Made by a program: the position numbers and the translations under genes. 45,769 nucleotides of DNA from a virus, in IMG/VR virus record IMGVR_UViG_3300008108_000097, positions 1-45,769 of that record; one strand, written 5' to 3'. This document shows, piece after piece, positions 1-45,769 of the stretch. Position 1 is the first letter of the stretch, and every line of letters starts with the position of its first letter. A model generated the notes under the pieces. It did not search any database, was not told the DNA's origin, and saw nothing but the letters and a program-made list of their open reading frames with translations.

Positions 1-1
1 T

Positions 2-1381
2 CCTTCTGGTTTATCCATAGGTGACTTGTGGTGGGACGACAACAACGAACAACTTTATGCATGGAATGGATCTACATTTATCCTAATAGGACCTCAAGGT
101 GTTCCAGGATTAGGTACTACTGAAATGGTATCAGATTCGGCTATTGATACAACTGGCGCAACTAGGGGAATAATTAAGGCATTTGTTAATGGTGTAGTTG
201 CATTTGTTATATCTTCTGAAACTTTTGTATTAGGAAATCAAACACCTATTACAGGCTTTGGAAGAATTAAAAAAGGTATTACACTTGCTAATACAAACAA
301 TGACGAAGGCATTACAGATGTAACGTTAAATGATGTTTTTTGGGGAACAGTTAGTTCAGCAAGAGGCTTAGTTGGTGAATCTGGACAACTATTGTCTTGG
401 GAAGACTTTTATTTAAAATCTGCTGGAAGTCTAGCTTTTGAAGAAATAGTTCGTTTTTCAGATTTTGGCTACACTGTAGGTGATGGTGCTGATTTAGAAG
501 TAAAGATAGACAGTGATGGTATTACTCCTTTAATTAGAACAATAACATCAAATACATTAAAATTTCAAACTCAAGCTAATACTCCTATTAAATTACAAGG
601 TGCTCATGTTCTTCCGGGTGTAAATAATACAACTGATCTAGGATCGTCCGGAGAACAATTTAAAAATGTATATGCTGCCCAATTTTACGGCGCAGGCACT
701 AATTTAACATCGTTAAATGCATCTGAACTTTCTACTGGAACAGTACCTACTGGTAGATTAAGTGGAACATATAATGTTAGTATATCTGGAACTGCTACTA
801 CAGCAACTACAGCTACTACAGCTACTAATGCTAATAATCTTCTTGTAGGAACAAGTTATAGGGTAGCAACTGAAACAGTTGCTTCCGGAGCTATTGTAGC
901 TAGAACAACTTCTGAAGAAGTTGTAGGGGGTATAACAATTACTCCAGGATCAGTGAAAGGAAATTATTTCGTGGGAATCGCAACATCAGCACTATTCGCC
1001 GACTTGGCGGAAAAATATTTAGCAGACCAAGAGTATGAAGTTGGTACAGTGGTTGTAGTAGGCGGCGACGCTGAAGTAACTGCTTGTTCAGCAGGAGATA
1101 GAGCATTTGGTGCAGTGTCTCAGAACCCTGCATACATGATGAACAGTGGATTAGTTGGAGGAACATATATTGCTCTTAAAGGCCGAGTTCCAGTTAAAGT
1201 AACAGGACCGGTTAAGAAAGGTGATAAGCTTATTGCAGCCGATAACGGTTGCGCCGCAGAAGCAGCATCTATTTTAAGAAACATGCCTATTAGAGCAGGA
1301 ACTTTCCCTGATACATTTGCTATTGCATTAGAAACTAATGACGACCCTGGTGTTAAGCTAGTAGAATCAATTATACTATAA
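2..1381 (+). CDS. Tail fibre / virion structural protein (5' end outside window)
   Basis: The reading frame is open through the left edge (codons for PSGLSIGD precede the first possible start, a TTG at 26), so this is the C-terminal part of a longer protein. It opens with GDLWWDDNNEQLYAW and a short collagen-like GPQGVPG, a combination seen in tail fibres of marine T4-like phages. A Ser/Thr/Gly-rich beta-type body follows, then a Thr-Ala low-complexity stretch. The last ~130 residues (from about FADLAEKYLADQEYEVG to the end) look like a compact C-terminal domain of the kind found on fibre tips or self-cleaving chaperones; I cannot show that it cleaves. The next gene starts 12 bases downstream, so the two are probably co-transcribed. 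The exact role in the particle is inferred. Confidence 0.8.
   Translation, partial: PSGLSIGDLWWDDNNEQLYAWNGSTFILIGPQGVPGLGTTEMVSDSAIDTTGATRGIIKAFVNGVVAFVISSETFVLGNQTPITGFGRIKKGITLANTNNDEGITDVTLNDVFWGTVSSARGLVGESGQLLSWEDFYLKSAGSLAFEEIVRFSDFGYTVGDGADLEVKIDSDGITPLIRTITSNTLKFQTQANTPIKLQGAHVLPGVNNTTDLGSSGEQFKNVYAAQFYGAGTNLTSLNASELSTGTVPTGRLSGTYNVSISGTATTATTATTATNANNLLVGTSYRVATETVASGAIVARTTSEEVVGGITITPGSVKGNYFVGIATSALFADLAEKYLADQEYEVGTVVVVGGDAEVTACSAGDRAFGAVSQNPAYMMNSGLVGGTYIALKGRVPVKVTGPVKKGDKLIAADNGCAAEAASILRNMPIRAGTFPDTFAIALETNDDPGVKLVESIIL
791..838 (+). repeat. Low-complexity Thr/Ala codon repeat inside the fibre gene
   Basis: Imperfect units of the type ACAGCTACT recur five to six times and encode alternating Thr and Ala followed by Asn-rich residues. 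Such stretches usually act as flexible spacers in tail fibres and can change length by slippage. Confidence 0.6.
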
Positions 1382-1393
1382 GGAGGATGTAAT

Positions 1394-2455
1394 ATGTCAA
1401 AAGGCGATAGCATTACCTCAGCTGCATATAATAATTTGCAAGCAACAACCAGTTTAGTTTTAGGTGCAAACCCTACAGGATACGGGCAATTTTTAAATAG
1501 TGCCCCAGCTCAACCTAACACTGTTGTTTCATCTACACAATGGAATAGTGTAAGAACTGACATGATAAGAGCATACATACACCAAACAAATAATACACCT
1601 GCAGTGGAAGACGTATTAGCTATTGTTAATGTTAATCCTCCTTACTTACAAACAATTGGATCTTCTACTGTTATTAGTGATGCAATTTTAACTCAGTATA
1701 CTAATTTTTCAAACTTTATTAATACTAATAAAAATCAGCATAATGCTGCTCAGTTAACTCCTAACGTAGCTATCACTTCTACCCAAAGAACTGCAAACTG
1801 GGGAGGAGCTACAGACGTTATCAGTCATACAGTAACTCTTACATTTAACGGTTATACACAAAATGGAGGTGCGTTTACTGTTACTCCTGCAGATCATGCA
1901 ACTTATTTCTTTAATACTGGTGGTTATATTCAAATTTCTGGTACCTTTGTACCTACTATTGATCCTCCAGCAGCTGGAACTAAAAATGCTATGTGGAAAG
2001 ATTTACTAAATCAGTTCCAACAAATTTATTTTGGTGCTAACAACACACAATCTTTAGGCGGCGGAAATACTAATACTGCTACTTCTACTGAAGGCGGAAC
2101 TGGTCCAACAGCTGATAGTACACTTCCTGGTACTGCTACTACAACTGGATTTTTTCAGCTTGTTACTGGATCAACTAACTACACACAAATATTTAGAACA
2201 ACTGGTCCTACAACACCTAATAACAAGTATGTAGAAAACGACTACATTATTAAAGTGCGTAGACCAACTGCTAGCACATTAGAGTTTGTAATTACATTCA
2301 GAGATGACGACGCAGGCGATCAAACTGGTATCGGCAGCGCCGTTGACGAAGAAGTAACAGGTACGTTAACTAGTCTAGTTCGATGCACAAGACCATCTGG
2401 TACTGGCGGAAACGTTGATGTTCCAGCACCTACAGGCGTTGCAACTGCTCTATAA
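1394..2455 (+). CDS. Virion structural protein, probably tail-associated
   Basis: This 353-residue protein begins MSKGDSITSAAYNNLQ, an N-terminus common to structural proteins in marine myophages, and later carries NPTGYGQ. It is rich in Thr, Asn, Gly and Ser, has few charged residues and no signal peptide, as expected for an extended beta-structured virion component. Start choice is strong: AAGGAGG lies just before ATG at 1394. It directly follows the fibre gene and is followed by a hairpin with a T-run, so it closes the structural operon. No enzymatic motif is visible. 'Virion structural' is well supported by composition, N-terminus and position; the precise part (fibre, baseplate or neck) is not resolved. 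Confidence 0.7.
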   Translation: MSKGDSITSAAYNNLQATTSLVLGANPTGYGQFLNSAPAQPNTVVSSTQWNSVRTDMIRAYIHQTNNTPAVEDVLAIVNVNPPYLQTIGSSTVISDAILTQYTNFSNFINTNKNQHNAAQLTPNVAITSTQRTANWGGATDVISHTVTLTFNGYTQNGGAFTVTPADHATYFFNTGGYIQISGTFVPTIDPPAAGTKNAMWKDLLNQFQQIYFGANNTQSLGGGNTNTATSTEGGTGPTADSTLPGTATTTGFFQLVTGSTNYTQIFRTTGPTTPNNKYVENDYIIKVRRPTASTLEFVITFRDDDAGDQTGIGSAVDEEVTGTLTSLVRCTRPSGTGGNVDVPAPTGVATAL

Positions 2456-2478
2456 CCAGTTTTACCTAAATCATTGAC

Positions 2479-2524
2479 ACTCCTAAGATAAAATAGTATA
2501 GTACTATTAACTTAGGAGTTTTTT
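2479..2524 (+). terminator. Terminator-like hairpin whose 3' arm carries the next gene's ribosome binding site
   Basis: ACTCCTAAG (2479-2487) pairs perfectly with CTTAGGAGT (2511-2519). Inside, AATAGTA (2492-2498) pairs with TACTATT (2502-2508) around a 3-nt loop. A T-run (2519-2524) follows, giving a rho-independent terminator shape, although the stem is AT-rich. The AGGAG of the right arm is also the only ribosome binding site for the GTG start at 2525, so folding would hide it. Confidence 0.65.
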
Positions 2525-2881
2525 GTGGACGAAAGAGTTCAAAAGGCATTTGATAATGCCAATTATATGGCTACGTTGGTTAGCCAAAAAAATATTTTAA
2601 ATGAAGAATTTTTACAAAGTCTTCTCTATTACGAAAATGGAGGAACTTTTACGTCTTCGAAAGAATTGATTAATTTTTCTAAAACTTTATTAGATATTGG
2701 TTATACAGAAAATGTAGTTTTAGTAGATGATAACAATACCCCTGTCAATATAGAAAATCTCAAAACTTTTTTTGATAAGGTAGTTTCAGTTTATTTTGAA
2801 TCAGCTAATGCTTATTACAACAAGCATAGTTCATTAATCAAACAGCGTAAAATAGAAAGTTTGATTGATCTTTATGACTAA
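2525..2881 (+). CDS. Hypothetical protein, first gene of the accessory island
   Basis: This is a 118-residue protein that I do not recognise. It starts with GTG, justified by AGGAG six bases upstream inside the hairpin arm. It appears all-helical by composition, with no membrane segment, signal peptide or cysteine motif. Its end overlaps the start of the next gene (ATGACTAA), which suggests translational coupling to the glycosyltransferase-like gene downstream. It may be a small helper or chaperone of the island, but nothing in the sequence shows that. Confidence 0.6.
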   Translation: MDERVQKAFDNANYMATLVSQKNILNEEFLQSLLYYENGGTFTSSKELINFSKTLLDIGYTENVVLVDDNNTPVNIENLKTFFDKVVSVYFESANAYYNKHSSLIKQRKIESLIDLYD

Positions 2882-3704
2882 AGGTGTGTTGTTATTTGCT
2901 TTAAATAATTCTGAAATTAATTATATAAAGCTAGCTGAAGATACTGCTAAAAGAGTACATAAATTTTTACAAGTGCCAGTGTCTGTAGTTACAGATGAAG
3001 AATCATCTTTGTTAATAAATGATAAATTGTTATTTGATAACATCATAATTATTGAAAATGAGAAATATCATCTTAAAAGATTTCACGACGGCGACAAAAT
3101 ATCTAAAACTCATTGGAAAAATTCTCACAGAAATGATAGTTTTGATTTGTCCCCGTACGATGAGACTCTTGTAATAGATGTTGATTATGTAATAAACTCT
3201 AATGTTCTTTCTTATTGTTGGAATCAACCTTATGACTTTTTAATATATAATAAATTTTATGATATAGGCCAAAGAAAAGACGTAAGTGAATTTACACATT
3301 TAAGTGATTATTCTATTCCATTTTACTGGGCTACTGTGTTCTTTTTTAAAAAGACTGAAGAAACAGCTCAGTTTTTTTCTTTAGTATCTCATATTAAACA
3401 GCATTGGCAATATTACAAATTTTTATTTCATCTTAATAGTTCAAGTTTTAGAAATGATTTTGCTTTTAGTATTGCAATTCATATTATGAACGGATATTCG
3501 TCTGGAGAATTTGCAAAACGTTTGCCAGGCAAATTATTTTATACTTTAGATAGAGATATTTTAGTTAAGATAAAAGATAGAGATTTTTATTTTTTAGTTG
3601 AAAATGAAAATAAAGAAAGTGATTATCTGCCTTTGAAATTTTCTAACAATGACATTCACGTAATGAACAAATATAGTTTAATAAGGATGTTAGATAATGA
3701 GTAA
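2874..3704 (+). CDS. Putative GT-A-like glycosyltransferase (paralogue of next gene)
   Basis: The 276-residue protein starts MTKGVLLFALNNSEINY and resembles the downstream gene in layout: an N-terminal beta strand, a central 'LVIDVDYV' and an aromatic-rich 'HWQYYKF' segment. VIDVDYV fits the DxD metal and sugar-nucleotide site of GT-A enzymes. The ATG at 2874 is preferred over 2865 because it overlaps the previous stop in the usual coupled way. Its stop overlaps the next start. The predicted role is transfer of a sugar from a nucleotide donor; donor and acceptor are unknown. The fold is inferred from the motif and from similarity to the neighbour. Confidence 0.55.
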   Translation: MTKGVLLFALNNSEINYIKLAEDTAKRVHKFLQVPVSVVTDEESSLLINDKLLFDNIIIIENEKYHLKRFHDGDKISKTHWKNSHRNDSFDLSPYDETLVIDVDYVINSNVLSYCWNQPYDFLIYNKFYDIGQRKDVSEFTHLSDYSIPFYWATVFFFKKTEETAQFFSLVSHIKQHWQYYKFLFHLNSSSFRNDFAFSIAIHIMNGYSSGEFAKRLPGKLFYTLDRDILVKIKDRDFYFLVENENKESDYLPLKFSNNDIHVMNKYSLIRMLDNE

Positions 3705-4530
3705 AGGTCATGTATTTTTAGCGCAAAATTCTGACGTAGATTATGTTGAGCAAGCCTATGCACTAGCGTTGTCTATTAAAATACATAATCAAGAAAACAA
3801 AACTTGTCTTATTACTAACGACTCAGTTCCAGAAAAATACAGATATGTATTTGATCACATAGTTCCGATTCCATGGAAAGATTCAGCTGCATCTACTCAA
3901 TGGAAAATTGAAAACAGATGGAAGATAATCTATGCAACTCCATTTGAAGAAAATATTGTATATGATGTTGATATGTTGTTATTAGAAAGTAATGACCATT
4001 GGTGGGATTATTTCGAAAACAAAGATTTATGTTTTACTACTCATGTTCGTGATTATAGAGGTAATGTTGTTAACAGCAATTATTACAGAAAATCATTCAC
4101 ACGTAACGGATTAGATAATATTTACACAGGAGCATTTTATTTTAGAAAAGTAAATACTGCTTATGAATTTTTCAAATGGCTTGAAATTATTGTAGTACAT
4201 TGGCAAAAATTTTATAGAATTCATTTAAAAAATCATGCCCAATCTTTTTGTAGCATTGATCTTAGCGCCGCGTTAGCTCTTAGATTTATGGGTACACATG
4301 TAGATAAAGGAGGAATTCCTTCTTTTATTCATATGAAACCAGGTGTGCAAGGATGGAAAAATATTCCATCTAAATGGACAAATGTATTGAACAGTTTTTT
4401 AGATGATGAATTAAATTTAAAAGTGGGAAATTTTCAACAATCTGGATTGTTGCATTATGTAGAAGAAGGTTTCTTAACTGAAAATTTTATTAAAAAATTA
4501 GAAAGTGCTTATGCAAGAAGATATAGTTAA
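3697..4530 (+). CDS. Putative GT-A-like glycosyltransferase
   Basis: The 277-residue protein begins MSKGHVFLAQNSDVDYVEQA, followed by an N-terminal Rossmann-like pattern (ALALSIKIHNQ, then TCLITND) typical of GT8/GT-A transferases. The DxD candidate is NIVYDVDMLLLE near residue 90. The sequence FFKWLEIIVVHWQKFYR corresponds to a similar segment in the preceding gene, so the two are tandem duplicates that have diverged. It overlaps the previous gene by 8 bases. It probably acts in the cytoplasm on a nucleotide-sugar donor. A specific family number cannot be assigned from sequence reading alone. Confidence 0.6.
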   Translation: MSKGHVFLAQNSDVDYVEQAYALALSIKIHNQENKTCLITNDSVPEKYRYVFDHIVPIPWKDSAASTQWKIENRWKIIYATPFEENIVYDVDMLLLESNDHWWDYFENKDLCFTTHVRDYRGNVVNSNYYRKSFTRNGLDNIYTGAFYFRKVNTAYEFFKWLEIIVVHWQKFYRIHLKNHAQSFCSIDLSAALALRFMGTHVDKGGIPSFIHMKPGVQGWKNIPSKWTNVLNSFLDDELNLKVGNFQQSGLLHYVEEGFLTENFIKKLESAYARRYS

Positions 4531-5101
4531 ACCTTTCATAGAAGCCTATGAAGTAAAAAGTTTTTTTGTACATTATGATAATGACGGTAAAGTTTATTTG
4601 GCTAGTAATGTTAAAGATGAAAGTTTAAATAATTTTGAAATTAGCATACATTTAATTCCAAATTTTATTCGAGGCATTAAAGATTGTACAAAATACAAAA
4701 TTGACTATTTCTTTAATATTAGTGCAGGACTTATTTCAGACACAGAGGAACAAGAAGATCTTATAAAAACTGATTATATTCTGTATGAAATTCCAAAAAA
4801 AGATTTAACAAATTGTGATGTAATTTTTGAATATAACATACAAGAAAAAGTTTGGATTGCAACTACAACGTCTCAAGCAACAGATAGATTAACTATTGTA
4901 TCTACCGTTCCTTTTTATATTTGTAAAAAAGACAACCCGTGTTTTTTGATAGCAGAATATATAGCAAGTGCAACTGACTTGATTAACGGACCAGTATCGT
5001 TCGAGTTTACTTCTAATATGGAACTAGATTTTTCAAATATTTCAGTGTATACTATTAAAAAGTTTAGAGACTATTGTGTTAAGGAAAAATATGTCCAGTA
5101 A
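4511..5101 (+). CDS. Hypothetical protein of the glycan island
   Basis: This is a 196-residue protein with no motif I recognise. The pattern of short hydrophobic strands (SFFVHYD, FEISIHLIPNF, VIFEYNIQEKVWIATT, VSFEFTSNMELDFS) suggests a beta-sandwich or immunoglobulin-like fold, so a binding or structural role fits better than catalysis. ATG at 4511 is preferred to the GTG at 4505. It overlaps the genes on both sides (20 bases upstream, 11 bases downstream), which points to coupled expression with the glycosyltransferases. Confidence 0.55.
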   Translation: MQEDIVKPFIEAYEVKSFFVHYDNDGKVYLASNVKDESLNNFEISIHLIPNFIRGIKDCTKYKIDYFFNISAGLISDTEEQEDLIKTDYILYEIPKKDLTNCDVIFEYNIQEKVWIATTTSQATDRLTIVSTVPFYICKKDNPCFLIAEYIASATDLINGPVSFEFTSNMELDFSNISVYTIKKFRDYCVKEKYVQ

Positions 5102-5981
5102 GATTAAAGTTGTTGATCAAGATATTGTATTTTTAAGTTATGATGAGCCTAATGCAGAAAAAAATTATGCAGACTTGGTAAAAAAAGTACCGTGGGCTAA
5201 ACGTGTTCACGGAGTTAAAGGCAGTGATGCGGCACATAAAGCCTGTGCTGCAAAAAGCGAAACTGAATATTTTGTTACAGTTGACGCAGACAATATTGTT
5301 GACCCTAAGTTTTTTCAAGTCGAAATAGACTTAGAAGAACTAGGACTGACTGAAAATCATGTATTCAGTTGGTGCGGCAAAGTACACGTCAATCATCTAA
5401 TGTATGGAAATGGCGGCCTCAAGTTATGGACTCGAAAATTTGTTAATGAAATGAAGACTCACGAAAACTCAGATCCTAATGATCATAAAGGACTAGTTGA
5501 GTTTTGTTTTGATAACAGATATTATCAGTTTAACGAAAACTACAGTGAGAGTTTTACAAACGCAACTCCATTTCAAGCATGGCGTGCAGGATTTCGTGAA
5601 GGCGTAAAAATGAGTTTAAACGAAGGCGCTAAAGCTGATGATATCAAACGTGTTTGGTGGCAAAATTATCAACGTTTGTTAATATGGTGTAACGTTGGTG
5701 CTGATGTAGAGAACGGTATCTGGAGTATGCTAGGAGCCAGAGAAGGCTGCTATATGACAAACTGTACAGATTGGGATTATGCTAATGTTAGAGATTTTGA
5801 CTATCTTACAAATTATTGGAAAGAAAAACATGAAGATAAAACAGATCCTGATGACTACAGTGTCTGGTTAAGCAGTCAGCTTAAAACTGAATTAGATTTA
5901 GAAATATCAAATATTGACAAGGAAGGTTCTAAATTTTTTAAAAGAGTTTATACCAACACGGATAGAATTCTAAAAAGATGA
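5091..5981 (+). CDS. Phage GT2-like glycosyltransferase with intact DxD
   Basis: The 296-residue protein reads DIVFLSYDEPNAEKNY near its start, then AKRVHGVKGSDAAHKAC, then YFVTVDADNIVDPKFF. This order (N-terminal strand, VHGVKG motif, DxD at about residues 65-67) is shared with the C-terminal domain of the gene at 21190-22158, so the two belong to one phage glycosyltransferase family. The start at 5091 has AAGGA spaced correctly upstream; an upstream in-frame ATG at 5076 lacks this. The stop overlaps the following radical SAM gene by four bases. The acceptor is unknown. The family assignment rests on the two paralogues in this window and the GT-A-type DxD. Confidence 0.65.
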   Translation: MSSKIKVVDQDIVFLSYDEPNAEKNYADLVKKVPWAKRVHGVKGSDAAHKACAAKSETEYFVTVDADNIVDPKFFQVEIDLEELGLTENHVFSWCGKVHVNHLMYGNGGLKLWTRKFVNEMKTHENSDPNDHKGLVEFCFDNRYYQFNENYSESFTNATPFQAWRAGFREGVKMSLNEGAKADDIKRVWWQNYQRLLIWCNVGADVENGIWSMLGAREGCYMTNCTDWDYANVRDFDYLTNYWKEKHEDKTDPDDYSVWLSSQLKTELDLEISNIDKEGSKFFKRVYTNTDRILKR

Positions 5982-7312
5982 AAGATAAAATTAATGAGTT
6001 TAGAAACAAACTAAACTTTATTAGTCCTAGTTTCTGTGTTGCTAAATGGAAGCAAGTAACAATACATTTAGCAACTGGTCAAACTCATAGTTGTCATCAT
6101 CCTGTAGCTCATAAAATTCCTCTAAATGAAATTGCTGTAAATGTAAGTGCATTGCATAATACATCTTTTAAAAAGCAACAGCAATTAGCAATGATTGATG
6201 GCATTAGACCAGCTGAATGCGATTACTGCTGGAAGGTTGAAGATACCTCCTTAGATGTGTACAGCGATCGTATAATGAAAAGTGTAGACAGTTGGGCTAT
6301 CAATCATATTGATTCTATTGTTGCAAATCCTTTAGGAAATCATAATCCTAGTTATTTAGAAGTCAGTTTCAGCAACACTTGTAATTTTAAATGCAGCTAT
6401 TGCAGTCCTGAAGCAAGTTCAAAATGGACTGAAGAAATTAAACAACATGGCGCTTATCCTACCAGTACAAATTTTAACAATTTAGAATGGTTAAAGAGTC
6501 AGGACAAATTGCCAGTATCAGAATCTGAGTACAATCCTTATGTTGAAGCTTTTTGGGAATGGTGGCCTACACTATATCCTAGCTTAGAAGTTTTACGTAT
6601 TACTGGCGGCGAACCTTTGTTAACTAAAAACACATTTAAAGTTTTAGACTACATTATACAAAATCCTAGACCAAATTTAGAACTTAATATTAATAGTAAC
6701 TTAGGTGTACCCTCTAAAATTTTTAATCAGTTTATTGATAAGATAAAATTCATTCAAGAAAATAATTTAATAAAATCTTTTAAACTTTACACTAGTGCAG
6801 AGGCACACGGTGCTAACGCAGAATATATTAGATTTGGACTTAATTATCAAGAGTGGAAAGAAAATTGTAATAAATTTTTAAAAGAAGTACCAAATGGTAA
6901 GCTCACTGTAATGTCAACGTACAATGCATTAAGCGTTACAAGTTACTTAGATTTCTTAAAAGATTGGATAGATTTAAGAAGCCAGCATAACAAGAAAAAT
7001 CTAAGTTTAGATATCTCTTATCTTAGATGGCCTCCTCATCAAAATATATTCATCCTGGATCAATCTTTTATTAAATACTTTGATAATCAATTAAGCTACA
7101 TAAAGTCTGGAGAGTTTTTTGATCATGAAATTCATAGATTTGAAAGAATTTATAAATTATTTGAAAATCATGTAAAAAACAATCAATCTAAAATACAAGA
7201 CCAAAAAGATTTTGCAGCATTTGTTATAGAACATGATAAAAGGAGAGGCACAAGTTTTCAAAATACATTCCCTGAAATGAATGAATTTTTGCAAAAATGT
7301 AAACAGCTATGA
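5978..7312 (+). CDS. Radical SAM enzyme with N-terminal twitch-like cysteine cluster (copy 1)
   Basis: The 444-residue protein has the radical SAM motif CNFKCSYC at residues 135-142 and ITGGEPLL near 208-215, the SAM-binding GGEP loop. Before the core are four conserved cysteines (20, 39, 81, 84) in the contexts FCVAKW, HSCHHP and CDYCW. These are suited to bind an auxiliary Fe-S cluster, and this module normally lies after the core. I recall a family described as 'twitch domain-containing radical SAM protein' with an N-terminal twitch. The reaction is unknown; sugar or peptide tailoring is plausible from context. It overlaps neighbours on both sides by four bases. Paralogues lie at 7309 and 14912. 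Confidence 0.8.
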   Translation: MKDKINEFRNKLNFISPSFCVAKWKQVTIHLATGQTHSCHHPVAHKIPLNEIAVNVSALHNTSFKKQQQLAMIDGIRPAECDYCWKVEDTSLDVYSDRIMKSVDSWAINHIDSIVANPLGNHNPSYLEVSFSNTCNFKCSYCSPEASSKWTEEIKQHGAYPTSTNFNNLEWLKSQDKLPVSESEYNPYVEAFWEWWPTLYPSLEVLRITGGEPLLTKNTFKVLDYIIQNPRPNLELNINSNLGVPSKIFNQFIDKIKFIQENNLIKSFKLYTSAEAHGANAEYIRFGLNYQEWKENCNKFLKEVPNGKLTVMSTYNALSVTSYLDFLKDWIDLRSQHNKKNLSLDISYLRWPPHQNIFILDQSFIKYFDNQLSYIKSGEFFDHEIHRFERIYKLFENHVKNNQSKIQDQKDFAAFVIEHDKRRGTSFQNTFPEMNEFLQKCKQL

Positions 7313-8694
7313 GTCGAGAAACAGACAAAATTAGAAAAGTTATAGAAATAACAAATGAAATTAGTCCTACATTTTGTTTGGCTAAATGGCATCATGTAAC
7401 TATGTATATGCACATGGGACAAACGCACAGTTGCTATCATCCTGCACCTCATGATATTCCGTTAATTGAATTAAAAACTAATCCCAGCGCATTGCACAAC
7501 ACTATTCAAAAGAAAAAAGAACGTGCTGAAATGCTAGTAGGAGAAAAACCAAAAGGTTGTCAGTACTGTTGGAATGTGGAAAACTTAGGTGGTGATCATA
7601 TCAGTGATAGGCACATTCGTAATGCAGCATTGTATCGACCTGAAATGGTAGACGAAATAACATCAAACAGATGGGATCTTAATGTAAATCCAGACTACAT
7701 TGAAATTAGTTTTAGTAACGAATGTAACTTTAAGTGCGGTTATTGTCATCCTAAACACTCTAGTAGTTACTACAGCGAAATCAAACAGCATGGTCCTTAC
7801 CCTAAAGTAAAAAATCACGGCAACAGTATTGAATGGTTCAAAGTTCAACAAGAAGAAGATAATCCGTGGATTGAAGCTTGGTGGAAATGGTGGCCAGAAA
7901 TGTCTAAGACATTAAACATTCTTCGCATCACCGGCGGAGAACCGTTAATGCATAAAAGTACTTGGAGATTATTTGACACACTTCGTGAAGAACCTAAACC
8001 TCATTTAGAACTTAATATTAATAGTAACCTTGGTGTAAAAACAGCAATGGTTGAAAAGTTAGCTGACAATGTAAATGATTTATTATCTAACAATAAGATA
8101 AAAGAATTTAAAGTTTTTTCAAGTATGGACACTTGGGGTAAACGTGCTGAGTATCTACGTACAGGTCTTGATTTAGAATTATGGGAAAAGAACTTAGATC
8201 TGTTTATTAGAAAAACAGCAAGGCCTGTAACTTTTATGTGTACCTTTAATATATTAAGTGTAACCAGTTACGTTTCTTTTTTAGAAAAAGTTTTAGAATG
8301 GCGATCAAAATACAAAGACATTTACGATAGTTCTAAAACTAGAAAGATTATTTTTGATATTCCTTATCTAAAAGAACCATTACAATATGACATGCTTATT
8401 TTACCTAAGGAAGAATATCTTCCTTATTTTGATAAAATTTTAAATTTTGTTAAAGACAACTTAGATGAAAATGATTCTACTAAGTTTAGCGATTTAGAAT
8501 ATGAAAGATTCAGACGTGTAAGAGATTACTTTGCTACTAAAACATATTCAGAAGAAAGAATACTAGAAGGTAGAAAAGATTTTTACAACTGGTTTACGGA
8601 ATATGACAAACGAAGAGATGTAAATTTCTTAGAGACTTTTCCTGAAATGACTACATTTTTTGAAGAGTGCCAACAACTGAATAATAAGGAGTAA
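7309..8694 (+). CDS. Radical SAM enzyme with N-terminal twitch-like cysteine cluster (copy 2)
   Basis: The 461-residue paralogue immediately follows copy 1. Auxiliary-cluster cysteines are at 23, 42, 84 and 87 (FCLAKWHHV, HSCYHP, CQYCW). The radical SAM motif CNFKCGYCHP is at 139-146, and RITGGEPLM follows about 90 residues later. The C-terminal pattern (DKRR near the end, then a TFPEM segment) matches copy 1, so the similarity is end to end, not just in the core. The region between the GGEP loop and the C-terminus differs most, suggesting different substrates. It starts in an ATGA overlap with copy 1 and ends one base before the 2OG oxygenase. Confidence 0.8.
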   Translation: MSRETDKIRKVIEITNEISPTFCLAKWHHVTMYMHMGQTHSCYHPAPHDIPLIELKTNPSALHNTIQKKKERAEMLVGEKPKGCQYCWNVENLGGDHISDRHIRNAALYRPEMVDEITSNRWDLNVNPDYIEISFSNECNFKCGYCHPKHSSSYYSEIKQHGPYPKVKNHGNSIEWFKVQQEEDNPWIEAWWKWWPEMSKTLNILRITGGEPLMHKSTWRLFDTLREEPKPHLELNINSNLGVKTAMVEKLADNVNDLLSNNKIKEFKVFSSMDTWGKRAEYLRTGLDLELWEKNLDLFIRKTARPVTFMCTFNILSVTSYVSFLEKVLEWRSKYKDIYDSSKTRKIIFDIPYLKEPLQYDMLILPKEEYLPYFDKILNFVKDNLDENDSTKFSDLEYERFRRVRDYFATKTYSEERILEGRKDFYNWFTEYDKRRDVNFLETFPEMTTFFEECQQLNNKE

Positions 8695-8695
8695 T

Positions 8696-9427
8696 ATGGA
8701 AAAGTTAACAGATATGTTTGAAAAAAATGTTTTTCAAACAACTAGCGATTACACAACGGCACAACCAGGGCCGATGGGAGTAGTTGATAATTTTCTACCT
8801 AAAGATGTAGCCCTATCATTATACAATGAAATGTTTGCTATTCCTGATGAGCATTGGAGAATTTTTAATAGGAACGGAAGTCACATGATGGAGTTAAACA
8901 AACTTAATTTAGCTCCTCTTGCATTTAATCTTGTAAACTATTTGCATAGCTCTCAAGTATTAAAACAACTATCTGATCTAACCGGTATTCCTAATCTTAT
9001 TCCTGATCCACATTTAATTGGTGCAGGATATAGTAAATCATTCCCTGGAGATGTACTTAATCTTCATACTGATTTCAACTGGAATGACAGTTTAAAACTG
9101 CACAGAGCACTTTCTTTGATTATATATCTAACTCCCAATTGGAACCCTGAATGGAACGGGGGATTAGATTTTTATGATGACAAAAGACAAGCGCCTGTTA
9201 CACATGTTGACTGTCTATTTAATAGATGTTTAATATGGAACTATCATAAGTACGGATGGCACGGACATCTTAAGCCATTGGCGTGCCCAGTAGAAACCCC
9301 AAGAACAACTTTTAGATTATTTTACTACACAAGTAATTCTACATACAAACAAGATGATCCTCCTCATAGAAGCCAATATTGGATAGATGATAACGGATTA
9401 CCTACAGATAACAGAAACCAATTATGA
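8696..9427 (+). CDS. 2-oxoglutarate/Fe(II)-dependent oxygenase, prolyl 4-hydroxylase type
   Basis: The 243-residue enzyme shows the metal-binding triad and co-substrate residue expected of this family: LHTDFNW (His124, Asp126), GWHGHLKPL (His near 189) and TPRTTFRLFYYT (Arg near 203 for 2-oxoglutarate). GGLDFYDD between them is the usual turn before the second His. It would use O2 and 2-oxoglutarate to hydroxylate a substrate. Neighbours suggest a sugar, lipid or fibre-protein side chain, but the substrate cannot be read from the sequence. AAGGAG precedes ATG at 8696, and the stop overlaps the next start. Confidence 0.8.
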   Translation: MEKLTDMFEKNVFQTTSDYTTAQPGPMGVVDNFLPKDVALSLYNEMFAIPDEHWRIFNRNGSHMMELNKLNLAPLAFNLVNYLHSSQVLKQLSDLTGIPNLIPDPHLIGAGYSKSFPGDVLNLHTDFNWNDSLKLHRALSLIIYLTPNWNPEWNGGLDFYDDKRQAPVTHVDCLFNRCLIWNYHKYGWHGHLKPLACPVETPRTTFRLFYYTSNSTYKQDDPPHRSQYWIDDNGLPTDNRNQL

Positions 9428-10608
9428 TATACACAAAGACTAACTCTCATCATGGATATTTTGATCCAAAGTTATTTAGACCTTTAAAAGCAGCTAAATT
9501 TCAAGAAAACTCTATCTATTGGTATGACCAACACGATATGGTTATAAAAGGAACTCCGTTCAATCGATTTATAGATAAGCCCCATTGGGAACATTTACAA
9601 CGAGACCCAACTTCAAAAATATTCATGTTTTACGGTGACGAATATTATAACTGGCTAGACATGGAAGACTGGATAGCAACTTTGAAAAAATGGAACATTG
9701 CACCTAACCAGGTATATCTAATGTGTCTTGATAAAAATTGGCTCAGTTGGACTATTGCACAATTTGCTGAAAAAGGATATAAGGGAGTTAATATACAAGA
9801 TTTTAATTTACTAATGGATAGGGTTAAGCCTCAAAAAATTAAACCATTAGCAAAAAGATTTAGTATGTTAAGCAGAAACTATAACAAATGGAGACTACAT
9901 TTATATGCTGAGATTTTTAATAAAAAATTATTAACAAAGCATTTTAATTATACTTTTAATAATATAAACCCTTATGGTAAACTTACAGTGTATCCAATTG
10001 AAAATGTAAAAGCAGATTTAGCAACATTAGAAATTCCCTTAACTCCTGAGTTAGAAAAATGGGTAGACGGCATGCCTTACACGCTGCCTAAAGATCATAT
10101 TCAAGAAAAACTTGCAGCTGATGCATTTAATTTAATTCAAACATCAGGAATTAATATTGTAGTGGAATCTCACTTTGATCCGTTCTGGAACTTTGGAGGA
10201 CATAGAGCCATGCATCCTCAGAGTTTTAGTCCAAGTTTTCCTACTGAAAAAATGTATAAACCGATAGCATGTCAACGACCTTTTATCGTTTTTTCAACGC
10301 CTTGGTTTTTAAAAGAATTTAAAAATTTAGGTTATAAAACTTTTCATCCTTATATTGACGAAAGTTATGACAATATTAGAGATGATGTTAAAAGATTAAA
10401 TGCTATTGTTGCAGAAGTTGAAAGACTATGTAAAATGCCACAAGAAGAATTTTTAGAAGTTATGAACAAATGCAATGAGATTGCAAAACATAATTTTCAA
10501 ATTATGAACAAACTTAGAGAAGCCGTTTCTTTACAAAAAGAATTTGCATGGGTTGAACCATATTTAGAAAAGAATTTGCCAGTACCAGGCACAGGCGGAG
10601 AATTATGA
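9424..10608 (+). CDS. Putative glycosyltransferase-like protein with 'EKxxKPIACQ' domain (paralogue 1)
   Basis: The 394-residue protein shares its C-terminal ~130 residues with the genes at 11612 and 16420: TEKMYKPIACQRPFIVF, a gap, then LGYKTFHPYIDESYD, ending with KHNFQIM. The EK-x-x-KPI pattern resembles the C-terminal donor-binding region of fucosyltransferase/exostosin-type GT-B enzymes, where a Glu-Lys pair precedes a Pro-Ile. The N-terminal part differs from the paralogues and would recognise the acceptor. It overlaps both neighbours by four bases. A sugar transferase is my best reading; an uncharacterised phage-specific family is the alternative. Confidence 0.5.
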   Translation: MIYTKTNSHHGYFDPKLFRPLKAAKFQENSIYWYDQHDMVIKGTPFNRFIDKPHWEHLQRDPTSKIFMFYGDEYYNWLDMEDWIATLKKWNIAPNQVYLMCLDKNWLSWTIAQFAEKGYKGVNIQDFNLLMDRVKPQKIKPLAKRFSMLSRNYNKWRLHLYAEIFNKKLLTKHFNYTFNNINPYGKLTVYPIENVKADLATLEIPLTPELEKWVDGMPYTLPKDHIQEKLAADAFNLIQTSGINIVVESHFDPFWNFGGHRAMHPQSFSPSFPTEKMYKPIACQRPFIVFSTPWFLKEFKNLGYKTFHPYIDESYDNIRDDVKRLNAIVAEVERLCKMPQEEFLEVMNKCNEIAKHNFQIMNKLREAVSLQKEFAWVEPYLEKNLPVPGTGGEL

Positions 10609-11612
10609 AAAAACGTATTTTAATTACAGGAGTAGCAGGATTTCTAGGAAGTCATCTAGCTGATAGAATGTTGGCGTTAGGACACGAAGTTGTAGGATGT
10701 GACAATCTAACAGGAGGATATGTAGACAACATTCCTGCTGGCGTAGATTTTAAACGCGGCGACTGTTGCCATCTAGATTTCATGGTTGAAGTTTCTAAAG
10801 GGTGTGACATTGTATTTCATACTGCTGCAACTCCTCACGAAGGACTAAGTGTATTCAGTCCTTACTTTATTACTAACAATATCTTTCAAGCAAGTGTGTC
10901 GACTATTAGTGCAGCAATACAAAACAAAGTAAAACGATTTGTCTACTGTTCAAGCATGGCACGTTATGGTAATCAAGAATATCCATTTAAAGAAACACAG
11001 CGTCCTGATCCAGTTGATCCTTATGGTATTGCCAAAGTAGCAGGTGAAGACGTTCTTAAAGCACTTGCTCCTATGAACGGTATGGAATGGATTGTTGCTA
11101 TACCTCACAACATTGTTGGGCCTAGACAGCGTTATGACGACCCGTTCCGTAATGTAATGAGTATTATGATTAACCGTGTACTGCAAGATAAACCTCCAAT
11201 AATATACGGCGATGGAAGTCAAATGCGTTGTTTTAGTTTTATTGATGACTGTATCTATTGTTTAGAAAAATTAGCACTTGACCCTAACATTAAAAATGAC
11301 ACATTTAATATTGGCCCAGATGAAGAATTTGTTACTATTAAACGTCTTGCTGAGTTGATTATGTCAGAATTAAATTTCAAAGGAGATCCTATTTTTATGC
11401 CTGATCGTCCTAAAGAAATTAAGTATGCAACTTGCGATGCTAACAAGGCTAGGGAATTTTTAGGATACAACACTTCTACGTCGTTAGTAGAAGGTGTTCG
11501 TAGTACTATTGAATATATAAAAAGTAGAGGCTCTAAGCCGTTTGATTATACATATCCTTTAGAAATTATTAATCAATATACTCCTAAAACTTGGTCAGAA
11601 AGATTGATGTAA
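10605..11612 (+). CDS. NAD-dependent epimerase/dehydratase (UDP-glucose 4-epimerase-like SDR)
   Basis: The 335-residue extended short-chain dehydrogenase starts MKKRILITGVAGFLGSHLADR, the NAD-binding GxxGxxG. It continues with DNLTGG, the catalytic-type Ser region CSSMARYG and YGIAK (YxxxK), then the substrate-loop NIVGPRQR. These match nucleotide-sugar epimerases and dehydratases closely. It would interconvert or dehydrate a UDP/dTDP-sugar to supply the neighbouring transferases. The exact product cannot be decided without structure-level comparison. It overlaps the previous gene by four bases and shares a TAATG junction with the next. Confidence 0.85.
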   Translation: MKKRILITGVAGFLGSHLADRMLALGHEVVGCDNLTGGYVDNIPAGVDFKRGDCCHLDFMVEVSKGCDIVFHTAATPHEGLSVFSPYFITNNIFQASVSTISAAIQNKVKRFVYCSSMARYGNQEYPFKETQRPDPVDPYGIAKVAGEDVLKALAPMNGMEWIVAIPHNIVGPRQRYDDPFRNVMSIMINRVLQDKPPIIYGDGSQMRCFSFIDDCIYCLEKLALDPNIKNDTFNIGPDEEFVTIKRLAELIMSELNFKGDPIFMPDRPKEIKYATCDANKAREFLGYNTSTSLVEGVRSTIEYIKSRGSKPFDYTYPLEIINQYTPKTWSERLM

Positions 11613-12976
11613 TGTATTTTGTATTTGAAAAAATAGTAGATGAGCTTCCTTTAAATCTTACCAATTGTGAAGATGTTAACAAATCCAGTATAGGTAGAAT
11701 CACAGTAAGTCCTGTAACATCGACACTTTTAAGAATTTTAAGAACTGAAGCACAATTACATAGAGAATATGCAACAGCAGTTAAAGTAGTATTGACTCCT
11801 CCTGTTGATGAGACATATATTATTCCTGTAGGTGTTGCACATAGTCCTTATGACTGGTGTGGTCCTGACACTTATAAAAACGGATACAACGAAGATTTTC
11901 CTAATAGAAAATCATTGTTTGCTTTTATAAATGAACAGTACTTGGAAGACTTGAGAAATGGCAAGGCCTATTTGTTAATAGATCAAACACATGAAGGATA
12001 CCAATCAGATTGGATGTGGCAATGGTTTCATAATAACTGTAATGAATATGGCATACACCCTGGTAAGATAATTTATATTACCGGTAACATGGATTGTAGT
12101 AAACAGTACAATAAATGGGCAGACGAATGTAAACTAGTTCCTAGGATCTTAACAATCCCGCTTGCTCATTTTGAACACGTAGTAAATGAAATATCTAATA
12201 GTTATGATACAGGACATTTACCTCCAGGAGTTTCAGAAAGAAGAAAACTTCCTACCTTTGAAACGCATATAGAACATAAAACAGCAGACTTATCAAAGAT
12301 TGCAATGTTTAATATTTTGCAAAAAAGACCTAGAGCATATAGACAGTGGTTCTTTAAACATATCTACGATGCAGGTTTAATTAAAGGAAATATTGTAACA
12401 ATGAATAAGTTTGATGTAGAAAGCACTTATTTTGAAGGTAGAAAAATGGATACTGCTGACTTTGATAAGTTAGACGCTATACTACCAATGATACCAATAG
12501 AGAATCCTCCTGCATATACTCCTGATAATTTCTATTCAGGTGACGGCGCCAACTATGTATTGTCGTTAAATGACTTAACTATTTTAGACAGTTGGTGTAC
12601 TGTAGTTAGCGAAGCTAGCTACGGAGACAGCGAAGGTGCATGTTTTATCAGCGAAAAAACTTTTAAACCTATAGCATGTCAACAACCATTTATTATTTTA
12701 GGTAGTAAGAATATTCTTAAAAACTTAAAAGAAATGGGATACAAAACATTCCATCCTTATATTGATGAAAGCTACGACGAGTTACCTACTTGGGAAAGAA
12801 TGCAAGCTATTACTAAAGAACTAGTAAGACTTAATGCCATGTCCGATCAAGAAAGATTAGAATGGTTTAAAAACTTAGAACCTATTATTAAACATAACTT
12901 TGATACTTTAAAAACTAGAACGTCTAATTATGTAAAAGATATGATCGAAACAATAAAGGCACACTTGGAGAAATAA
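11612..12976 (+). CDS. Putative glycosyltransferase-like protein with 'EKTFKPIACQ' domain (paralogue 2)
   Basis: The 454-residue protein starts at ATG 11612, which overlaps the epimerase stop as TAATG; a longer in-frame reading from 11591 is less likely. The C-terminal section SEKTFKPIACQQPFIIL ... MGYKTFHPYIDESYDE is nearly the same as in paralogue 1, followed by IIKHNFDTL. The upstream half contains SVVSEASYGDSEGACF-like context (read here as TVVSEASYGD), a typical acceptor or donor cleft before the EK motif. It lies between the epimerase and an SGNH-like gene, fitting a glycan assembly operon. Function is inferred from motif likeness to GT-B enzymes. Confidence 0.5.
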   Translation: MYFVFEKIVDELPLNLTNCEDVNKSSIGRITVSPVTSTLLRILRTEAQLHREYATAVKVVLTPPVDETYIIPVGVAHSPYDWCGPDTYKNGYNEDFPNRKSLFAFINEQYLEDLRNGKAYLLIDQTHEGYQSDWMWQWFHNNCNEYGIHPGKIIYITGNMDCSKQYNKWADECKLVPRILTIPLAHFEHVVNEISNSYDTGHLPPGVSERRKLPTFETHIEHKTADLSKIAMFNILQKRPRAYRQWFFKHIYDAGLIKGNIVTMNKFDVESTYFEGRKMDTADFDKLDAILPMIPIENPPAYTPDNFYSGDGANYVLSLNDLTILDSWCTVVSEASYGDSEGACFISEKTFKPIACQQPFIILGSKNILKNLKEMGYKTFHPYIDESYDELPTWERMQAITKELVRLNAMSDQERLEWFKNLEPIIKHNFDTLKTRTSNYVKDMIETIKAHLEK

Positions 12977-14004
12977 TGTTACACAGCCAGATACCTTTAA
13001 TTAATAAAACTATTAAAAGAACAGGAAAAGCAGTAGTATCAATAGGTTGTTCTTTTGTTCAAGGACAAGGCGCCATAGATGATGACTTGTATGATAACTA
13101 TACTTGGAAATATCAAGGAATGGGATATCCTATTAGAATTGATATAACAAATGCACAAAAATTTGAAATTCTAAAAAAACATCCCGGAATTATTAGACCT
13201 GATCCGGATCATGTTCTTGATTTTACATTAATGGAATATAAAAATGCATTTGTTAATGTATTGTGCGAAAAATACTTTGATGGTGAATACGCACCTATCA
13301 ACTTGGGGATTAGAGGTTGCGGAAACAGAGCATCAATTAAAGAACTTTATTTTAGACCTGAAATAAACTGGGATGACATTAAAGAGTTAGTAGTGGTATA
13401 TATGCCAAGTGGTATAGAACGGTTTGACTTTGTTAATGATCTATGGCCTGAACATTTTCATTGGAAAGCAATGTGGCCTAACATCACTGAAAATCCCAGC
13501 AACGGCAGAGAGCATCTGTGGACAGGTTATAATAAATCTCTTTATACTGAAAAATTTGGAGTGATTGAACAACTAGCACATGTCCAAGAGTTAATGACTT
13601 GGTGCAAACTTCGAAATGCAAAACTTATTGTTACTCCAGGGTTTGATAGAAGATATGATAGAGAATATTTTGAACATGAACTATCTGTTTCAATTGAAAG
13701 AGATATGGACGGCAATGTAAAGACAATTGCACCTCCTGGCTTTTTTACCTATGATAACAGCAAAGAGCATAAGCGTCTTGCAAATTTATGGCCTTGGGAA
13801 AAAATGTTTAAACCAGAAGGATTTCAAACGTTAGCTGATTTAGCAATGAGTAAAGAGCCTAGTTTAGAAAGCACTAACGATTTCTTTTTTCAGTTTTTAG
13901 GAAATAGAACTCCTAATGGTTGGATGACTCCCTGTGCTCATCCGGGCGTCAAAGCACATGACCTTTATGCTAAACTACTGTATAATCACATTAAAACTCT
14001 ATGA
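12976..14004 (+). CDS. SGNH/GDSL-like hydrolase or acyl-esterase (copy 1)
   Basis: The 342-residue protein carries block I as VVSIGCSFVQGQGA, with Ser in a GCS-F context replacing the classical GDS. Block II appears as NLGIRGCGNRAS and the terminal Asp/His block as CAHPGVKAHD near the C-terminus. This arrangement is found in SGNH-type esterases and O-acetyl- or acyl-handling enzymes of surface polysaccharide loci. It could add or remove an acyl group on the phage-made glycan. The start overlaps the previous stop (TAATG). It is larger than a minimal SGNH domain (~200 residues), so an extra insertion lies between blocks II and V. Confidence 0.6.
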   Translation: MLHSQIPLINKTIKRTGKAVVSIGCSFVQGQGAIDDDLYDNYTWKYQGMGYPIRIDITNAQKFEILKKHPGIIRPDPDHVLDFTLMEYKNAFVNVLCEKYFDGEYAPINLGIRGCGNRASIKELYFRPEINWDDIKELVVVYMPSGIERFDFVNDLWPEHFHWKAMWPNITENPSNGREHLWTGYNKSLYTEKFGVIEQLAHVQELMTWCKLRNAKLIVTPGFDRRYDREYFEHELSVSIERDMDGNVKTIAPPGFFTYDNSKEHKRLANLWPWEKMFKPEGFQTLADLAMSKEPSLESTNDFFFQFLGNRTPNGWMTPCAHPGVKAHDLYAKLLYNHIKTL

Positions 14005-14915
14005 AAAAATACGAAGAAAAAGTTTTCTGGGACGGTGAACGTCACTTTCTAGAAGATGAAAAATTCCATATGGAAGTAGTTCATCGAAATATGGAAGGAA
14101 TTGAATACCCTGCATATTTTCCTGGATATGTAGATAATAAAGAACATCCTTTATTTTTCTGTAACAGTCTAACACATAGAGACAATAGCGGAAATATTTT
14201 AAATATTTGGTCCAGTTCAGACGGTCCTAAAGAATTTGAGCGTAACAAAATTAAAATGGGGCCTGATTGGAAGTATCTAACTAAGCAAGTGGAATATAAA
14301 GTTAATTCTAGTGGCTATAGAACATACGAATGGGATGATATAGATTGGCCTAATGCAATATTACTTTTAGGATGTTCTAATACCTACGGTGTTGGAGTAG
14401 CAGAAGATGAAACTTTAGCATATTATATAGAAAAATCAACAGGAAGACAAGTAGTAAATCTTGGAACATCTGGAGGTTCAAATAGTTTAATTTCACATTT
14501 ATGTGCGCTAACCTTGGAAAAATTTCCAACCCCTTATGCTGTTGTTGTAAACTGGACAACCGGTGATAGATATAGACATTTTTTTAAAAATAGATATTTT
14601 GATATAGGTCCTTGGAATTCTAAAACAGTAACTGGTGTAGCAGAAGAATATTTAGACGGACTTAATTTATCTCAAACTTGGGAAAGCAGATATATAAACA
14701 GATATCACGAAGTAGGTGAAAATTATTATATATCAAAAGCTGTAAAAGCCATGTGTAGAGGAATCAAATATGTAACTTTAAGTTACTTTGATTATATGGC
14801 ACACATTAATAGAGCAGACATATATGTTACAGCTAACATAAATGCAAGAGATTTAGTTCATCCCGGCACAGAAATACACGAACAAGCCGCAAAAGAAATT
14901 TACAAACTATTATGA
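14001..14915 (+). CDS. SGNH/GDSL-like hydrolase (copy 2)
   Basis: The 304-residue protein has ILLLGCSNTYGVGVAEDET (block I nucleophile Ser), NLGTSGGSNS (blocks II and III: Gly and Asn of the oxyanion hole) and DLVHPGTEIHE near the C-terminus (catalytic Asp and His). All four SGNH blocks are therefore visible, more clearly than in copy 1. The ~115-residue N-terminal extension, with SGYRTYEWDDIDWPN just before block I, resembles phage-encoded family members in fibre or glycan regions. It overlaps both neighbours by four bases. The likely role is an esterase acting on an O-acyl group. Confidence 0.7.
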   Translation: MKKYEEKVFWDGERHFLEDEKFHMEVVHRNMEGIEYPAYFPGYVDNKEHPLFFCNSLTHRDNSGNILNIWSSSDGPKEFERNKIKMGPDWKYLTKQVEYKVNSSGYRTYEWDDIDWPNAILLLGCSNTYGVGVAEDETLAYYIEKSTGRQVVNLGTSGGSNSLISHLCALTLEKFPTPYAVVVNWTTGDRYRHFFKNRYFDIGPWNSKTVTGVAEEYLDGLNLSQTWESRYINRYHEVGENYYISKAVKAMCRGIKYVTLSYFDYMAHINRADIYVTANINARDLVHPGTEIHEQAAKEIYKLL

Positions 14916-16423
14916 GTAATTACAATCAAGCTGCTGACACAGCAGAAAAACAGCTAAACCTTATTAGCAAATCAATGTGCTATGCAAAATGGACGCAGGC
15001 AAGTATGCATCTGACCAATGGAATGACTCACAGTTGCTATCATCCTCCGTTGCATAAAATCAGTATAGACGATATTAAAAAAAATCCAGCTGCTCTACAT
15101 AACACAGATCATAAAAAATTAGAACGCAAGTTAATGCTTAAGGGCGAACGACCTGATGGATGCAGCTACTGTTGGAGAATTGAAGATGCTGGAGCACGTA
15201 GTGATCGTATATACCGAAGCGGTGAATACTGGGCTCAAAACGCACGTAAAGATATTATTGAAGCATTAGACACAGGCAATGTAGATCCTCGTTATTTAGA
15301 AGTTAACTTTAATCAAGCATGTAACTTTAAATGTATGTATTGCAGTCCTCACCTTAGCACTAGTTGGGAAGACGAAGTTGAACAACATGGACCTTACAAT
15401 GTTTTAGACTCCAACGGCAATGCTAGCAAGCACAATGCACTAGAGTATCTCAACATGCCATTGAAAGTAAAACAAGGAGACAATCCCTATGTTGAAGCTT
15501 TTTGGAAGTGGTGGCCTCAGTTGTATAAGAAATTAGAAGTGTTCCGTATGACTGGCGGAGAACCTCTAATGGATGCTAACACATTTAAAGTTCTTGATTA
15601 CATTTATGAAAACCCCAATGCTTGGTTAGAAGTAAGTGTAACAACAAACATGTGTCCTCCTAAGCAAGAACTAATGGATAAGTTTGTTGAAAAAGTAAAG
15701 AAGCTTGAAAAAATACAAATATGGGAAGAAAAAGAAAGATTTAATCCCGGCTCAGGCAATAACTGGTATGTGAATATGGCAGTTAAAAACTTTGCCTTAT
15801 TTGTCAGCGTAGATAGCGTTGACGAACAAGCTGAATATATTCGTTTAGGTTTAAACTTTCAAACAATGAAAGACAATGTATCAAGGTTCTTAACAGAAAC
15901 TTCTAATACTACAGTTACATTTATTAACACTTTTAATATTTTAAGTGTCCCTAAGATTAAAAATTATTTAGAGTATGTTCTTGAGCTTAGAAAAGAATTT
16001 TCAAAAGAAAAACAAGGCATAAAATATATTCCTATTGTTGATCCTTGGACAAAACATCCTGACTATGAAATTCATCCTCGTCAACGTATTTGGTTCGATG
16101 TTCCTTTATTAAGAAGTCCAGAATGGCAGAGCGTACAACTACTACCTTATGAGTTTGATATCTATTTAGAAGAAGCAATAGAGTTTATGAAAGCCAACAG
16201 CAATGTTGATAACTTTGATGGATTTTATGATTTTGAAATAGCTAAACTTGAAAGAAATCTTGCAATAATGAGAGAAAGAACTTCATTAGATTTTAACAAG
16301 CTAGCATTAGATAGAAAAAACTTTGCCAGTTATTTTGATCAATATGATGTTAGAAAAAACTTAAACTTGTCAACAACATTTCCTGAGTTAGCAGCCTTTT
16401 ATCAAAATTGTAAAAAATTATGA
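14912..16423 (+). CDS. Radical SAM enzyme with N-terminal twitch-like cysteine cluster (copy 3)
   Basis: This is the largest of the three paralogues, 503 residues. Auxiliary cysteines are at 23, 42, 84 and 87 (MCYAKWTQA, HSCYHP, CSYCW), the radical SAM motif CNFKCMYC at 137-144, and RMTGGEPLM follows. It carries an extra insertion after the SAM loop (around KEKQGIKYIPIVDPWTK) that the other two lack, and the same DxYDVRKN / TFPEL ending. The four-cysteine N-terminal module is conserved in spacing with copies 1 and 2, which argues for a conserved auxiliary cluster. Overlaps of four bases occur on both sides. The substrate is unknown. Confidence 0.8.
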   Translation: MSNYNQAADTAEKQLNLISKSMCYAKWTQASMHLTNGMTHSCYHPPLHKISIDDIKKNPAALHNTDHKKLERKLMLKGERPDGCSYCWRIEDAGARSDRIYRSGEYWAQNARKDIIEALDTGNVDPRYLEVNFNQACNFKCMYCSPHLSTSWEDEVEQHGPYNVLDSNGNASKHNALEYLNMPLKVKQGDNPYVEAFWKWWPQLYKKLEVFRMTGGEPLMDANTFKVLDYIYENPNAWLEVSVTTNMCPPKQELMDKFVEKVKKLEKIQIWEEKERFNPGSGNNWYVNMAVKNFALFVSVDSVDEQAEYIRLGLNFQTMKDNVSRFLTETSNTTVTFINTFNILSVPKIKNYLEYVLELRKEFSKEKQGIKYIPIVDPWTKHPDYEIHPRQRIWFDVPLLRSPEWQSVQLLPYEFDIYLEEAIEFMKANSNVDNFDGFYDFEIAKLERNLAIMRERTSLDFNKLALDRKNFASYFDQYDVRKNLNLSTTFPELAAFYQNCKKL

Positions 16424-17625
16424 TACCTGCTTACTTCGATGATTTAACCGTTAATAATTTGTATAATGAAATTAATTTTCCTTATGCAGTAGCTGATGAC
16501 ATTAACATTATTAAACATCAATTGATAGAATCAGGATTTGTACCTAAATTATTATCTGACTTTGAAGAAAAAGGAATTTACAACATAAGTGTTGGAGTTT
16601 CTAGAGCATGGTCAAAAATTAACGATACAGATAAACATGTGTTAGATTTTATATCTAAAGATGCATTATACCTAGCTAAACAGGGAAAATTAAAAATATT
16701 CTTAAATGGTCAAGGAGAAGGTTGGCCGATGGTATATGATAAATGTGATGGATATGACAGAATACATAAAGTAATGCAAAAATTAGGTCTTCCTAAATTT
16801 AGTGTTATTGTAGGTGATGCGAATTTATTTTTTGAACAAGATTATCATAAATGGTGCTGTGAAAATAATCAATCTCCGATGATAAGGCACTGTTATTTTT
16901 TAACATGTTTTTATTATTTTGATAATAAATTTCCTGAGTATCCTTTGTGTTTAGATGCTATAAAAAATGAAGAATCAAAAGATTTTAACAGTCTAAACAG
17001 AACCAACAGAACTCATAGAATAGAACATTTGTATCGGTTAATTAAAAATAAAGAATATCAAAAAGGATTAGTCAGTGGCCATCTTCCTAAGGACTTTAAA
17101 TTTGTTCCTATGTTTCATAATGTTACATATAAAAATATAAAGACTACGCTAGATGAAGTAGGACCATTAACAGTAGACGGTAAATGGTTTAACGTAAATC
17201 CTGACGGTGATGACACTGCAATTTTTAATCATAATATCTATAAAAACAGTTTACTCAGTGTAATTACAGAATCTTCATATTTTTATTCTGGAATGTTTAT
17301 TACAGAAAAGGCTTTTAAACCTATAGCAGCAGGACACCCTTTTATGATTCTAGGACAACCTGGAATATTAAAATGTTTTAGAGATCTAGGTTATAAAACT
17401 AATTTTTATGGAATAGATCAAAGTTATGATGAGATAATAGATCCTATAACTAGATTTTATCAATTTCATTTAAGTCTAACAAAATGGATGTCATTAAGTA
17501 GGGATCTAAAAATAGAAAATATAAAAAGATCTAAAGATTTAATTGAACACAATTTTAATTTACTTCAATCAAAAAACTATGTTCAAGAATCTTATAACAG
17601 GCTTAAGAAACTATGTTTCTTTTAA
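16420..17625 (+). CDS. Putative glycosyltransferase-like protein with 'EKAFKPIAAG' domain (paralogue 3)
   Basis: The 401-residue protein is the most diverged of the three relatives. The C-terminal domain reads TEKAFKPIAAGHPFMIL, LGYKTNFYGIDQSYDE and LIEHNFNLL. SVITESSYFYSGMF before it corresponds to the strand preceding the EK motif in the others. As in copies 1 and 2 the N-terminal half is unrelated in detail, so these proteins appear to share a donor-binding half and vary the acceptor half. It directly follows radical SAM copy 3 with a four-base overlap. It is followed by an 8-base A-rich gap and the dehydrogenase. Confidence 0.5.
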   Translation: MIPAYFDDLTVNNLYNEINFPYAVADDINIIKHQLIESGFVPKLLSDFEEKGIYNISVGVSRAWSKINDTDKHVLDFISKDALYLAKQGKLKIFLNGQGEGWPMVYDKCDGYDRIHKVMQKLGLPKFSVIVGDANLFFEQDYHKWCCENNQSPMIRHCYFLTCFYYFDNKFPEYPLCLDAIKNEESKDFNSLNRTNRTHRIEHLYRLIKNKEYQKGLVSGHLPKDFKFVPMFHNVTYKNIKTTLDEVGPLTVDGKWFNVNPDGDDTAIFNHNIYKNSLLSVITESSYFYSGMFITEKAFKPIAAGHPFMILGQPGILKCFRDLGYKTNFYGIDQSYDEIIDPITRFYQFHLSLTKWMSLSRDLKIENIKRSKDLIEHNFNLLQSKNYVQESYNRLKKLCFF

Positions 17626-17633
17626 AATAAAAA

Positions 17634-18809
17634 ATGAAAAATGTATCAATGATTGGTTGCGGAAACTTAGGTATTAATTGTGCCGAAGTAATGGCTACAA
17701 AACATAAAGTAGTTGGCTACGATGTAGTTCCGAGAACCCCTGCAAATTTCTTAATGGTAAATTCTATCAAAGAAGCAGTAGAAGGAAAAGACATAATCTT
17801 TATTGCTGTACCAACTCCTCATGATAAAGAATATGGAGGAGAAACTCCTTCTAGTCACTTACCTCCTAGAGATTTTTTATATGATACAGTAATTAATTGT
17901 TTAATTGAAATTAACAAATATGTCGATAAGAATCAAATAGTTGTATTAGTTTCAACAGTATTAGTTGGCACAGTAAGAAATCATTTAATAAAATATATTC
18001 CAAATGCTACCTTTGTATACAACCCTTATCTTATTGCAATGGGCACGGTTAAACAAGATATGGCAAATCCAGAAATGATTATCATTGGTACAGAAGATGG
18101 ATCTACTCCTGAAGTACTAGTTGATTTTTATAAGACGTTAATGGAAAACAATCCTCGTTACGAAGTAGGAACTTGGGATGAAGCTGAAAGTATTAAAATG
18201 TTTTATAATACATTTATCAGTATGAAATTAAGCTTTATCAATATGATACAAGATGTAGCTGAATCTAATGGAAACATTGACGTAGATGTAGTAGGAAATG
18301 CATTAATGAAATCTACAAAGATGATTACTAGTGCTAGTTACATGAAAGCAGGTATGGGTGCAGGCGGCGCTTGCCAACCTCGAGATAATATAGCACAACG
18401 ATATTTGTCTAAAAAACTTGATTTGGGTTATGATTTGTTTGAAGCAATTTCTGTATCCAGAGAAGTTCAAGCTGAAAGAATGGCGCAACGATGTTTAGAT
18501 TTTGGCAATACAGTTTGTATTGTAGGTAAAAGTTACAAACCTAAAGTAAATGTAACTGTAGGATCTCCTAGTATGTTAGTTGGACATTACATTTCTAAAC
18601 ACGGCGGATTTTTAAATTACTACGATTTAAACACTGGGGACAATTTTTTTCCTAAAGCTGAAGTCTATCTAATTTCTTATTGGGAAGATTGGGTAGAACA
18701 AATCATTTGGCCAAAAGGATCAGTTGTTATAGATACATGCAGAAAACTTGCACCTATACTAGGTGTGAATGTTATTCATTACGGAAATACAAGGTTATCT
18801 AATAAATGA
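17634..18809 (+). CDS. UDP-glucose/GDP-mannose dehydrogenase family protein
   Basis: The 391-residue protein has an N-terminal NAD-binding site MIGCGNLGINCAE, then IIFIAVPTPHD, the central helix with SIKMFYNTF (Lys188 as substrate-binding Lys) and the catalytic cysteine in GMGAGGACQPRDN (Cys247; the classical form is GFGGSCFPKD). The C-terminal UDP-binding half is present (VCIVGKSYKPKVNV... and a terminal Rossmann-like part), so all three domains are represented. It would oxidise a nucleotide sugar to the uronic acid. The second dehydrogenase in the window, at 33319, lacks the C-terminal domain. No good ribosome binding site precedes ATG 17634. Confidence 0.8.
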   Translation: MKNVSMIGCGNLGINCAEVMATKHKVVGYDVVPRTPANFLMVNSIKEAVEGKDIIFIAVPTPHDKEYGGETPSSHLPPRDFLYDTVINCLIEINKYVDKNQIVVLVSTVLVGTVRNHLIKYIPNATFVYNPYLIAMGTVKQDMANPEMIIIGTEDGSTPEVLVDFYKTLMENNPRYEVGTWDEAESIKMFYNTFISMKLSFINMIQDVAESNGNIDVDVVGNALMKSTKMITSASYMKAGMGAGGACQPRDNIAQRYLSKKLDLGYDLFEAISVSREVQAERMAQRCLDFGNTVCIVGKSYKPKVNVTVGSPSMLVGHYISKHGGFLNYYDLNTGDNFFPKAEVYLISYWEDWVEQIIWPKGSVVIDTCRKLAPILGVNVIHYGNTRLSNK

Positions 18810-19852
18810 TGTTAAAAGCTAATTCAAATACAGAGTGGGGAACACTAAAAGAAGTTATACTAGGTCGTGCTGAATATGCACAGGTTCCTAGTATTAAAAG
18901 ACACGACATACATTGTGTAGACTATGCTAACTACGACATAGTTAATGGATTGCCAGGAGGTTATTATCCGGATCAGATTATTGAAGAAACTGTAGAAGAT
19001 TTAGATGTATTTCAAAAACAGTTAGAGTCTGTAGGTGTTAAAGTTCTCCGACCTAAAGTGTTTGATTATGCTACACAACACAGTAATCCTTATTGGTCTA
19101 CAGATGCTTATTATGGTTATTGCCCAAGAGACAGCACACTAATTATAGGCGACACTATTATAGAAACACCTATGCCTTTACGTGCAAGGTATTTTGAAAA
19201 CTTTGCTTACAAAGATATTTTTAAGAACTACTTTAACGCAGGCAGTCGTTGGATCAGTGCTCCTAAAGGTGAATTGTTAGATGCATTATATGATCGTACA
19301 GATCTAAGTAAGTCTACACTTACAGACTTTGAACCAGCTTTTGATGCTGCTAATGTCATTAAGTGTGGCAAGGATATATTCTACCTTGTTAGCAACAGCG
19401 GCAATAGGATGGGTGCAAAATGGTTACAGAGTACATTAGGTGATCGCTATAAGGTTCATGTAATGGATAATATCTATGCCTACGTACATGTAGATACTAC
19501 AATTCTTCCTTTGGCAGCAGGAACAGTATTGCTAAATCCTAGTAGAGTTAACGAAAATAATTTACCAGAATATTTTAAAAATTGGAAAAAGATTTGGTCC
19601 GAAGATCCTATTGAAACTCCTTATGTTAAAGATTGGGCTACAGCTAGTCCTTGGTTAGGAATGAATGTGTTAAGCATTAGCGATAAACTAGTTGCAGTAG
19701 AATCTAGACAAACTCATTTAATAAAACAATTAGAAAGAAACGGTTTTGATATTATGCCTGTAGTAATGCGTCATTGTCGTACACTCAGTGGCGGCCCTCA
19801 CTGTGCTACATTAGACACAGTTAGAGATGATGAATACGGCGACTATAGTTAA
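18806..19852 (+). CDS. Amidinotransferase (glycine / inosamine-phosphate amidinotransferase-like)
   Basis: The 348-residue protein starts NTEWGTLKEVILGRAE after the initiator, the classic first strand of amidinotransferases. It continues with the PFWSTD-like NPYWSTDAYY, EPAFDAANV (catalytic Asp), YVHVDTTILPL (catalytic His region) and the nucleophile Cys333 in GGPHCATLDTVR. These residues match the arginine:glycine and arginine:inosamine-phosphate enzymes that move an amidino group from arginine to an amine. Next to sugar-nucleotide genes the acceptor is more likely an amino-sugar or amino-cyclitol than glycine, but this is inference. It overlaps the dehydrogenase by four bases and ends the main run of the island. 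Confidence 0.85.
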   Translation: MMLKANSNTEWGTLKEVILGRAEYAQVPSIKRHDIHCVDYANYDIVNGLPGGYYPDQIIEETVEDLDVFQKQLESVGVKVLRPKVFDYATQHSNPYWSTDAYYGYCPRDSTLIIGDTIIETPMPLRARYFENFAYKDIFKNYFNAGSRWISAPKGELLDALYDRTDLSKSTLTDFEPAFDAANVIKCGKDIFYLVSNSGNRMGAKWLQSTLGDRYKVHVMDNIYAYVHVDTTILPLAAGTVLLNPSRVNENNLPEYFKNWKKIWSEDPIETPYVKDWATASPWLGMNVLSISDKLVAVESRQTHLIKQLERNGFDIMPVVMRHCRTLSGGPHCATLDTVRDDEYGDYS

Positions 19853-19904
19853 AATTTTTTGATGTCCCTCTTGTGTTGATAATTACTATATCACGAGGTA
19901 AACG
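19853..19904 (+). other. Short intergenic gap before the repeat-array gene
   Basis: This 52-base gap begins with AAAATTTTTT directly after the stop codon and ends with CGAGG, a fair ribosome binding site for ATG 19905. I see no GC-rich hairpin and no convincing -35/-10 pair, so neither a terminator nor a promoter is claimed. Confidence 0.4.
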
Positions 19905-21203
19905 ATGTACGATATATTTTTTGTAGGTAAAAGTAACGACGAATATCAAAAATTAAAAATAAGATTTCCGTTAGCAAAACAAGTTGATAACTTTGCTCAA
20001 GCTAAACAAATGAGTTTGACAAAAATGTTTTGGGTAATATGGGATGATTTAAAGCTAAATCTAAATTTTAATTTTGATTATAAAGTCCCAGAATGGGACA
20101 GACCTTATACACACGTTTTTAAAAATGGCGAGTTCTACGACGGCGTCTGTTTATTTCCTAAAAATGCAAATGTATCAGAAAGAGAACTAAAGCATCGATT
20201 TTTTATTAAGAAAAAAGAAATCGATGTACAGGCAAGTGTTCCTAAAATATATGATATTTTTTATATTGATTCTTGGGAAGAATATCAAGAAGCTCTAACT
20301 ACATCTACAACAGAAATGTTTTGGATGACCGGTAAGAACTTAGAAACACATGCTGACTTTAAGTTTGACATGTACTTTAGCCATTACAATACTGATGACA
20401 GAAATCAAAATCATGCATTTGTACATCAAACTCCGGTGTCTAACTTTTTCAATGGCGTATTTCTTTGCAGTAAGAATAAGCCATTAAGCAAGAAAGAAGT
20501 TGAACATAGATTTCCAATCCATCGTCGAGAGTGGGACATTGTAGCAAGCCTTCCTAAAAACTATGAAAACTATTGCGGACTTGTAACTACATATGAGCAA
20601 TATTTAGAACTGGTAGAAAAGAGTCCTACTGAACTATTTTGGGTAATACCTAATGACGTTAAGTTAGATTCTAACTTTGATTTTAACATTTATTTTAGCC
20701 ATGATAACGATTTCGATAGAAAGACAAATCATGTATTTTTAAATGGTGAGCACTATGACGGAGTAATGCTGTTAAGTAAGCACAGTCCTATAAGTGAGAG
20801 AGAGTTCAAGTACAGATTTTTAACAAATAAAAAAGATTGGGATATTGTTGCAAGTGTTCCTAAGAAGTACGATATTTTTTACATTGACTCATGGGAAGAA
20901 TATCAAGAAGCACTTGAAAGAAGTTCAACAGAGATGTTTTGGATGACAAGCCGTAACATTGCTACAGCCTTAGATTTTGAGTTTGACATTTATTTTAGTC
21001 ATCACAACAGTTATGATAGAGGTCAAACACATGCATTTATACATCGTGTTGGAGATAAAGACAGCTACAACGGTATTTTCCTTTGCAGTAAAAACAAACC
21101 TCTTAGCAAACGTGAAGTAGAGTATAGGACTCCATTAGAACGTAAAGAGTGGGATATTGTTGCTAGTGGTCCTGTAACATATCAGCAGTATGTTGTCAAT
21201 TAA
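19905..21203 (+). CDS. Tandem array of degenerate glycosyltransferase-like domains (part 1)
   Basis: The 432-residue protein consists of four ~100-residue repeats (starting near residues 1, 115, 217 and 321). Each has a (M/L)FWV/M motif, an FxFDxYFSH segment, a HxFxNG-type turn and a closing 'EWDIVAS'. The repeats resemble the central part of the complete glycosyltransferase domain at the end of the next gene (FWVVDGDA ... FNFDYHVPTWD ... HVW). The catalytic-type DGD is replaced by WDD, GKN, PND or SRN, so these copies look non-catalytic. A fifth repeat and the complete domain continue in another frame in the next gene, implying a single ancestral gene. Glycan binding or spacing are plausible roles. 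Confidence 0.65.
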   Translation: MYDIFFVGKSNDEYQKLKIRFPLAKQVDNFAQAKQMSLTKMFWVIWDDLKLNLNFNFDYKVPEWDRPYTHVFKNGEFYDGVCLFPKNANVSERELKHRFFIKKKEIDVQASVPKIYDIFYIDSWEEYQEALTTSTTEMFWMTGKNLETHADFKFDMYFSHYNTDDRNQNHAFVHQTPVSNFFNGVFLCSKNKPLSKKEVEHRFPIHRREWDIVASLPKNYENYCGLVTTYEQYLELVEKSPTELFWVIPNDVKLDSNFDFNIYFSHDNDFDRKTNHVFLNGEHYDGVMLLSKHSPISEREFKYRFLTNKKDWDIVASVPKKYDIFYIDSWEEYQEALERSSTEMFWMTSRNIATALDFEFDIYFSHHNSYDRGQTHAFIHRVGDKDSYNGIFLCSKNKPLSKREVEYRTPLERKEWDIVASGPVTYQQYVVN

Positions 21204-21480
21204 ATCTTATCAAGATTATTTAAAAGCATTAACAGATTCCCCAACTGAGATGTTTTGGGTAGTGCCTGATGATATCGTCATTAGTCCTTCTTTTAAGTTT
21301 GATATTTATTTTAGTCATGACAATGAATATGATCGTAAAATGAATCATGTATTTCTTAACGGGGATCATTATGATGGTATTATGTTAATGAGTAAGCATC
21401 GACCAGTTAGTGAAAGAGAATTTAATAGTAGATTCTTGATTACCCGCAAAGAATGGAACATACAAGCAAGCACCCCAAAA
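20247..21480 (+). repeat. A-B-A-B duplication of ~620 bp across the frame break
   Basis: Repeats 2 and 4 share SWEEYQEAL...TEMFWM and LCSKNKPLSK. Repeats 3 and 5 share YFSHDN...DRK.NHVFLNG and SEREF. A block of two units (20247-20864) was therefore duplicated as 20865-21480. The resemblance is also visible in DNA (GGGAAGAATATCAAGAAGC occurs near 20276 and 20893), so the event is fairly recent compared with the divergence of repeat 1. Confidence 0.7.
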
Positions 21481-22158
21481 TCTAAAATTTATGATATTGT
21501 CTTTATAAGCTATAACGAACCTAATGCAGACAGTAATTTCCAAGCACTAAAAGATAAACAACCTACTGCTAAAAGAGTACACGGAGTTAAAGGTATTCAT
21601 AATGCTCATATAAAAGCAGCTGAAATATCTGATACTCCGTTATTCTGGGTAGTTGACGGTGATGCTTTAATATTAGACAGTTTCAACTTTGACTATCACG
21701 TACCTACATGGGACGCTGAAACAGTTCATGTATGGAGAAGTAAAAATCCTATTAATAATTTAGAATACGGATATGGAGGAGTTAAACTCTTACCTAGACA
21801 ACTAACACTAGGTATGGACACTAGTTCAACTGATATGACAACTAGTATCAGTAACAATTTTAAAATAATGGATAACGCCAGCAACATTACAGCGTTTAAT
21901 ACAGATCCTTTTAACACATGGAAAAGTGCATTTAGAGAATGTGTTAAATTAGCCAGCAAATCTATTAATAGACAAGTAACGGAAGAAACAGAACAGCGCC
22001 TTGATACATGGTGTACACAAGGCGCTGATAAATTGTTTGGGGAATATGCTATTGCAGGAGCAGTAGCAGGTAAACTATTTGCCGAAACACAACCAACCGA
22101 AACTCATAGGATTAATGATTTCGATTGGTTGTATAAAACATTTAAATTAAATTTCTAA
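21190..22158 (+). CDS. Last degenerate repeat plus complete GT2-like glycosyltransferase domain (part 2 of split gene)
   Basis: The 322-residue frame holds repeat 5 (residues 1-97, FWVVPDD) followed by a complete domain: YDIVFISYNEPNADSNF, AKRVHGVKG, LFWVVDGDALI (DxD at 156-158), HVWRSKNP and YGYGGVKLLP. The domain is a paralogue of the gene at 5091. The frame overlaps part 1 by 14 bases in the +1 frame, and removing one base near 21190 would fuse them so that repeat 5 follows repeat 4 without loss. ATG 21190 may only be a frame-internal Met. The end overlaps thyX on the other strand by 12 bases. Confidence 0.65.
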   Translation: MLSIKSYQDYLKALTDSPTEMFWVVPDDIVISPSFKFDIYFSHDNEYDRKMNHVFLNGDHYDGIMLMSKHRPVSEREFNSRFLITRKEWNIQASTPKSKIYDIVFISYNEPNADSNFQALKDKQPTAKRVHGVKGIHNAHIKAAEISDTPLFWVVDGDALILDSFNFDYHVPTWDAETVHVWRSKNPINNLEYGYGGVKLLPRQLTLGMDTSSTDMTTSISNNFKIMDNASNITAFNTDPFNTWKSAFRECVKLASKSINRQVTEETEQRLDTWCTQGADKLFGEYAIAGAVAGKLFAETQPTETHRINDFDWLYKTFKLNF

Positions 22159-22821
22159 AGGAAATACTTCGGAAATAATCTTAGCACATGCTTGAGCAAT
22201 CTCCATGTGTTCTTTTTGCGTTCCGTTTTCCTTACGCAAGTTAATGTAATGGATCCAACTACGGATAGTTCCGTTCATATACATGCGACTTACTGTAAGT
22301 CCTTCAGGAAGAACGGCTCGAGCTTGTTCTTTAGCAATGCCATTTGCAATAGCCCATTTGTATTCTTTTTCTACTGCAAATAGCACACGCTTTTGAGCAC
22401 GTTCCCATTCAATAGCCAGTAAACGTTGGCTTTCGTCGTTCATATCAAACTCAACACTGTTCTGCCTATTCTTTGTGTCCTGAAAACGTGCTTCACGGAC
22501 TACAAACGCTTCGCCTAATTCTGCTGTAGGATCAGCATAGCGTTGACTAAACTCTTGAAAACTAAATGAACGATGACGTAAAATTTGTCGAGCAATATCT
22601 CTAGTAGTTTCAATTTCAATACAAGCTGAAACCATTTCGAGAGGTGACCAATGTTGATGTTTGATCAAATACTTAATTAGTTTTTCACTAGTTTCTGTAT
22701 TGAACTGATTAGCAGGATTACTTACACGAGCACAGTATGCAACAAGATCAAGAGCATCTTCAATGTCTTGATTTTGAAATTCCTCTGTGGGCTTGCTATA
22801 AGATACTAATTTAACTTTCAT
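22147..22821 (-). CDS. thyX: Flavin-dependent thymidylate synthase ThyX
   Basis: The 224-residue protein has the ThyX signature RHRSFSFQEFSQRYA (residues 82-96, fitting RHRxxSxxxxSxR), preceded by HWSPLEMVSACIEIET (fitting the H-x-S-P-F/L-E region). It converts dUMP to dTMP using methylene-tetrahydrofolate, FAD and NADPH, supplying thymidine for AT-rich phage DNA. The length is typical. It is the last gene of the minus-strand replication operon; its stop overlaps the plus-strand glycosyltransferase stop tail to tail. The start overlaps the upstream stop by four bases (ATGA). Confidence 0.95.
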   Translation of the reverse strand: MKVKLVSYSKPTEEFQNQDIEDALDLVAYCARVSNPANQFNTETSEKLIKYLIKHQHWSPLEMVSACIEIETTRDIARQILRHRSFSFQEFSQRYADPTAELGEAFVVREARFQDTKNRQNSVEFDMNDESQRLLAIEWERAQKRVLFAVEKEYKWAIANGIAKEQARAVLPEGLTVSRMYMNGTIRSWIHYINLRKENGTQKEHMEIAQACAKIISEVFPLEI

Positions 22822-23138
22822 TTTAGCTTTCTATTGTTTAAGAATTTTTTAGTGTGTTTGATCATGTCTTTTTTAATACGATCTGTGTCTAACTTGAAAT
22901 CAATTTTATCAATGTCATCTTCGTATTGGCGAATAATTTCTTTGATTTCTTTTTCAAAGACATCCCAGCTCTGAGCCTTTAAGTTTTTTTTAAAATCTAT
23001 TTCCCAAACTTTGGTGTTTTTAAATGTAATTTCAATAGTGTGTACATAAACAAGGGGAACTACATTTAATGTAACTTCCCCGAATATCTCAGGCCATAAA
23101 TCTACTACATCTTTGGGAAGAGTCTTCCCATTATTCAC
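22818..23138 (-). CDS. Hypothetical protein
   Basis: This is a 106-residue protein with a central WEIDFKKNLKAQSWDVFEKE and a Lys-rich C-terminus. It has no membrane segment or metal motif. The charged, helical C-terminal half could bind nucleic acid or a partner, but nothing specific is visible. It overlaps the genes on both sides by 4 and 8 bases, so it is translated with ThyX and the preceding gene. Confidence 0.65.
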   Translation of the reverse strand: MNNGKTLPKDVVDLWPEIFGEVTLNVVPLVYVHTIEITFKNTKVWEIDFKKNLKAQSWDVFEKEIKEIIRQYEDDIDKIDFKLDTDRIKKDMIKHTKKFLNNRKLK

Positions 23139-23775
23139 TTACTGCTTCTTTTTTCTTTTTAGTAGTTGGAACTAGTGCTTCTGCCTGGCGTCTTAGTTCT
23201 GCCGCCTCTTTGCTTAGACGATCTGCATCACTGCGGAATTTCTTAGCTTGATCTTCAACAGACAATGGAGCAGAAACAACAGGCTGTACATCTTCATTAA
23301 CAGATCCTGAGGTTGTTTTACCTGCATTACTAATGTCTTTTACAGTGGCAACTTCTTGAACTTCTACGTTCGGAGGCACAGCATTTGGATCCTTGACTGA
23401 AAGGTCATCAACTGCTGTTCCTCTTTGTTCAGCGATCAATTGATTAAGCTCTGCCAAAGAAATCGATGCTTGAAAGTTAGGAGTCATTTCTACTTTATCA
23501 GTGCCTACTTTAATTAGCTTTCCTTGAACATGTAGTGTAGGAAGCATAGTACTACCATCTGGAAACTTTGCTCTTGCAAGTACTTCGTGAAACTCAAATG
23601 CTTGCTGAGCCGCAGGACTTTCAACAAGTTGAATAAGAGAATTATGTTGGTCGTCTAGTAGATTCTCTGTAGGAACTACTAAACAATTATACGCATCACC
23701 TGGAAGTGTTCTAAATGCTACTAGTACTTTTTTTCCTGTAGCTTTAATTTTTCCTACATGTTTTAGATCTGCCAT
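23131..23775 (-). CDS. Conserved marine-phage protein of unknown function
   Basis: The 214-residue protein has an N-terminal domain of about 125 residues (MADLKHVGKI..., TGKKVLVAFRTLPGD, then PTLHVQGKLIKV and SLAELNQLIAEQRG). I remember this from T4-like marine phages, where it has no assigned function. The C-terminal ~80 residues are low-complexity, with a predicted helix SVEDQAKKFRSDADRLSKEA and a Lys-rich tail, probably a coiled coil plus disordered end. One base separates it from the upstream small gene. Its abundance-type position near other small proteins suggests a structural or accessory role, but this is a guess. Confidence 0.7.
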   Translation of the reverse strand: MADLKHVGKIKATGKKVLVAFRTLPGDAYNCLVVPTENLLDDQHNSLIQLVESPAAQQAFEFHEVLARAKFPDGSTMLPTLHVQGKLIKVGTDKVEMTPNFQASISLAELNQLIAEQRGTAVDDLSVKDPNAVPPNVEVQEVATVKDISNAGKTTSGSVNEDVQPVVSAPLSVEDQAKKFRSDADRLSKEAAELRRQAEALVPTTKKKKEAVSE

Positions 23776-23776
23776 G

Positions 23777-24004
23777 TTATTCTCCTTGTGGTGCTTGTGT
23801 TGACTGTGCTTTTGCAGCCTCTAAGAATGCATTGACCTTGTCGAATAGCACTCCAACGGATGATAATTCGTTAGCTTTAAAGGCACCCCTCTGAGTTACT
23901 ACTTCGATTAAATTTCGAATAGCAGCCAAATCATTTAAGTTAAGTTCAGGTTTCGGTGCATCTGTTACTTGTTCTTGAGTAACTTCGTTTACTTGTTCAG
24001 TCAT
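23777..24004 (-). CDS. Small 'QRGAF' protein, copy 2
   Basis: This 75-residue protein has an acidic N-terminus and a helical core (LNDLAAIRNLIEVVTQRGAF, then an ELSSVGVLFDKVNAFLEA helix). It is a paralogue of the next gene upstream (24001-24210), with which it shares DLxAI, QRGAFK, the VG and the KxxAFLE. I recall such small helical proteins as widespread in T4-like cyanophages without a known function. Start: AAGGAG-type site in TAAATGACTG context with a four-base overlap. Confidence 0.75.
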   Translation of the reverse strand: MTEQVNEVTQEQVTDAPKPELNLNDLAAIRNLIEVVTQRGAFKANELSSVGVLFDKVNAFLEAAKAQSTQAPQGE

Positions 24005-24210
24005 TTAGACTCTCCTTGTTGTTTTACTGATTCTAAAAATGCCATCAGCTTATTATAAGTCTGTCCTACAACCATCATTTCAGTTGGTTTAAACGCACCT
24101 CTTTGACTAGCAATATCGATAATGCTTTTTATAGCTACTAAGTCATTGATCGTTAGTTGAGTCTGATCTTGTGCAGTTTCTTGTGATTGGGTATTTTCAT
24201 TTTCACTCAT
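24001..24210 (-). CDS. Small 'QRGAF' protein, copy 1
   Basis: This 69-residue protein has the core TINDLVAIKSIIDIASQRGAF followed by KPTEMMVVGQTYNKLMAFLE. Tandem duplication with the downstream gene is evident from the motif order, though the DNA has diverged. AAAGGAG lies before the ATG at 24210, and a candidate promoter is just upstream (24227-24255). Its function is unknown; the small size and conserved helix pair suggest a protein-binding module or oligomer. Confidence 0.75.
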   Translation of the reverse strand: MSENENTQSQETAQDQTQLTINDLVAIKSIIDIASQRGAFKPTEMMVVGQTYNKLMAFLESVKQQGESK

Positions 24211-24226
24211 GTGAGTACTCCTTTCT

Positions 24227-24255
24227 ATTATATATGCTTATAATTTATCTATCAG
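24227..24255 (-). promoter_or_regulatory. Candidate sigma70 promoter for the small-protein/thyX segment
   Basis: On the minus strand CTGATA (24255-24250), a 17-base spacer and TATAAT (24232-24227) precede the ATG at 24210 by about 16 bases, with AAAGGAG between. The -10 is perfect and the -35 matches four of six bases. Confidence 0.5.
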
Positions 24256-24530
24256 ATAAGATCTGGACAAGCAAGTTTGAAAAAACTAAGTTCTTTCTCT
24301 TGTTCAAATCCAATCCGAGTAGTGAACACAATAGTATTGTCAATAATACCTATATACTGACCTATGTAATATCTACCGTTTAAATTTTGACTAATCCAAT
24401 TGTCTAGTTTATTAACAAACGAAGGATTAAATTTTGGAATTTCTGTATAGACAAAATGATGTGCTGGGAATTCCACTTTACGGATACCCAGCACATTTAG
24501 CGGATTTACTTTACCGTTTTTAAGAGCCAT
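24252..24530 (-). CDS. Hypothetical protein
   Basis: This 92-residue protein starts MALKNGKVNPLNVLGIRK and contains FPAHHFVYTEIPKFNPSF and an amphipathic LDNWISQNLNGRYYIG. It shows no catalytic or membrane motif. The start directly abuts the stop of the VWA-like gene. The mix of strands and conserved aromatic residues fits a small alpha/beta fold. I believe relatives occur in other marine myophages at the same place, but give no function. Confidence 0.65.
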   Translation of the reverse strand: MALKNGKVNPLNVLGIRKVEFPAHHFVYTEIPKFNPSFVNKLDNWISQNLNGRYYIGQYIGIIDNTIVFTTRIGFEQEKELSFFKLACPDLI

Positions 24531-25742
24531 TTAACTTCTTGCTTCTTCTTGATAATATGCATAAGTACCGAAAGGAGGTACAATAGTATTATTGCCGTGA
24601 ATGATGAATACTGTATCACAGTAGTTCTCATCACCCCAAGATCCCCAAGGATATCCGTCTGTGAACATGATAAACTTTTTAGGGTTGATATCATTGTGCT
24701 TCATGTATTCCCAGTTGGCGTCAAATTCAGTACCACCGCCGCCCATAGGCTCGTATTCGGTAATGTCGTTGCCGCCATAACCATCAAAGTCTTGTTCATT
24801 ATAAACCTTAGTGTCAAAGCACCAGATTTTGATGTTATAGTCTTTGTATTCGTCCATGATGCCTTTGATTTCTGTTAAGAAGTCTTTGGCCTGTTCATCG
24901 CTGATAGAACCTGACATGTCAATACTAATACAAATATCAATAGTCTCATCAAAGTTCATGCCAGGCAAAATAGCACCAGTATGCCAACCTTTGCGGCTAG
25001 GACGAGCAAAAGTATAGTCGTTGCGGATAGTACTTTGGATTTGCTGACGCAAAATCTGACGCCAGTTCATTTTAGGCTCAGTCAATTCACGGATCAAACG
25101 TTGAATTTCTGCCGGAGTGTTACCTGCACCAGCAGCCTGCGCCGCCGCAATGCTGGCTTCGCGAATCTCGTCACGGATTTGTTTTAATTCTTCTTTAGTG
25201 TACTGCGGCTTGCCTCCTTGTCCGGGTTGCTTGCCCTGTCCGTTGCCTTGTCCATCGCCTTCCCAATCAATGTGCTGATCCAGCAATTGGCCTAATGCAT
25301 CTAAATCTTTGCCGTCTTCTTCTTCATAGATTTCGTCATACACTTGTTCTGCACTCTTGCCGTAGTGCTTTGGATCGTGATAGATTTTAATGTCTTTAAA
25401 ATTGCCATCACCGATTTTATCACGAACTAACTGACCGTTTACACAATAGTCGATAGCGGCGTTCCAAATTTTCTTATTACGATTTTCGGTACGTGCAATA
25501 TGATCGAATACGTTGTGTAGAATTTCATGAGCTACAACAAACTCTACCTGTTTAGCTGTGAGCTTCTCAAAAAACGGACGGCTATAAAACAAATGGCGTC
25601 CGTCAGTTGCCGCAGTAGTACACCAATCACTGGCATCTACAATTTTCAAACGGGTTGCCATGTTACCAAAAAATGGATGGCGCAGTAGCAAGCCAATACG
25701 AGCTACAATAATCTTATCTACAACAGGGTCTAAATGTGTCAT
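24531..25742 (-). CDS. VWA-like protein with N-terminal HExxH metallopeptidase-like domain
   Basis: The 403-residue protein has two parts. The N-terminal part carries VVAHEILHNVFDH (HEILH at 72-76), a zinc-metallopeptidase-type motif found in proteins of the DUF2201 kind. A Gly/Gln-rich linker follows, then a C-terminal VWA domain with ICISIDMSGSIS (MIDAS DxSxS) and IMFTDGYPWG. The upstream gene is a MoxR-type AAA ATPase. MoxR and VWA pairs act in bacteria as chaperones that insert metals or remodel complexes, so these two probably work together. Whether the HExxH part is an active protease is unknown. Transcription likely starts at the consensus promoter at 25773-25801. Confidence 0.8.
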   Translation of the reverse strand: MTHLDPVVDKIIVARIGLLLRHPFFGNMATRLKIVDASDWCTTAATDGRHLFYSRPFFEKLTAKQVEFVVAHEILHNVFDHIARTENRNKKIWNAAIDYCVNGQLVRDKIGDGNFKDIKIYHDPKHYGKSAEQVYDEIYEEEDGKDLDALGQLLDQHIDWEGDGQGNGQGKQPGQGGKPQYTKEELKQIRDEIREASIAAAQAAGAGNTPAEIQRLIRELTEPKMNWRQILRQQIQSTIRNDYTFARPSRKGWHTGAILPGMNFDETIDICISIDMSGSISDEQAKDFLTEIKGIMDEYKDYNIKIWCFDTKVYNEQDFDGYGGNDITEYEPMGGGGTEFDANWEYMKHNDINPKKFIMFTDGYPWGSWGDENYCDTVFIIHGNNTIVPPFGTYAYYQEEARS

Positions 25743-25772
25743 TAATTGCTCCGAATAATACTGTATGTATAT

Positions 25773-25801
25773 ATTATAACAGGACCCGTAGGTCCTGTCA
25801 A
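25773..25801 (-). promoter_or_regulatory. Perfect consensus sigma70 promoter with palindrome in spacer
   Basis: On the minus strand TTGACA (25801-25796), a 17-base spacer and TATAAT (25778-25773) match the sigma70 consensus exactly. The spacer contains ACAGGACC-TACG-GGTCCTGT, an 8-base inverted repeat with a 4-base loop that overlaps the -35 end. It could be an operator, or a stem at the end of the upstream moxR gene; there is no T-run after it, so a terminator alone is less likely. Confidence 0.8.
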
Positions 25802-25818
25802 TTGATTTTGGCTAGCGA

Positions 25819-26910
25819 TCAACGCTTTTCTGTAGCTGCCGCAATATACTTGCCAAATTTGGAGTGGAAATCATCGAAACATTTGATTTCGTCTGGATCC
25901 AAAGGCAGTTGATATTGTGTCAATGCCAGTTTAGTACCCATAACAACCAATTCGGTTTCGAAATTGTCCATCATAAATTGGAAGAAGTTACTGGCCTGAT
26001 CGTTCCAATCTTTGGCTTTCTTTTCGCAAGCATCTTTGAGCTCATAACACAGGCTAACAGTCAACGAATACATAGCGGAGATTTCCTTAGTATCCATTTT
26101 CTTAACCTTACCAGAAAGGATGTCTGTAGGGTTAGGCAGCTTAGATGCCACTTTACGGTGTGCCATAAACTTGATAGCAAGACCTTCGCCTACTGCACCG
26201 CTAGCCAAATCAGTCAATGTGCTTTCGTCCTCGTCTTCATCAAACAACAGTTCGGATACAAAACTCCAGCTACGAGGAGTAGCGAATGCTTTGGAGCCAC
26301 TCTTTGGATCAAAGTCATACAAATCCTTCTTGCTAAAAGTCAAGAAGCCAACAACGTCCTTATGGATACGGTTGTCAGTAGCCCAAGAGAACCAGTCATC
26401 CCAATCAACGCTCATTTCCAAGTGAACGAAGCGGTTAGCCAACGGAGCAGGCATACGATAAGTAACACCTTTATCTGCTTCACGGTTACCAGCCGCCACA
26501 ATAAACACATTATCGGGCAGTGTATAAGTACCAACCTTACGGTTCAGTACCAATTGGTATGCCGCAGCCTGTACAGCAGGAGCAGCCGAGTTCATTTCAT
26601 CCATAAACAGGATGATTTGATCATGCTTTGCAGCCATTTCTGCATCTGGAAGTTCAATAGGAGGAGCCCAATTCATGCGACCTGCATTGGCATCAAAGTA
26701 AGGGATACCTTTAATGTCGGTAGGTTCCCAAAGGCTCAAACGGATATCAATAACATGAGCATCCAATTCAGCACCAATTTGTTTGATGATATCGGACTTA
26801 CCAATTCCTGGAGGACCCCACAGGAAGATTGGACGCTGTGCCTTAAATGCACGACGAATTGCTTTTTTGCCAGTTTTCGGGCCAACGGTGCGTGAAATAA
26901 TCTCGCTCAT
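25819..26910 (-). CDS. MoxR-type AAA+ ATPase
   Basis: The 363-residue ATPase has Walker A FLWGPPGIGKSD (Gly-rich loop at 32-39), Walker B IILFMDEMNSA near 99-109, a sensor 1 Asn in VFIVAAGNRE, and the MoxR-like NRKVGTYTLPDNVF loop. It hydrolyses ATP to remodel protein complexes, usually with a VWA partner; here that partner is the next gene. Both genes have their own strong promoter, so their levels can be set separately. An ATP-dependent role in virion assembly or host takeover is possible, but not shown by the sequence. Confidence 0.88.
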   Translation of the reverse strand: MSEIISRTVGPKTGKKAIRRAFKAQRPIFLWGPPGIGKSDIIKQIGAELDAHVIDIRLSLWEPTDIKGIPYFDANAGRMNWAPPIELPDAEMAAKHDQIILFMDEMNSAAPAVQAAAYQLVLNRKVGTYTLPDNVFIVAAGNREADKGVTYRMPAPLANRFVHLEMSVDWDDWFSWATDNRIHKDVVGFLTFSKKDLYDFDPKSGSKAFATPRSWSFVSELLFDEDEDESTLTDLASGAVGEGLAIKFMAHRKVASKLPNPTDILSGKVKKMDTKEISAMYSLTVSLCYELKDACEKKAKDWNDQASNFFQFMMDNFETELVVMGTKLALTQYQLPLDPDEIKCFDDFHSKFGKYIAAATEKR

Positions 26911-26959
26911 AAATACTCCAGGGTTAAAAAATTGTTAAGAACTAACTGTCTATGTATCT

Positions 26960-26988
26960 ATTATAACGCCATAAGCAGTCTACGTCAA
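26960..26988 (-). promoter_or_regulatory. Sigma70 promoter for the moxR gene
   Basis: On the minus strand TTGACG (26988-26983), a 17-base spacer and TATAAT (26965-26960) match 11 of 12 consensus bases. Between it and the ATG at 26910 lies a ~50-base leader. An 11-base inverted repeat AAAAAATTGTT (26926-26936) and AACAATTTTTT (26987-26997) flanks the promoter's -10 region and overlaps its -35 edge. CTGGAG precedes the start codon. Confidence 0.75.
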
Positions 26989-27004
26989 CAATTTTTTAGG
27001 AGTT

Positions 27005-27403
27005 TTAGTCCGTTTGGCTGTCTTTATTTCGGGCGTTCATTGCTTTGACTAGCCCATATTTTCGAATATCGTCCGAAAACATGTGTAGCTCAAAGGCTTT
27101 TTTTTCGCTAAAAACGGTTAAACTTTGAAAAGTTAAGTAATAAGGACAGTCCAAATATCTATCAAAAAATATAATAACCTGCGGACTAATTTCTATCTTA
27201 TCAGTAAATGGAATTTCGTGTTCTTGTAGAGAAAGATCTTTTACTAAAAACTCATATCCTTCATCGCTCAACCTTAAGCCGCCATCTTTTTTAGTTCGAT
27301 GATTTTGCCACCACTTTTGCAGATGAAGTTTGACATTGGCTTCATCTGTGCTTTTACCTAGTTCATTTAAGAAAATTTTGGTATATGTCTCTTTTGAGAT
27401 CAT
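27005..27403 (-). CDS. Hypothetical protein
   Basis: The 132-residue protein begins MISKETYTKIFLNELGKST and contains KWWQNHRTKKDGGLRLSDEG, which reads like a small helical domain, then PQVIIFFDRYLDCPYYL. Marine phage relatives with the 'GLRLSxEGY' segment exist in my memory, without function. It overlaps the upstream gene by four bases. The promoter of moxR begins only 16 bases beyond its stop, so transcripts probably run on. Confidence 0.65.
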   Translation of the reverse strand: MISKETYTKIFLNELGKSTDEANVKLHLQKWWQNHRTKKDGGLRLSDEGYEFLVKDLSLQEHEIPFTDKIEISPQVIIFFDRYLDCPYYLTFQSLTVFSEKKAFELHMFSDDIRKYGLVKAMNARNKDSQTD

Positions 27404-27684
27404 TTTAATGTTTCACCCGAAGTTAATCTAACTACTTGAAAGTCTTCGCAATTAAATGTTTTATTCAATTTTTTAGCCAAATTAACAGCGTGTCCGGGAT
27501 TACTAAATGAAACTTTTTTGTATTTAGGACCAGGATAACTAGTTAAACTATTAAAACTCTTAAGGTTAAAGGGCTGATTCTTATAGAATACAGCCCATAT
27601 TGCGTCAGATTCTAAAATCTGTTCACTCTTATAGTTTTTCTTATTAGTATATTCCAATAACACTTTAGGTTTTGGTCTACTCAT
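27400..27684 (-). CDS. Hypothetical protein
   Basis: This 94-residue basic protein (MSRPKPKVLLEYTNKKNYKS...) has several Lys pairs and a short NPGHAVNLAKKLNKTF helix. It is small and alpha/beta-like, with no cysteine or metal motif. An inverted repeat sits over its ribosome binding site at 27686-27711. The final bases overlap the next gene (ATGA). Function unknown. Confidence 0.6.
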   Translation of the reverse strand: MSRPKPKVLLEYTNKKNYKSEQILESDAIWAVFYKNQPFNLKSFNSLTSYPGPKYKKVSFSNPGHAVNLAKKLNKTFNCEDFQVVRLTSGETLK

Positions 27685-27685
27685 G

Positions 27686-27711
27686 TATGCGTCCTTTTTA
27701 ATGTACGCATA
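27686..27711 (-). promoter_or_regulatory. Inverted repeat overlapping the ribosome binding site
   Basis: On the minus strand TATGCGT and ACGCATA (7 bases each, 12-base loop) lie directly before ATG 27684. The site AAGGA sits in the loop and reaches the right arm, so the hairpin would partly hide it. Confidence 0.45.
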
Positions 27712-27719
27712 TATTTATC

Positions 27720-27965
27720 TTAATTATTAGAAAAGCCGCCGCCATCCATTTGTACAGAAACTGTGCCAGTTCCTTGTGCTTCTTTAAGTTCCATAAGAAG
27801 TTTGTCATAGTCCATAAGAAGTTTAGAACTAACTTCACCTAAACAAAAAGCAAGATTTTTTGCAGATTTTATATCTATCTTAACTTCTTTTTGTTGGCTT
27901 AATTCAGCAGCCTTTACTTGTTGTAAAAACTGCTGGATAGGAATAGTATTAATCGGATTTGGCAT
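27720..27965 (-). CDS. Small helical hypothetical protein
   Basis: This 81-residue protein has the helices IQQFLQQVKAAELSQQKEVK and NLAFCLGEVSSKLLMDYDKLLMEL, with a Gly-rich C-terminus ending FSNN. It has a coiled-coil character but no recognisable motif. It overlaps the upstream gene by 17 bases. A role as a small structural or regulatory factor is possible but unproven. Confidence 0.6.
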   Translation of the reverse strand: MPNPINTIPIQQFLQQVKAAELSQQKEVKIDIKSAKNLAFCLGEVSSKLLMDYDKLLMELKEAQGTGTVSVQMDGGGFSNN

Positions 27966-28428
27966 TTGATAGAACCTGCTTCATTTCTAATTCTGTTTTG
28001 AACGGTCCTTTACTTTCATAACGTTCAATAGTAATTAGCTTAGGACAAAGGCTTTTAACCCATCCTTTATCGAATTTAATGATGTAATAGCCAGCACAAT
28101 AGATGCTTTTACTTTCTGGACTCTTTGTAAACAATGGCAATCGCTTCTGTACATTAAACATAGGATTGTGCGGATAACAACTAGTTGGATATCCATGAAC
28201 ATCTCTAACTTCTTGATGACTAATAGTTGTTTTGATCTTGCTACCAAAGAAATTTTTACCAAATGCCTTTGTAAGTTCTTCTTTTTTGTTAAACCAACTC
28301 TCACCAGTTTTAGAACTTAGAATAAATTTGTTGTTTTCTTTCTTATGTAGCGTTCCGACTTTTTCGCCGTCTTGTTCTACAATCCAAAATTTACCATCAA
28401 CAATAGGTTTTGCGTGAATTTCTGTCAT
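27949..28428 (-). CDS. Hypothetical protein, conserved phage type
   Basis: This 159-residue protein starts MTEIHAKPIVDGKFWIVEQDG and contains VGTLHKKENNKFILSSKTG, GYPTSCYPHNPMFNV and FTKSPESKSIYCAGYYIIKF. The pattern of beta strands and the conserved Cys-Tyr-Pro and Cys-Ala-Gly motifs suggests a compact fold. I recall similar proteins beside the 5'-3' exonuclease gene in marine T4-like phages. It starts at an overlap with that gene (stop/start TAATG), so the two are translated together. Function unknown. Confidence 0.65.
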   Translation of the reverse strand: MTEIHAKPIVDGKFWIVEQDGEKVGTLHKKENNKFILSSKTGESWFNKKEELTKAFGKNFFGSKIKTTISHQEVRDVHGYPTSCYPHNPMFNVQKRLPLFTKSPESKSIYCAGYYIIKFDKGWVKSLCPKLITIERYESKGPFKTELEMKQVLSNAKSD

Positions 28429-29447
28429 TAGTTAGTCTCTGTTAGTTTGCGCCAAGTTACATCTCGTTCAGGAAATTTAGCTTGGAAAGGTTCTGCGTAT
28501 TGTTGGATACTATCCATGATACGTTTCATGTCATACAATTGACAAAATTTTAATAGTCTAATACCGACTTGAGTTACTTCTTTAGGAACAGCACCTGCAT
28601 CAATTGTTTCTTTAATAAGAGTTTTAATCTCAGGGGGTTGTGCTGTAAGGTCAATGAGTACACGATTACGATTGTAGTCATCTATTACACGATGTTCTTG
28701 ACCTTCGTGATCTACCCAACGTTGCAACATGAGATTGTTCCACGAAAATCCTTTACTGTTACGATCTTCAAATGCTTCAGTTAATCCCACTTTGTTCTTA
28801 CTGCCTTTAGTACGCACACCGGGATATGCTGAAAAGACGTTGTCGCTAGTATCACCTCGAACACACTTTTCAAATAACAACCATTCGGGATTAGGAACAG
28901 CTTTAGGTTCGCCTGTCTTTTTATCTTTAACTGGCTTGCCTTTTTTATCAAAGATGCCTTCTAGTGTATATGTTTCTTCTGCAACACCATTGTATTGTTT
29001 GACGTTAGAAGCCAGCAACTGGTGAAAGTCACTGTCTGTCGAAATGATAACATGATCACTGTTAGGATGAGCTTGGATGAAGCCTGCAATTAAATCATCT
29101 GCTTCTAGTTGCGGATGACGTAGTACAGTACAATTAGTCTTCTCTCCTACAAAATCTTTAAACGCATCAAAAGTTTCCCAGAACAATTTATCTTCTTCTT
29201 GTTCTTTAACAGTCATTGCGGCACGAGTTTCGGCACGATTTGCTTTGTAGGGTTTATAAAAGTCTTTGCGCCAGCTACGACCTTCGAGGCAGAATACAAC
29301 ATGAGCTCCGTTAAAATCTTGCCATGCCTTTTTAACACTATTAAGCATAATGTGTAGAGCCATGCCTACTTTAATGTCAGCATCTCCGCGGACAGTATGT
29401 CTAGCTCGAAAGAATGTGTTAGCAGTGTCAACTAAAATATATGTCAT
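28428..29447 (-). CDS. 5'-3' exonuclease / RNase H of the FEN family (T4 Rnh type)
   Basis: The 339-residue nuclease shows the acidic metal-binding residues of the family in order: ILVDTANTFFRAR (Asp7), HVVFCLEGRSWRKDFYKPYK, QLEADDLIAGF (Glu-Ala-Asp-Asp near 115-118), IISTDSDFHQL (near 134-143) and RGDTSDNVFSAYPGV. In T4 this enzyme removes RNA primers from lagging-strand fragments together with the clamp and gp32. It sits in an operon with the clamp and polymerase, as expected. Its length is like that of T4 RNase H. Its start overlaps the upstream gene by four bases. Confidence 0.88.
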   Translation of the reverse strand: MTYILVDTANTFFRARHTVRGDADIKVGMALHIMLNSVKKAWQDFNGAHVVFCLEGRSWRKDFYKPYKANRAETRAAMTVKEQEEDKLFWETFDAFKDFVGEKTNCTVLRHPQLEADDLIAGFIQAHPNSDHVIISTDSDFHQLLASNVKQYNGVAEETYTLEGIFDKKGKPVKDKKTGEPKAVPNPEWLLFEKCVRGDTSDNVFSAYPGVRTKGSKNKVGLTEAFEDRNSKGFSWNNLMLQRWVDHEGQEHRVIDDYNRNRVLIDLTAQPPEIKTLIKETIDAGAVPKEVTQVGIRLLKFCQLYDMKRIMDSIQQYAEPFQAKFPERDVTWRKLTETN

Positions 29448-29929
29448 GAAACCTCTGATTTACCTTTAGTAATTGGAACAACATTGATATAACCAGCACC
29501 GCGTGTAGTATCCATGCCTTCTTCGGCTAGCATGCCTCTTACAATATCGCGAAACCAACGATCAACAATTTCTTCTTCTGGATCACCATCAAACCCGTAT
29601 CCAGTTTGTTTCAATTGTAACACAAACTCTGCATTCCAGTCAAGCTCAAAAAAGCCGTTTCTAATATTATCTTTATTGACGTGCGTATCTAAAACAGCTA
29701 CATAAGGAATCCCTTGGGCAGAGGCACGTTCTTTTGGGCTAAGTTTCGCAGCCTCCTCTTGTTTTTTTGCTTGTTCAATTTCAGCATTTGCGGCAGCAAT
29801 GGCCGCATCTGATTCAGCTTTAGCCATTGCCGCTGCCTTAACTGCTTCAACTGCTGCCGCGTCTGCTTCTTTTTTCAAGTCTTCAATTGCTTGAATACCT
29901 GTGATCTTTTTAAATAATTGTTTAATCAT
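29444..29929 (-). CDS. Conserved hypothetical protein with Ala-rich coiled coil
   Basis: The protein of 161 residues starts at ATG 29929 (MIKQLFKKITG), which forms TAATG with the QueE stop and has GGGGA before it; an earlier in-frame ATG at 29941 lies inside queE. Residues ~10-65 form a long Ala/Glu/Lys helix, and the rest (YVAVLDTHVNKDNIRNGFFE through GYINVVPITKG) is a compact domain with DPEEEIVDRWFRDIVRGML. I believe the latter is common in marine myophages without a known function. The placement between queE and the exonuclease is notable but gives no role. Confidence 0.7.
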   Translation of the reverse strand: MIKQLFKKITGIQAIEDLKKEADAAAVEAVKAAAMAKAESDAAIAAANAEIEQAKKQEEAAKLSPKERASAQGIPYVAVLDTHVNKDNIRNGFFELDWNAEFVLQLKQTGYGFDGDPEEEIVDRWFRDIVRGMLAEEGMDTTRGAGYINVVPITKGKSEVS

Positions 29930-30792
29930 TAGGTTCCCCACTCATTTTTAAATAACGGCACTTGTAATCTATCACTATATCGCAATCCGTGTTTCATAGC
30001 TAAGTCTGCTACTGTGCGATTGTTTAGTGCATAAACACTTTCAACACCGCCTACTGGCATTAGATAAACATGTCCTTTAAAGCCTGCTTTACGGAATTCG
30101 AGTGTAGCAGTTACTGCGTCATCAAAATCATCTTCGGTAGCAATAACAAACTTCAAGTATGCTGTGCCAACTTGTTCATATTCACAAACTACTTCTGGAC
30201 AGATAGCATCTTCCCACTTTTCGCCTGAACATGGAAGTTTGGCACTTACTGAGAATGTAATTTCTTTTACTGGCCCGCCGTTATGCCAATTTCTTATTTG
30301 CCATTGTTTTAAATACTTTTTAAATTCTGGCGATAACTGTTGAGTACCATTTGTTTCAAATGTAATCTCTGTTAAGCCTGCCATATTAGGGTGATCTAAC
30401 AAATCAGGATATGCCCGTTGCCAACCTAGTAATGGTTCGCCACCTGTGATAACTAGATGCTCGTCTTTCCACTCATTGAAGGGCAGTATCTCCATGATTC
30501 TGTCTGCAATGGCATCACTTTCCAACATTGGACTTAGATCTTTAAAACGAGGATCCCAACTTGCGTAACTATCACAACCAGTTGACACAAGCGGGAGCTC
30601 TTTATAATCTTTAAATTCTGTAATACGTGCCGCAATAGCTTCGACTTCTTGGCTTGCTTCTCCTCGAGGCATACCAAATCCTTGACATTTAAAGTTACAA
30701 CCAAATGTGCGTAGAAACACAGAAGGTACACCCATATAGCGTCCTTCACCCTGTATGCTGTAAAACAGCTCTGCAATTTTAATTTTACTCAT
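29929..30792 (-). CDS. queE: 7-carboxy-7-deazaguanine synthase QueE (phage type)
   Basis: The 287-residue radical SAM enzyme opens with KIAELFYSIQGEGRYMGVPS, the QueE signature, then FLRTFGCNFKC. The first two cluster cysteines (32, 36) are in place, but the third lies at 73 in TGCDSYASW, giving CX3C-X36-C instead of CX3CX2C; the 34 extra residues form an insertion. Further on come VITGGEPLLGWQ and a FETNGTQ strand, both typical. It converts 6-carboxy-tetrahydropterin to 7-carboxy-7-deazaguanine. FolE and a QueD-like protein are in the same operon, so the pathway to this base is encoded. Marine phage homologues with this insertion exist in my memory. Confidence 0.9.
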   Translation of the reverse strand: MSKIKIAELFYSIQGEGRYMGVPSVFLRTFGCNFKCQGFGMPRGEASQEVEAIAARITEFKDYKELPLVSTGCDSYASWDPRFKDLSPMLESDAIADRIMEILPFNEWKDEHLVITGGEPLLGWQRAYPDLLDHPNMAGLTEITFETNGTQQLSPEFKKYLKQWQIRNWHNGGPVKEITFSVSAKLPCSGEKWEDAICPEVVCEYEQVGTAYLKFVIATEDDFDDAVTATLEFRKAGFKGHVYLMPVGGVESVYALNNRTVADLAMKHGLRYSDRLQVPLFKNEWGT

Positions 30793-31100
30793 TGTTTAAA
30801 CATCTCTAAATTGATAATCTTTGCTACACGTTCGCCAATGTCTTCACCGGTAGGAATAACATAAGTTTGATGATCGTGACGATCTCTGCGTTCATCATAA
30901 TGCCGCACATTAAGAATCTTGCCACCTACTGCTGTGCTTAACTCAAAAGTAATTCGACCTTCACCTTCAGGTCGGCCACGTTCTACTGCTATCGTTCCCA
31001 TACCTATTGCCATTTGTTTAGCTCCAATTATTTCATCTCTATCTTTGTTTTCCCACGCTTGCTTGCATTTTTTAGCAACCCATTTGTCAAACCAGTTCAT
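30789..31100 (-). CDS. Hypothetical protein
   Basis: The 103-residue protein starts MNWFDKWVAKKCKQAWEN and has FELSTAVGGKILNVRHYDERRDRHDHQTYVI, where the strand-turn-strand with clustered Arg, Asp and His is distinctive but does not match a motif I know. It overlaps queE by four bases and the upstream gene by four, so it is expressed with QueE. It may be a partner of the deazaguanine pathway, but only the position suggests that. Confidence 0.65.
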   Translation of the reverse strand: MNWFDKWVAKKCKQAWENKDRDEIIGAKQMAIGMGTIAVERGRPEGEGRITFELSTAVGGKILNVRHYDERRDRHDHQTYVIPTGEDIGERVAKIINLEMFKQ

Positions 31101-31318
31101 TCTTTTGCCTTTCGAGTACGTTTAGGTTTTGTTTCCGATGCAGGAATCGTACTTTCTGCTTTTAGTATAGCAGCTCTAACTTCACTTAGCAAGGCTTCGT
31201 CATCCCAAAGTAGTTCTGTTTTTCCGTCAGGATGTGTAATAACTGTTAGATGTGAACCAACTACTACAGTAGGTTCATCTTTTTCTTTTAATTCTGCAAT
31301 CTGTTTTTTACGTGCCAT
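31097..31318 (-). CDS. Small Lys-rich-ended hypothetical protein
   Basis: This 73-residue protein is called from ATG 31318 (MARKKQIAELKEK), which has GGAG nine bases upstream and lies just after the previous stop; the longer frame from 31333 starts within the upstream gene. The middle has VVVGSHLTVITHPDGKTELLWDDE, two strands and an acidic helix, and the end is Lys/Arg-rich (KPKRTRKAKE). The basic tail suggests nucleic acid contact. No family is recognised. Confidence 0.6.
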   Translation of the reverse strand: MARKKQIAELKEKDEPTVVVGSHLTVITHPDGKTELLWDDEALLSEVRAAILKAESTIPASETKPKRTRKAKE

Positions 31319-31322
31319 AGCA

Positions 31323-31526
31323 TTATTCTCCAAAATAAGAGTTCATTATTTCTAACTTGTCCTGATACTCTGCCATGAGTGCTACTTCTTTTTCGATAGC
31401 ACTCATTAGGTCTGTGTGATCATGAATGGCTGTAGGATTACTAAGCATAATATCTACATTCATTTTATGCTTGAGAATGTGTGCTTCAAAGTGTTGTTTT
31501 AATACGCTAATAATTTCTTGTCTCAT
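31323..31526 (-). CDS. Small helical hypothetical protein
   Basis: This 67-residue protein has the helices EIISVLKQHFEAHILKHKMN and DLMSAIEKEVALMAEYQDKL. It has no motif. It lies one base downstream of the 31528-32061 gene. Function unknown. Confidence 0.55.
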   Translation of the reverse strand: MRQEIISVLKQHFEAHILKHKMNVDIMLSNPTAIHDHTDLMSAIEKEVALMAEYQDKLEIMNSYFGE

Positions 31527-31527
31527 T

Positions 31528-32061
31528 TTATTCGTCCTCAGGTTTAGGGTTATCTACGCTCCAGGGCCAGCTTGTCTTTGGATCTGAGCGAGACTGTAGT
31601 TTAACATTTTCTTCAATAACTGTGCCATCGTCTTCGCATAGGCTAACCTGATACGGAGCATCAATAACTAAATATTCATCTTCTAATTGCCAATAGTGTT
31701 CAGCATCGAATAACCAAGCGGCACCACTACGTTCCCATTCTTCGTTACCATCGCCTTCTAAGTAGCAACGTTTAATTTCTTCTTGTTCTTCTTCGCTGAT
31801 ATCATCACTAAAATCAAACCAACAAGCATGTTGGTCATCTAGTTCAGCGCCCCAGCCGCAGTCTGTTTTAGCATGGGCCTGTTCGTCACCTTCGTAGGGT
31901 AAATTGCAGTCAAGGTCTTCTTCAACAAAACCTTGTCCCCAACGATAGTGATCATCAATATTGAACCAACTGATACTACCGTCCGCATTTTCGCGGAACA
32001 TTTCAATGTGCCAGCAAATGCTTTTCTTATGTAACGGTTTAATTAAGTATACTTTACTCAT
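31528..32061 (-). CDS. Acidic hypothetical protein
   Basis: This 177-residue, strongly acidic protein begins MSKVYLIKPLHKKSICWHIEMF and has many Trp, Asp and Glu (VEEDLDCNLPYEGDEQAHAK, then DISEEEQEEIKRC). The highly negative charge suggests a DNA mimic or a calcium-binding or inhibitory protein, but no motif proves it. It shares a stop/start overlap with the next acidic gene (32061-32564). Two such neighbours in the early-type operon are typical of phage host-takeover genes. Confidence 0.6.
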   Translation of the reverse strand: MSKVYLIKPLHKKSICWHIEMFRENADGSISWFNIDDHYRWGQGFVEEDLDCNLPYEGDEQAHAKTDCGWGAELDDQHACWFDFSDDISEEEQEEIKRCYLEGDGNEEWERSGAAWLFDAEHYWQLEDEYLVIDAPYQVSLCEDDGTVIEENVKLQSRSDPKTSWPWSVDNPKPEDE

Positions 32062-32564
32062 TAGTCTTCCTCAAAATCACTTACATTGCCATCTTCGTCT
32101 GCAATGATAATACGAGTATTAGTTTCGTCGTCTTCGTTAGTAACTTCAATTGGACCCCAGATATAAACTTCAGTATCTTCCAAGTACCAATCGCCTTCAT
32201 CTTCTAACGCATAGGCACCGTTTTCGTCAATGAACTCTTGTAACTCTTCAACTTCGTTGTCATCTTCAATGCCTTCAATTTCTGTATCACCCCAGCAACC
32301 TCCATCAAACATATCGATCATTTCTGAACTGATAATGTTGTTAGCTTCGCATGAATACATATCTAAGCTGTCAGTTTTACCATCACCGCCAGGTACTTGA
32401 ACAAACTCAAACTCTGGAAAATTATCGTCGTCAGTTTCTACCCTGAATGTACAAAAACGATATCCATCTTTAACTGTGATTCGTCCTGTGCCGTTGCGTT
32501 GAACATAGTGTTCATGCTGTTCGCATGATTTTTTATAGTGTGTTTTAACAATCCAAAATGCCAT
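32061..32564 (-). CDS. Acidic hypothetical protein
   Basis: The 167-residue protein is called from ATG 32564 (MAFWIVKTHYKKSCEQHEHY) because GAGG precedes it and the folE stop is just upstream; a longer reading from 32714 runs inside folE. The N-terminal 60 residues are basic to neutral with Cys, while the rest is very acidic (EGIEDDNEVEELQEFIDENG, EDEGDWYLEDTEV). The charge contrast resembles DNA-mimic or anti-host proteins, but this is inference. Confidence 0.6.
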   Translation of the reverse strand: MAFWIVKTHYKKSCEQHEHYVQRNGTGRITVKDGYRFCTFRVETDDDNFPEFEFVQVPGGDGKTDSLDMYSCEANNIISSEMIDMFDGGCWGDTEIEGIEDDNEVEELQEFIDENGAYALEDEGDWYLEDTEVYIWGPIEVTNEDDETNTRIIIADEDGNVSDFEED

Positions 32565-32568
32565 AATA

Positions 32569-33267
32569 TTACCTCGGTGCAAACTCTTGTTGCAGTTTAA
32601 TGTTATCAAAGAATTCTTTCTTTGTATGAGGATCATCTTTGAACGTACCTTTGAGCACTGTAGTCTGTGTAAGACTAGAGTGTGCCATAATGCCACGATT
32701 CTCACAGCAGCCATGCACTGCTTGAACGTAGACTGCTACGTTCTCTGACTCTGTTGCTTTTGAGATTTCCCTAGCAATGTCATTACAAAGTTCCTCCTGG
32801 AGAGTACCTCTACGGGCACACCACTGAGCGATCCTCGTATACTTGCTAAGTCCGATGAGTTTCTGAGCCGCAATAATACCAATATAAGCAACGCCACTAA
32901 CGGGTTGATGATGATGGCTACACATACTGCGAAGCTCGCTACGAACAACAAGCATACCTTCGTAACGGTCCGCTGAATCATTTGGAAACGCTGTTGCATC
33001 CGGTGCTGGTTCATATCTTCCTGCCATTATTTCGTTGAAGTACATTTTTGCAAGACGTCTCGCTGTACCATGCGAGTTGGGATCAGTCTCACGATCAATA
33101 AGCAAAGAATCTAGCACTTGCTCAAATGCTTCTGTTGCTTCGTCGATTAATTCTGGCAATACATTATCGTCAACATAGTCGCTAATATTGTCTCCTGCCC
33201 AGAAACGTTTGTTGTCGCTACGCATTCTATTACGAATTACTTGCGACAGGTTTTTACTTGTATCCAT
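32569..33267 (-). CDS. folE: GTP cyclohydrolase I
   Basis: The 232-residue enzyme contains SHGTARRLAKMYFNEI, the zinc-binding SMCSHHHQPVSGVAYIG (Cys116, His118, His119), SKYTRIAQWCARRGTLQEEL and HGCCENRGI (Cys187/188 as the third zinc ligand). It opens GTP to dihydroneopterin triphosphate, the first step to 7-deazaguanines (and folate). With QueD-like and QueE in the same strand it most likely feeds DNA base modification. A promoter candidate lies before it (33308-33336). Confidence 0.93.
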   Translation of the reverse strand: MDTSKNLSQVIRNRMRSDNKRFWAGDNISDYVDDNVLPELIDEATEAFEQVLDSLLIDRETDPNSHGTARRLAKMYFNEIMAGRYEPAPDATAFPNDSADRYEGMLVVRSELRSMCSHHHQPVSGVAYIGIIAAQKLIGLSKYTRIAQWCARRGTLQEELCNDIAREISKATESENVAVYVQAVHGCCENRGIMAHSSLTQTTVLKGTFKDDPHTKKEFFDNIKLQQEFAPR

Positions 33268-33307
33268 TATAATTTCTCCGAGTTATTGTCGTGGATGACT
33301 GTTGTAC

Positions 33308-33336
33308 ATTGTACTATATTATTTAGGTTTTTGCAA
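33308..33336 (-). promoter_or_regulatory. Candidate sigma70 promoter for folE
   Basis: On the minus strand TTGCAA (33336-33331), a 17-base spacer and TACAAT (33313-33308) precede ATG 33267 by about 40 bases. The -35 matches four and the -10 five of six bases; the -35 lies in the last codons of the upstream gene. Confidence 0.5.
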
Positions 33337-34128
33337 CCTAAGTAGCGTATTTTTCTTAACTGCTTCTTTCAAAACATTTAAGTGAATGTCTATTGTGTTT
33401 GCGTAATACAATAAGGCACTAGTATCTTTTGGAAAACACATGCCTCCAAATCCATATTGGCCATCCGGCCCTGGTACTTGTGTATGACTGATGCCAATTC
33501 TATTGTCCATAGAAATCATTCGACGTACCTTATTCCAATTATATCCGTTATGCTCTGCAATAGCTGCCAACTCATTCATAAACACTACTTTAGTAGATAA
33601 GAAACTATTAATAGCATATTTTACCAAACTGGCTTCTCCGATAGAACAGTGAACAATATCAGCTTGAGCTTTAGTATATCGAATGATACGTTCAGCTTCA
33701 TGCTGATATGCTAATACATTACCGCCTATAATAGCCCAGTTTTCTTTTGCATAATCTGCACTGGCATTGGCAGCAGTTAAAAACTCCGGAATGTGTACTA
33801 AGTTAGGATACTGATTACCTAATCGTTCATATACGTCGGGTGTTGCAGTTACTTTACTGATAATAACCCCTTTGTAGTCTTTAAGATTAGCTAATACACT
33901 TTCTAGGATATCTGTGTTACAAGATCCATCAAGACTTTGCGGACTAGGAACGCAGACAAAGATGCCCTCAGCATCCATTATTTCTTTGTAAGTTCCGATA
34001 TATCCTTTTGACGGATCATTGTCGATACATATTCTTTCAAATCCAGCGTAGTGTTCTCGAATAGCTTCGCCTACAAATCCTAAGCCTATAAATCCAAGTT
34101 TAGGCATATCAATATCTAATGTCATCAT
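33319..34128 (-). CDS. Short UDP-glucose dehydrogenase-type protein lacking C-terminal domain
   Basis: The 269-residue protein has the NAD site KLGFIGLGFVGEAI, a VCVPSPQ turn, SLVKYAINSF with the conserved Lys, and the catalytic cysteine in GFGGMCFPKDTSALL (Cys near 232). It is only two-thirds as long as typical members (about 400) and ends soon after the cysteine, so the C-terminal UDP-sugar domain is missing. A NAD-dependent two-step oxidation would need that half, so it either acts with a partner or has another role. It overlaps the upstream gene by four bases (ATGA). Confidence 0.75.
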   Translation of the reverse strand: MMTLDIDMPKLGFIGLGFVGEAIREHYAGFERICIDNDPSKGYIGTYKEIMDAEGIFVCVPSPQSLDGSCNTDILESVLANLKDYKGVIISKVTATPDVYERLGNQYPNLVHIPEFLTAANASADYAKENWAIIGGNVLAYQHEAERIIRYTKAQADIVHCSIGEASLVKYAINSFLSTKVVFMNELAAIAEHNGYNWNKVRRMISMDNRIGISHTQVPGPDGQYGFGGMCFPKDTSALLYYANTIDIHLNVLKEAVKKNTLLRLQKPK

Positions 34129-34313
34129 ACAGTTATAATATCTTTCTTATGTTGCATTCTCTGTTTTCTGCATTCCTCTTTTACTTTAGGAGGAATATCA
34201 GGATGCCACTCAGCCATTCCACAATCGTAGATTCTACCCTCAGGAAAAGGAATAAGAAAAAGCAACAGTACCCAAATTACTGTTGCCGCAAATGCGCCCA
34301 GTGCATATTTCAT
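34125..34313 (-). CDS. Small membrane protein
   Basis: This 62-residue protein has one N-terminal hydrophobic segment (MKYALGAFAATVIWVLLLFL) followed by a charged soluble tail with CGMAEWHPDIPPK, a typical single-pass inner-membrane protein. The 62-residue size and its operon position fit a small phage takeover or holin-like factor, but it has no holin motif. It overlaps neighbours by four bases on each side. Confidence 0.6.
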   Translation of the reverse strand: MKYALGAFAATVIWVLLLFLIPFPEGRIYDCGMAEWHPDIPPKVKEECRKQRMQHKKDIITV

Positions 34314-34558
34314 TGCAATGTTCTTTTTCCTTGACCGTTAATATTGTCTAAGCCAGTTATTAATTTTTCAGCAAATTCTGGGTCTTCTTCAGTTAACTCG
34401 TCAAGATCAAGAGCTTTAGCGTTTTCAAATAATTCTCCAGATTCTGCCATTCTCTGAATTTCAGACATAAGTTCATTAAGTTCTTCTTGAGTGCCTTCAA
34501 AACTATCGAAACAGCCAGGTGCAAAGATAATTTCAGGAGTTTTCTTTTCGTCAGTCAT
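34310..34558 (-). CDS. Acidic small conserved phage protein
   Basis: This 82-residue protein contains EIIFAPGCFDSFEGTQEELN followed by an acidic helix (ELMSEIQRMAESGELF) and a DPEF pattern. The 'APGCFDxFEGTQEEL' motif is one I associate with T4-like marine phages, with no assigned function. It is acidic and helical and so could bind another protein. Overlaps of 4 and 8 bases lie on its two sides. Confidence 0.65.
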   Translation of the reverse strand: MTDEKKTPEIIFAPGCFDSFEGTQEELNELMSEIQRMAESGELFENAKALDLDELTEEDPEFAEKLITGLDNINGQGKRTLQ

Positions 34559-34919
34559 AAGTGCCTTTTACACGTTCAAACGTTTTATATTTTTCCAAAG
34601 CATTGATATAATCATCAAACTTTTTCTTTAAGCTAGGATACTTAGCTTCTAGTGTAACATCTCTTTCTGGAATTGCCAAGACTTTTTCAATTGTTTTTAG
34701 CCGTTCTTCTAAGTCTTGTCCGTTAAGCACCATTTTACCTTTAACTTCTAGCGTAGCAGGGTCCCCGCTTACCTTCATTATTCCGTCGCCTATGGTATAG
34801 TTAGGTGACGTAGCCCAAGTAGTGCCGTTTGATCCGCTCGTTAAAAATTGTCCAGCTGTACCACTGGTAGTATATGTATAATTAGTTGATGGGTTTACGA
34901 CTTTGTAGGTATTGGTCAT
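34551..34919 (-). CDS. Small virion-like protein with fibre-type N-terminus
   Basis: This 122-residue protein has the low-complexity Thr/Ser/Gly/Asn N-terminus (YTYTTSGTAGQFLTSGSNG, then TTWATSPNYTI), the pattern used in fibre and adhesion proteins, and a C-terminal coiled coil (LEERLKTIEKVLAI, then KKKFDDYINALEKYK). It may be a minor virion component or a fibre assembly protein, misplaced among early genes. It overlaps the cupin gene by 38 bases, more than usual here. Confidence 0.55.
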   Translation of the reverse strand: MTNTYKVVNPSTNYTYTTSGTAGQFLTSGSNGTTWATSPNYTIGDGIMKVSGDPATLEVKGKMVLNGQDLEERLKTIEKVLAIPERDVTLEAKYPSLKKKFDDYINALEKYKTFERVKGTYD

Positions 34920-35361
34920 TGTGTATCCATTTATTCTTTACGAGAAATCCCCACTCTCGTTTTTGAGGACCTGGCATAAACAGTGTCCAACATTCTACGT
35001 TAGGATCTAACTCAATCCTGTGATAACTATTAGCACTACAAATACGAAAATGACCAGGAGCTCTCCACACTGCAATCTCGCCAATTTTTTCGCTTTTGTT
35101 GTTAAATTGAGGAAGCCATTCATAATATCCGCCTTTTAGTATTAGAGTAGCGTAAGGCCATGGATGATCATGCACATCATCGGGATCTGATTTAAGGAAC
35201 TTGTGCAAAAAGATATTAAAGGGGAAGTGCTTTCTATCTTTAAGAAACAGGTAATAACGTTCGAGGTAAGGCTCATTTGATTCTCTATCTAATACAATTC
35301 GTTTTCTGCCTAGTCTTTCCATTAACTGAAAAAACTTATTTTTCATCTTTTGGATTATCAT
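34882..35361 (-). CDS. Cupin-fold protein
   Basis: The 159-residue protein is called from ATG 35361, which has AAAGGA five bases upstream. It contains DDVHDHPWPYATLILKGGYY, a classical cupin motif 1 with two His in HDH and a Gly-rich turn, then FRICSANSYHRIEL, where YHR corresponds to motif 2. It probably binds a metal; activity (isomerase, dioxygenase or binding) is unknown. It sits between a GT-B gene and sugar-metabolism genes, so a sugar epimerase or isomerase role is possible. Confidence 0.65.
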   Translation of the reverse strand: MIIQKMKNKFFQLMERLGRKRIVLDRESNEPYLERYYLFLKDRKHFPFNIFLHKFLKSDPDDVHDHPWPYATLILKGGYYEWLPQFNNKSEKIGEIAVWRAPGHFRICSANSYHRIELDPNVECWTLFMPGPQKREWGFLVKNKWIHNDQYLQSRKPIN

Positions 35362-35746
35362 AATCATCCTTTACAAGTGTATATACAGTTTGAAAGTTAC
35401 GCAGTGCAATTTCTAATCCGGGATATTTTTTACACATGTCCTGCACACGTTGCCAATCTGGAAACGAATCAATCCATTCTTCTGCATCACCCCAGTTAAA
35501 CTGATAATCAGTGTTAAGCGTAATAGTATCGTTTATTGAATAAGATGATCCTACAGCACCACCGCTTGTCAGTGTTATAGTATTCATACTATTCATACTA
35601 TTCATCGATGATGCTGTAGTATACGATCCTATTCCACTGTATGTAGGAATAGTAATATCTCCTACTACAACATCATCTGATAATATTATAGTAACATCAT
35701 TAAACAAATCGTTTGATGAGGTTGGTTGCTGAGAAGAATTGCTCAT
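35336..35746 (-). CDS. Hypothetical protein with Ser/Thr-rich N-terminus
   Basis: This 136-residue protein has a low-complexity N-terminal half with a repeated Met-Asn-Ser (three times) and STTT-type runs, and a C-terminal segment EEWIDSFPDWQRVQDMCKKY with a following helix. I associate that ending with phage proteins of fibre-related type. The repeated part is encoded by a 9-base tandem repeat. It overlaps the GT-B gene at its start by 47 bases, so it is likely translated from a coupled message. Confidence 0.5.
   Translation of the reverse strand: MSNSSQQPTSSNDLFNDVTIILSDDVVVGDITIPTYSGIGSYTTASSMNSMNSMNTITLTSGGAVGSSYSINDTITLNTDYQFNWGDAEEWIDSFPDWQRVQDMCKKYPGLEIALRNFQTVYTLVKDDYDNPKDEK
35580..35604 (-). 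repeat. 9-base tandem repeat coding Met-Asn-Ser
   Basis: Read on the plus strand, three near-perfect units of TATTCATAC occur in a row. They encode the MNSMNSMNT stretch. Because the unit is a multiple of three, slippage would change length but not frame. Confidence 0.65.
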
Positions 35747-36755
35747 GTAATGATTCCACTTGTTTTTGTATTTGCGGCAATCTAGTATTGTAGTAATCCA
35801 TATGTGTCATAATAGCACGACAAATGTCAGGACGATATACTGTATATGCATCATAACTTTCAGTCCATTTACTTGGATATTTGAATGTGTCAAATGCCAT
35901 TTCACTGTAGCTGAGTCTATCAGGCACCATAGGAATAGCATCTACAATAGCACCTTCATACCAGCTAATACCTAATGTTTCTTGCAAGTTAGCACTAAAC
36001 ACCATTTTAGCTTCACCTAACAGTGTATGATACTCATGCTTAGTAAGTTGTTTATCTTGACAAACAACAAACTCGTATTGTGGCAGATGTTTAGCTAAGT
36101 CTCTAAAAATTTCAACTTGCTTCTCTGGAGCAATACGGTGCGGAAACAAGATCATGTCTCGTTTCTTCATGCCTTTATAAGGTGCAAGAGTATCTTGCAT
36201 ATATTCCATAGGCCAGCCTGTACGCACAACTTTGTTGCCAAAATATGCTAAGTTCTCGTCACTAAACAAGTTCTTAAAGAACATGTCAATGTGAAAATCT
36301 GTAGCAAAGTAGTTATGATCAAACGCATGATAAAAACTCTTCTCAGCGTGTCTAACCCAAGGCTTGTCTCCTACTAGTCGTCCTAAAAAGTCTTGAGGAT
36401 CATAACTGCCAGCATGCCATAAGCCGTGTGTAACGACTGGAATGCCCAGCAGTTCGCTCATGTACTTGAGATTGATGATGCCAGGATGCCAAGCATCAGT
36501 AAATATGAAGTGATCATTGGCGCAAATGCTTCCGTTGCAAAATAAGCGACCGATCTGCTCCACCTGTGCTGACTTATATATGTTGGTACCACCAAAATTA
36601 AGGAAAGCGCCAGGAGTAGTGGCAGAAGGAATATCTTCAGGGCCAGAAATAACTTGAACATTGTGTCCTGCTTTCTTAAGTAGATCAGGTACATGAATCT
36701 TCCATTGACCCGTGTACCTTGATTCCACCGCCTCTAAGTCGACGATGTAGATCAT
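35700..36755 (-). CDS. GT-B-type glycosyltransferase in the replication operon
   Basis: The 351-residue protein is called from ATG 36755, three bases after the upstream stop; a longer frame exists but lies in that gene. The C-terminal Rossmann half shows KRDMILFPHRIAPEKQVEIF (donor-site HRxxPEKQ), VVCQDKQLT and ETLGISWYEGAIVDAIPMVP, the E-x7-E type pattern of GT4-like GT-B enzymes. The N-terminal half reads MIYIVDLEAVESRYTGQWK and HIFTDAWHPGI. It would use a nucleotide-sugar donor. Its place among base-modification genes, not the glycan island, makes DNA glucosylation or base decoration a possibility. Confidence 0.7.
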   Translation of the reverse strand: MIYIVDLEAVESRYTGQWKIHVPDLLKKAGHNVQVISGPEDIPSATTPGAFLNFGGTNIYKSAQVEQIGRLFCNGSICANDHFIFTDAWHPGIINLKYMSELLGIPVVTHGLWHAGSYDPQDFLGRLVGDKPWVRHAEKSFYHAFDHNYFATDFHIDMFFKNLFSDENLAYFGNKVVRTGWPMEYMQDTLAPYKGMKKRDMILFPHRIAPEKQVEIFRDLAKHLPQYEFVVCQDKQLTKHEYHTLLGEAKMVFSANLQETLGISWYEGAIVDAIPMVPDRLSYSEMAFDTFKYPSKWTESYDAYTVYRPDICRAIMTHMDYYNTRLPQIQKQVESLHEQFFSATNLIKRFV

Positions 36756-36756
36756 A

Positions 36757-37023
36757 TTAACGCTGATAGTTTCGATTTTGTCCGTTGCCGCTGCGATTGT
36801 ATTCGCCTCTTGGCTTGCGATCACCATTCCATGGACGCTTTGGACGATTGGCGTGATAGAAGTTGTTCCAAACTTGGCTGTCTCTGTTGTAGAGATTGGC
36901 CTCGTTAAACTCGCAAAGTTCAAAGCGACAGAAGTCTTTAAACTTTTCCAAATCGTCAAAGATCTTAACGATGTCGGGACGATTTTCAAAGTAGTTAACG
37001 TCTTTGTAATTATTCTTAGCCAT
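36757..37023 (-). CDS. Small basic-tailed conserved phage protein
   Basis: The 88-residue protein is called from ATG 37023 because AAAGGA lies just upstream; the longer frame reaches into the QueD-like gene. The core (NYFENRPDIVKIFDDLEKFK, then FCRFELCEFNEANLYN) is helical and is followed by an Arg/Asn/Gly-rich tail, typical of RNA- or DNA-binding disordered ends. I recall close relatives in T4-like cyanophages without assigned function. It lies between the QueD-like and GT-B genes. Confidence 0.65.
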   Translation of the reverse strand: MAKNNYKDVNYFENRPDIVKIFDDLEKFKDFCRFELCEFNEANLYNRDSQVWNNFYHANRPKRPWNGDRKPRGEYNRSGNGQNRNYQR

Positions 37024-37036
37024 TATAGCTTTCCTT

Positions 37037-37432
37037 TTAATACTTAATAAATGAACCATTTTCTCCGTCTTCGGAGACCTCAATCCAAACCTCACGGTCT
37101 GGATACCTTGCTGAGATTTGAGCGTGTAAGTCATCACTCATCATCTCGCAACTTTTATAATCTAACGACAATACACCTTGGTCGCTAGAATACAATTTTT
37201 CAAGCCACCGCTTGAATTGAATGAACTCCACGTCTCTGTCGTTATGCGTAACAGATAGCCACACCCTAAAGTGAAAGATATGGCGATGGGGAGTAGCCAA
37301 AAACGAAACGTCATATTCATCTCCTGTTGCTAAATTGGGATCAGTTGCCGCTGCCGGATATTTGTGAATGCCTTCTTTACGAAAGGTCACCCAGATCATT
37401 TTATTAGGTCGAATATCTTGTTTGATAATCAT
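37037..37432 (-). CDS. QueD-like 6-carboxy-tetrahydropterin synthase (T-fold)
   Basis: The 131-residue protein fits the shape of the 6-pyruvoyl-tetrahydropterin synthase family: ATPHRHIFHFRVWLSV carries the paired zinc-binding His (HRHxxHF), then DVEFIQFKRWLEKLY, a LDYKSCEMMSDDLHAQI segment corresponding to the 'pTxEnlA' helix, and WIEVSEDGENGSF at the end with the substrate-binding Glu. It would turn dihydroneopterin triphosphate (from FolE) into 6-carboxy-tetrahydropterin, the QueE substrate. The call rests on motif order and on pathway context; the sequence is diverged from bacterial QueD, so it is given no symbol. Confidence 0.65.
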   Translation of the reverse strand: MIIKQDIRPNKMIWVTFRKEGIHKYPAAATDPNLATGDEYDVSFLATPHRHIFHFRVWLSVTHNDRDVEFIQFKRWLEKLYSSDQGVLSLDYKSCEMMSDDLHAQISARYPDREVWIEVSEDGENGSFIKY

Positions 37433-37632
37433 TTAAGTAAGCCTTCGCATAATACTGCAATTTCTTTATCAGTCATAAAAAACTGATAGGTTGAAGTTAA
37501 GTCTGCTTCCCCATCTTTGTTTTTAGATTCTTGAATAAATTCAATAGCGTTCAAGTCTGCTGGAGTTTTACATTTCCAGCTTTTTACTTTTAGTTTAAAT
37601 CCGGCATTATCTTTAACAACAAATTCTTTCAT
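37429..37632 (-). CDS. Hypothetical protein
   Basis: This 67-residue protein is MKEFVVKDNAGFKLKVKSWK followed by a helix and a second strand (STYQFFMTDKEIAVLCEGLL). It is small and alpha/beta, without a motif. It overlaps both neighbours by four bases, so it is expressed with the QueD-like and 37629-38141 genes. Function unknown. Confidence 0.6.
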   Translation of the reverse strand: MKEFVVKDNAGFKLKVKSWKCKTPADLNAIEFIQESKNKDGEADLTSTYQFFMTDKEIAVLCEGLLK

Positions 37633-38141
37633 TTGATAATCTCATCATTCTTATATTGTGACCAGTCTGTGAACTTACTACGATCCATTAGTGTATGTAG
37701 ACTGTGGGACCACACACCGGGATTAGTTGCCTTAAAATCTTTATCATCGATTTTAAGCATTGTATTATAATTCCATAATTTTACATAAGGAATTGGCACT
37801 CTTATTTGCGGAATAAAATTATCGTGTTCGCAAAGACCGCTTTCATGAAATTCTTCTACTTGATTGATAGGAATATCTAATGAACAGAGATAATCTTTGT
37901 CTAAGAAGAAACGTATCATTTCTTCCCAAGCCTTGTGCTCTTCATAAGTTTGCGGATTGTAACTGTGATTAGCACCAAAAAAGATATGTTCACATCCTTG
38001 CAAATTTAATGCAATGTGTTCAACAGGTTGTACACCTGTAACAAAGAGAGTTTTCTTCCCGTATGCAGGAGTGTGCTCAATTTCAATGCCAGTGAAAAAG
38101 ATAATATTGTCGGCTCGGCCTGTGCCGTAATCACGCTTCAT
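37629..38141 (-). CDS. Conserved phage protein of unknown function next to dpdA-like gene
   Basis: The 170-residue protein starts MKRDYGTGRADNIIFFTG and contains EHTPAYGKKTLFVTGVQPVE, CEHIFFGANHSYNP and ATNPGVWSHSLHTLMDRSKF. I remember this whole pattern from T4-like marine phages, always annotated as hypothetical. The invariant GTGRADN, FGANHSY and NPGVWSH suggest an enzyme active site. Its constant closeness to deazaguanine genes here makes it a candidate for an unknown step of that pathway, such as a stand-in for QueC, but no PP-loop SGGxDS is present. Overlaps of 4 and 11 bases. Confidence 0.7.
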   Translation of the reverse strand: MKRDYGTGRADNIIFFTGIEIEHTPAYGKKTLFVTGVQPVEHIALNLQGCEHIFFGANHSYNPQTYEEHKAWEEMIRFFLDKDYLCSLDIPINQVEEFHESGLCEHDNFIPQIRVPIPYVKLWNYNTMLKIDDKDFKATNPGVWSHSLHTLMDRSKFTDWSQYKNDEIIK

Positions 38142-38388
38142 TCTTCTTACCTTCTTCGTATTGTTTAATTAAACGAATTACTGGTTCCATACGTTCTTGA
38201 AATACATCAGGAGCAGCTTCAGAAACTCTAGTCATATCCCAAGTACTAGGAAAATGACGTAGAATACTGTGAGCTTCCCCTCGTACTGCTTTAGAAATAC
38301 GAGGGTAAGCTTTTTTATCATAGGCAATAGATTCTAAGAATCTCTTAGCCCACATCACAGCACGATATCTTTCGTCAGGTAGCGTCAT
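38131..38388 (-). CDS. BPSL0761-like small protein
   Basis: This 85-residue protein matches the small helical family I know as BPSL0761: MTLPDERYRAVMWAKRFLES, AVRGEAHSILRHFPSTWDM and a C-terminal helix. The function of the family is unknown, and members are found in bacteria and phages. It lies between the DpdA-like gene (14-base overlap) and the conserved hypothetical (11-base overlap). Confidence 0.65.
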   Translation of the reverse strand: MTLPDERYRAVMWAKRFLESIAYDKKAYPRISKAVRGEAHSILRHFPSTWDMTRVSEAAPDVFQERMEPVIRLIKQYEEGKKNEA

Positions 38389-40000
38389 TCTTTACAGCTT
38401 CTTCAAGTTCGTCAAGTTTGGATTCTTCTGCTTCAGTAAATTCTTCAGCATGTTCTAATTGTACAGGATCTTGTTCTACTATGTCAAACAGATTGGTAAA
38501 ATTGGCAGATGCATTAGTCATCTTTTTACCAGTGTTTCCTCTTGTGCCAATAATAGTATCAAAATATCTACGATAGTCTTCTACAATAGCCAATGCCGAA
38601 CCTTTGTCGTTGGCAGCAAAAATACTGTCAACAACATCCTTAAAGTAGATTCGACTGAACTTTTCTTGAACTAACATGCTAGGAATAATGCCGGCATCGT
38701 ATTGACGATTGGCTTCTTGCACAGCATTGATGTGACTCCAAACATTGTGACCCATTTGAATAGCATAGCTAAATGAATCCCAACTTGTTCGGTTACTGAC
38801 CTTGCCCAATTTGTTAACATCGGGCATCACAATCCAATCTGCAGGATTGTAAGGATCAGGATTCGTAACACCTGGCTTGACAGTGCCTGCACCGTAGATG
38901 CAAACGTCTTTCATCAGTACACCGTCCATTAAAGGACTTGTTTCAAAGTTTTTAAAGATACCGTCTTGTACTACTGCGTCTTGGAATAGTCTTGTGTCTG
39001 AGGCGTATTTTTTGTCATCAGCAGACGGCACCATTCGGTAGACCCATTTTTTACGATCTTCTGTTTCTGTTTGGATGTAGATCTGTCCGTTTGCTGTTGC
39101 CAAAAACGGTGAGGCGCAGTCAAAAGATATGGTAAAGTTTTCATTATGGTACTTTCTTACAGCTCGTTGAATATCAGTTAATAAAGTTGCCCACTCTAAC
39201 TTAGAGGTGCCCAGGAAGTGCATCCAATCTTGATGACCTTTTTCTAATAGGCCATCATATCGTAATTCCACAAGGCGTCTAAGCACCAAGTGTACATCGC
39301 ACATATTTTGTCCGCCCATTGACCAGCCATTGAAAGCACGGTCTCCGTAGATTTTAGTATCACAGTATTTTTTCATACGGTCATACCAATCATCGGCATC
39401 GGGATGATTCTCACCTTGCAGAACGTTTAAGAACTTGCAGTTGCCATTGCGATTGTTAATGAACCAATCGTTATTGATGTAAGTTCCTTGCACTGCTTCT
39501 GCGTAAGTAGTAATGCCGGTTGCTGCACGACCTGCCGGACTACGAGCAACCCATGCTGGAATATCCAACACCATGCCGTAGTCCATTAGTGTGTCCATCC
39601 AAGTAAGAACTTGTTCACGTTTCTTTTGTGCTTTAGGGCAATTAGGATCTTTCCAATCAGCAGGCCAAACACCTTTACCAATTTGGAAACCTCCTGAGTC
39701 ACCTAATACCCAACTTGTTGAACGATCACGATTACGGAACATGTCTTCGCTATCGTCTTGTTTAGTAAGATCTAAGTTAGCATGTCCTGCTGAATACAAA
39801 CAATGATCGTAATAAAACGCACCCTTGTCTGGTTCTAAATAGTTTAACGATTCTACGCCACTTTTAAAGCTTGCCGGTATACGTGCAGGATCTACATAAT
39901 TACCATATCGTTGTTTTCCGATAAAGGTACTGTAGAAACCTGACGTTGCTGGCAAGAAGTATGCGTAGTCGTTCTGTGCCGCTGTTAAATTACGATTCAA
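38375..40000 (-). CDS. DpdA-like tRNA-guanine-transglycosylase-related DNA transglycosylase
   Basis: The 541-residue protein contains WVLGDSGGFQIGKG near residues 97-110; DSGGFQ is the substrate-pocket motif of tRNA-guanine transglycosylases. It also has VLQGENHPDADDWYDRM and GWSMGGQN, resembling the base-exchange site of phage DpdA enzymes. DpdA proteins exchange guanine in DNA for a 7-deazaguanine. FolE, QueD-like and QueE genes nearby supply the base. The start is TTG at 40000, preceded by GGGG; no ATG in frame lies upstream within the gene's likely limits. It overlaps the DUF2061 gene by 11 bases. Confidence 0.8.
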   Translation of the reverse strand: MNRNLTAAQNDYAYFLPATSGFYSTFIGKQRYGNYVDPARIPASFKSGVESLNYLEPDKGAFYYDHCLYSAGHANLDLTKQDDSEDMFRNRDRSTSWVLGDSGGFQIGKGVWPADWKDPNCPKAQKKREQVLTWMDTLMDYGMVLDIPAWVARSPAGRAATGITTYAEAVQGTYINNDWFINNRNGNCKFLNVLQGENHPDADDWYDRMKKYCDTKIYGDRAFNGWSMGGQNMCDVHLVLRRLVELRYDGLLEKGHQDWMHFLGTSKLEWATLLTDIQRAVRKYHNENFTISFDCASPFLATANGQIYIQTETEDRKKWVYRMVPSADDKKYASDTRLFQDAVVQDGIFKNFETSPLMDGVLMKDVCIYGAGTVKPGVTNPDPYNPADWIVMPDVNKLGKVSNRTSWDSFSYAIQMGHNVWSHINAVQEANRQYDAGIIPSMLVQEKFSRIYFKDVVDSIFAANDKGSALAIVEDYRRYFDTIIGTRGNTGKKMTNASANFTNLFDIVEQDPVQLEHAEEFTEAEESKLDELEEAVKNDAT

Positions 40001-40196
40001 TTCGACCCCACTTTATTTTTAACCAAATTCTTTCGTGTATGTAATAATCAATACTCAAAAGGACATGCAATGCAGTGGCAAATCCAGTAGCACTGCTGAT
40101 ATCACCAGTGAACATATATGTCCAAAGAATAGTAAACAGCCAGGCAGTAATCCTGTACGTTACCATTCTTGTTATTGTTCTCTTTTTAGTTTCCAT
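39990..40196 (-). CDS. DUF2061 membrane protein
   Basis: This 68-residue protein fits DUF2061: RTITRMVTYRITAWLFTILW, TGDISSATGFATALHVLLS and DYYIHERIWLKIKWG, with two membrane helices and the conserved YYxHERxW ending. Members are small inner-membrane proteins of unknown function, common in marine bacteria and phages. The start follows the sliding clamp stop with a one-base overlap (TAATG). Confidence 0.85.
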   Translation of the reverse strand: METKKRTITRMVTYRITAWLFTILWTYMFTGDISSATGFATALHVLLSIDYYIHERIWLKIKWGRIES

Positions 40197-40927
40197 TACT
40201 TGCTCTGTGCTGGAAGAATGTAGTTGTATTCAGCAAGGCCAGAATCAACTGTAATTTGCATAGCGCCTGCATCAGCAATACGCATAGTCTTGTCACCGTC
40301 AAGATTTAAAATACTCATAACAGTAACAACAGGCCATGCCCAAGTTTGTTTTAATTTTCCAGTAATGCCAGCTTGGAATGTAAAGCTACCTGCGTGTGTA
40401 CTTGCATCTCCAAAGAAAAATACCAAGTTACCGTTTTCAACTTTGACTTGGAATACGTTTTCTTCACTGTGTGCTTGAGCTTGTAGTTTCAAACGCCCGA
40501 TACTTGCAATGTTAGGTGAAAATTCGATATCCCAAGTAGCACCTTTGAACTTAACGCTTTTAAGCTTTTCGTTAATGATATCACTGTTCATAAAGCGATA
40601 ATCGTTGACGAAGTCTTTTGCTGCATTTTCAAAGTGTAGACTAACAGGAATATCAACTCCGTTACGTTGTGCAATAACAACTTCAATTTTAGCATTTTCT
40701 TTGTACTCGGGATTCTTTAAATGCAAATTTAATTTATCCAAGTTAGGCATACCGAAAACACCTTGAAACTCTGCAACAGGAGTTTTTGTTTTGGCATTAA
40801 GAATAACGCTACGATCTTCGGCCATAGACTCGATAGAGGTAGTTCCGTTTTCGCCTGTAACTTTGACTAAAGGCAAAATACCTAAGTTGTGTGTATGTGC
40901 TACGATGTCTGTAAGAATATCTTTCAT
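40196..40927 (-). CDS. Sliding clamp (DNA polymerase accessory protein, gp45-like)
   Basis: The 243-residue protein is called from ATG 40927 (MKDILTDIVAHTHNLG), with AAGGAAA before it; an earlier in-frame ATG lies inside the polymerase gene and promoter. Its length fits T4 gp45 (228). It shows alternating strand/helix repeats with EDRSVILNAKTKTPVAEF and IANxGRLKLQA-like (read as IASIGRLKLQA) segments and ends KTMRIADAGAMQITVDSG... YNYILPAQSK. In T4 it tethers the polymerase and also activates late transcription. It lies directly downstream of the polymerase gene. Two promoters precede it, in line with the need for high amounts. Confidence 0.85.
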   Translation of the reverse strand: MKDILTDIVAHTHNLGILPLVKVTGENGTTSIESMAEDRSVILNAKTKTPVAEFQGVFGMPNLDKLNLHLKNPEYKENAKIEVVIAQRNGVDIPVSLHFENAAKDFVNDYRFMNSDIINEKLKSVKFKGATWDIEFSPNIASIGRLKLQAQAHSEENVFQVKVENGNLVFFFGDASTHAGSFTFQAGITGKLKQTWAWPVVTVMSILNLDGDKTMRIADAGAMQITVDSGLAEYNYILPAQSK

Positions 40928-40945
40928 TTTAATTTCCTTTAAGTG

Positions 40946-40990
40946 ATTATATTTAGATTTAGTATAAAAGTCAACAATTTTTATTGTCAA
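40946..40990 (-). promoter_or_regulatory. Tandem sigma70 promoters for the sliding clamp
   Basis: On the minus strand, distal promoter: TTGACA (40990-40985), 18-base spacer, TATACT (40966-40961). Proximal promoter: TTGACT (40974-40969), 17-base spacer, TATAAT (40951-40946). The distal -35 overlaps the polymerase stop codon. The two are interleaved, so both cannot be fully occupied at once. Confidence 0.75.
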
Positions 40991-43650
40991 AAGTCAAATA
41001 AATTATTGAATGTGTTTTTAGTTTCTGTACTGCGGATGTCCCAACTTAGTACACCGATAAGGTTGTCTAACTTGTTGTCAATGATGGCGCTTTCCATTTC
41101 GTCGTGATTGAACGGTAAGTCTTTAAACCATTGAGGTAATCGCAACTCATCAACAGGATATGCTACTGATGTAAAGCCCAATGGGTTGTCTTTGACTTTA
41201 CAAACAATAACTTTCATGCCGTCAACAATACCCATTGAATATTTGTCGCCCATCATGCGTTTGAGTGTATTCCAATTAATACTTGCACGAACGTGTCCGG
41301 GCATATTGGCTTTACCAGCCTTTTCTTCTTTGCGTTGATATTCCGCAATGTTGTTGGCACGTTTAGGTGATCCTTTTTCCCATCCGGGACGAGCTTTGAA
41401 TTGGCTTCGGAACACAGTAATCATGTCAAGTACTTCTTGTTCTTCTGCACCAGTTAATACCTTTTCAAGTACTTTGCTTAAGAAGTCTTGCATAAACTCT
41501 GGAGTATCACTACGCTTAAGGTCAAGACCCATAGCTTTGATATCACCTGGCTTGCCATCTACGTCTTTACGCTTGCCTTCTTTGTCATAAACAAGTACAG
41601 CATAACGCTTCTTGGTAATAAACAAGCTCTTTGAGCCAACAACTTCACGACCGGCTTTGATAACTTCGCCACGTGACTTTGGACAGTGGAATGCTTGTTC
41701 CATAAAACCTACAAACGTACTGTTAACTTCTTCTGCAATTTGATCATAAAGTTGAACAACAGTTTCTTTTGTCCAAGGAATAAGTCCTTTGTCAATGTCT
41801 TTTTGTAAGGTTTTGTAAGCAGAAAAGTAACAACTGTCAGTATCGCCATAGATAATGGATTTGCCTACGTGATTGTATTCGCCTGTGACAATTTCATTTA
41901 CCTTTGCAGCCATGTGCTTGGCAATCTGACGACCAGTTAATGTAGTTGACTGTCCAAGACGCTTGTCAAAGAATCTGCATCCGCTTTGTAACAACGCACC
42001 ATACAAACTGTTCAAGTTAATCTTTTTAACTAATTGTCGCTTGTCCCAATAATCTTCTTCAATCTTGTTACCTGCTTTAATAGCTTCTTTAAGTTTGGCC
42101 TGCATTTCTTTACGTTCACTGTACCAACGTTTTAGCAAGCCTGGAATAACAGCTTCTTTCTCATAACTAAAGATAGTACCGTTAGCACTAAGCATAAAAG
42201 GATTGTTACTTTCAAAAATTAGCCTGTAAACTTCGGCAGCACTAAGAACACTGCTGTCTCCGCCTTCCCAGTCAATAGTGATTTCTGTACCAATCTCTTG
42301 TTTCATTACAGCTTCGTACTCTAATGATCCAAACATACCTTCCCATGCAGCCGCAAAGCTTTTACCTTTGGCCATAAGTCCTTGAATATAAGCATCTGTC
42401 TTTGTTTGACGTAATTGTCCAACAATACTTTCTGGACCCATGTTCAGAGCACGAATGACGGAAGGATACAAACTGTTAATATCCAAAGAGCCAATCCAGT
42501 CGTGTACACCTTCTTTAGGATAAGCAACATACGCACCTGCGGCCTGTGTATCTTCGCTGTCATCACGAGCCTTACGATTAGGAATTTGGAATCCTCTACG
42601 ATGAGCTTCGTTAATAATAGCCTGCTCAGTAACTGCAACAGCACCCATAATAGTAGGCAACAGCACAGTGTTATCATGTGCAATAGTATTGGCAAGATCT
42701 AGAAACTTTAATTTCTTATCCAGCTTGTCCAACAATGCAGTATCTTGACGGTTATATCGAATAAACTCTTTAAAGTCATTGTTGTATAACTGGTCAAGTG
42801 TGCCTTCGTATTGAACTTTAGTTTCGCCTACTTCAAGTTCACCGATAGCGTCCAGTCGATAAGTGTGTCGTTCTTCATAGTTGTATTTGCGGTACAGCTC
42901 GAGACTGTCCAAATGAACACGACCAACCAAGTCATAAGTAGTAGCTGCTTTTCCAAACTTTTCGTACTCCCGCTTTTTAGGAAACTGATTCCATAAACAC
43001 AATCTGCGTGTGTCTTCTTTGCTTAGTGTTTTAATAATGCGGTTAACAGTATAAGGCATATCGAAACCTTCACTGTTCCATCCACTTAGAACATCTGCAT
43101 CTTGTATTAAGTTTAAGAACGTGTCCAACATGTCTGCTTCACTATCAAACAGATAAGTGTTGGGAAAGTCTTTAATTGCTTCTTGTGCCTGCTCCATAGT
43201 CATAGTCTTTGGAGGAATAGCAAGACAGATCAGTGTGTCAATCCATTGTAGGTGAACAGCGATGGCAGTAATGGGCATAAATGCGTCTTCAGGCGAAGCA
43301 TAGCCGCGTTCTGGATCAAAGTCCACCTCAATGTCCCAAAAAGCTACATTAAGCTTGGGAGGTTCAGCATTGAGATAATTTTCACTAAGCGTAACGAATG
43401 TAGGTTTAAAATCCGATTCGTATAACTTCTTGTTGCTGTTGATTGCAAGTTCCTTACGGAAATCTTTTGAATTCTTACAAACAATTTTTTGAAGGGTTTC
43501 ACCATGTGTACTGGTATACTTGCCTCGGGGATCGGGTACGTAAAATGTGTATTTTACCGGAAAGTCTCTAAACACCCTTTTTCCGTCTTTAGCTCTCTCA
43601 ACGACTTTGACAATGTCATTGTCGCGATCAAACATCGCATCGACATACAT
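40987..43650 (-). CDS. DNA polymerase, family B (T4 gp43-like)
   Basis: The 887-residue enzyme is called from ATG 43650 (MYVDAMFDRDND), seven bases after AAGGAG; the longer frame from 43698 lacks a site. The 3'-5' exonuclease shows FWDIEVDFD (DxE at about 106-108), later GWNSEGFDMPYTVNR and YNRQDTALLD. The polymerase part has motif A SLDINSLYPSVIRALNMG (about 388), motif B KKINLNSLYGALL (about 542) and motif C IYGDTDSCYFS (about 601). The C-terminus ends NTFNNLFDF, a clamp-binding tail like that of T4 gp43. It appears complete, with no intein or frame break. It is encoded between a small membrane gene and the clamp. Confidence 0.95.
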   Translation of the reverse strand: MYVDAMFDRDNDIVKVVERAKDGKRVFRDFPVKYTFYVPDPRGKYTSTHGETLQKIVCKNSKDFRKELAINSNKKLYESDFKPTFVTLSENYLNAEPPKLNVAFWDIEVDFDPERGYASPEDAFMPITAIAVHLQWIDTLICLAIPPKTMTMEQAQEAIKDFPNTYLFDSEADMLDTFLNLIQDADVLSGWNSEGFDMPYTVNRIIKTLSKEDTRRLCLWNQFPKKREYEKFGKAATTYDLVGRVHLDSLELYRKYNYEERHTYRLDAIGELEVGETKVQYEGTLDQLYNNDFKEFIRYNRQDTALLDKLDKKLKFLDLANTIAHDNTVLLPTIMGAVAVTEQAIINEAHRRGFQIPNRKARDDSEDTQAAGAYVAYPKEGVHDWIGSLDINSLYPSVIRALNMGPESIVGQLRQTKTDAYIQGLMAKGKSFAAAWEGMFGSLEYEAVMKQEIGTEITIDWEGGDSSVLSAAEVYRLIFESNNPFMLSANGTIFSYEKEAVIPGLLKRWYSERKEMQAKLKEAIKAGNKIEEDYWDKRQLVKKINLNSLYGALLQSGCRFFDKRLGQSTTLTGRQIAKHMAAKVNEIVTGEYNHVGKSIIYGDTDSCYFSAYKTLQKDIDKGLIPWTKETVVQLYDQIAEEVNSTFVGFMEQAFHCPKSRGEVIKAGREVVGSKSLFITKKRYAVLVYDKEGKRKDVDGKPGDIKAMGLDLKRSDTPEFMQDFLSKVLEKVLTGAEEQEVLDMITVFRSQFKARPGWEKGSPKRANNIAEYQRKEEKAGKANMPGHVRASINWNTLKRMMGDKYSMGIVDGMKVIVCKVKDNPLGFTSVAYPVDELRLPQWFKDLPFNHDEMESAIIDNKLDNLIGVLSWDIRSTETKNTFNNLFDF

Positions 43651-43654
43651 ATAT

Positions 43655-43682
43655 TTTTCTCCTTGAGATTTTCGGCTCTCAA
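43655..43682 (-). promoter_or_regulatory. Hairpin at the DNA polymerase ribosome binding site (putative translational operator)
   Basis: On the minus strand TTGAGA (43682-43677) and TCTCAA (43668-43663) form a 6-base stem with an 8-base loop (GCCGAAAA), extendable by one U-G pair. Its right arm runs into AAGGAG, the site for ATG 43650. In T4, gp43 represses its own mRNA by binding a hairpin that also ends at the ribosome binding site, with an 8-base loop. Confidence 0.5.
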
Positions 43683-43721
43683 ATACCAACAAGATCATTT
43701 ATAGCTGATCAAACTTTACTC

Positions 43722-44009
43722 TTACATATTTAGTAGTCTAACGTAGCCAATGACATCAATAGTGACCAACAGTAGATAGTTAGCCACCATGCCTGTGCTC
43801 TTTCGAGTCCAAGATGCCCATGCAAATATTGCACATTGCAAAATGAATATTGGATACAGATAGAAAAACAACGGATCAGTTGCGCCAGCTGCTAATGTTA
43901 GAGAGCAGCCCAGGCTCATAAGCCATGCTGTAATCTCTAATGAAAACCGGGTAGGCCACTCCCGGTAATCAGTCCTTGCCCAAACGTAAATGCCTTTTAG
44001 AAAGTTCAT
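43722..44009 (-). CDS. Small multi-pass membrane protein
   Basis: This 95-residue protein is called from ATG 44009, which forms TAATG with the dsbA stop. It has about three hydrophobic segments: LEITAWLMSLGCSLTLAAGA, FFYLYPIFILQCAIFAWASW and GMVANYLLLVTIDVIGYVRL. The second half (YPIFxLQ...RKSTGMVANYLLLVTIDVIG) recalls the layout of small PnuC-like or other phage membrane proteins, but is too short for a transporter. Function unknown. Confidence 0.65.
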   Translation of the reverse strand: MNFLKGIYVWARTDYREWPTRFSLEITAWLMSLGCSLTLAAGATDPLFFYLYPIFILQCAIFAWASWTRKSTGMVANYLLLVTIDVIGYVRLLNM

Positions 44010-44275
44010 TAGTCTTTCGGCAAACGTCCAGTAACACCAAGAATCATTTCTACATCTTCCCAAGCTGATTCGTGTTCTTTCCAATTGTCTTTGTGTGCAA
44101 TAGTAATTGCTTTATTAATAACGCTTGGTTTAATTTCCAATTCTTCTGCTACTGCTTTAACAGTTTCTTTCAAACCTTCTTTTAAATCTTCAATTTCTCG
44201 CAAAACGGTTGAGCCTTCGTTAATAAGACGTTCCAATTTGGCTTTTTCTTCTGGCCCATACATACGTGTTGACAT
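44009..44275 (-). CDS. dsbA: DsbA-like late-transcription dsDNA-binding protein
   Basis: The 88-residue protein (MYGPEEKAKLERLINEGST, then GLKETVKAVAEELEIKPSVI and NKAITIAHKDNW) fits T4 DsbA and its cyanophage relatives, small proteins that bind double-stranded DNA at late promoters. The KPSxxNKAIxIAHK helix is the clear signature. The symbol is the T4 name and is unrelated to the disulfide oxidoreductase. It is the first gene of the minus-strand operon; a promoter at 44295-44323 and AAGGAG before the ATG drive it. Confidence 0.8.
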   Translation of the reverse strand: MSTRMYGPEEKAKLERLINEGSTVLREIEDLKEGLKETVKAVAEELEIKPSVINKAITIAHKDNWKEHESAWEDVEMILGVTGRLPKD

Positions 44276-44294
44276 AACTACTCCTTAAAATACT

Positions 44295-44323
44295 AGTATA
44301 CATTAGTTATCATTAGAAGTCAA
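44295..44323 (-). promoter_or_regulatory. Sigma70 promoter for the dsbA-polymerase operon
   Basis: On the minus strand TTGACT (44323-44318), a 17-base spacer and TATACT (44300-44295) lie about 20 bases before ATG 44275, with AAGGAG in between. Ten of twelve bases match the consensus. Confidence 0.75.
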
Positions 44324-44335
44324 TAGCCAAATGAT

Positions 44336-44364
44336 TTGCTAAAAAGCTCAAACGATGTTATAAT
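44336..44364 (+). promoter_or_regulatory. Sigma70 promoter with start point at or next to the ATG
   Basis: TTGCTA (44336-44341), a 17-base spacer and a perfect TATAAT (44359-44364) point to the gene at 44371. Transcription normally starts about seven bases after the -10, which is the A of ATG 44371. The six bases between hold no ribosome binding site. Confidence 0.7.
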
Positions 44365-44370
44365 TAATTT

Positions 44371-44664
44371 ATGAAAACACTAGCTTTTATCACTTTATTG
44401 GCATTCGCAGGATCTACAGTAGCTCAAACATATGATGCTACAAAGAACCTACGTAAATCTGTAACCATTACCTGGGAGGTAGTTGATGATGTAAATAAAG
44501 CCTGCGCCGCAGAGTACGCCAAGTATGGACACAAGCTTCCTTACAAAATGGATGCATGTGCCGTATGGCAAGGTAAGACCTGCAGAATCATTACTAAGAA
44601 ACGTCCAACCGAAGCTGATGTTGGACACGAAGTAATGCACTGTTTCCAAGAACACTTTCATTAA
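44371..44664 (+). CDS. Small secreted protein with HExxH motif
   Basis: This 97-residue protein has a clear signal peptide (MKTLAFITLLAFAGSTVAQ; the TVA-Q region fits a signal peptidase I site near 18-19) and a mature part of about 78 residues with four cysteines besides GHEVMHCFQEHFH at the end. HEVMH (86-90) is the zinc-peptidase HExxH motif; the third ligand is not clear (Glu94, His95 or His97). It would act in the host periplasm, perhaps on the envelope. It stands alone on the plus strand with its own promoter and terminator, an isolated accessory gene. It may be leaderless. Confidence 0.75.
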   Translation: MKTLAFITLLAFAGSTVAQTYDATKNLRKSVTITWEVVDDVNKACAAEYAKYGHKLPYKMDACAVWQGKTCRIITKKRPTEADVGHEVMHCFQEHFH

Positions 44665-44687
44665 AAAAGCGCCCTAGGGCGCTTTTT
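44664..44687 (+). terminator. Strong bidirectional rho-independent terminator
   Basis: AAAAAGCGCCC (44664-44674) and GGGCGCTTTTT (44677-44687) form a perfect 11-base inverted repeat around TA. The T-run serves the plus-strand gene ending at 44664, and on the other strand the A-run serves the minus-strand gene ending at 44705. Confidence 0.92.
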
Positions 44688-44704
44688 ATTTGGTTTAAAA
44701 CTTT

Positions 44705-45769
44705 TTAAACACCTGCGTCTTTTAGATCTGCACTTGCGGCAATCTCACCTTGTGTACGCTTGTCGTCGGCTGCACGATTATTGATAGCATTGATAATACC
44801 GTTGTATTGTTTCATCAACTCAATATCTATAGGATCTTGACTATCTTGTAATTCATTAGCCATTGCATTTAATGCTTCTACATCTTTAGGATCTGGTGCC
44901 GCGTTTGCTTCTGGCTTACCACTAACCGGAGGAGGTGTAGTAGTAGCTGTATTCGGACCTGGTACAGGAGGTGTTGGTTTCTTCTGCATAGCTGACATAC
45001 CTGCTACGCCTGCTGCCGCACCAGCCGCTGCCATTGCAGGTTTACTTCCTAACGCTGATCCTGTTTTTGCGCCTGCTGAAGCTGTTTTATTTACTACTTG
45101 TCCTTTATTTGCACCAGTAGTTGCCTTTCCTGCTACTTGGGCAAATTTAGGATTTTTAAAACCAGCAGCTACATTTTTTCCAAAAGTAGCAAGAGCACCT
45201 AATGGATTTTCGTTAATTTGAGGATTATCAATTTGTTCTAAACGGGCTCTTAAAGCTGCGATTTTTTCTGATTCTGACATAATTTTTCCTTTGGGATTAT
45301 TTATTTTGCTTGAAAGCTGAACATCTGGAAACTGTTTCATGGCCGCTGTAGTTGCTGGTCCCATTTTTCCATCTGCTTTAATTTTTGCACCTTTAGCAAT
45401 CAACTGTTGTTGTAATGCAAATACTTTAGGATCTCCACCTGGAGGAACTTGTACTTTTGGCTGTGCAGGTGCTGCCGGTGTCGCTGCTGCTTGAGCAGGT
45501 TGATCTTTAGCTGCGGCTGCTGCAACTTGCTCGTCGTCTGGTAACCAACTTCCAGTACGCATCTTATCTCTAACGGCTTGGATGCCTGTTCCAAGAAGGG
45601 CTGCACCAGTTCCTATTCCCGGAATCATACTTGCAGCTCCTGTCATACCCGCAATGGCAGCACCTGTCTTATCACCAGCTTTTAATCTGTTATTTGCATC
45701 ATATGCACCTAGTGCTGCACCTGCGCCTGGTATAACTTTTCCTAGTAATTTACCGCCCGCTTTGGCAGC
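44705..45769 (-). CDS. Ala/Pro-rich protein with peptidoglycan-binding-like segment (5' end outside window)
   Basis: The frame runs open to the right edge (41 further codons before the first ATG at 45646), so the N-terminus is missing; at least 354 residues are visible. The first part is Gly/Ala-rich and hydrophobic (GKVIPGAGAALGAYDANNRL, then GMTGAASMIPGIGTGAALLG), like membrane-penetrating or virion internal proteins. DPKVFALQQQLIAKGAKI followed by DGKMGPATTAAMKQF fits a peptidoglycan-binding repeat. A Pro/Ala-rich linker and helical C-terminus follow. An internal ATG at 45280 has AAAGGA seven bases upstream and could start a nested shorter product. It might be a tail or internal virion protein. 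Confidence 0.65.
   Translation of the reverse strand, partial: AAKAGGKLLGKVIPGAGAALGAYDANNRLKAGDKTGAAIAGMTGAASMIPGIGTGAALLGTGIQAVRDKMRTGSWLPDDEQVAAAAAKDQPAQAAATPAAPAQPKVQVPPGGDPKVFALQQQLIAKGAKIKADGKMGPATTAAMKQFPDVQLSSKINNPKGKIMSESEKIAALRARLEQIDNPQINENPLGALATFGKNVAAGFKNPKFAQVAGKATTGANKGQVVNKTASAGAKTGSALGSKPAMAAAGAAAGVAGMSAMQKKPTPPVPGPNTATTTPPPVSGKPEANAAPDPKDVEALNAMANELQDSQDPIDIELMKQYNGIINAINNRAADDKRTQGEIAASADLKDAGV

What the first reader, a model, noticed from the sequence alone, without database searches (positions are those of the whole stretch)
2525..22158. Phage-encoded glycan pathway island next to tail fibre genes, about 20 kb
Sugar-nucleotide enzymes (epimerase, dehydrogenase), several transferases, three radical SAM enzymes, a 2OG oxygenase, two SGNH esterases and an amidinotransferase are joined by stop/start overlaps in one direction. 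Together they could build and attach a heavily modified sugar. Its position directly after the fibre genes suggests decoration of virion fibres or the host surface during infection.
Basis: inference. Interest (0 to 1): 0.8.

Follow-up and report, generated by a model that had tools for sequence, protein, structure and literature searches.

The report
Phage sugar-building operon behind fibres
An uncultured tailed phage carries, right behind its tail-fibre genes, a 19-gene operon that appears to build an unusual sugar chain, probably with a guanidino group like the one in streptomycin, and its promoter signals suggest that it is switched on separately from the fibres, so it may repaint the infected cell rather than, or as well as, the virus.

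Summary
Window 2525-22158 has 19 same-strand ORFs, 15 of 18 junctions overlapping: seven glycosyltransferase-like proteins, an SDR, a UDP-sugar dehydrogenase, three twitch-type radical SAM enzymes, a 2OG oxygenase, two SGNH-motif proteins and an amidinotransferase. The fibre link is conserved: 28 of 41 representative loci have a fibre gene upstream on the same strand. Two results go further. (1) The amidinotransferase is 46% identical to the Streptomyces griseus one. In 9 of 9 testable loci of its own clade, a 2OG oxygenase, a shortened DegT-type sugar aminotransferase and a B12-type radical SAM enzyme lie in the same locus: a probable guanidino-sugar cassette. The window's phage, held only as fragments, shows neither the aminotransferase nor the B12 enzyme. 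(2) The gap that starts the island has a sigma70-like promoter in 13 of 27 loci (0.6 expected), whereas gaps further upstream, among structural genes, carry the T4-type late motif in 19 of 24. The glycan genes are probably expressed apart from, and earlier than, the fibres, so host-surface change is at least as likely as fibre decoration. Known kind (host recognition cluster), new variant.

The parts
1..1381 (+). tail fibre gene (C-terminal 459 aa; the ORF is 561 aa in sister contig L017)
   Evidence: Peptidase_G2 2e-5, 24.6 bits against a cut-off of 25; PHROG tail fiber 1.9e-7; neighbours collar-domain and virion PHROGs; L017 ORF
1394..2455 (+). putative structural protein ('Str'), between fibre and island
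   Evidence: no family hit; position conserved in 27 loci
2474..2502 (+). sigma70-like promoter TTGACA-17-TATAGT that would start the island
   Evidence: only + strand site with 11 of 12 matches in the window, five such on the - strand, 0.87 expected per 20 kb and strand, so weak alone; such a site at the same place in 13 of 27 loci
2479..2519 (+). hairpin, 9-bp outer stem, whose 3' arm holds the AGGAG before g03; the -10 box lies inside it
   Evidence: -16.9 kcal/mol, z -3.56 for 2470-2530; sequence
2525..2881 (+). g03, small conserved first gene of the operon, function unknown
2865..3704 (+). g04, GT8/glycogenin-like glycosyltransferase
   Evidence: profile A4 vs glycogenin 6.9e-6; DVD motif
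3697..4530 (+). g05, GT8/glycogenin-like glycosyltransferase
   Evidence: DVD motif
4505..5101 (+). g06, variable protein of unknown function
   Evidence: no family hit; position conserved
5076..5981 (+). g07, GT-A-like glycosyltransferase (GTx family)
   Evidence: alignment A3; fold of family member g21
5978..7312 (+). g08, N_Twi radical SAM enzyme 1
   Evidence: NF033640 2.4e-99
7309..8694 (+). g09, N_Twi radical SAM enzyme 2
   Evidence: NF033640 4.8e-93
8696..9427 (+). g10, 2OG-Fe(II) oxygenase of the cassette type
   Evidence: PF13640 8.9e-11; 46-48% identical to the 2OG near the amidinotransferase in L008, L009, L011, L012
9424..10608 (+). g11, GT-B-type glycosyltransferase
   Evidence: family A2, fold of member g17
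10605..11612 (+). g12, SDR nucleotide-sugar epimerase/dehydratase
   Evidence: PF01370 7.9e-44; PHROG 540
11591..12976 (+). g13, GT-B-type glycosyltransferase
   Evidence: family A2, fold of member g17
12976..14004 (+). g14, SGNH-motif protein 1
   Evidence: motif only
14001..14915 (+). g15, SGNH-motif protein 2
   Evidence: motif only
14912..16423 (+). g16, N_Twi radical SAM enzyme 3 (70-72% identical in L008, L009, L012)
   Evidence: NF033640 9.5e-92
16420..17625 (+). g17, GT-B-type glycosyltransferase
   Evidence: model pLDDT 88.7, BshA/VldE/MshA matches
17634..18809 (+). g18, UDP-glucose 6-dehydrogenase-type enzyme
   Evidence: PF03721/PF00984; PHROG 9148 3.5e-84
18806..19852 (+). g19, StrB1-type amidinotransferase
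   Evidence: 1bwd 5e-102; 46% to S. griseus; D180, H228, D230, C333 invariant in 8 of 8 rows
19905..21203 (+). g20, repeat protein related by eye to g21, function unknown
   Evidence: no family hit above cut-off; repeats seen
21190..22158 (+). g21, N-terminal repeat plus GT-A-like domain
   Evidence: model, mean pLDDT 74.5, residues 17-96 under 50; GT-A matches

Best explanation
The island is a soluble, cytoplasmic glycan assembly line carried as one operon (g03-g21) with its own host-type (sigma70-like) promoter, placed next to the receptor-binding fibre genes so that it is inherited with them. UGDH and SDR supply uronic/epimerised nucleotide sugars. The seven GT-like proteins add sugars. The radical SAM, 2OG and SGNH proteins oxidise, rearrange or (de)acylate them, and the StrB1-type amidinotransferase moves an amidino group from arginine to an amino sugar, giving a cationic guanidino sugar. 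Because the promoter type differs from that of the late fibre genes, the likeliest use is early remodelling of the host envelope glycan that the neighbouring fibre recognises (receptor masking or superinfection exclusion); fibre glycosylation is the close second. Shown by sequence: gene content, order, conservation, the cassette in relatives, promoter types. Inferred: the product, the amino-sugar substrate and its source in this phage, the acceptor, the timing.
For: Gene families. Conserved position behind fibres: 28 of 41 reps, order Str-ORF-GT-GT in 25 of 49. Cassette: within 3 kb of the amidinotransferase a short DegT aminotransferase in 16 of 45 reps (16 of 36 with full flanks) and DegT+2OG in 14 of 45, against 0 of 68 for both around radical SAM anchors and 1 of 28 for both around GTb anchors in loci without the gene. 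Of the 14, 10 have the well-supported 2OG type of g10, and each of the 10 reps with that type near the amidinotransferase also has DegT. B12-type radical SAM: 10 of 45 against 0 of 68 and 0 of 28. In the window's own clade 9 of 9 loci with upstream sequence hold all four genes somewhere in the up to 21-kb locus. DegT keeps K124 and D100 in 16 of 16 rows and its profile matches sugar aminotransferases (perosamine synthetase 6.7e-15). A similar combination in Synechococcus phage S-SCSM2R. Promoters. No island protein exceeds a 19-residue hydropathy mean of 1.5, a rough sign that they are soluble.
Against: The window's phage shows no DegT and no B12-binding domain in the 45.8-kb record or the 92-kb sister contig, so its amino-sugar source is unknown; both are fragments. 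29 of 45 amidinotransferase reps have no DegT within 3 kb, and 3 of 68 loci without the gene have DegT and 2OG somewhere in the locus. In record G016 the DegT and the better amidinotransferase matches lie far from the GT pair. No match to the flippase family PF01943 or the O-antigen ligase/polymerase family PF04932 in 8 of 8 records (other exporter families not searched), so export would need host machinery. 14 of 27 island starts lack a sigma70-like site and 5 of 27 carry the late motif. CP220 has the amidinotransferase and radical SAM genes, but no 2OG or DegT label was found near it.
Confidence: 0.42

Rival explanations
1. Virion decoration: the same enzymes glycosylate the fibre or the adjacent 'Str' protein in the cytoplasm before assembly.
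For: Conserved adjacency to fibre genes; enzymes that look soluble, and no match to the two lipid-linked export/ligation families searched; nearest folds include protein- or peptide-glycosylating enzymes such as glycogenin, ppGalNAcT and SunS.
Against: Island promoter is of a different class from the fibre promoters; fold matches are weak and also include LPS- and capsule-type enzymes.
Confidence: 0.33
2. Modification of phage DNA with the glycan.
For: A sigma70-like promoter would fit an early role; the window also codes QueE- and FolE-like proteins, as in 7-deazaguanine synthesis.
Against: Thymidylate synthase/dCMP-hydroxymethylase family found in 1 of 8 records only, one without amidinotransferase match; QueE and FolE lie on the other strand, about 8 and 10 kb past the island; the conserved neighbours are fibre genes.
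Confidence: 0.08
3. Peptide (RiPP-like) modification: the radical SAM array acts on g03 or on the fibre polypeptide, and the GTs add sugars to it.
For: Up to 11 N_Twi genes over the family cut-off in one relative's record; a small conserved ORF opens the operon; twitch/SPASM enzymes often act on peptides (recalled).
Against: g03 homologues look like an ordinary small protein without a precursor-like core (by eye); DegT, UGDH, SDR and amidinotransferase point to sugars.
Confidence: 0.07
4. Creatine-type auxiliary metabolism: g19 is a glycine amidinotransferase.
For: Viral amidinotransferases have been labelled glycine amidinotransferase: CP220 and a table in PMC8226683 (passage). PMC11360552 (passages) discusses creatine synthesis for a viral GAMT and mentions GATM.
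Against: StrB1 scores 345 bits, against 232 for SxtG, 206 for HsvA and at most 189 for L-arginine:glycine amidinotransferase; where neighbours are recognised they are mostly sugar and radical SAM enzymes.
Confidence: 0.04

Closest known systems
Host recognition cluster of pelagimyophages (Zaragoza-Solas 2020, PMC7029224; passages seen; author name recalled)
   Same: Hypervariable island with tail fibres and several glycosyltransferases (GT8 the commonest family), radical SAM cassettes, and UDP-glucose 6-dehydrogenase among its LPS-type genes, in large T4-like phages of aquatic bacteria
   Different: Placed there between VrlC and gp14 (not tested here); the passages seen mention no amidinotransferase, aminotransferase cassette or promoter switch; the freshwater members there are said to lack radical SAM and LPS genes
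Radical SAM/amidinotransferase module of Campylobacter phages CP220 and CPt10 (Timms 2010, PMC2853527; passages seen; author name recalled)
   Same: Five radical SAM genes plus an amidinotransferase exchanged as a block; in CP220 next to nucleotide-diphospho-sugar transferase-like genes
   Different: Called a putative glycine amidinotransferase of unassigned role; no 2OG or DegT label; divergent (34% and 25% identity)
Synechococcus phage S-SCSM2R cluster (PQ898602)
   Same: GTs, short DegT, radical SAM, annotated 2OG and 'inosamine amidinotransferase' in one run
   Different: About 15 kb from psbA/psbD, fibre linkage not seen in the stretch shown; its 2OG gene has no Pfam hit and its radical SAM protein no B12 domain; no N_Twi match over the cut-off; no paper found under its name
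StrB1-type amidinotransferases of Streptomyces (1bwd)
   Same: 46% identity over nearly the full length, same catalytic residues
   Different: In a quick tree 43 viral rows and 29 bacterial rows are largely apart (3 label changes; two bacterial MAG rows group with a viral clade); no cyclitol pathway recognised in the island
Virion glycosylation of mycobacteriophages (Freeman 2023)
   Same: Glycans on phage virion proteins
   Different: Paper not held; known here only through a sentence and citation in PMC12619734; targets named there are capsid and tail tube

Membership tests
StrB1-type amidinotransferase | catalytic Asp/His/Asp/Cys (residue roles recalled) | tested here: met
   D180, H228, D230, C333 invariant in 8 of 8 rows, aligned to 1bwd
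StrB1-type amidinotransferase | closer to inosamine-phosphate enzyme than to glycine enzymes | tested here: met
   345 vs at most 189 bits
StrB1-type amidinotransferase | uses an amino cyclitol/amino sugar | not testable with these tools
   needs enzyme assay
Guanidino-sugar cassette (2OG, short DegT, B12-type rSAM, AMT) as defined here | all four genes together in the window's phage | tested here: not met
   2OG (g10) and AMT (g19) present, 9.4 kb apart; DegT and B12-binding domain not found in the 45.8-kb and 92-kb fragments; genome incomplete
N_Twi_rSAM NF033640 | score over curated cut-off and CxxxCxxC | tested here: met
   3 of 3
Host recognition cluster | fibres plus GTs in one variable island | tested here: met
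Host recognition cluster | between VrlC and gp14 | not tested
   VrlC and gp14 were not searched for
Lipid-linked O-antigen pathway | own flippase and polymerase/ligase | tested here: not met
   0 of 8 records for PF01943 and for PF04932; other exporter families not searched
Virion protein glycosylation system | glycan found on virion proteins | not testable with these tools
   needs mass spectrometry

The most novel reading that the evidence does not exclude
Large aquatic phages carry largely virus-specific lineages of streptomycin-type amidinotransferases inside fibre-linked glycan operons and make a guanidinylated (arginine-like, cationic) sugar, from a promoter class different from the fibres', to change the very receptor that the neighbouring fibre binds. 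The fibre and its receptor-masking enzymes would travel as one exchangeable lock-and-key unit.
Probability: 0.3. Interest if true: 0.8.

Novelty: new variant of a known kind. Interest (0 to 1): 0.62.

Why it matters
If right, it gives a concrete chemistry (a guanidino sugar) and a concrete gene set to a class of phage islands so far described, in the papers seen, as radical SAM, glycosyltransferase or 'glycine amidinotransferase' genes, with related genes in phages as far apart as those of Campylobacter and Synechococcus. It makes the question of what glycans in fibre regions are for directly testable, because promoter class separates early host remodelling from late virion decoration, and it offers many new radical SAM and sugar-modifying enzymes.

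Tried and rejected
Megablast of window 1-22200 against phage records: no match. PDB profile searches with the GTb and GTx alignments gave nothing usable, hence the two fold predictions. phmmer of g08 against the PDB found nothing better than MoaA at E 0.79. A direct archaeosine-type role for the amidinotransferase was dropped because g19 matches the StrB1/AGAT family, not the QueF-like one (recalled). Recent capture of g19 from a host was not supported: in the tree its clade is viral. That tree is a quick one with long branches flagged (L105 above all); 29 of the 80 bacterial loci were put in, and two of those rows (L183, L194) group with a viral clade. Terminator-like sites in the island region, both strands (14 found, 7.4 expected), were not pursued. 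Literature searches found no paper that joins phage amidinotransferases with sugar guanidinylation; they saw listings and passages only, and the library lacks most subscription journals.

Limits of the counts: local family labels were trained on hits from the same loci. The second 2OG label (OGb) is weak: its L023 seed reaches Pfam PF05118 only under the cut-off and its L104 seed has no Pfam hit. One DegT-labelled viral ORF is 605 aa, not short (L123). The 45 amidinotransferase reps come from 84 loci: the best 80 of 369 viral relatives plus earlier loci and two named phages, so they lean to the query. Two reps (L007, L016) are the window's own kind, and 9 lack full 3-kb flanks. The control loci were fetched by similarity to g08, so they match 'glycan island' but not phage lineage. 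The 28 of 41, 25 of 49 and 13 of 27 include the window's sister contig L017. The 27 gaps include close pairs (for example L082/L085, L087/L088), so they are not independent.
Full report
What is there. The window is a 45,769-base virus record, evidently a fragment. On the + strand, 2525-22158 holds 19 ORFs with 15 of 18 overlapping junctions. Family scans name an SDR, a UDP-glucose-dehydrogenase-type enzyme, a 2OG oxygenase and three N_Twi radical SAM enzymes. The amidinotransferase matches StrB1 of streptomycin synthesis at 5e-102 and the S. griseus protein at 46% identity. The profile of g04/g05 matches glycogenin. The model of g17 is a confident one with GT-B matches, and the C-terminal domain of g21 gives a weaker GT-A match. 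The two SGNH proteins are named from motifs only. g03, g06 and g20 stay unassigned.

The surroundings. Upstream lie fibre genes: the sister contig (92 kb, island proteins 100% identical; L007 and L017) adds a collar-domain protein and virion PHROGs. Downstream, the other strand codes ThyX, an AAA/VWA pair, a 5'-3' exonuclease, QueE, FolE and a family B DNA polymerase. The polymerase was matched in 7 of 15 records: 73% identical on contigs of 139 and 330 kb, 68% on 236 and 257 kb, 62% on 300 kb, less in two others. So the window is probably part of a genome well over 200 kb (inference).

The fibre link is real. Of 79 loci with a relative of g08, 49 remain at 80% identity; 41 of them have at least 6 kb upstream and 28 of 41 have a fibre-family gene upstream on the same strand, 2.4-12.2 kb away. 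The other 13 of 41 do not. The order Str - one ORF - GT - GT is seen in 25 of 49, usually followed by g06, GTx and radical SAM. After this core the content varies: more radical SAM copies, GTs, SGNH, SDR, 2OG. In 17 records searched, 13 have the GT pair and 15 an amidinotransferase match; 11 have both (G001, G002, G003, G005, G007, G008, G009, G011, G016, G017, G018). In 10 of the 11 the best match lies 13.8-19.2 kb downstream of the pair on the same strand. In G016 only a partial match of 37.5 bits lies there (3.8 kb downstream), and its better matches are elsewhere. G001 is the window's sister contig; G002/G007, G005/G018 and G003/G011/G017 look like near kin, so about seven are distinct.

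The guanidino-sugar cassette. An alignment of eight amidinotransferases finds 369 relatives in IMG/VR, 80 kept, and 251 in GTDB genomes, 80 kept. The 84 viral loci held reduce to 45 at 90% identity. Within 3 kb of the gene, 16 of 45 have a DegT-type protein, 22 of 45 a 2OG label, 14 of 45 both, and 10 of 45 a B12-type radical SAM enzyme. Around radical SAM anchors in 68 loci without the gene the figures are 0, 6, 0 and 0 of 68; around GTb anchors 1, 7, 1 and 0 of 28. The 2OG type of g10 is near the amidinotransferase in 10 of 45 reps, always with DegT; the other 4 of the 14 rest on the weaker 2OG label. Over whole loci, DegT occurs in 17 of 45 against 3 of 68. The short DegT (194-242 aa in 16 of 17 cases, 605 aa in one; labelled bacterial ones 378 aa and more) lacks the C-terminal part of the family (Pfam match ends near 240 of 360) but keeps the PLP lysine and aspartate positions in 16 of 16 rows (roles recalled). 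Pfam gives 1.5e-21 and the PDB profile names sugar aminotransferases. In the tree the window's enzyme sits in a supported clade of 11 rows, ten of them other viruses. Nine of the ten have upstream sequence, and 9 of 9 hold 2OG, DegT, B12-type radical SAM and amidinotransferase in the locus. L011 shows the set almost alone: 2OG, DegT, B12 radical SAM, amidinotransferase between genes on the other strand. Synechococcus phage S-SCSM2R has a similar run, with the caveats that its 2OG gene has no Pfam hit and its radical SAM protein no B12 domain. Logic by analogy with streptomycin (recalled): a keto sugar or cyclitol is aminated by a DegT/StrS enzyme and then guanidinylated by a StrB enzyme. Of the 80 bacterial loci, 12 have a DegT within the locus, all in Streptomyces, and 4 within 3 kb.

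What speaks against it in this phage. Neither the window nor the 92-kb contig holds a DegT or a B12-binding domain, while 4 of 4 relatives searched alongside have the latter. Of 7 records with an amidinotransferase match searched for DegT, 6 have it and the sister contig is the seventh; the 523-kb record G006 lacks both. In G016 the DegT lies far from the GT pair. So in the window's phage either these genes lie in the unsequenced part or the amino sugar comes from the host. 29 of 45 reps have no DegT within 3 kb, and several (for example L119, L122, L124, L140, L141, L144, L150) have mostly unlabelled neighbours.

Promoters. In the gap before g03 the window has TTGACA-17-TATAGT (2474-2502), the only + strand site with 11 of 12 matches; five such lie on the - strand, and 0.87 are expected per 20 kb and strand, so alone it proves little. 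The same gap in 27 loci (the sister contig included) carries a sigma70-like site in 13, against 0.59 expected and at most 3 in 300 simulations; NATAAATA occurs in 5, expected 1.46. In the same loci, gaps of 30 nt or more upstream of Str carry NATAAATA in 19 of 24 and sigma70-like sites in 1 of 24; gaps directly before Str, 3 and 0 of 10; gaps inside the island, 5 and 1 of 24. NATAAATA is the described late promoter of T4-like cyanophages (PMC2984593, passage). In the sister contig an AATAAATA stands before the fibre gene. The same review notes genes with both early and late promoters, so timing is inferred, not shown. The island promoter of the window lies within a hairpin whose 3' arm covers the ribosome-binding site (z -3.56). 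A read-through transcript from the fibres would hide the site, and one from the promoter would not; this is inference, and many relatives lack a comparable hairpin.

Mechanism and rivals. The island proteins look soluble by a rough hydropathy test, and 0 of 8 records match the flippase or ligase/polymerase families searched, so the glycan is probably built in the cytoplasm on a protein, a host lipid carrier or LPS core, or DNA. Promoter class favours an early host-directed role. Adjacency and solubility fit fibre decoration too. DNA is less likely: the hydroxymethylase/thymidylate synthase family was found in 1 of 8 records, one without the amidinotransferase. A creatine role is unlikely on bit scores.

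Known and new. PMC7029224 (passages) described fibre-bearing hypervariable clusters with glycosyltransferases and radical SAM cassettes and proposed change of the host O-chain. PMC2853527 (passages) described an exchangeable radical SAM plus amidinotransferase module in Campylobacter phages without assigning its role. I found no earlier account of the recurring cassette, the StrB1 rather than glycine affinity, the conserved core order with the promoter change at the island boundary.

Noticed in passing
window 2474-2519: Promoter inside a hairpin that covers the ribosome-binding site of g03; might allow translation only from the internal promoter, as recalled for some T4 genes
   Followed up: partly
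window 24531-26910: MoxR-type AAA ATPase and DUF2201 metallopeptidase/VWA pair, each with a sigma70-like promoter in its upstream gap
   Followed up: no
window 29929-30792 and 32569-33267: QueE-like and GTP cyclohydrolase genes, a hint of 7-deazaguanine DNA modification; the 541-aa ORF 38375-40000 has no Pfam or PHROG hit
   Followed up: no
window 33319-34128: Second UDP-sugar dehydrogenase-like gene of 269 aa without a C-terminal domain hit
   Followed up: no
records G003, G011, G017: PolB (G003, G011) and an N_Twi gene (all three) are read with one internal stop each; interruption, recoding or intron not examined
   Followed up: no
records behind L012, L111, L113, L015, L024: 14 to 17 N_Twi matches in one phage record, of which 7 to 11 are over the family cut-off (weaker matches ring in control genomes too)
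   Followed up: no
L106 and L110: Two amidinotransferase genes in one locus, on opposite strands, flanking the DegT/B12 radical SAM pair
   Followed up: no
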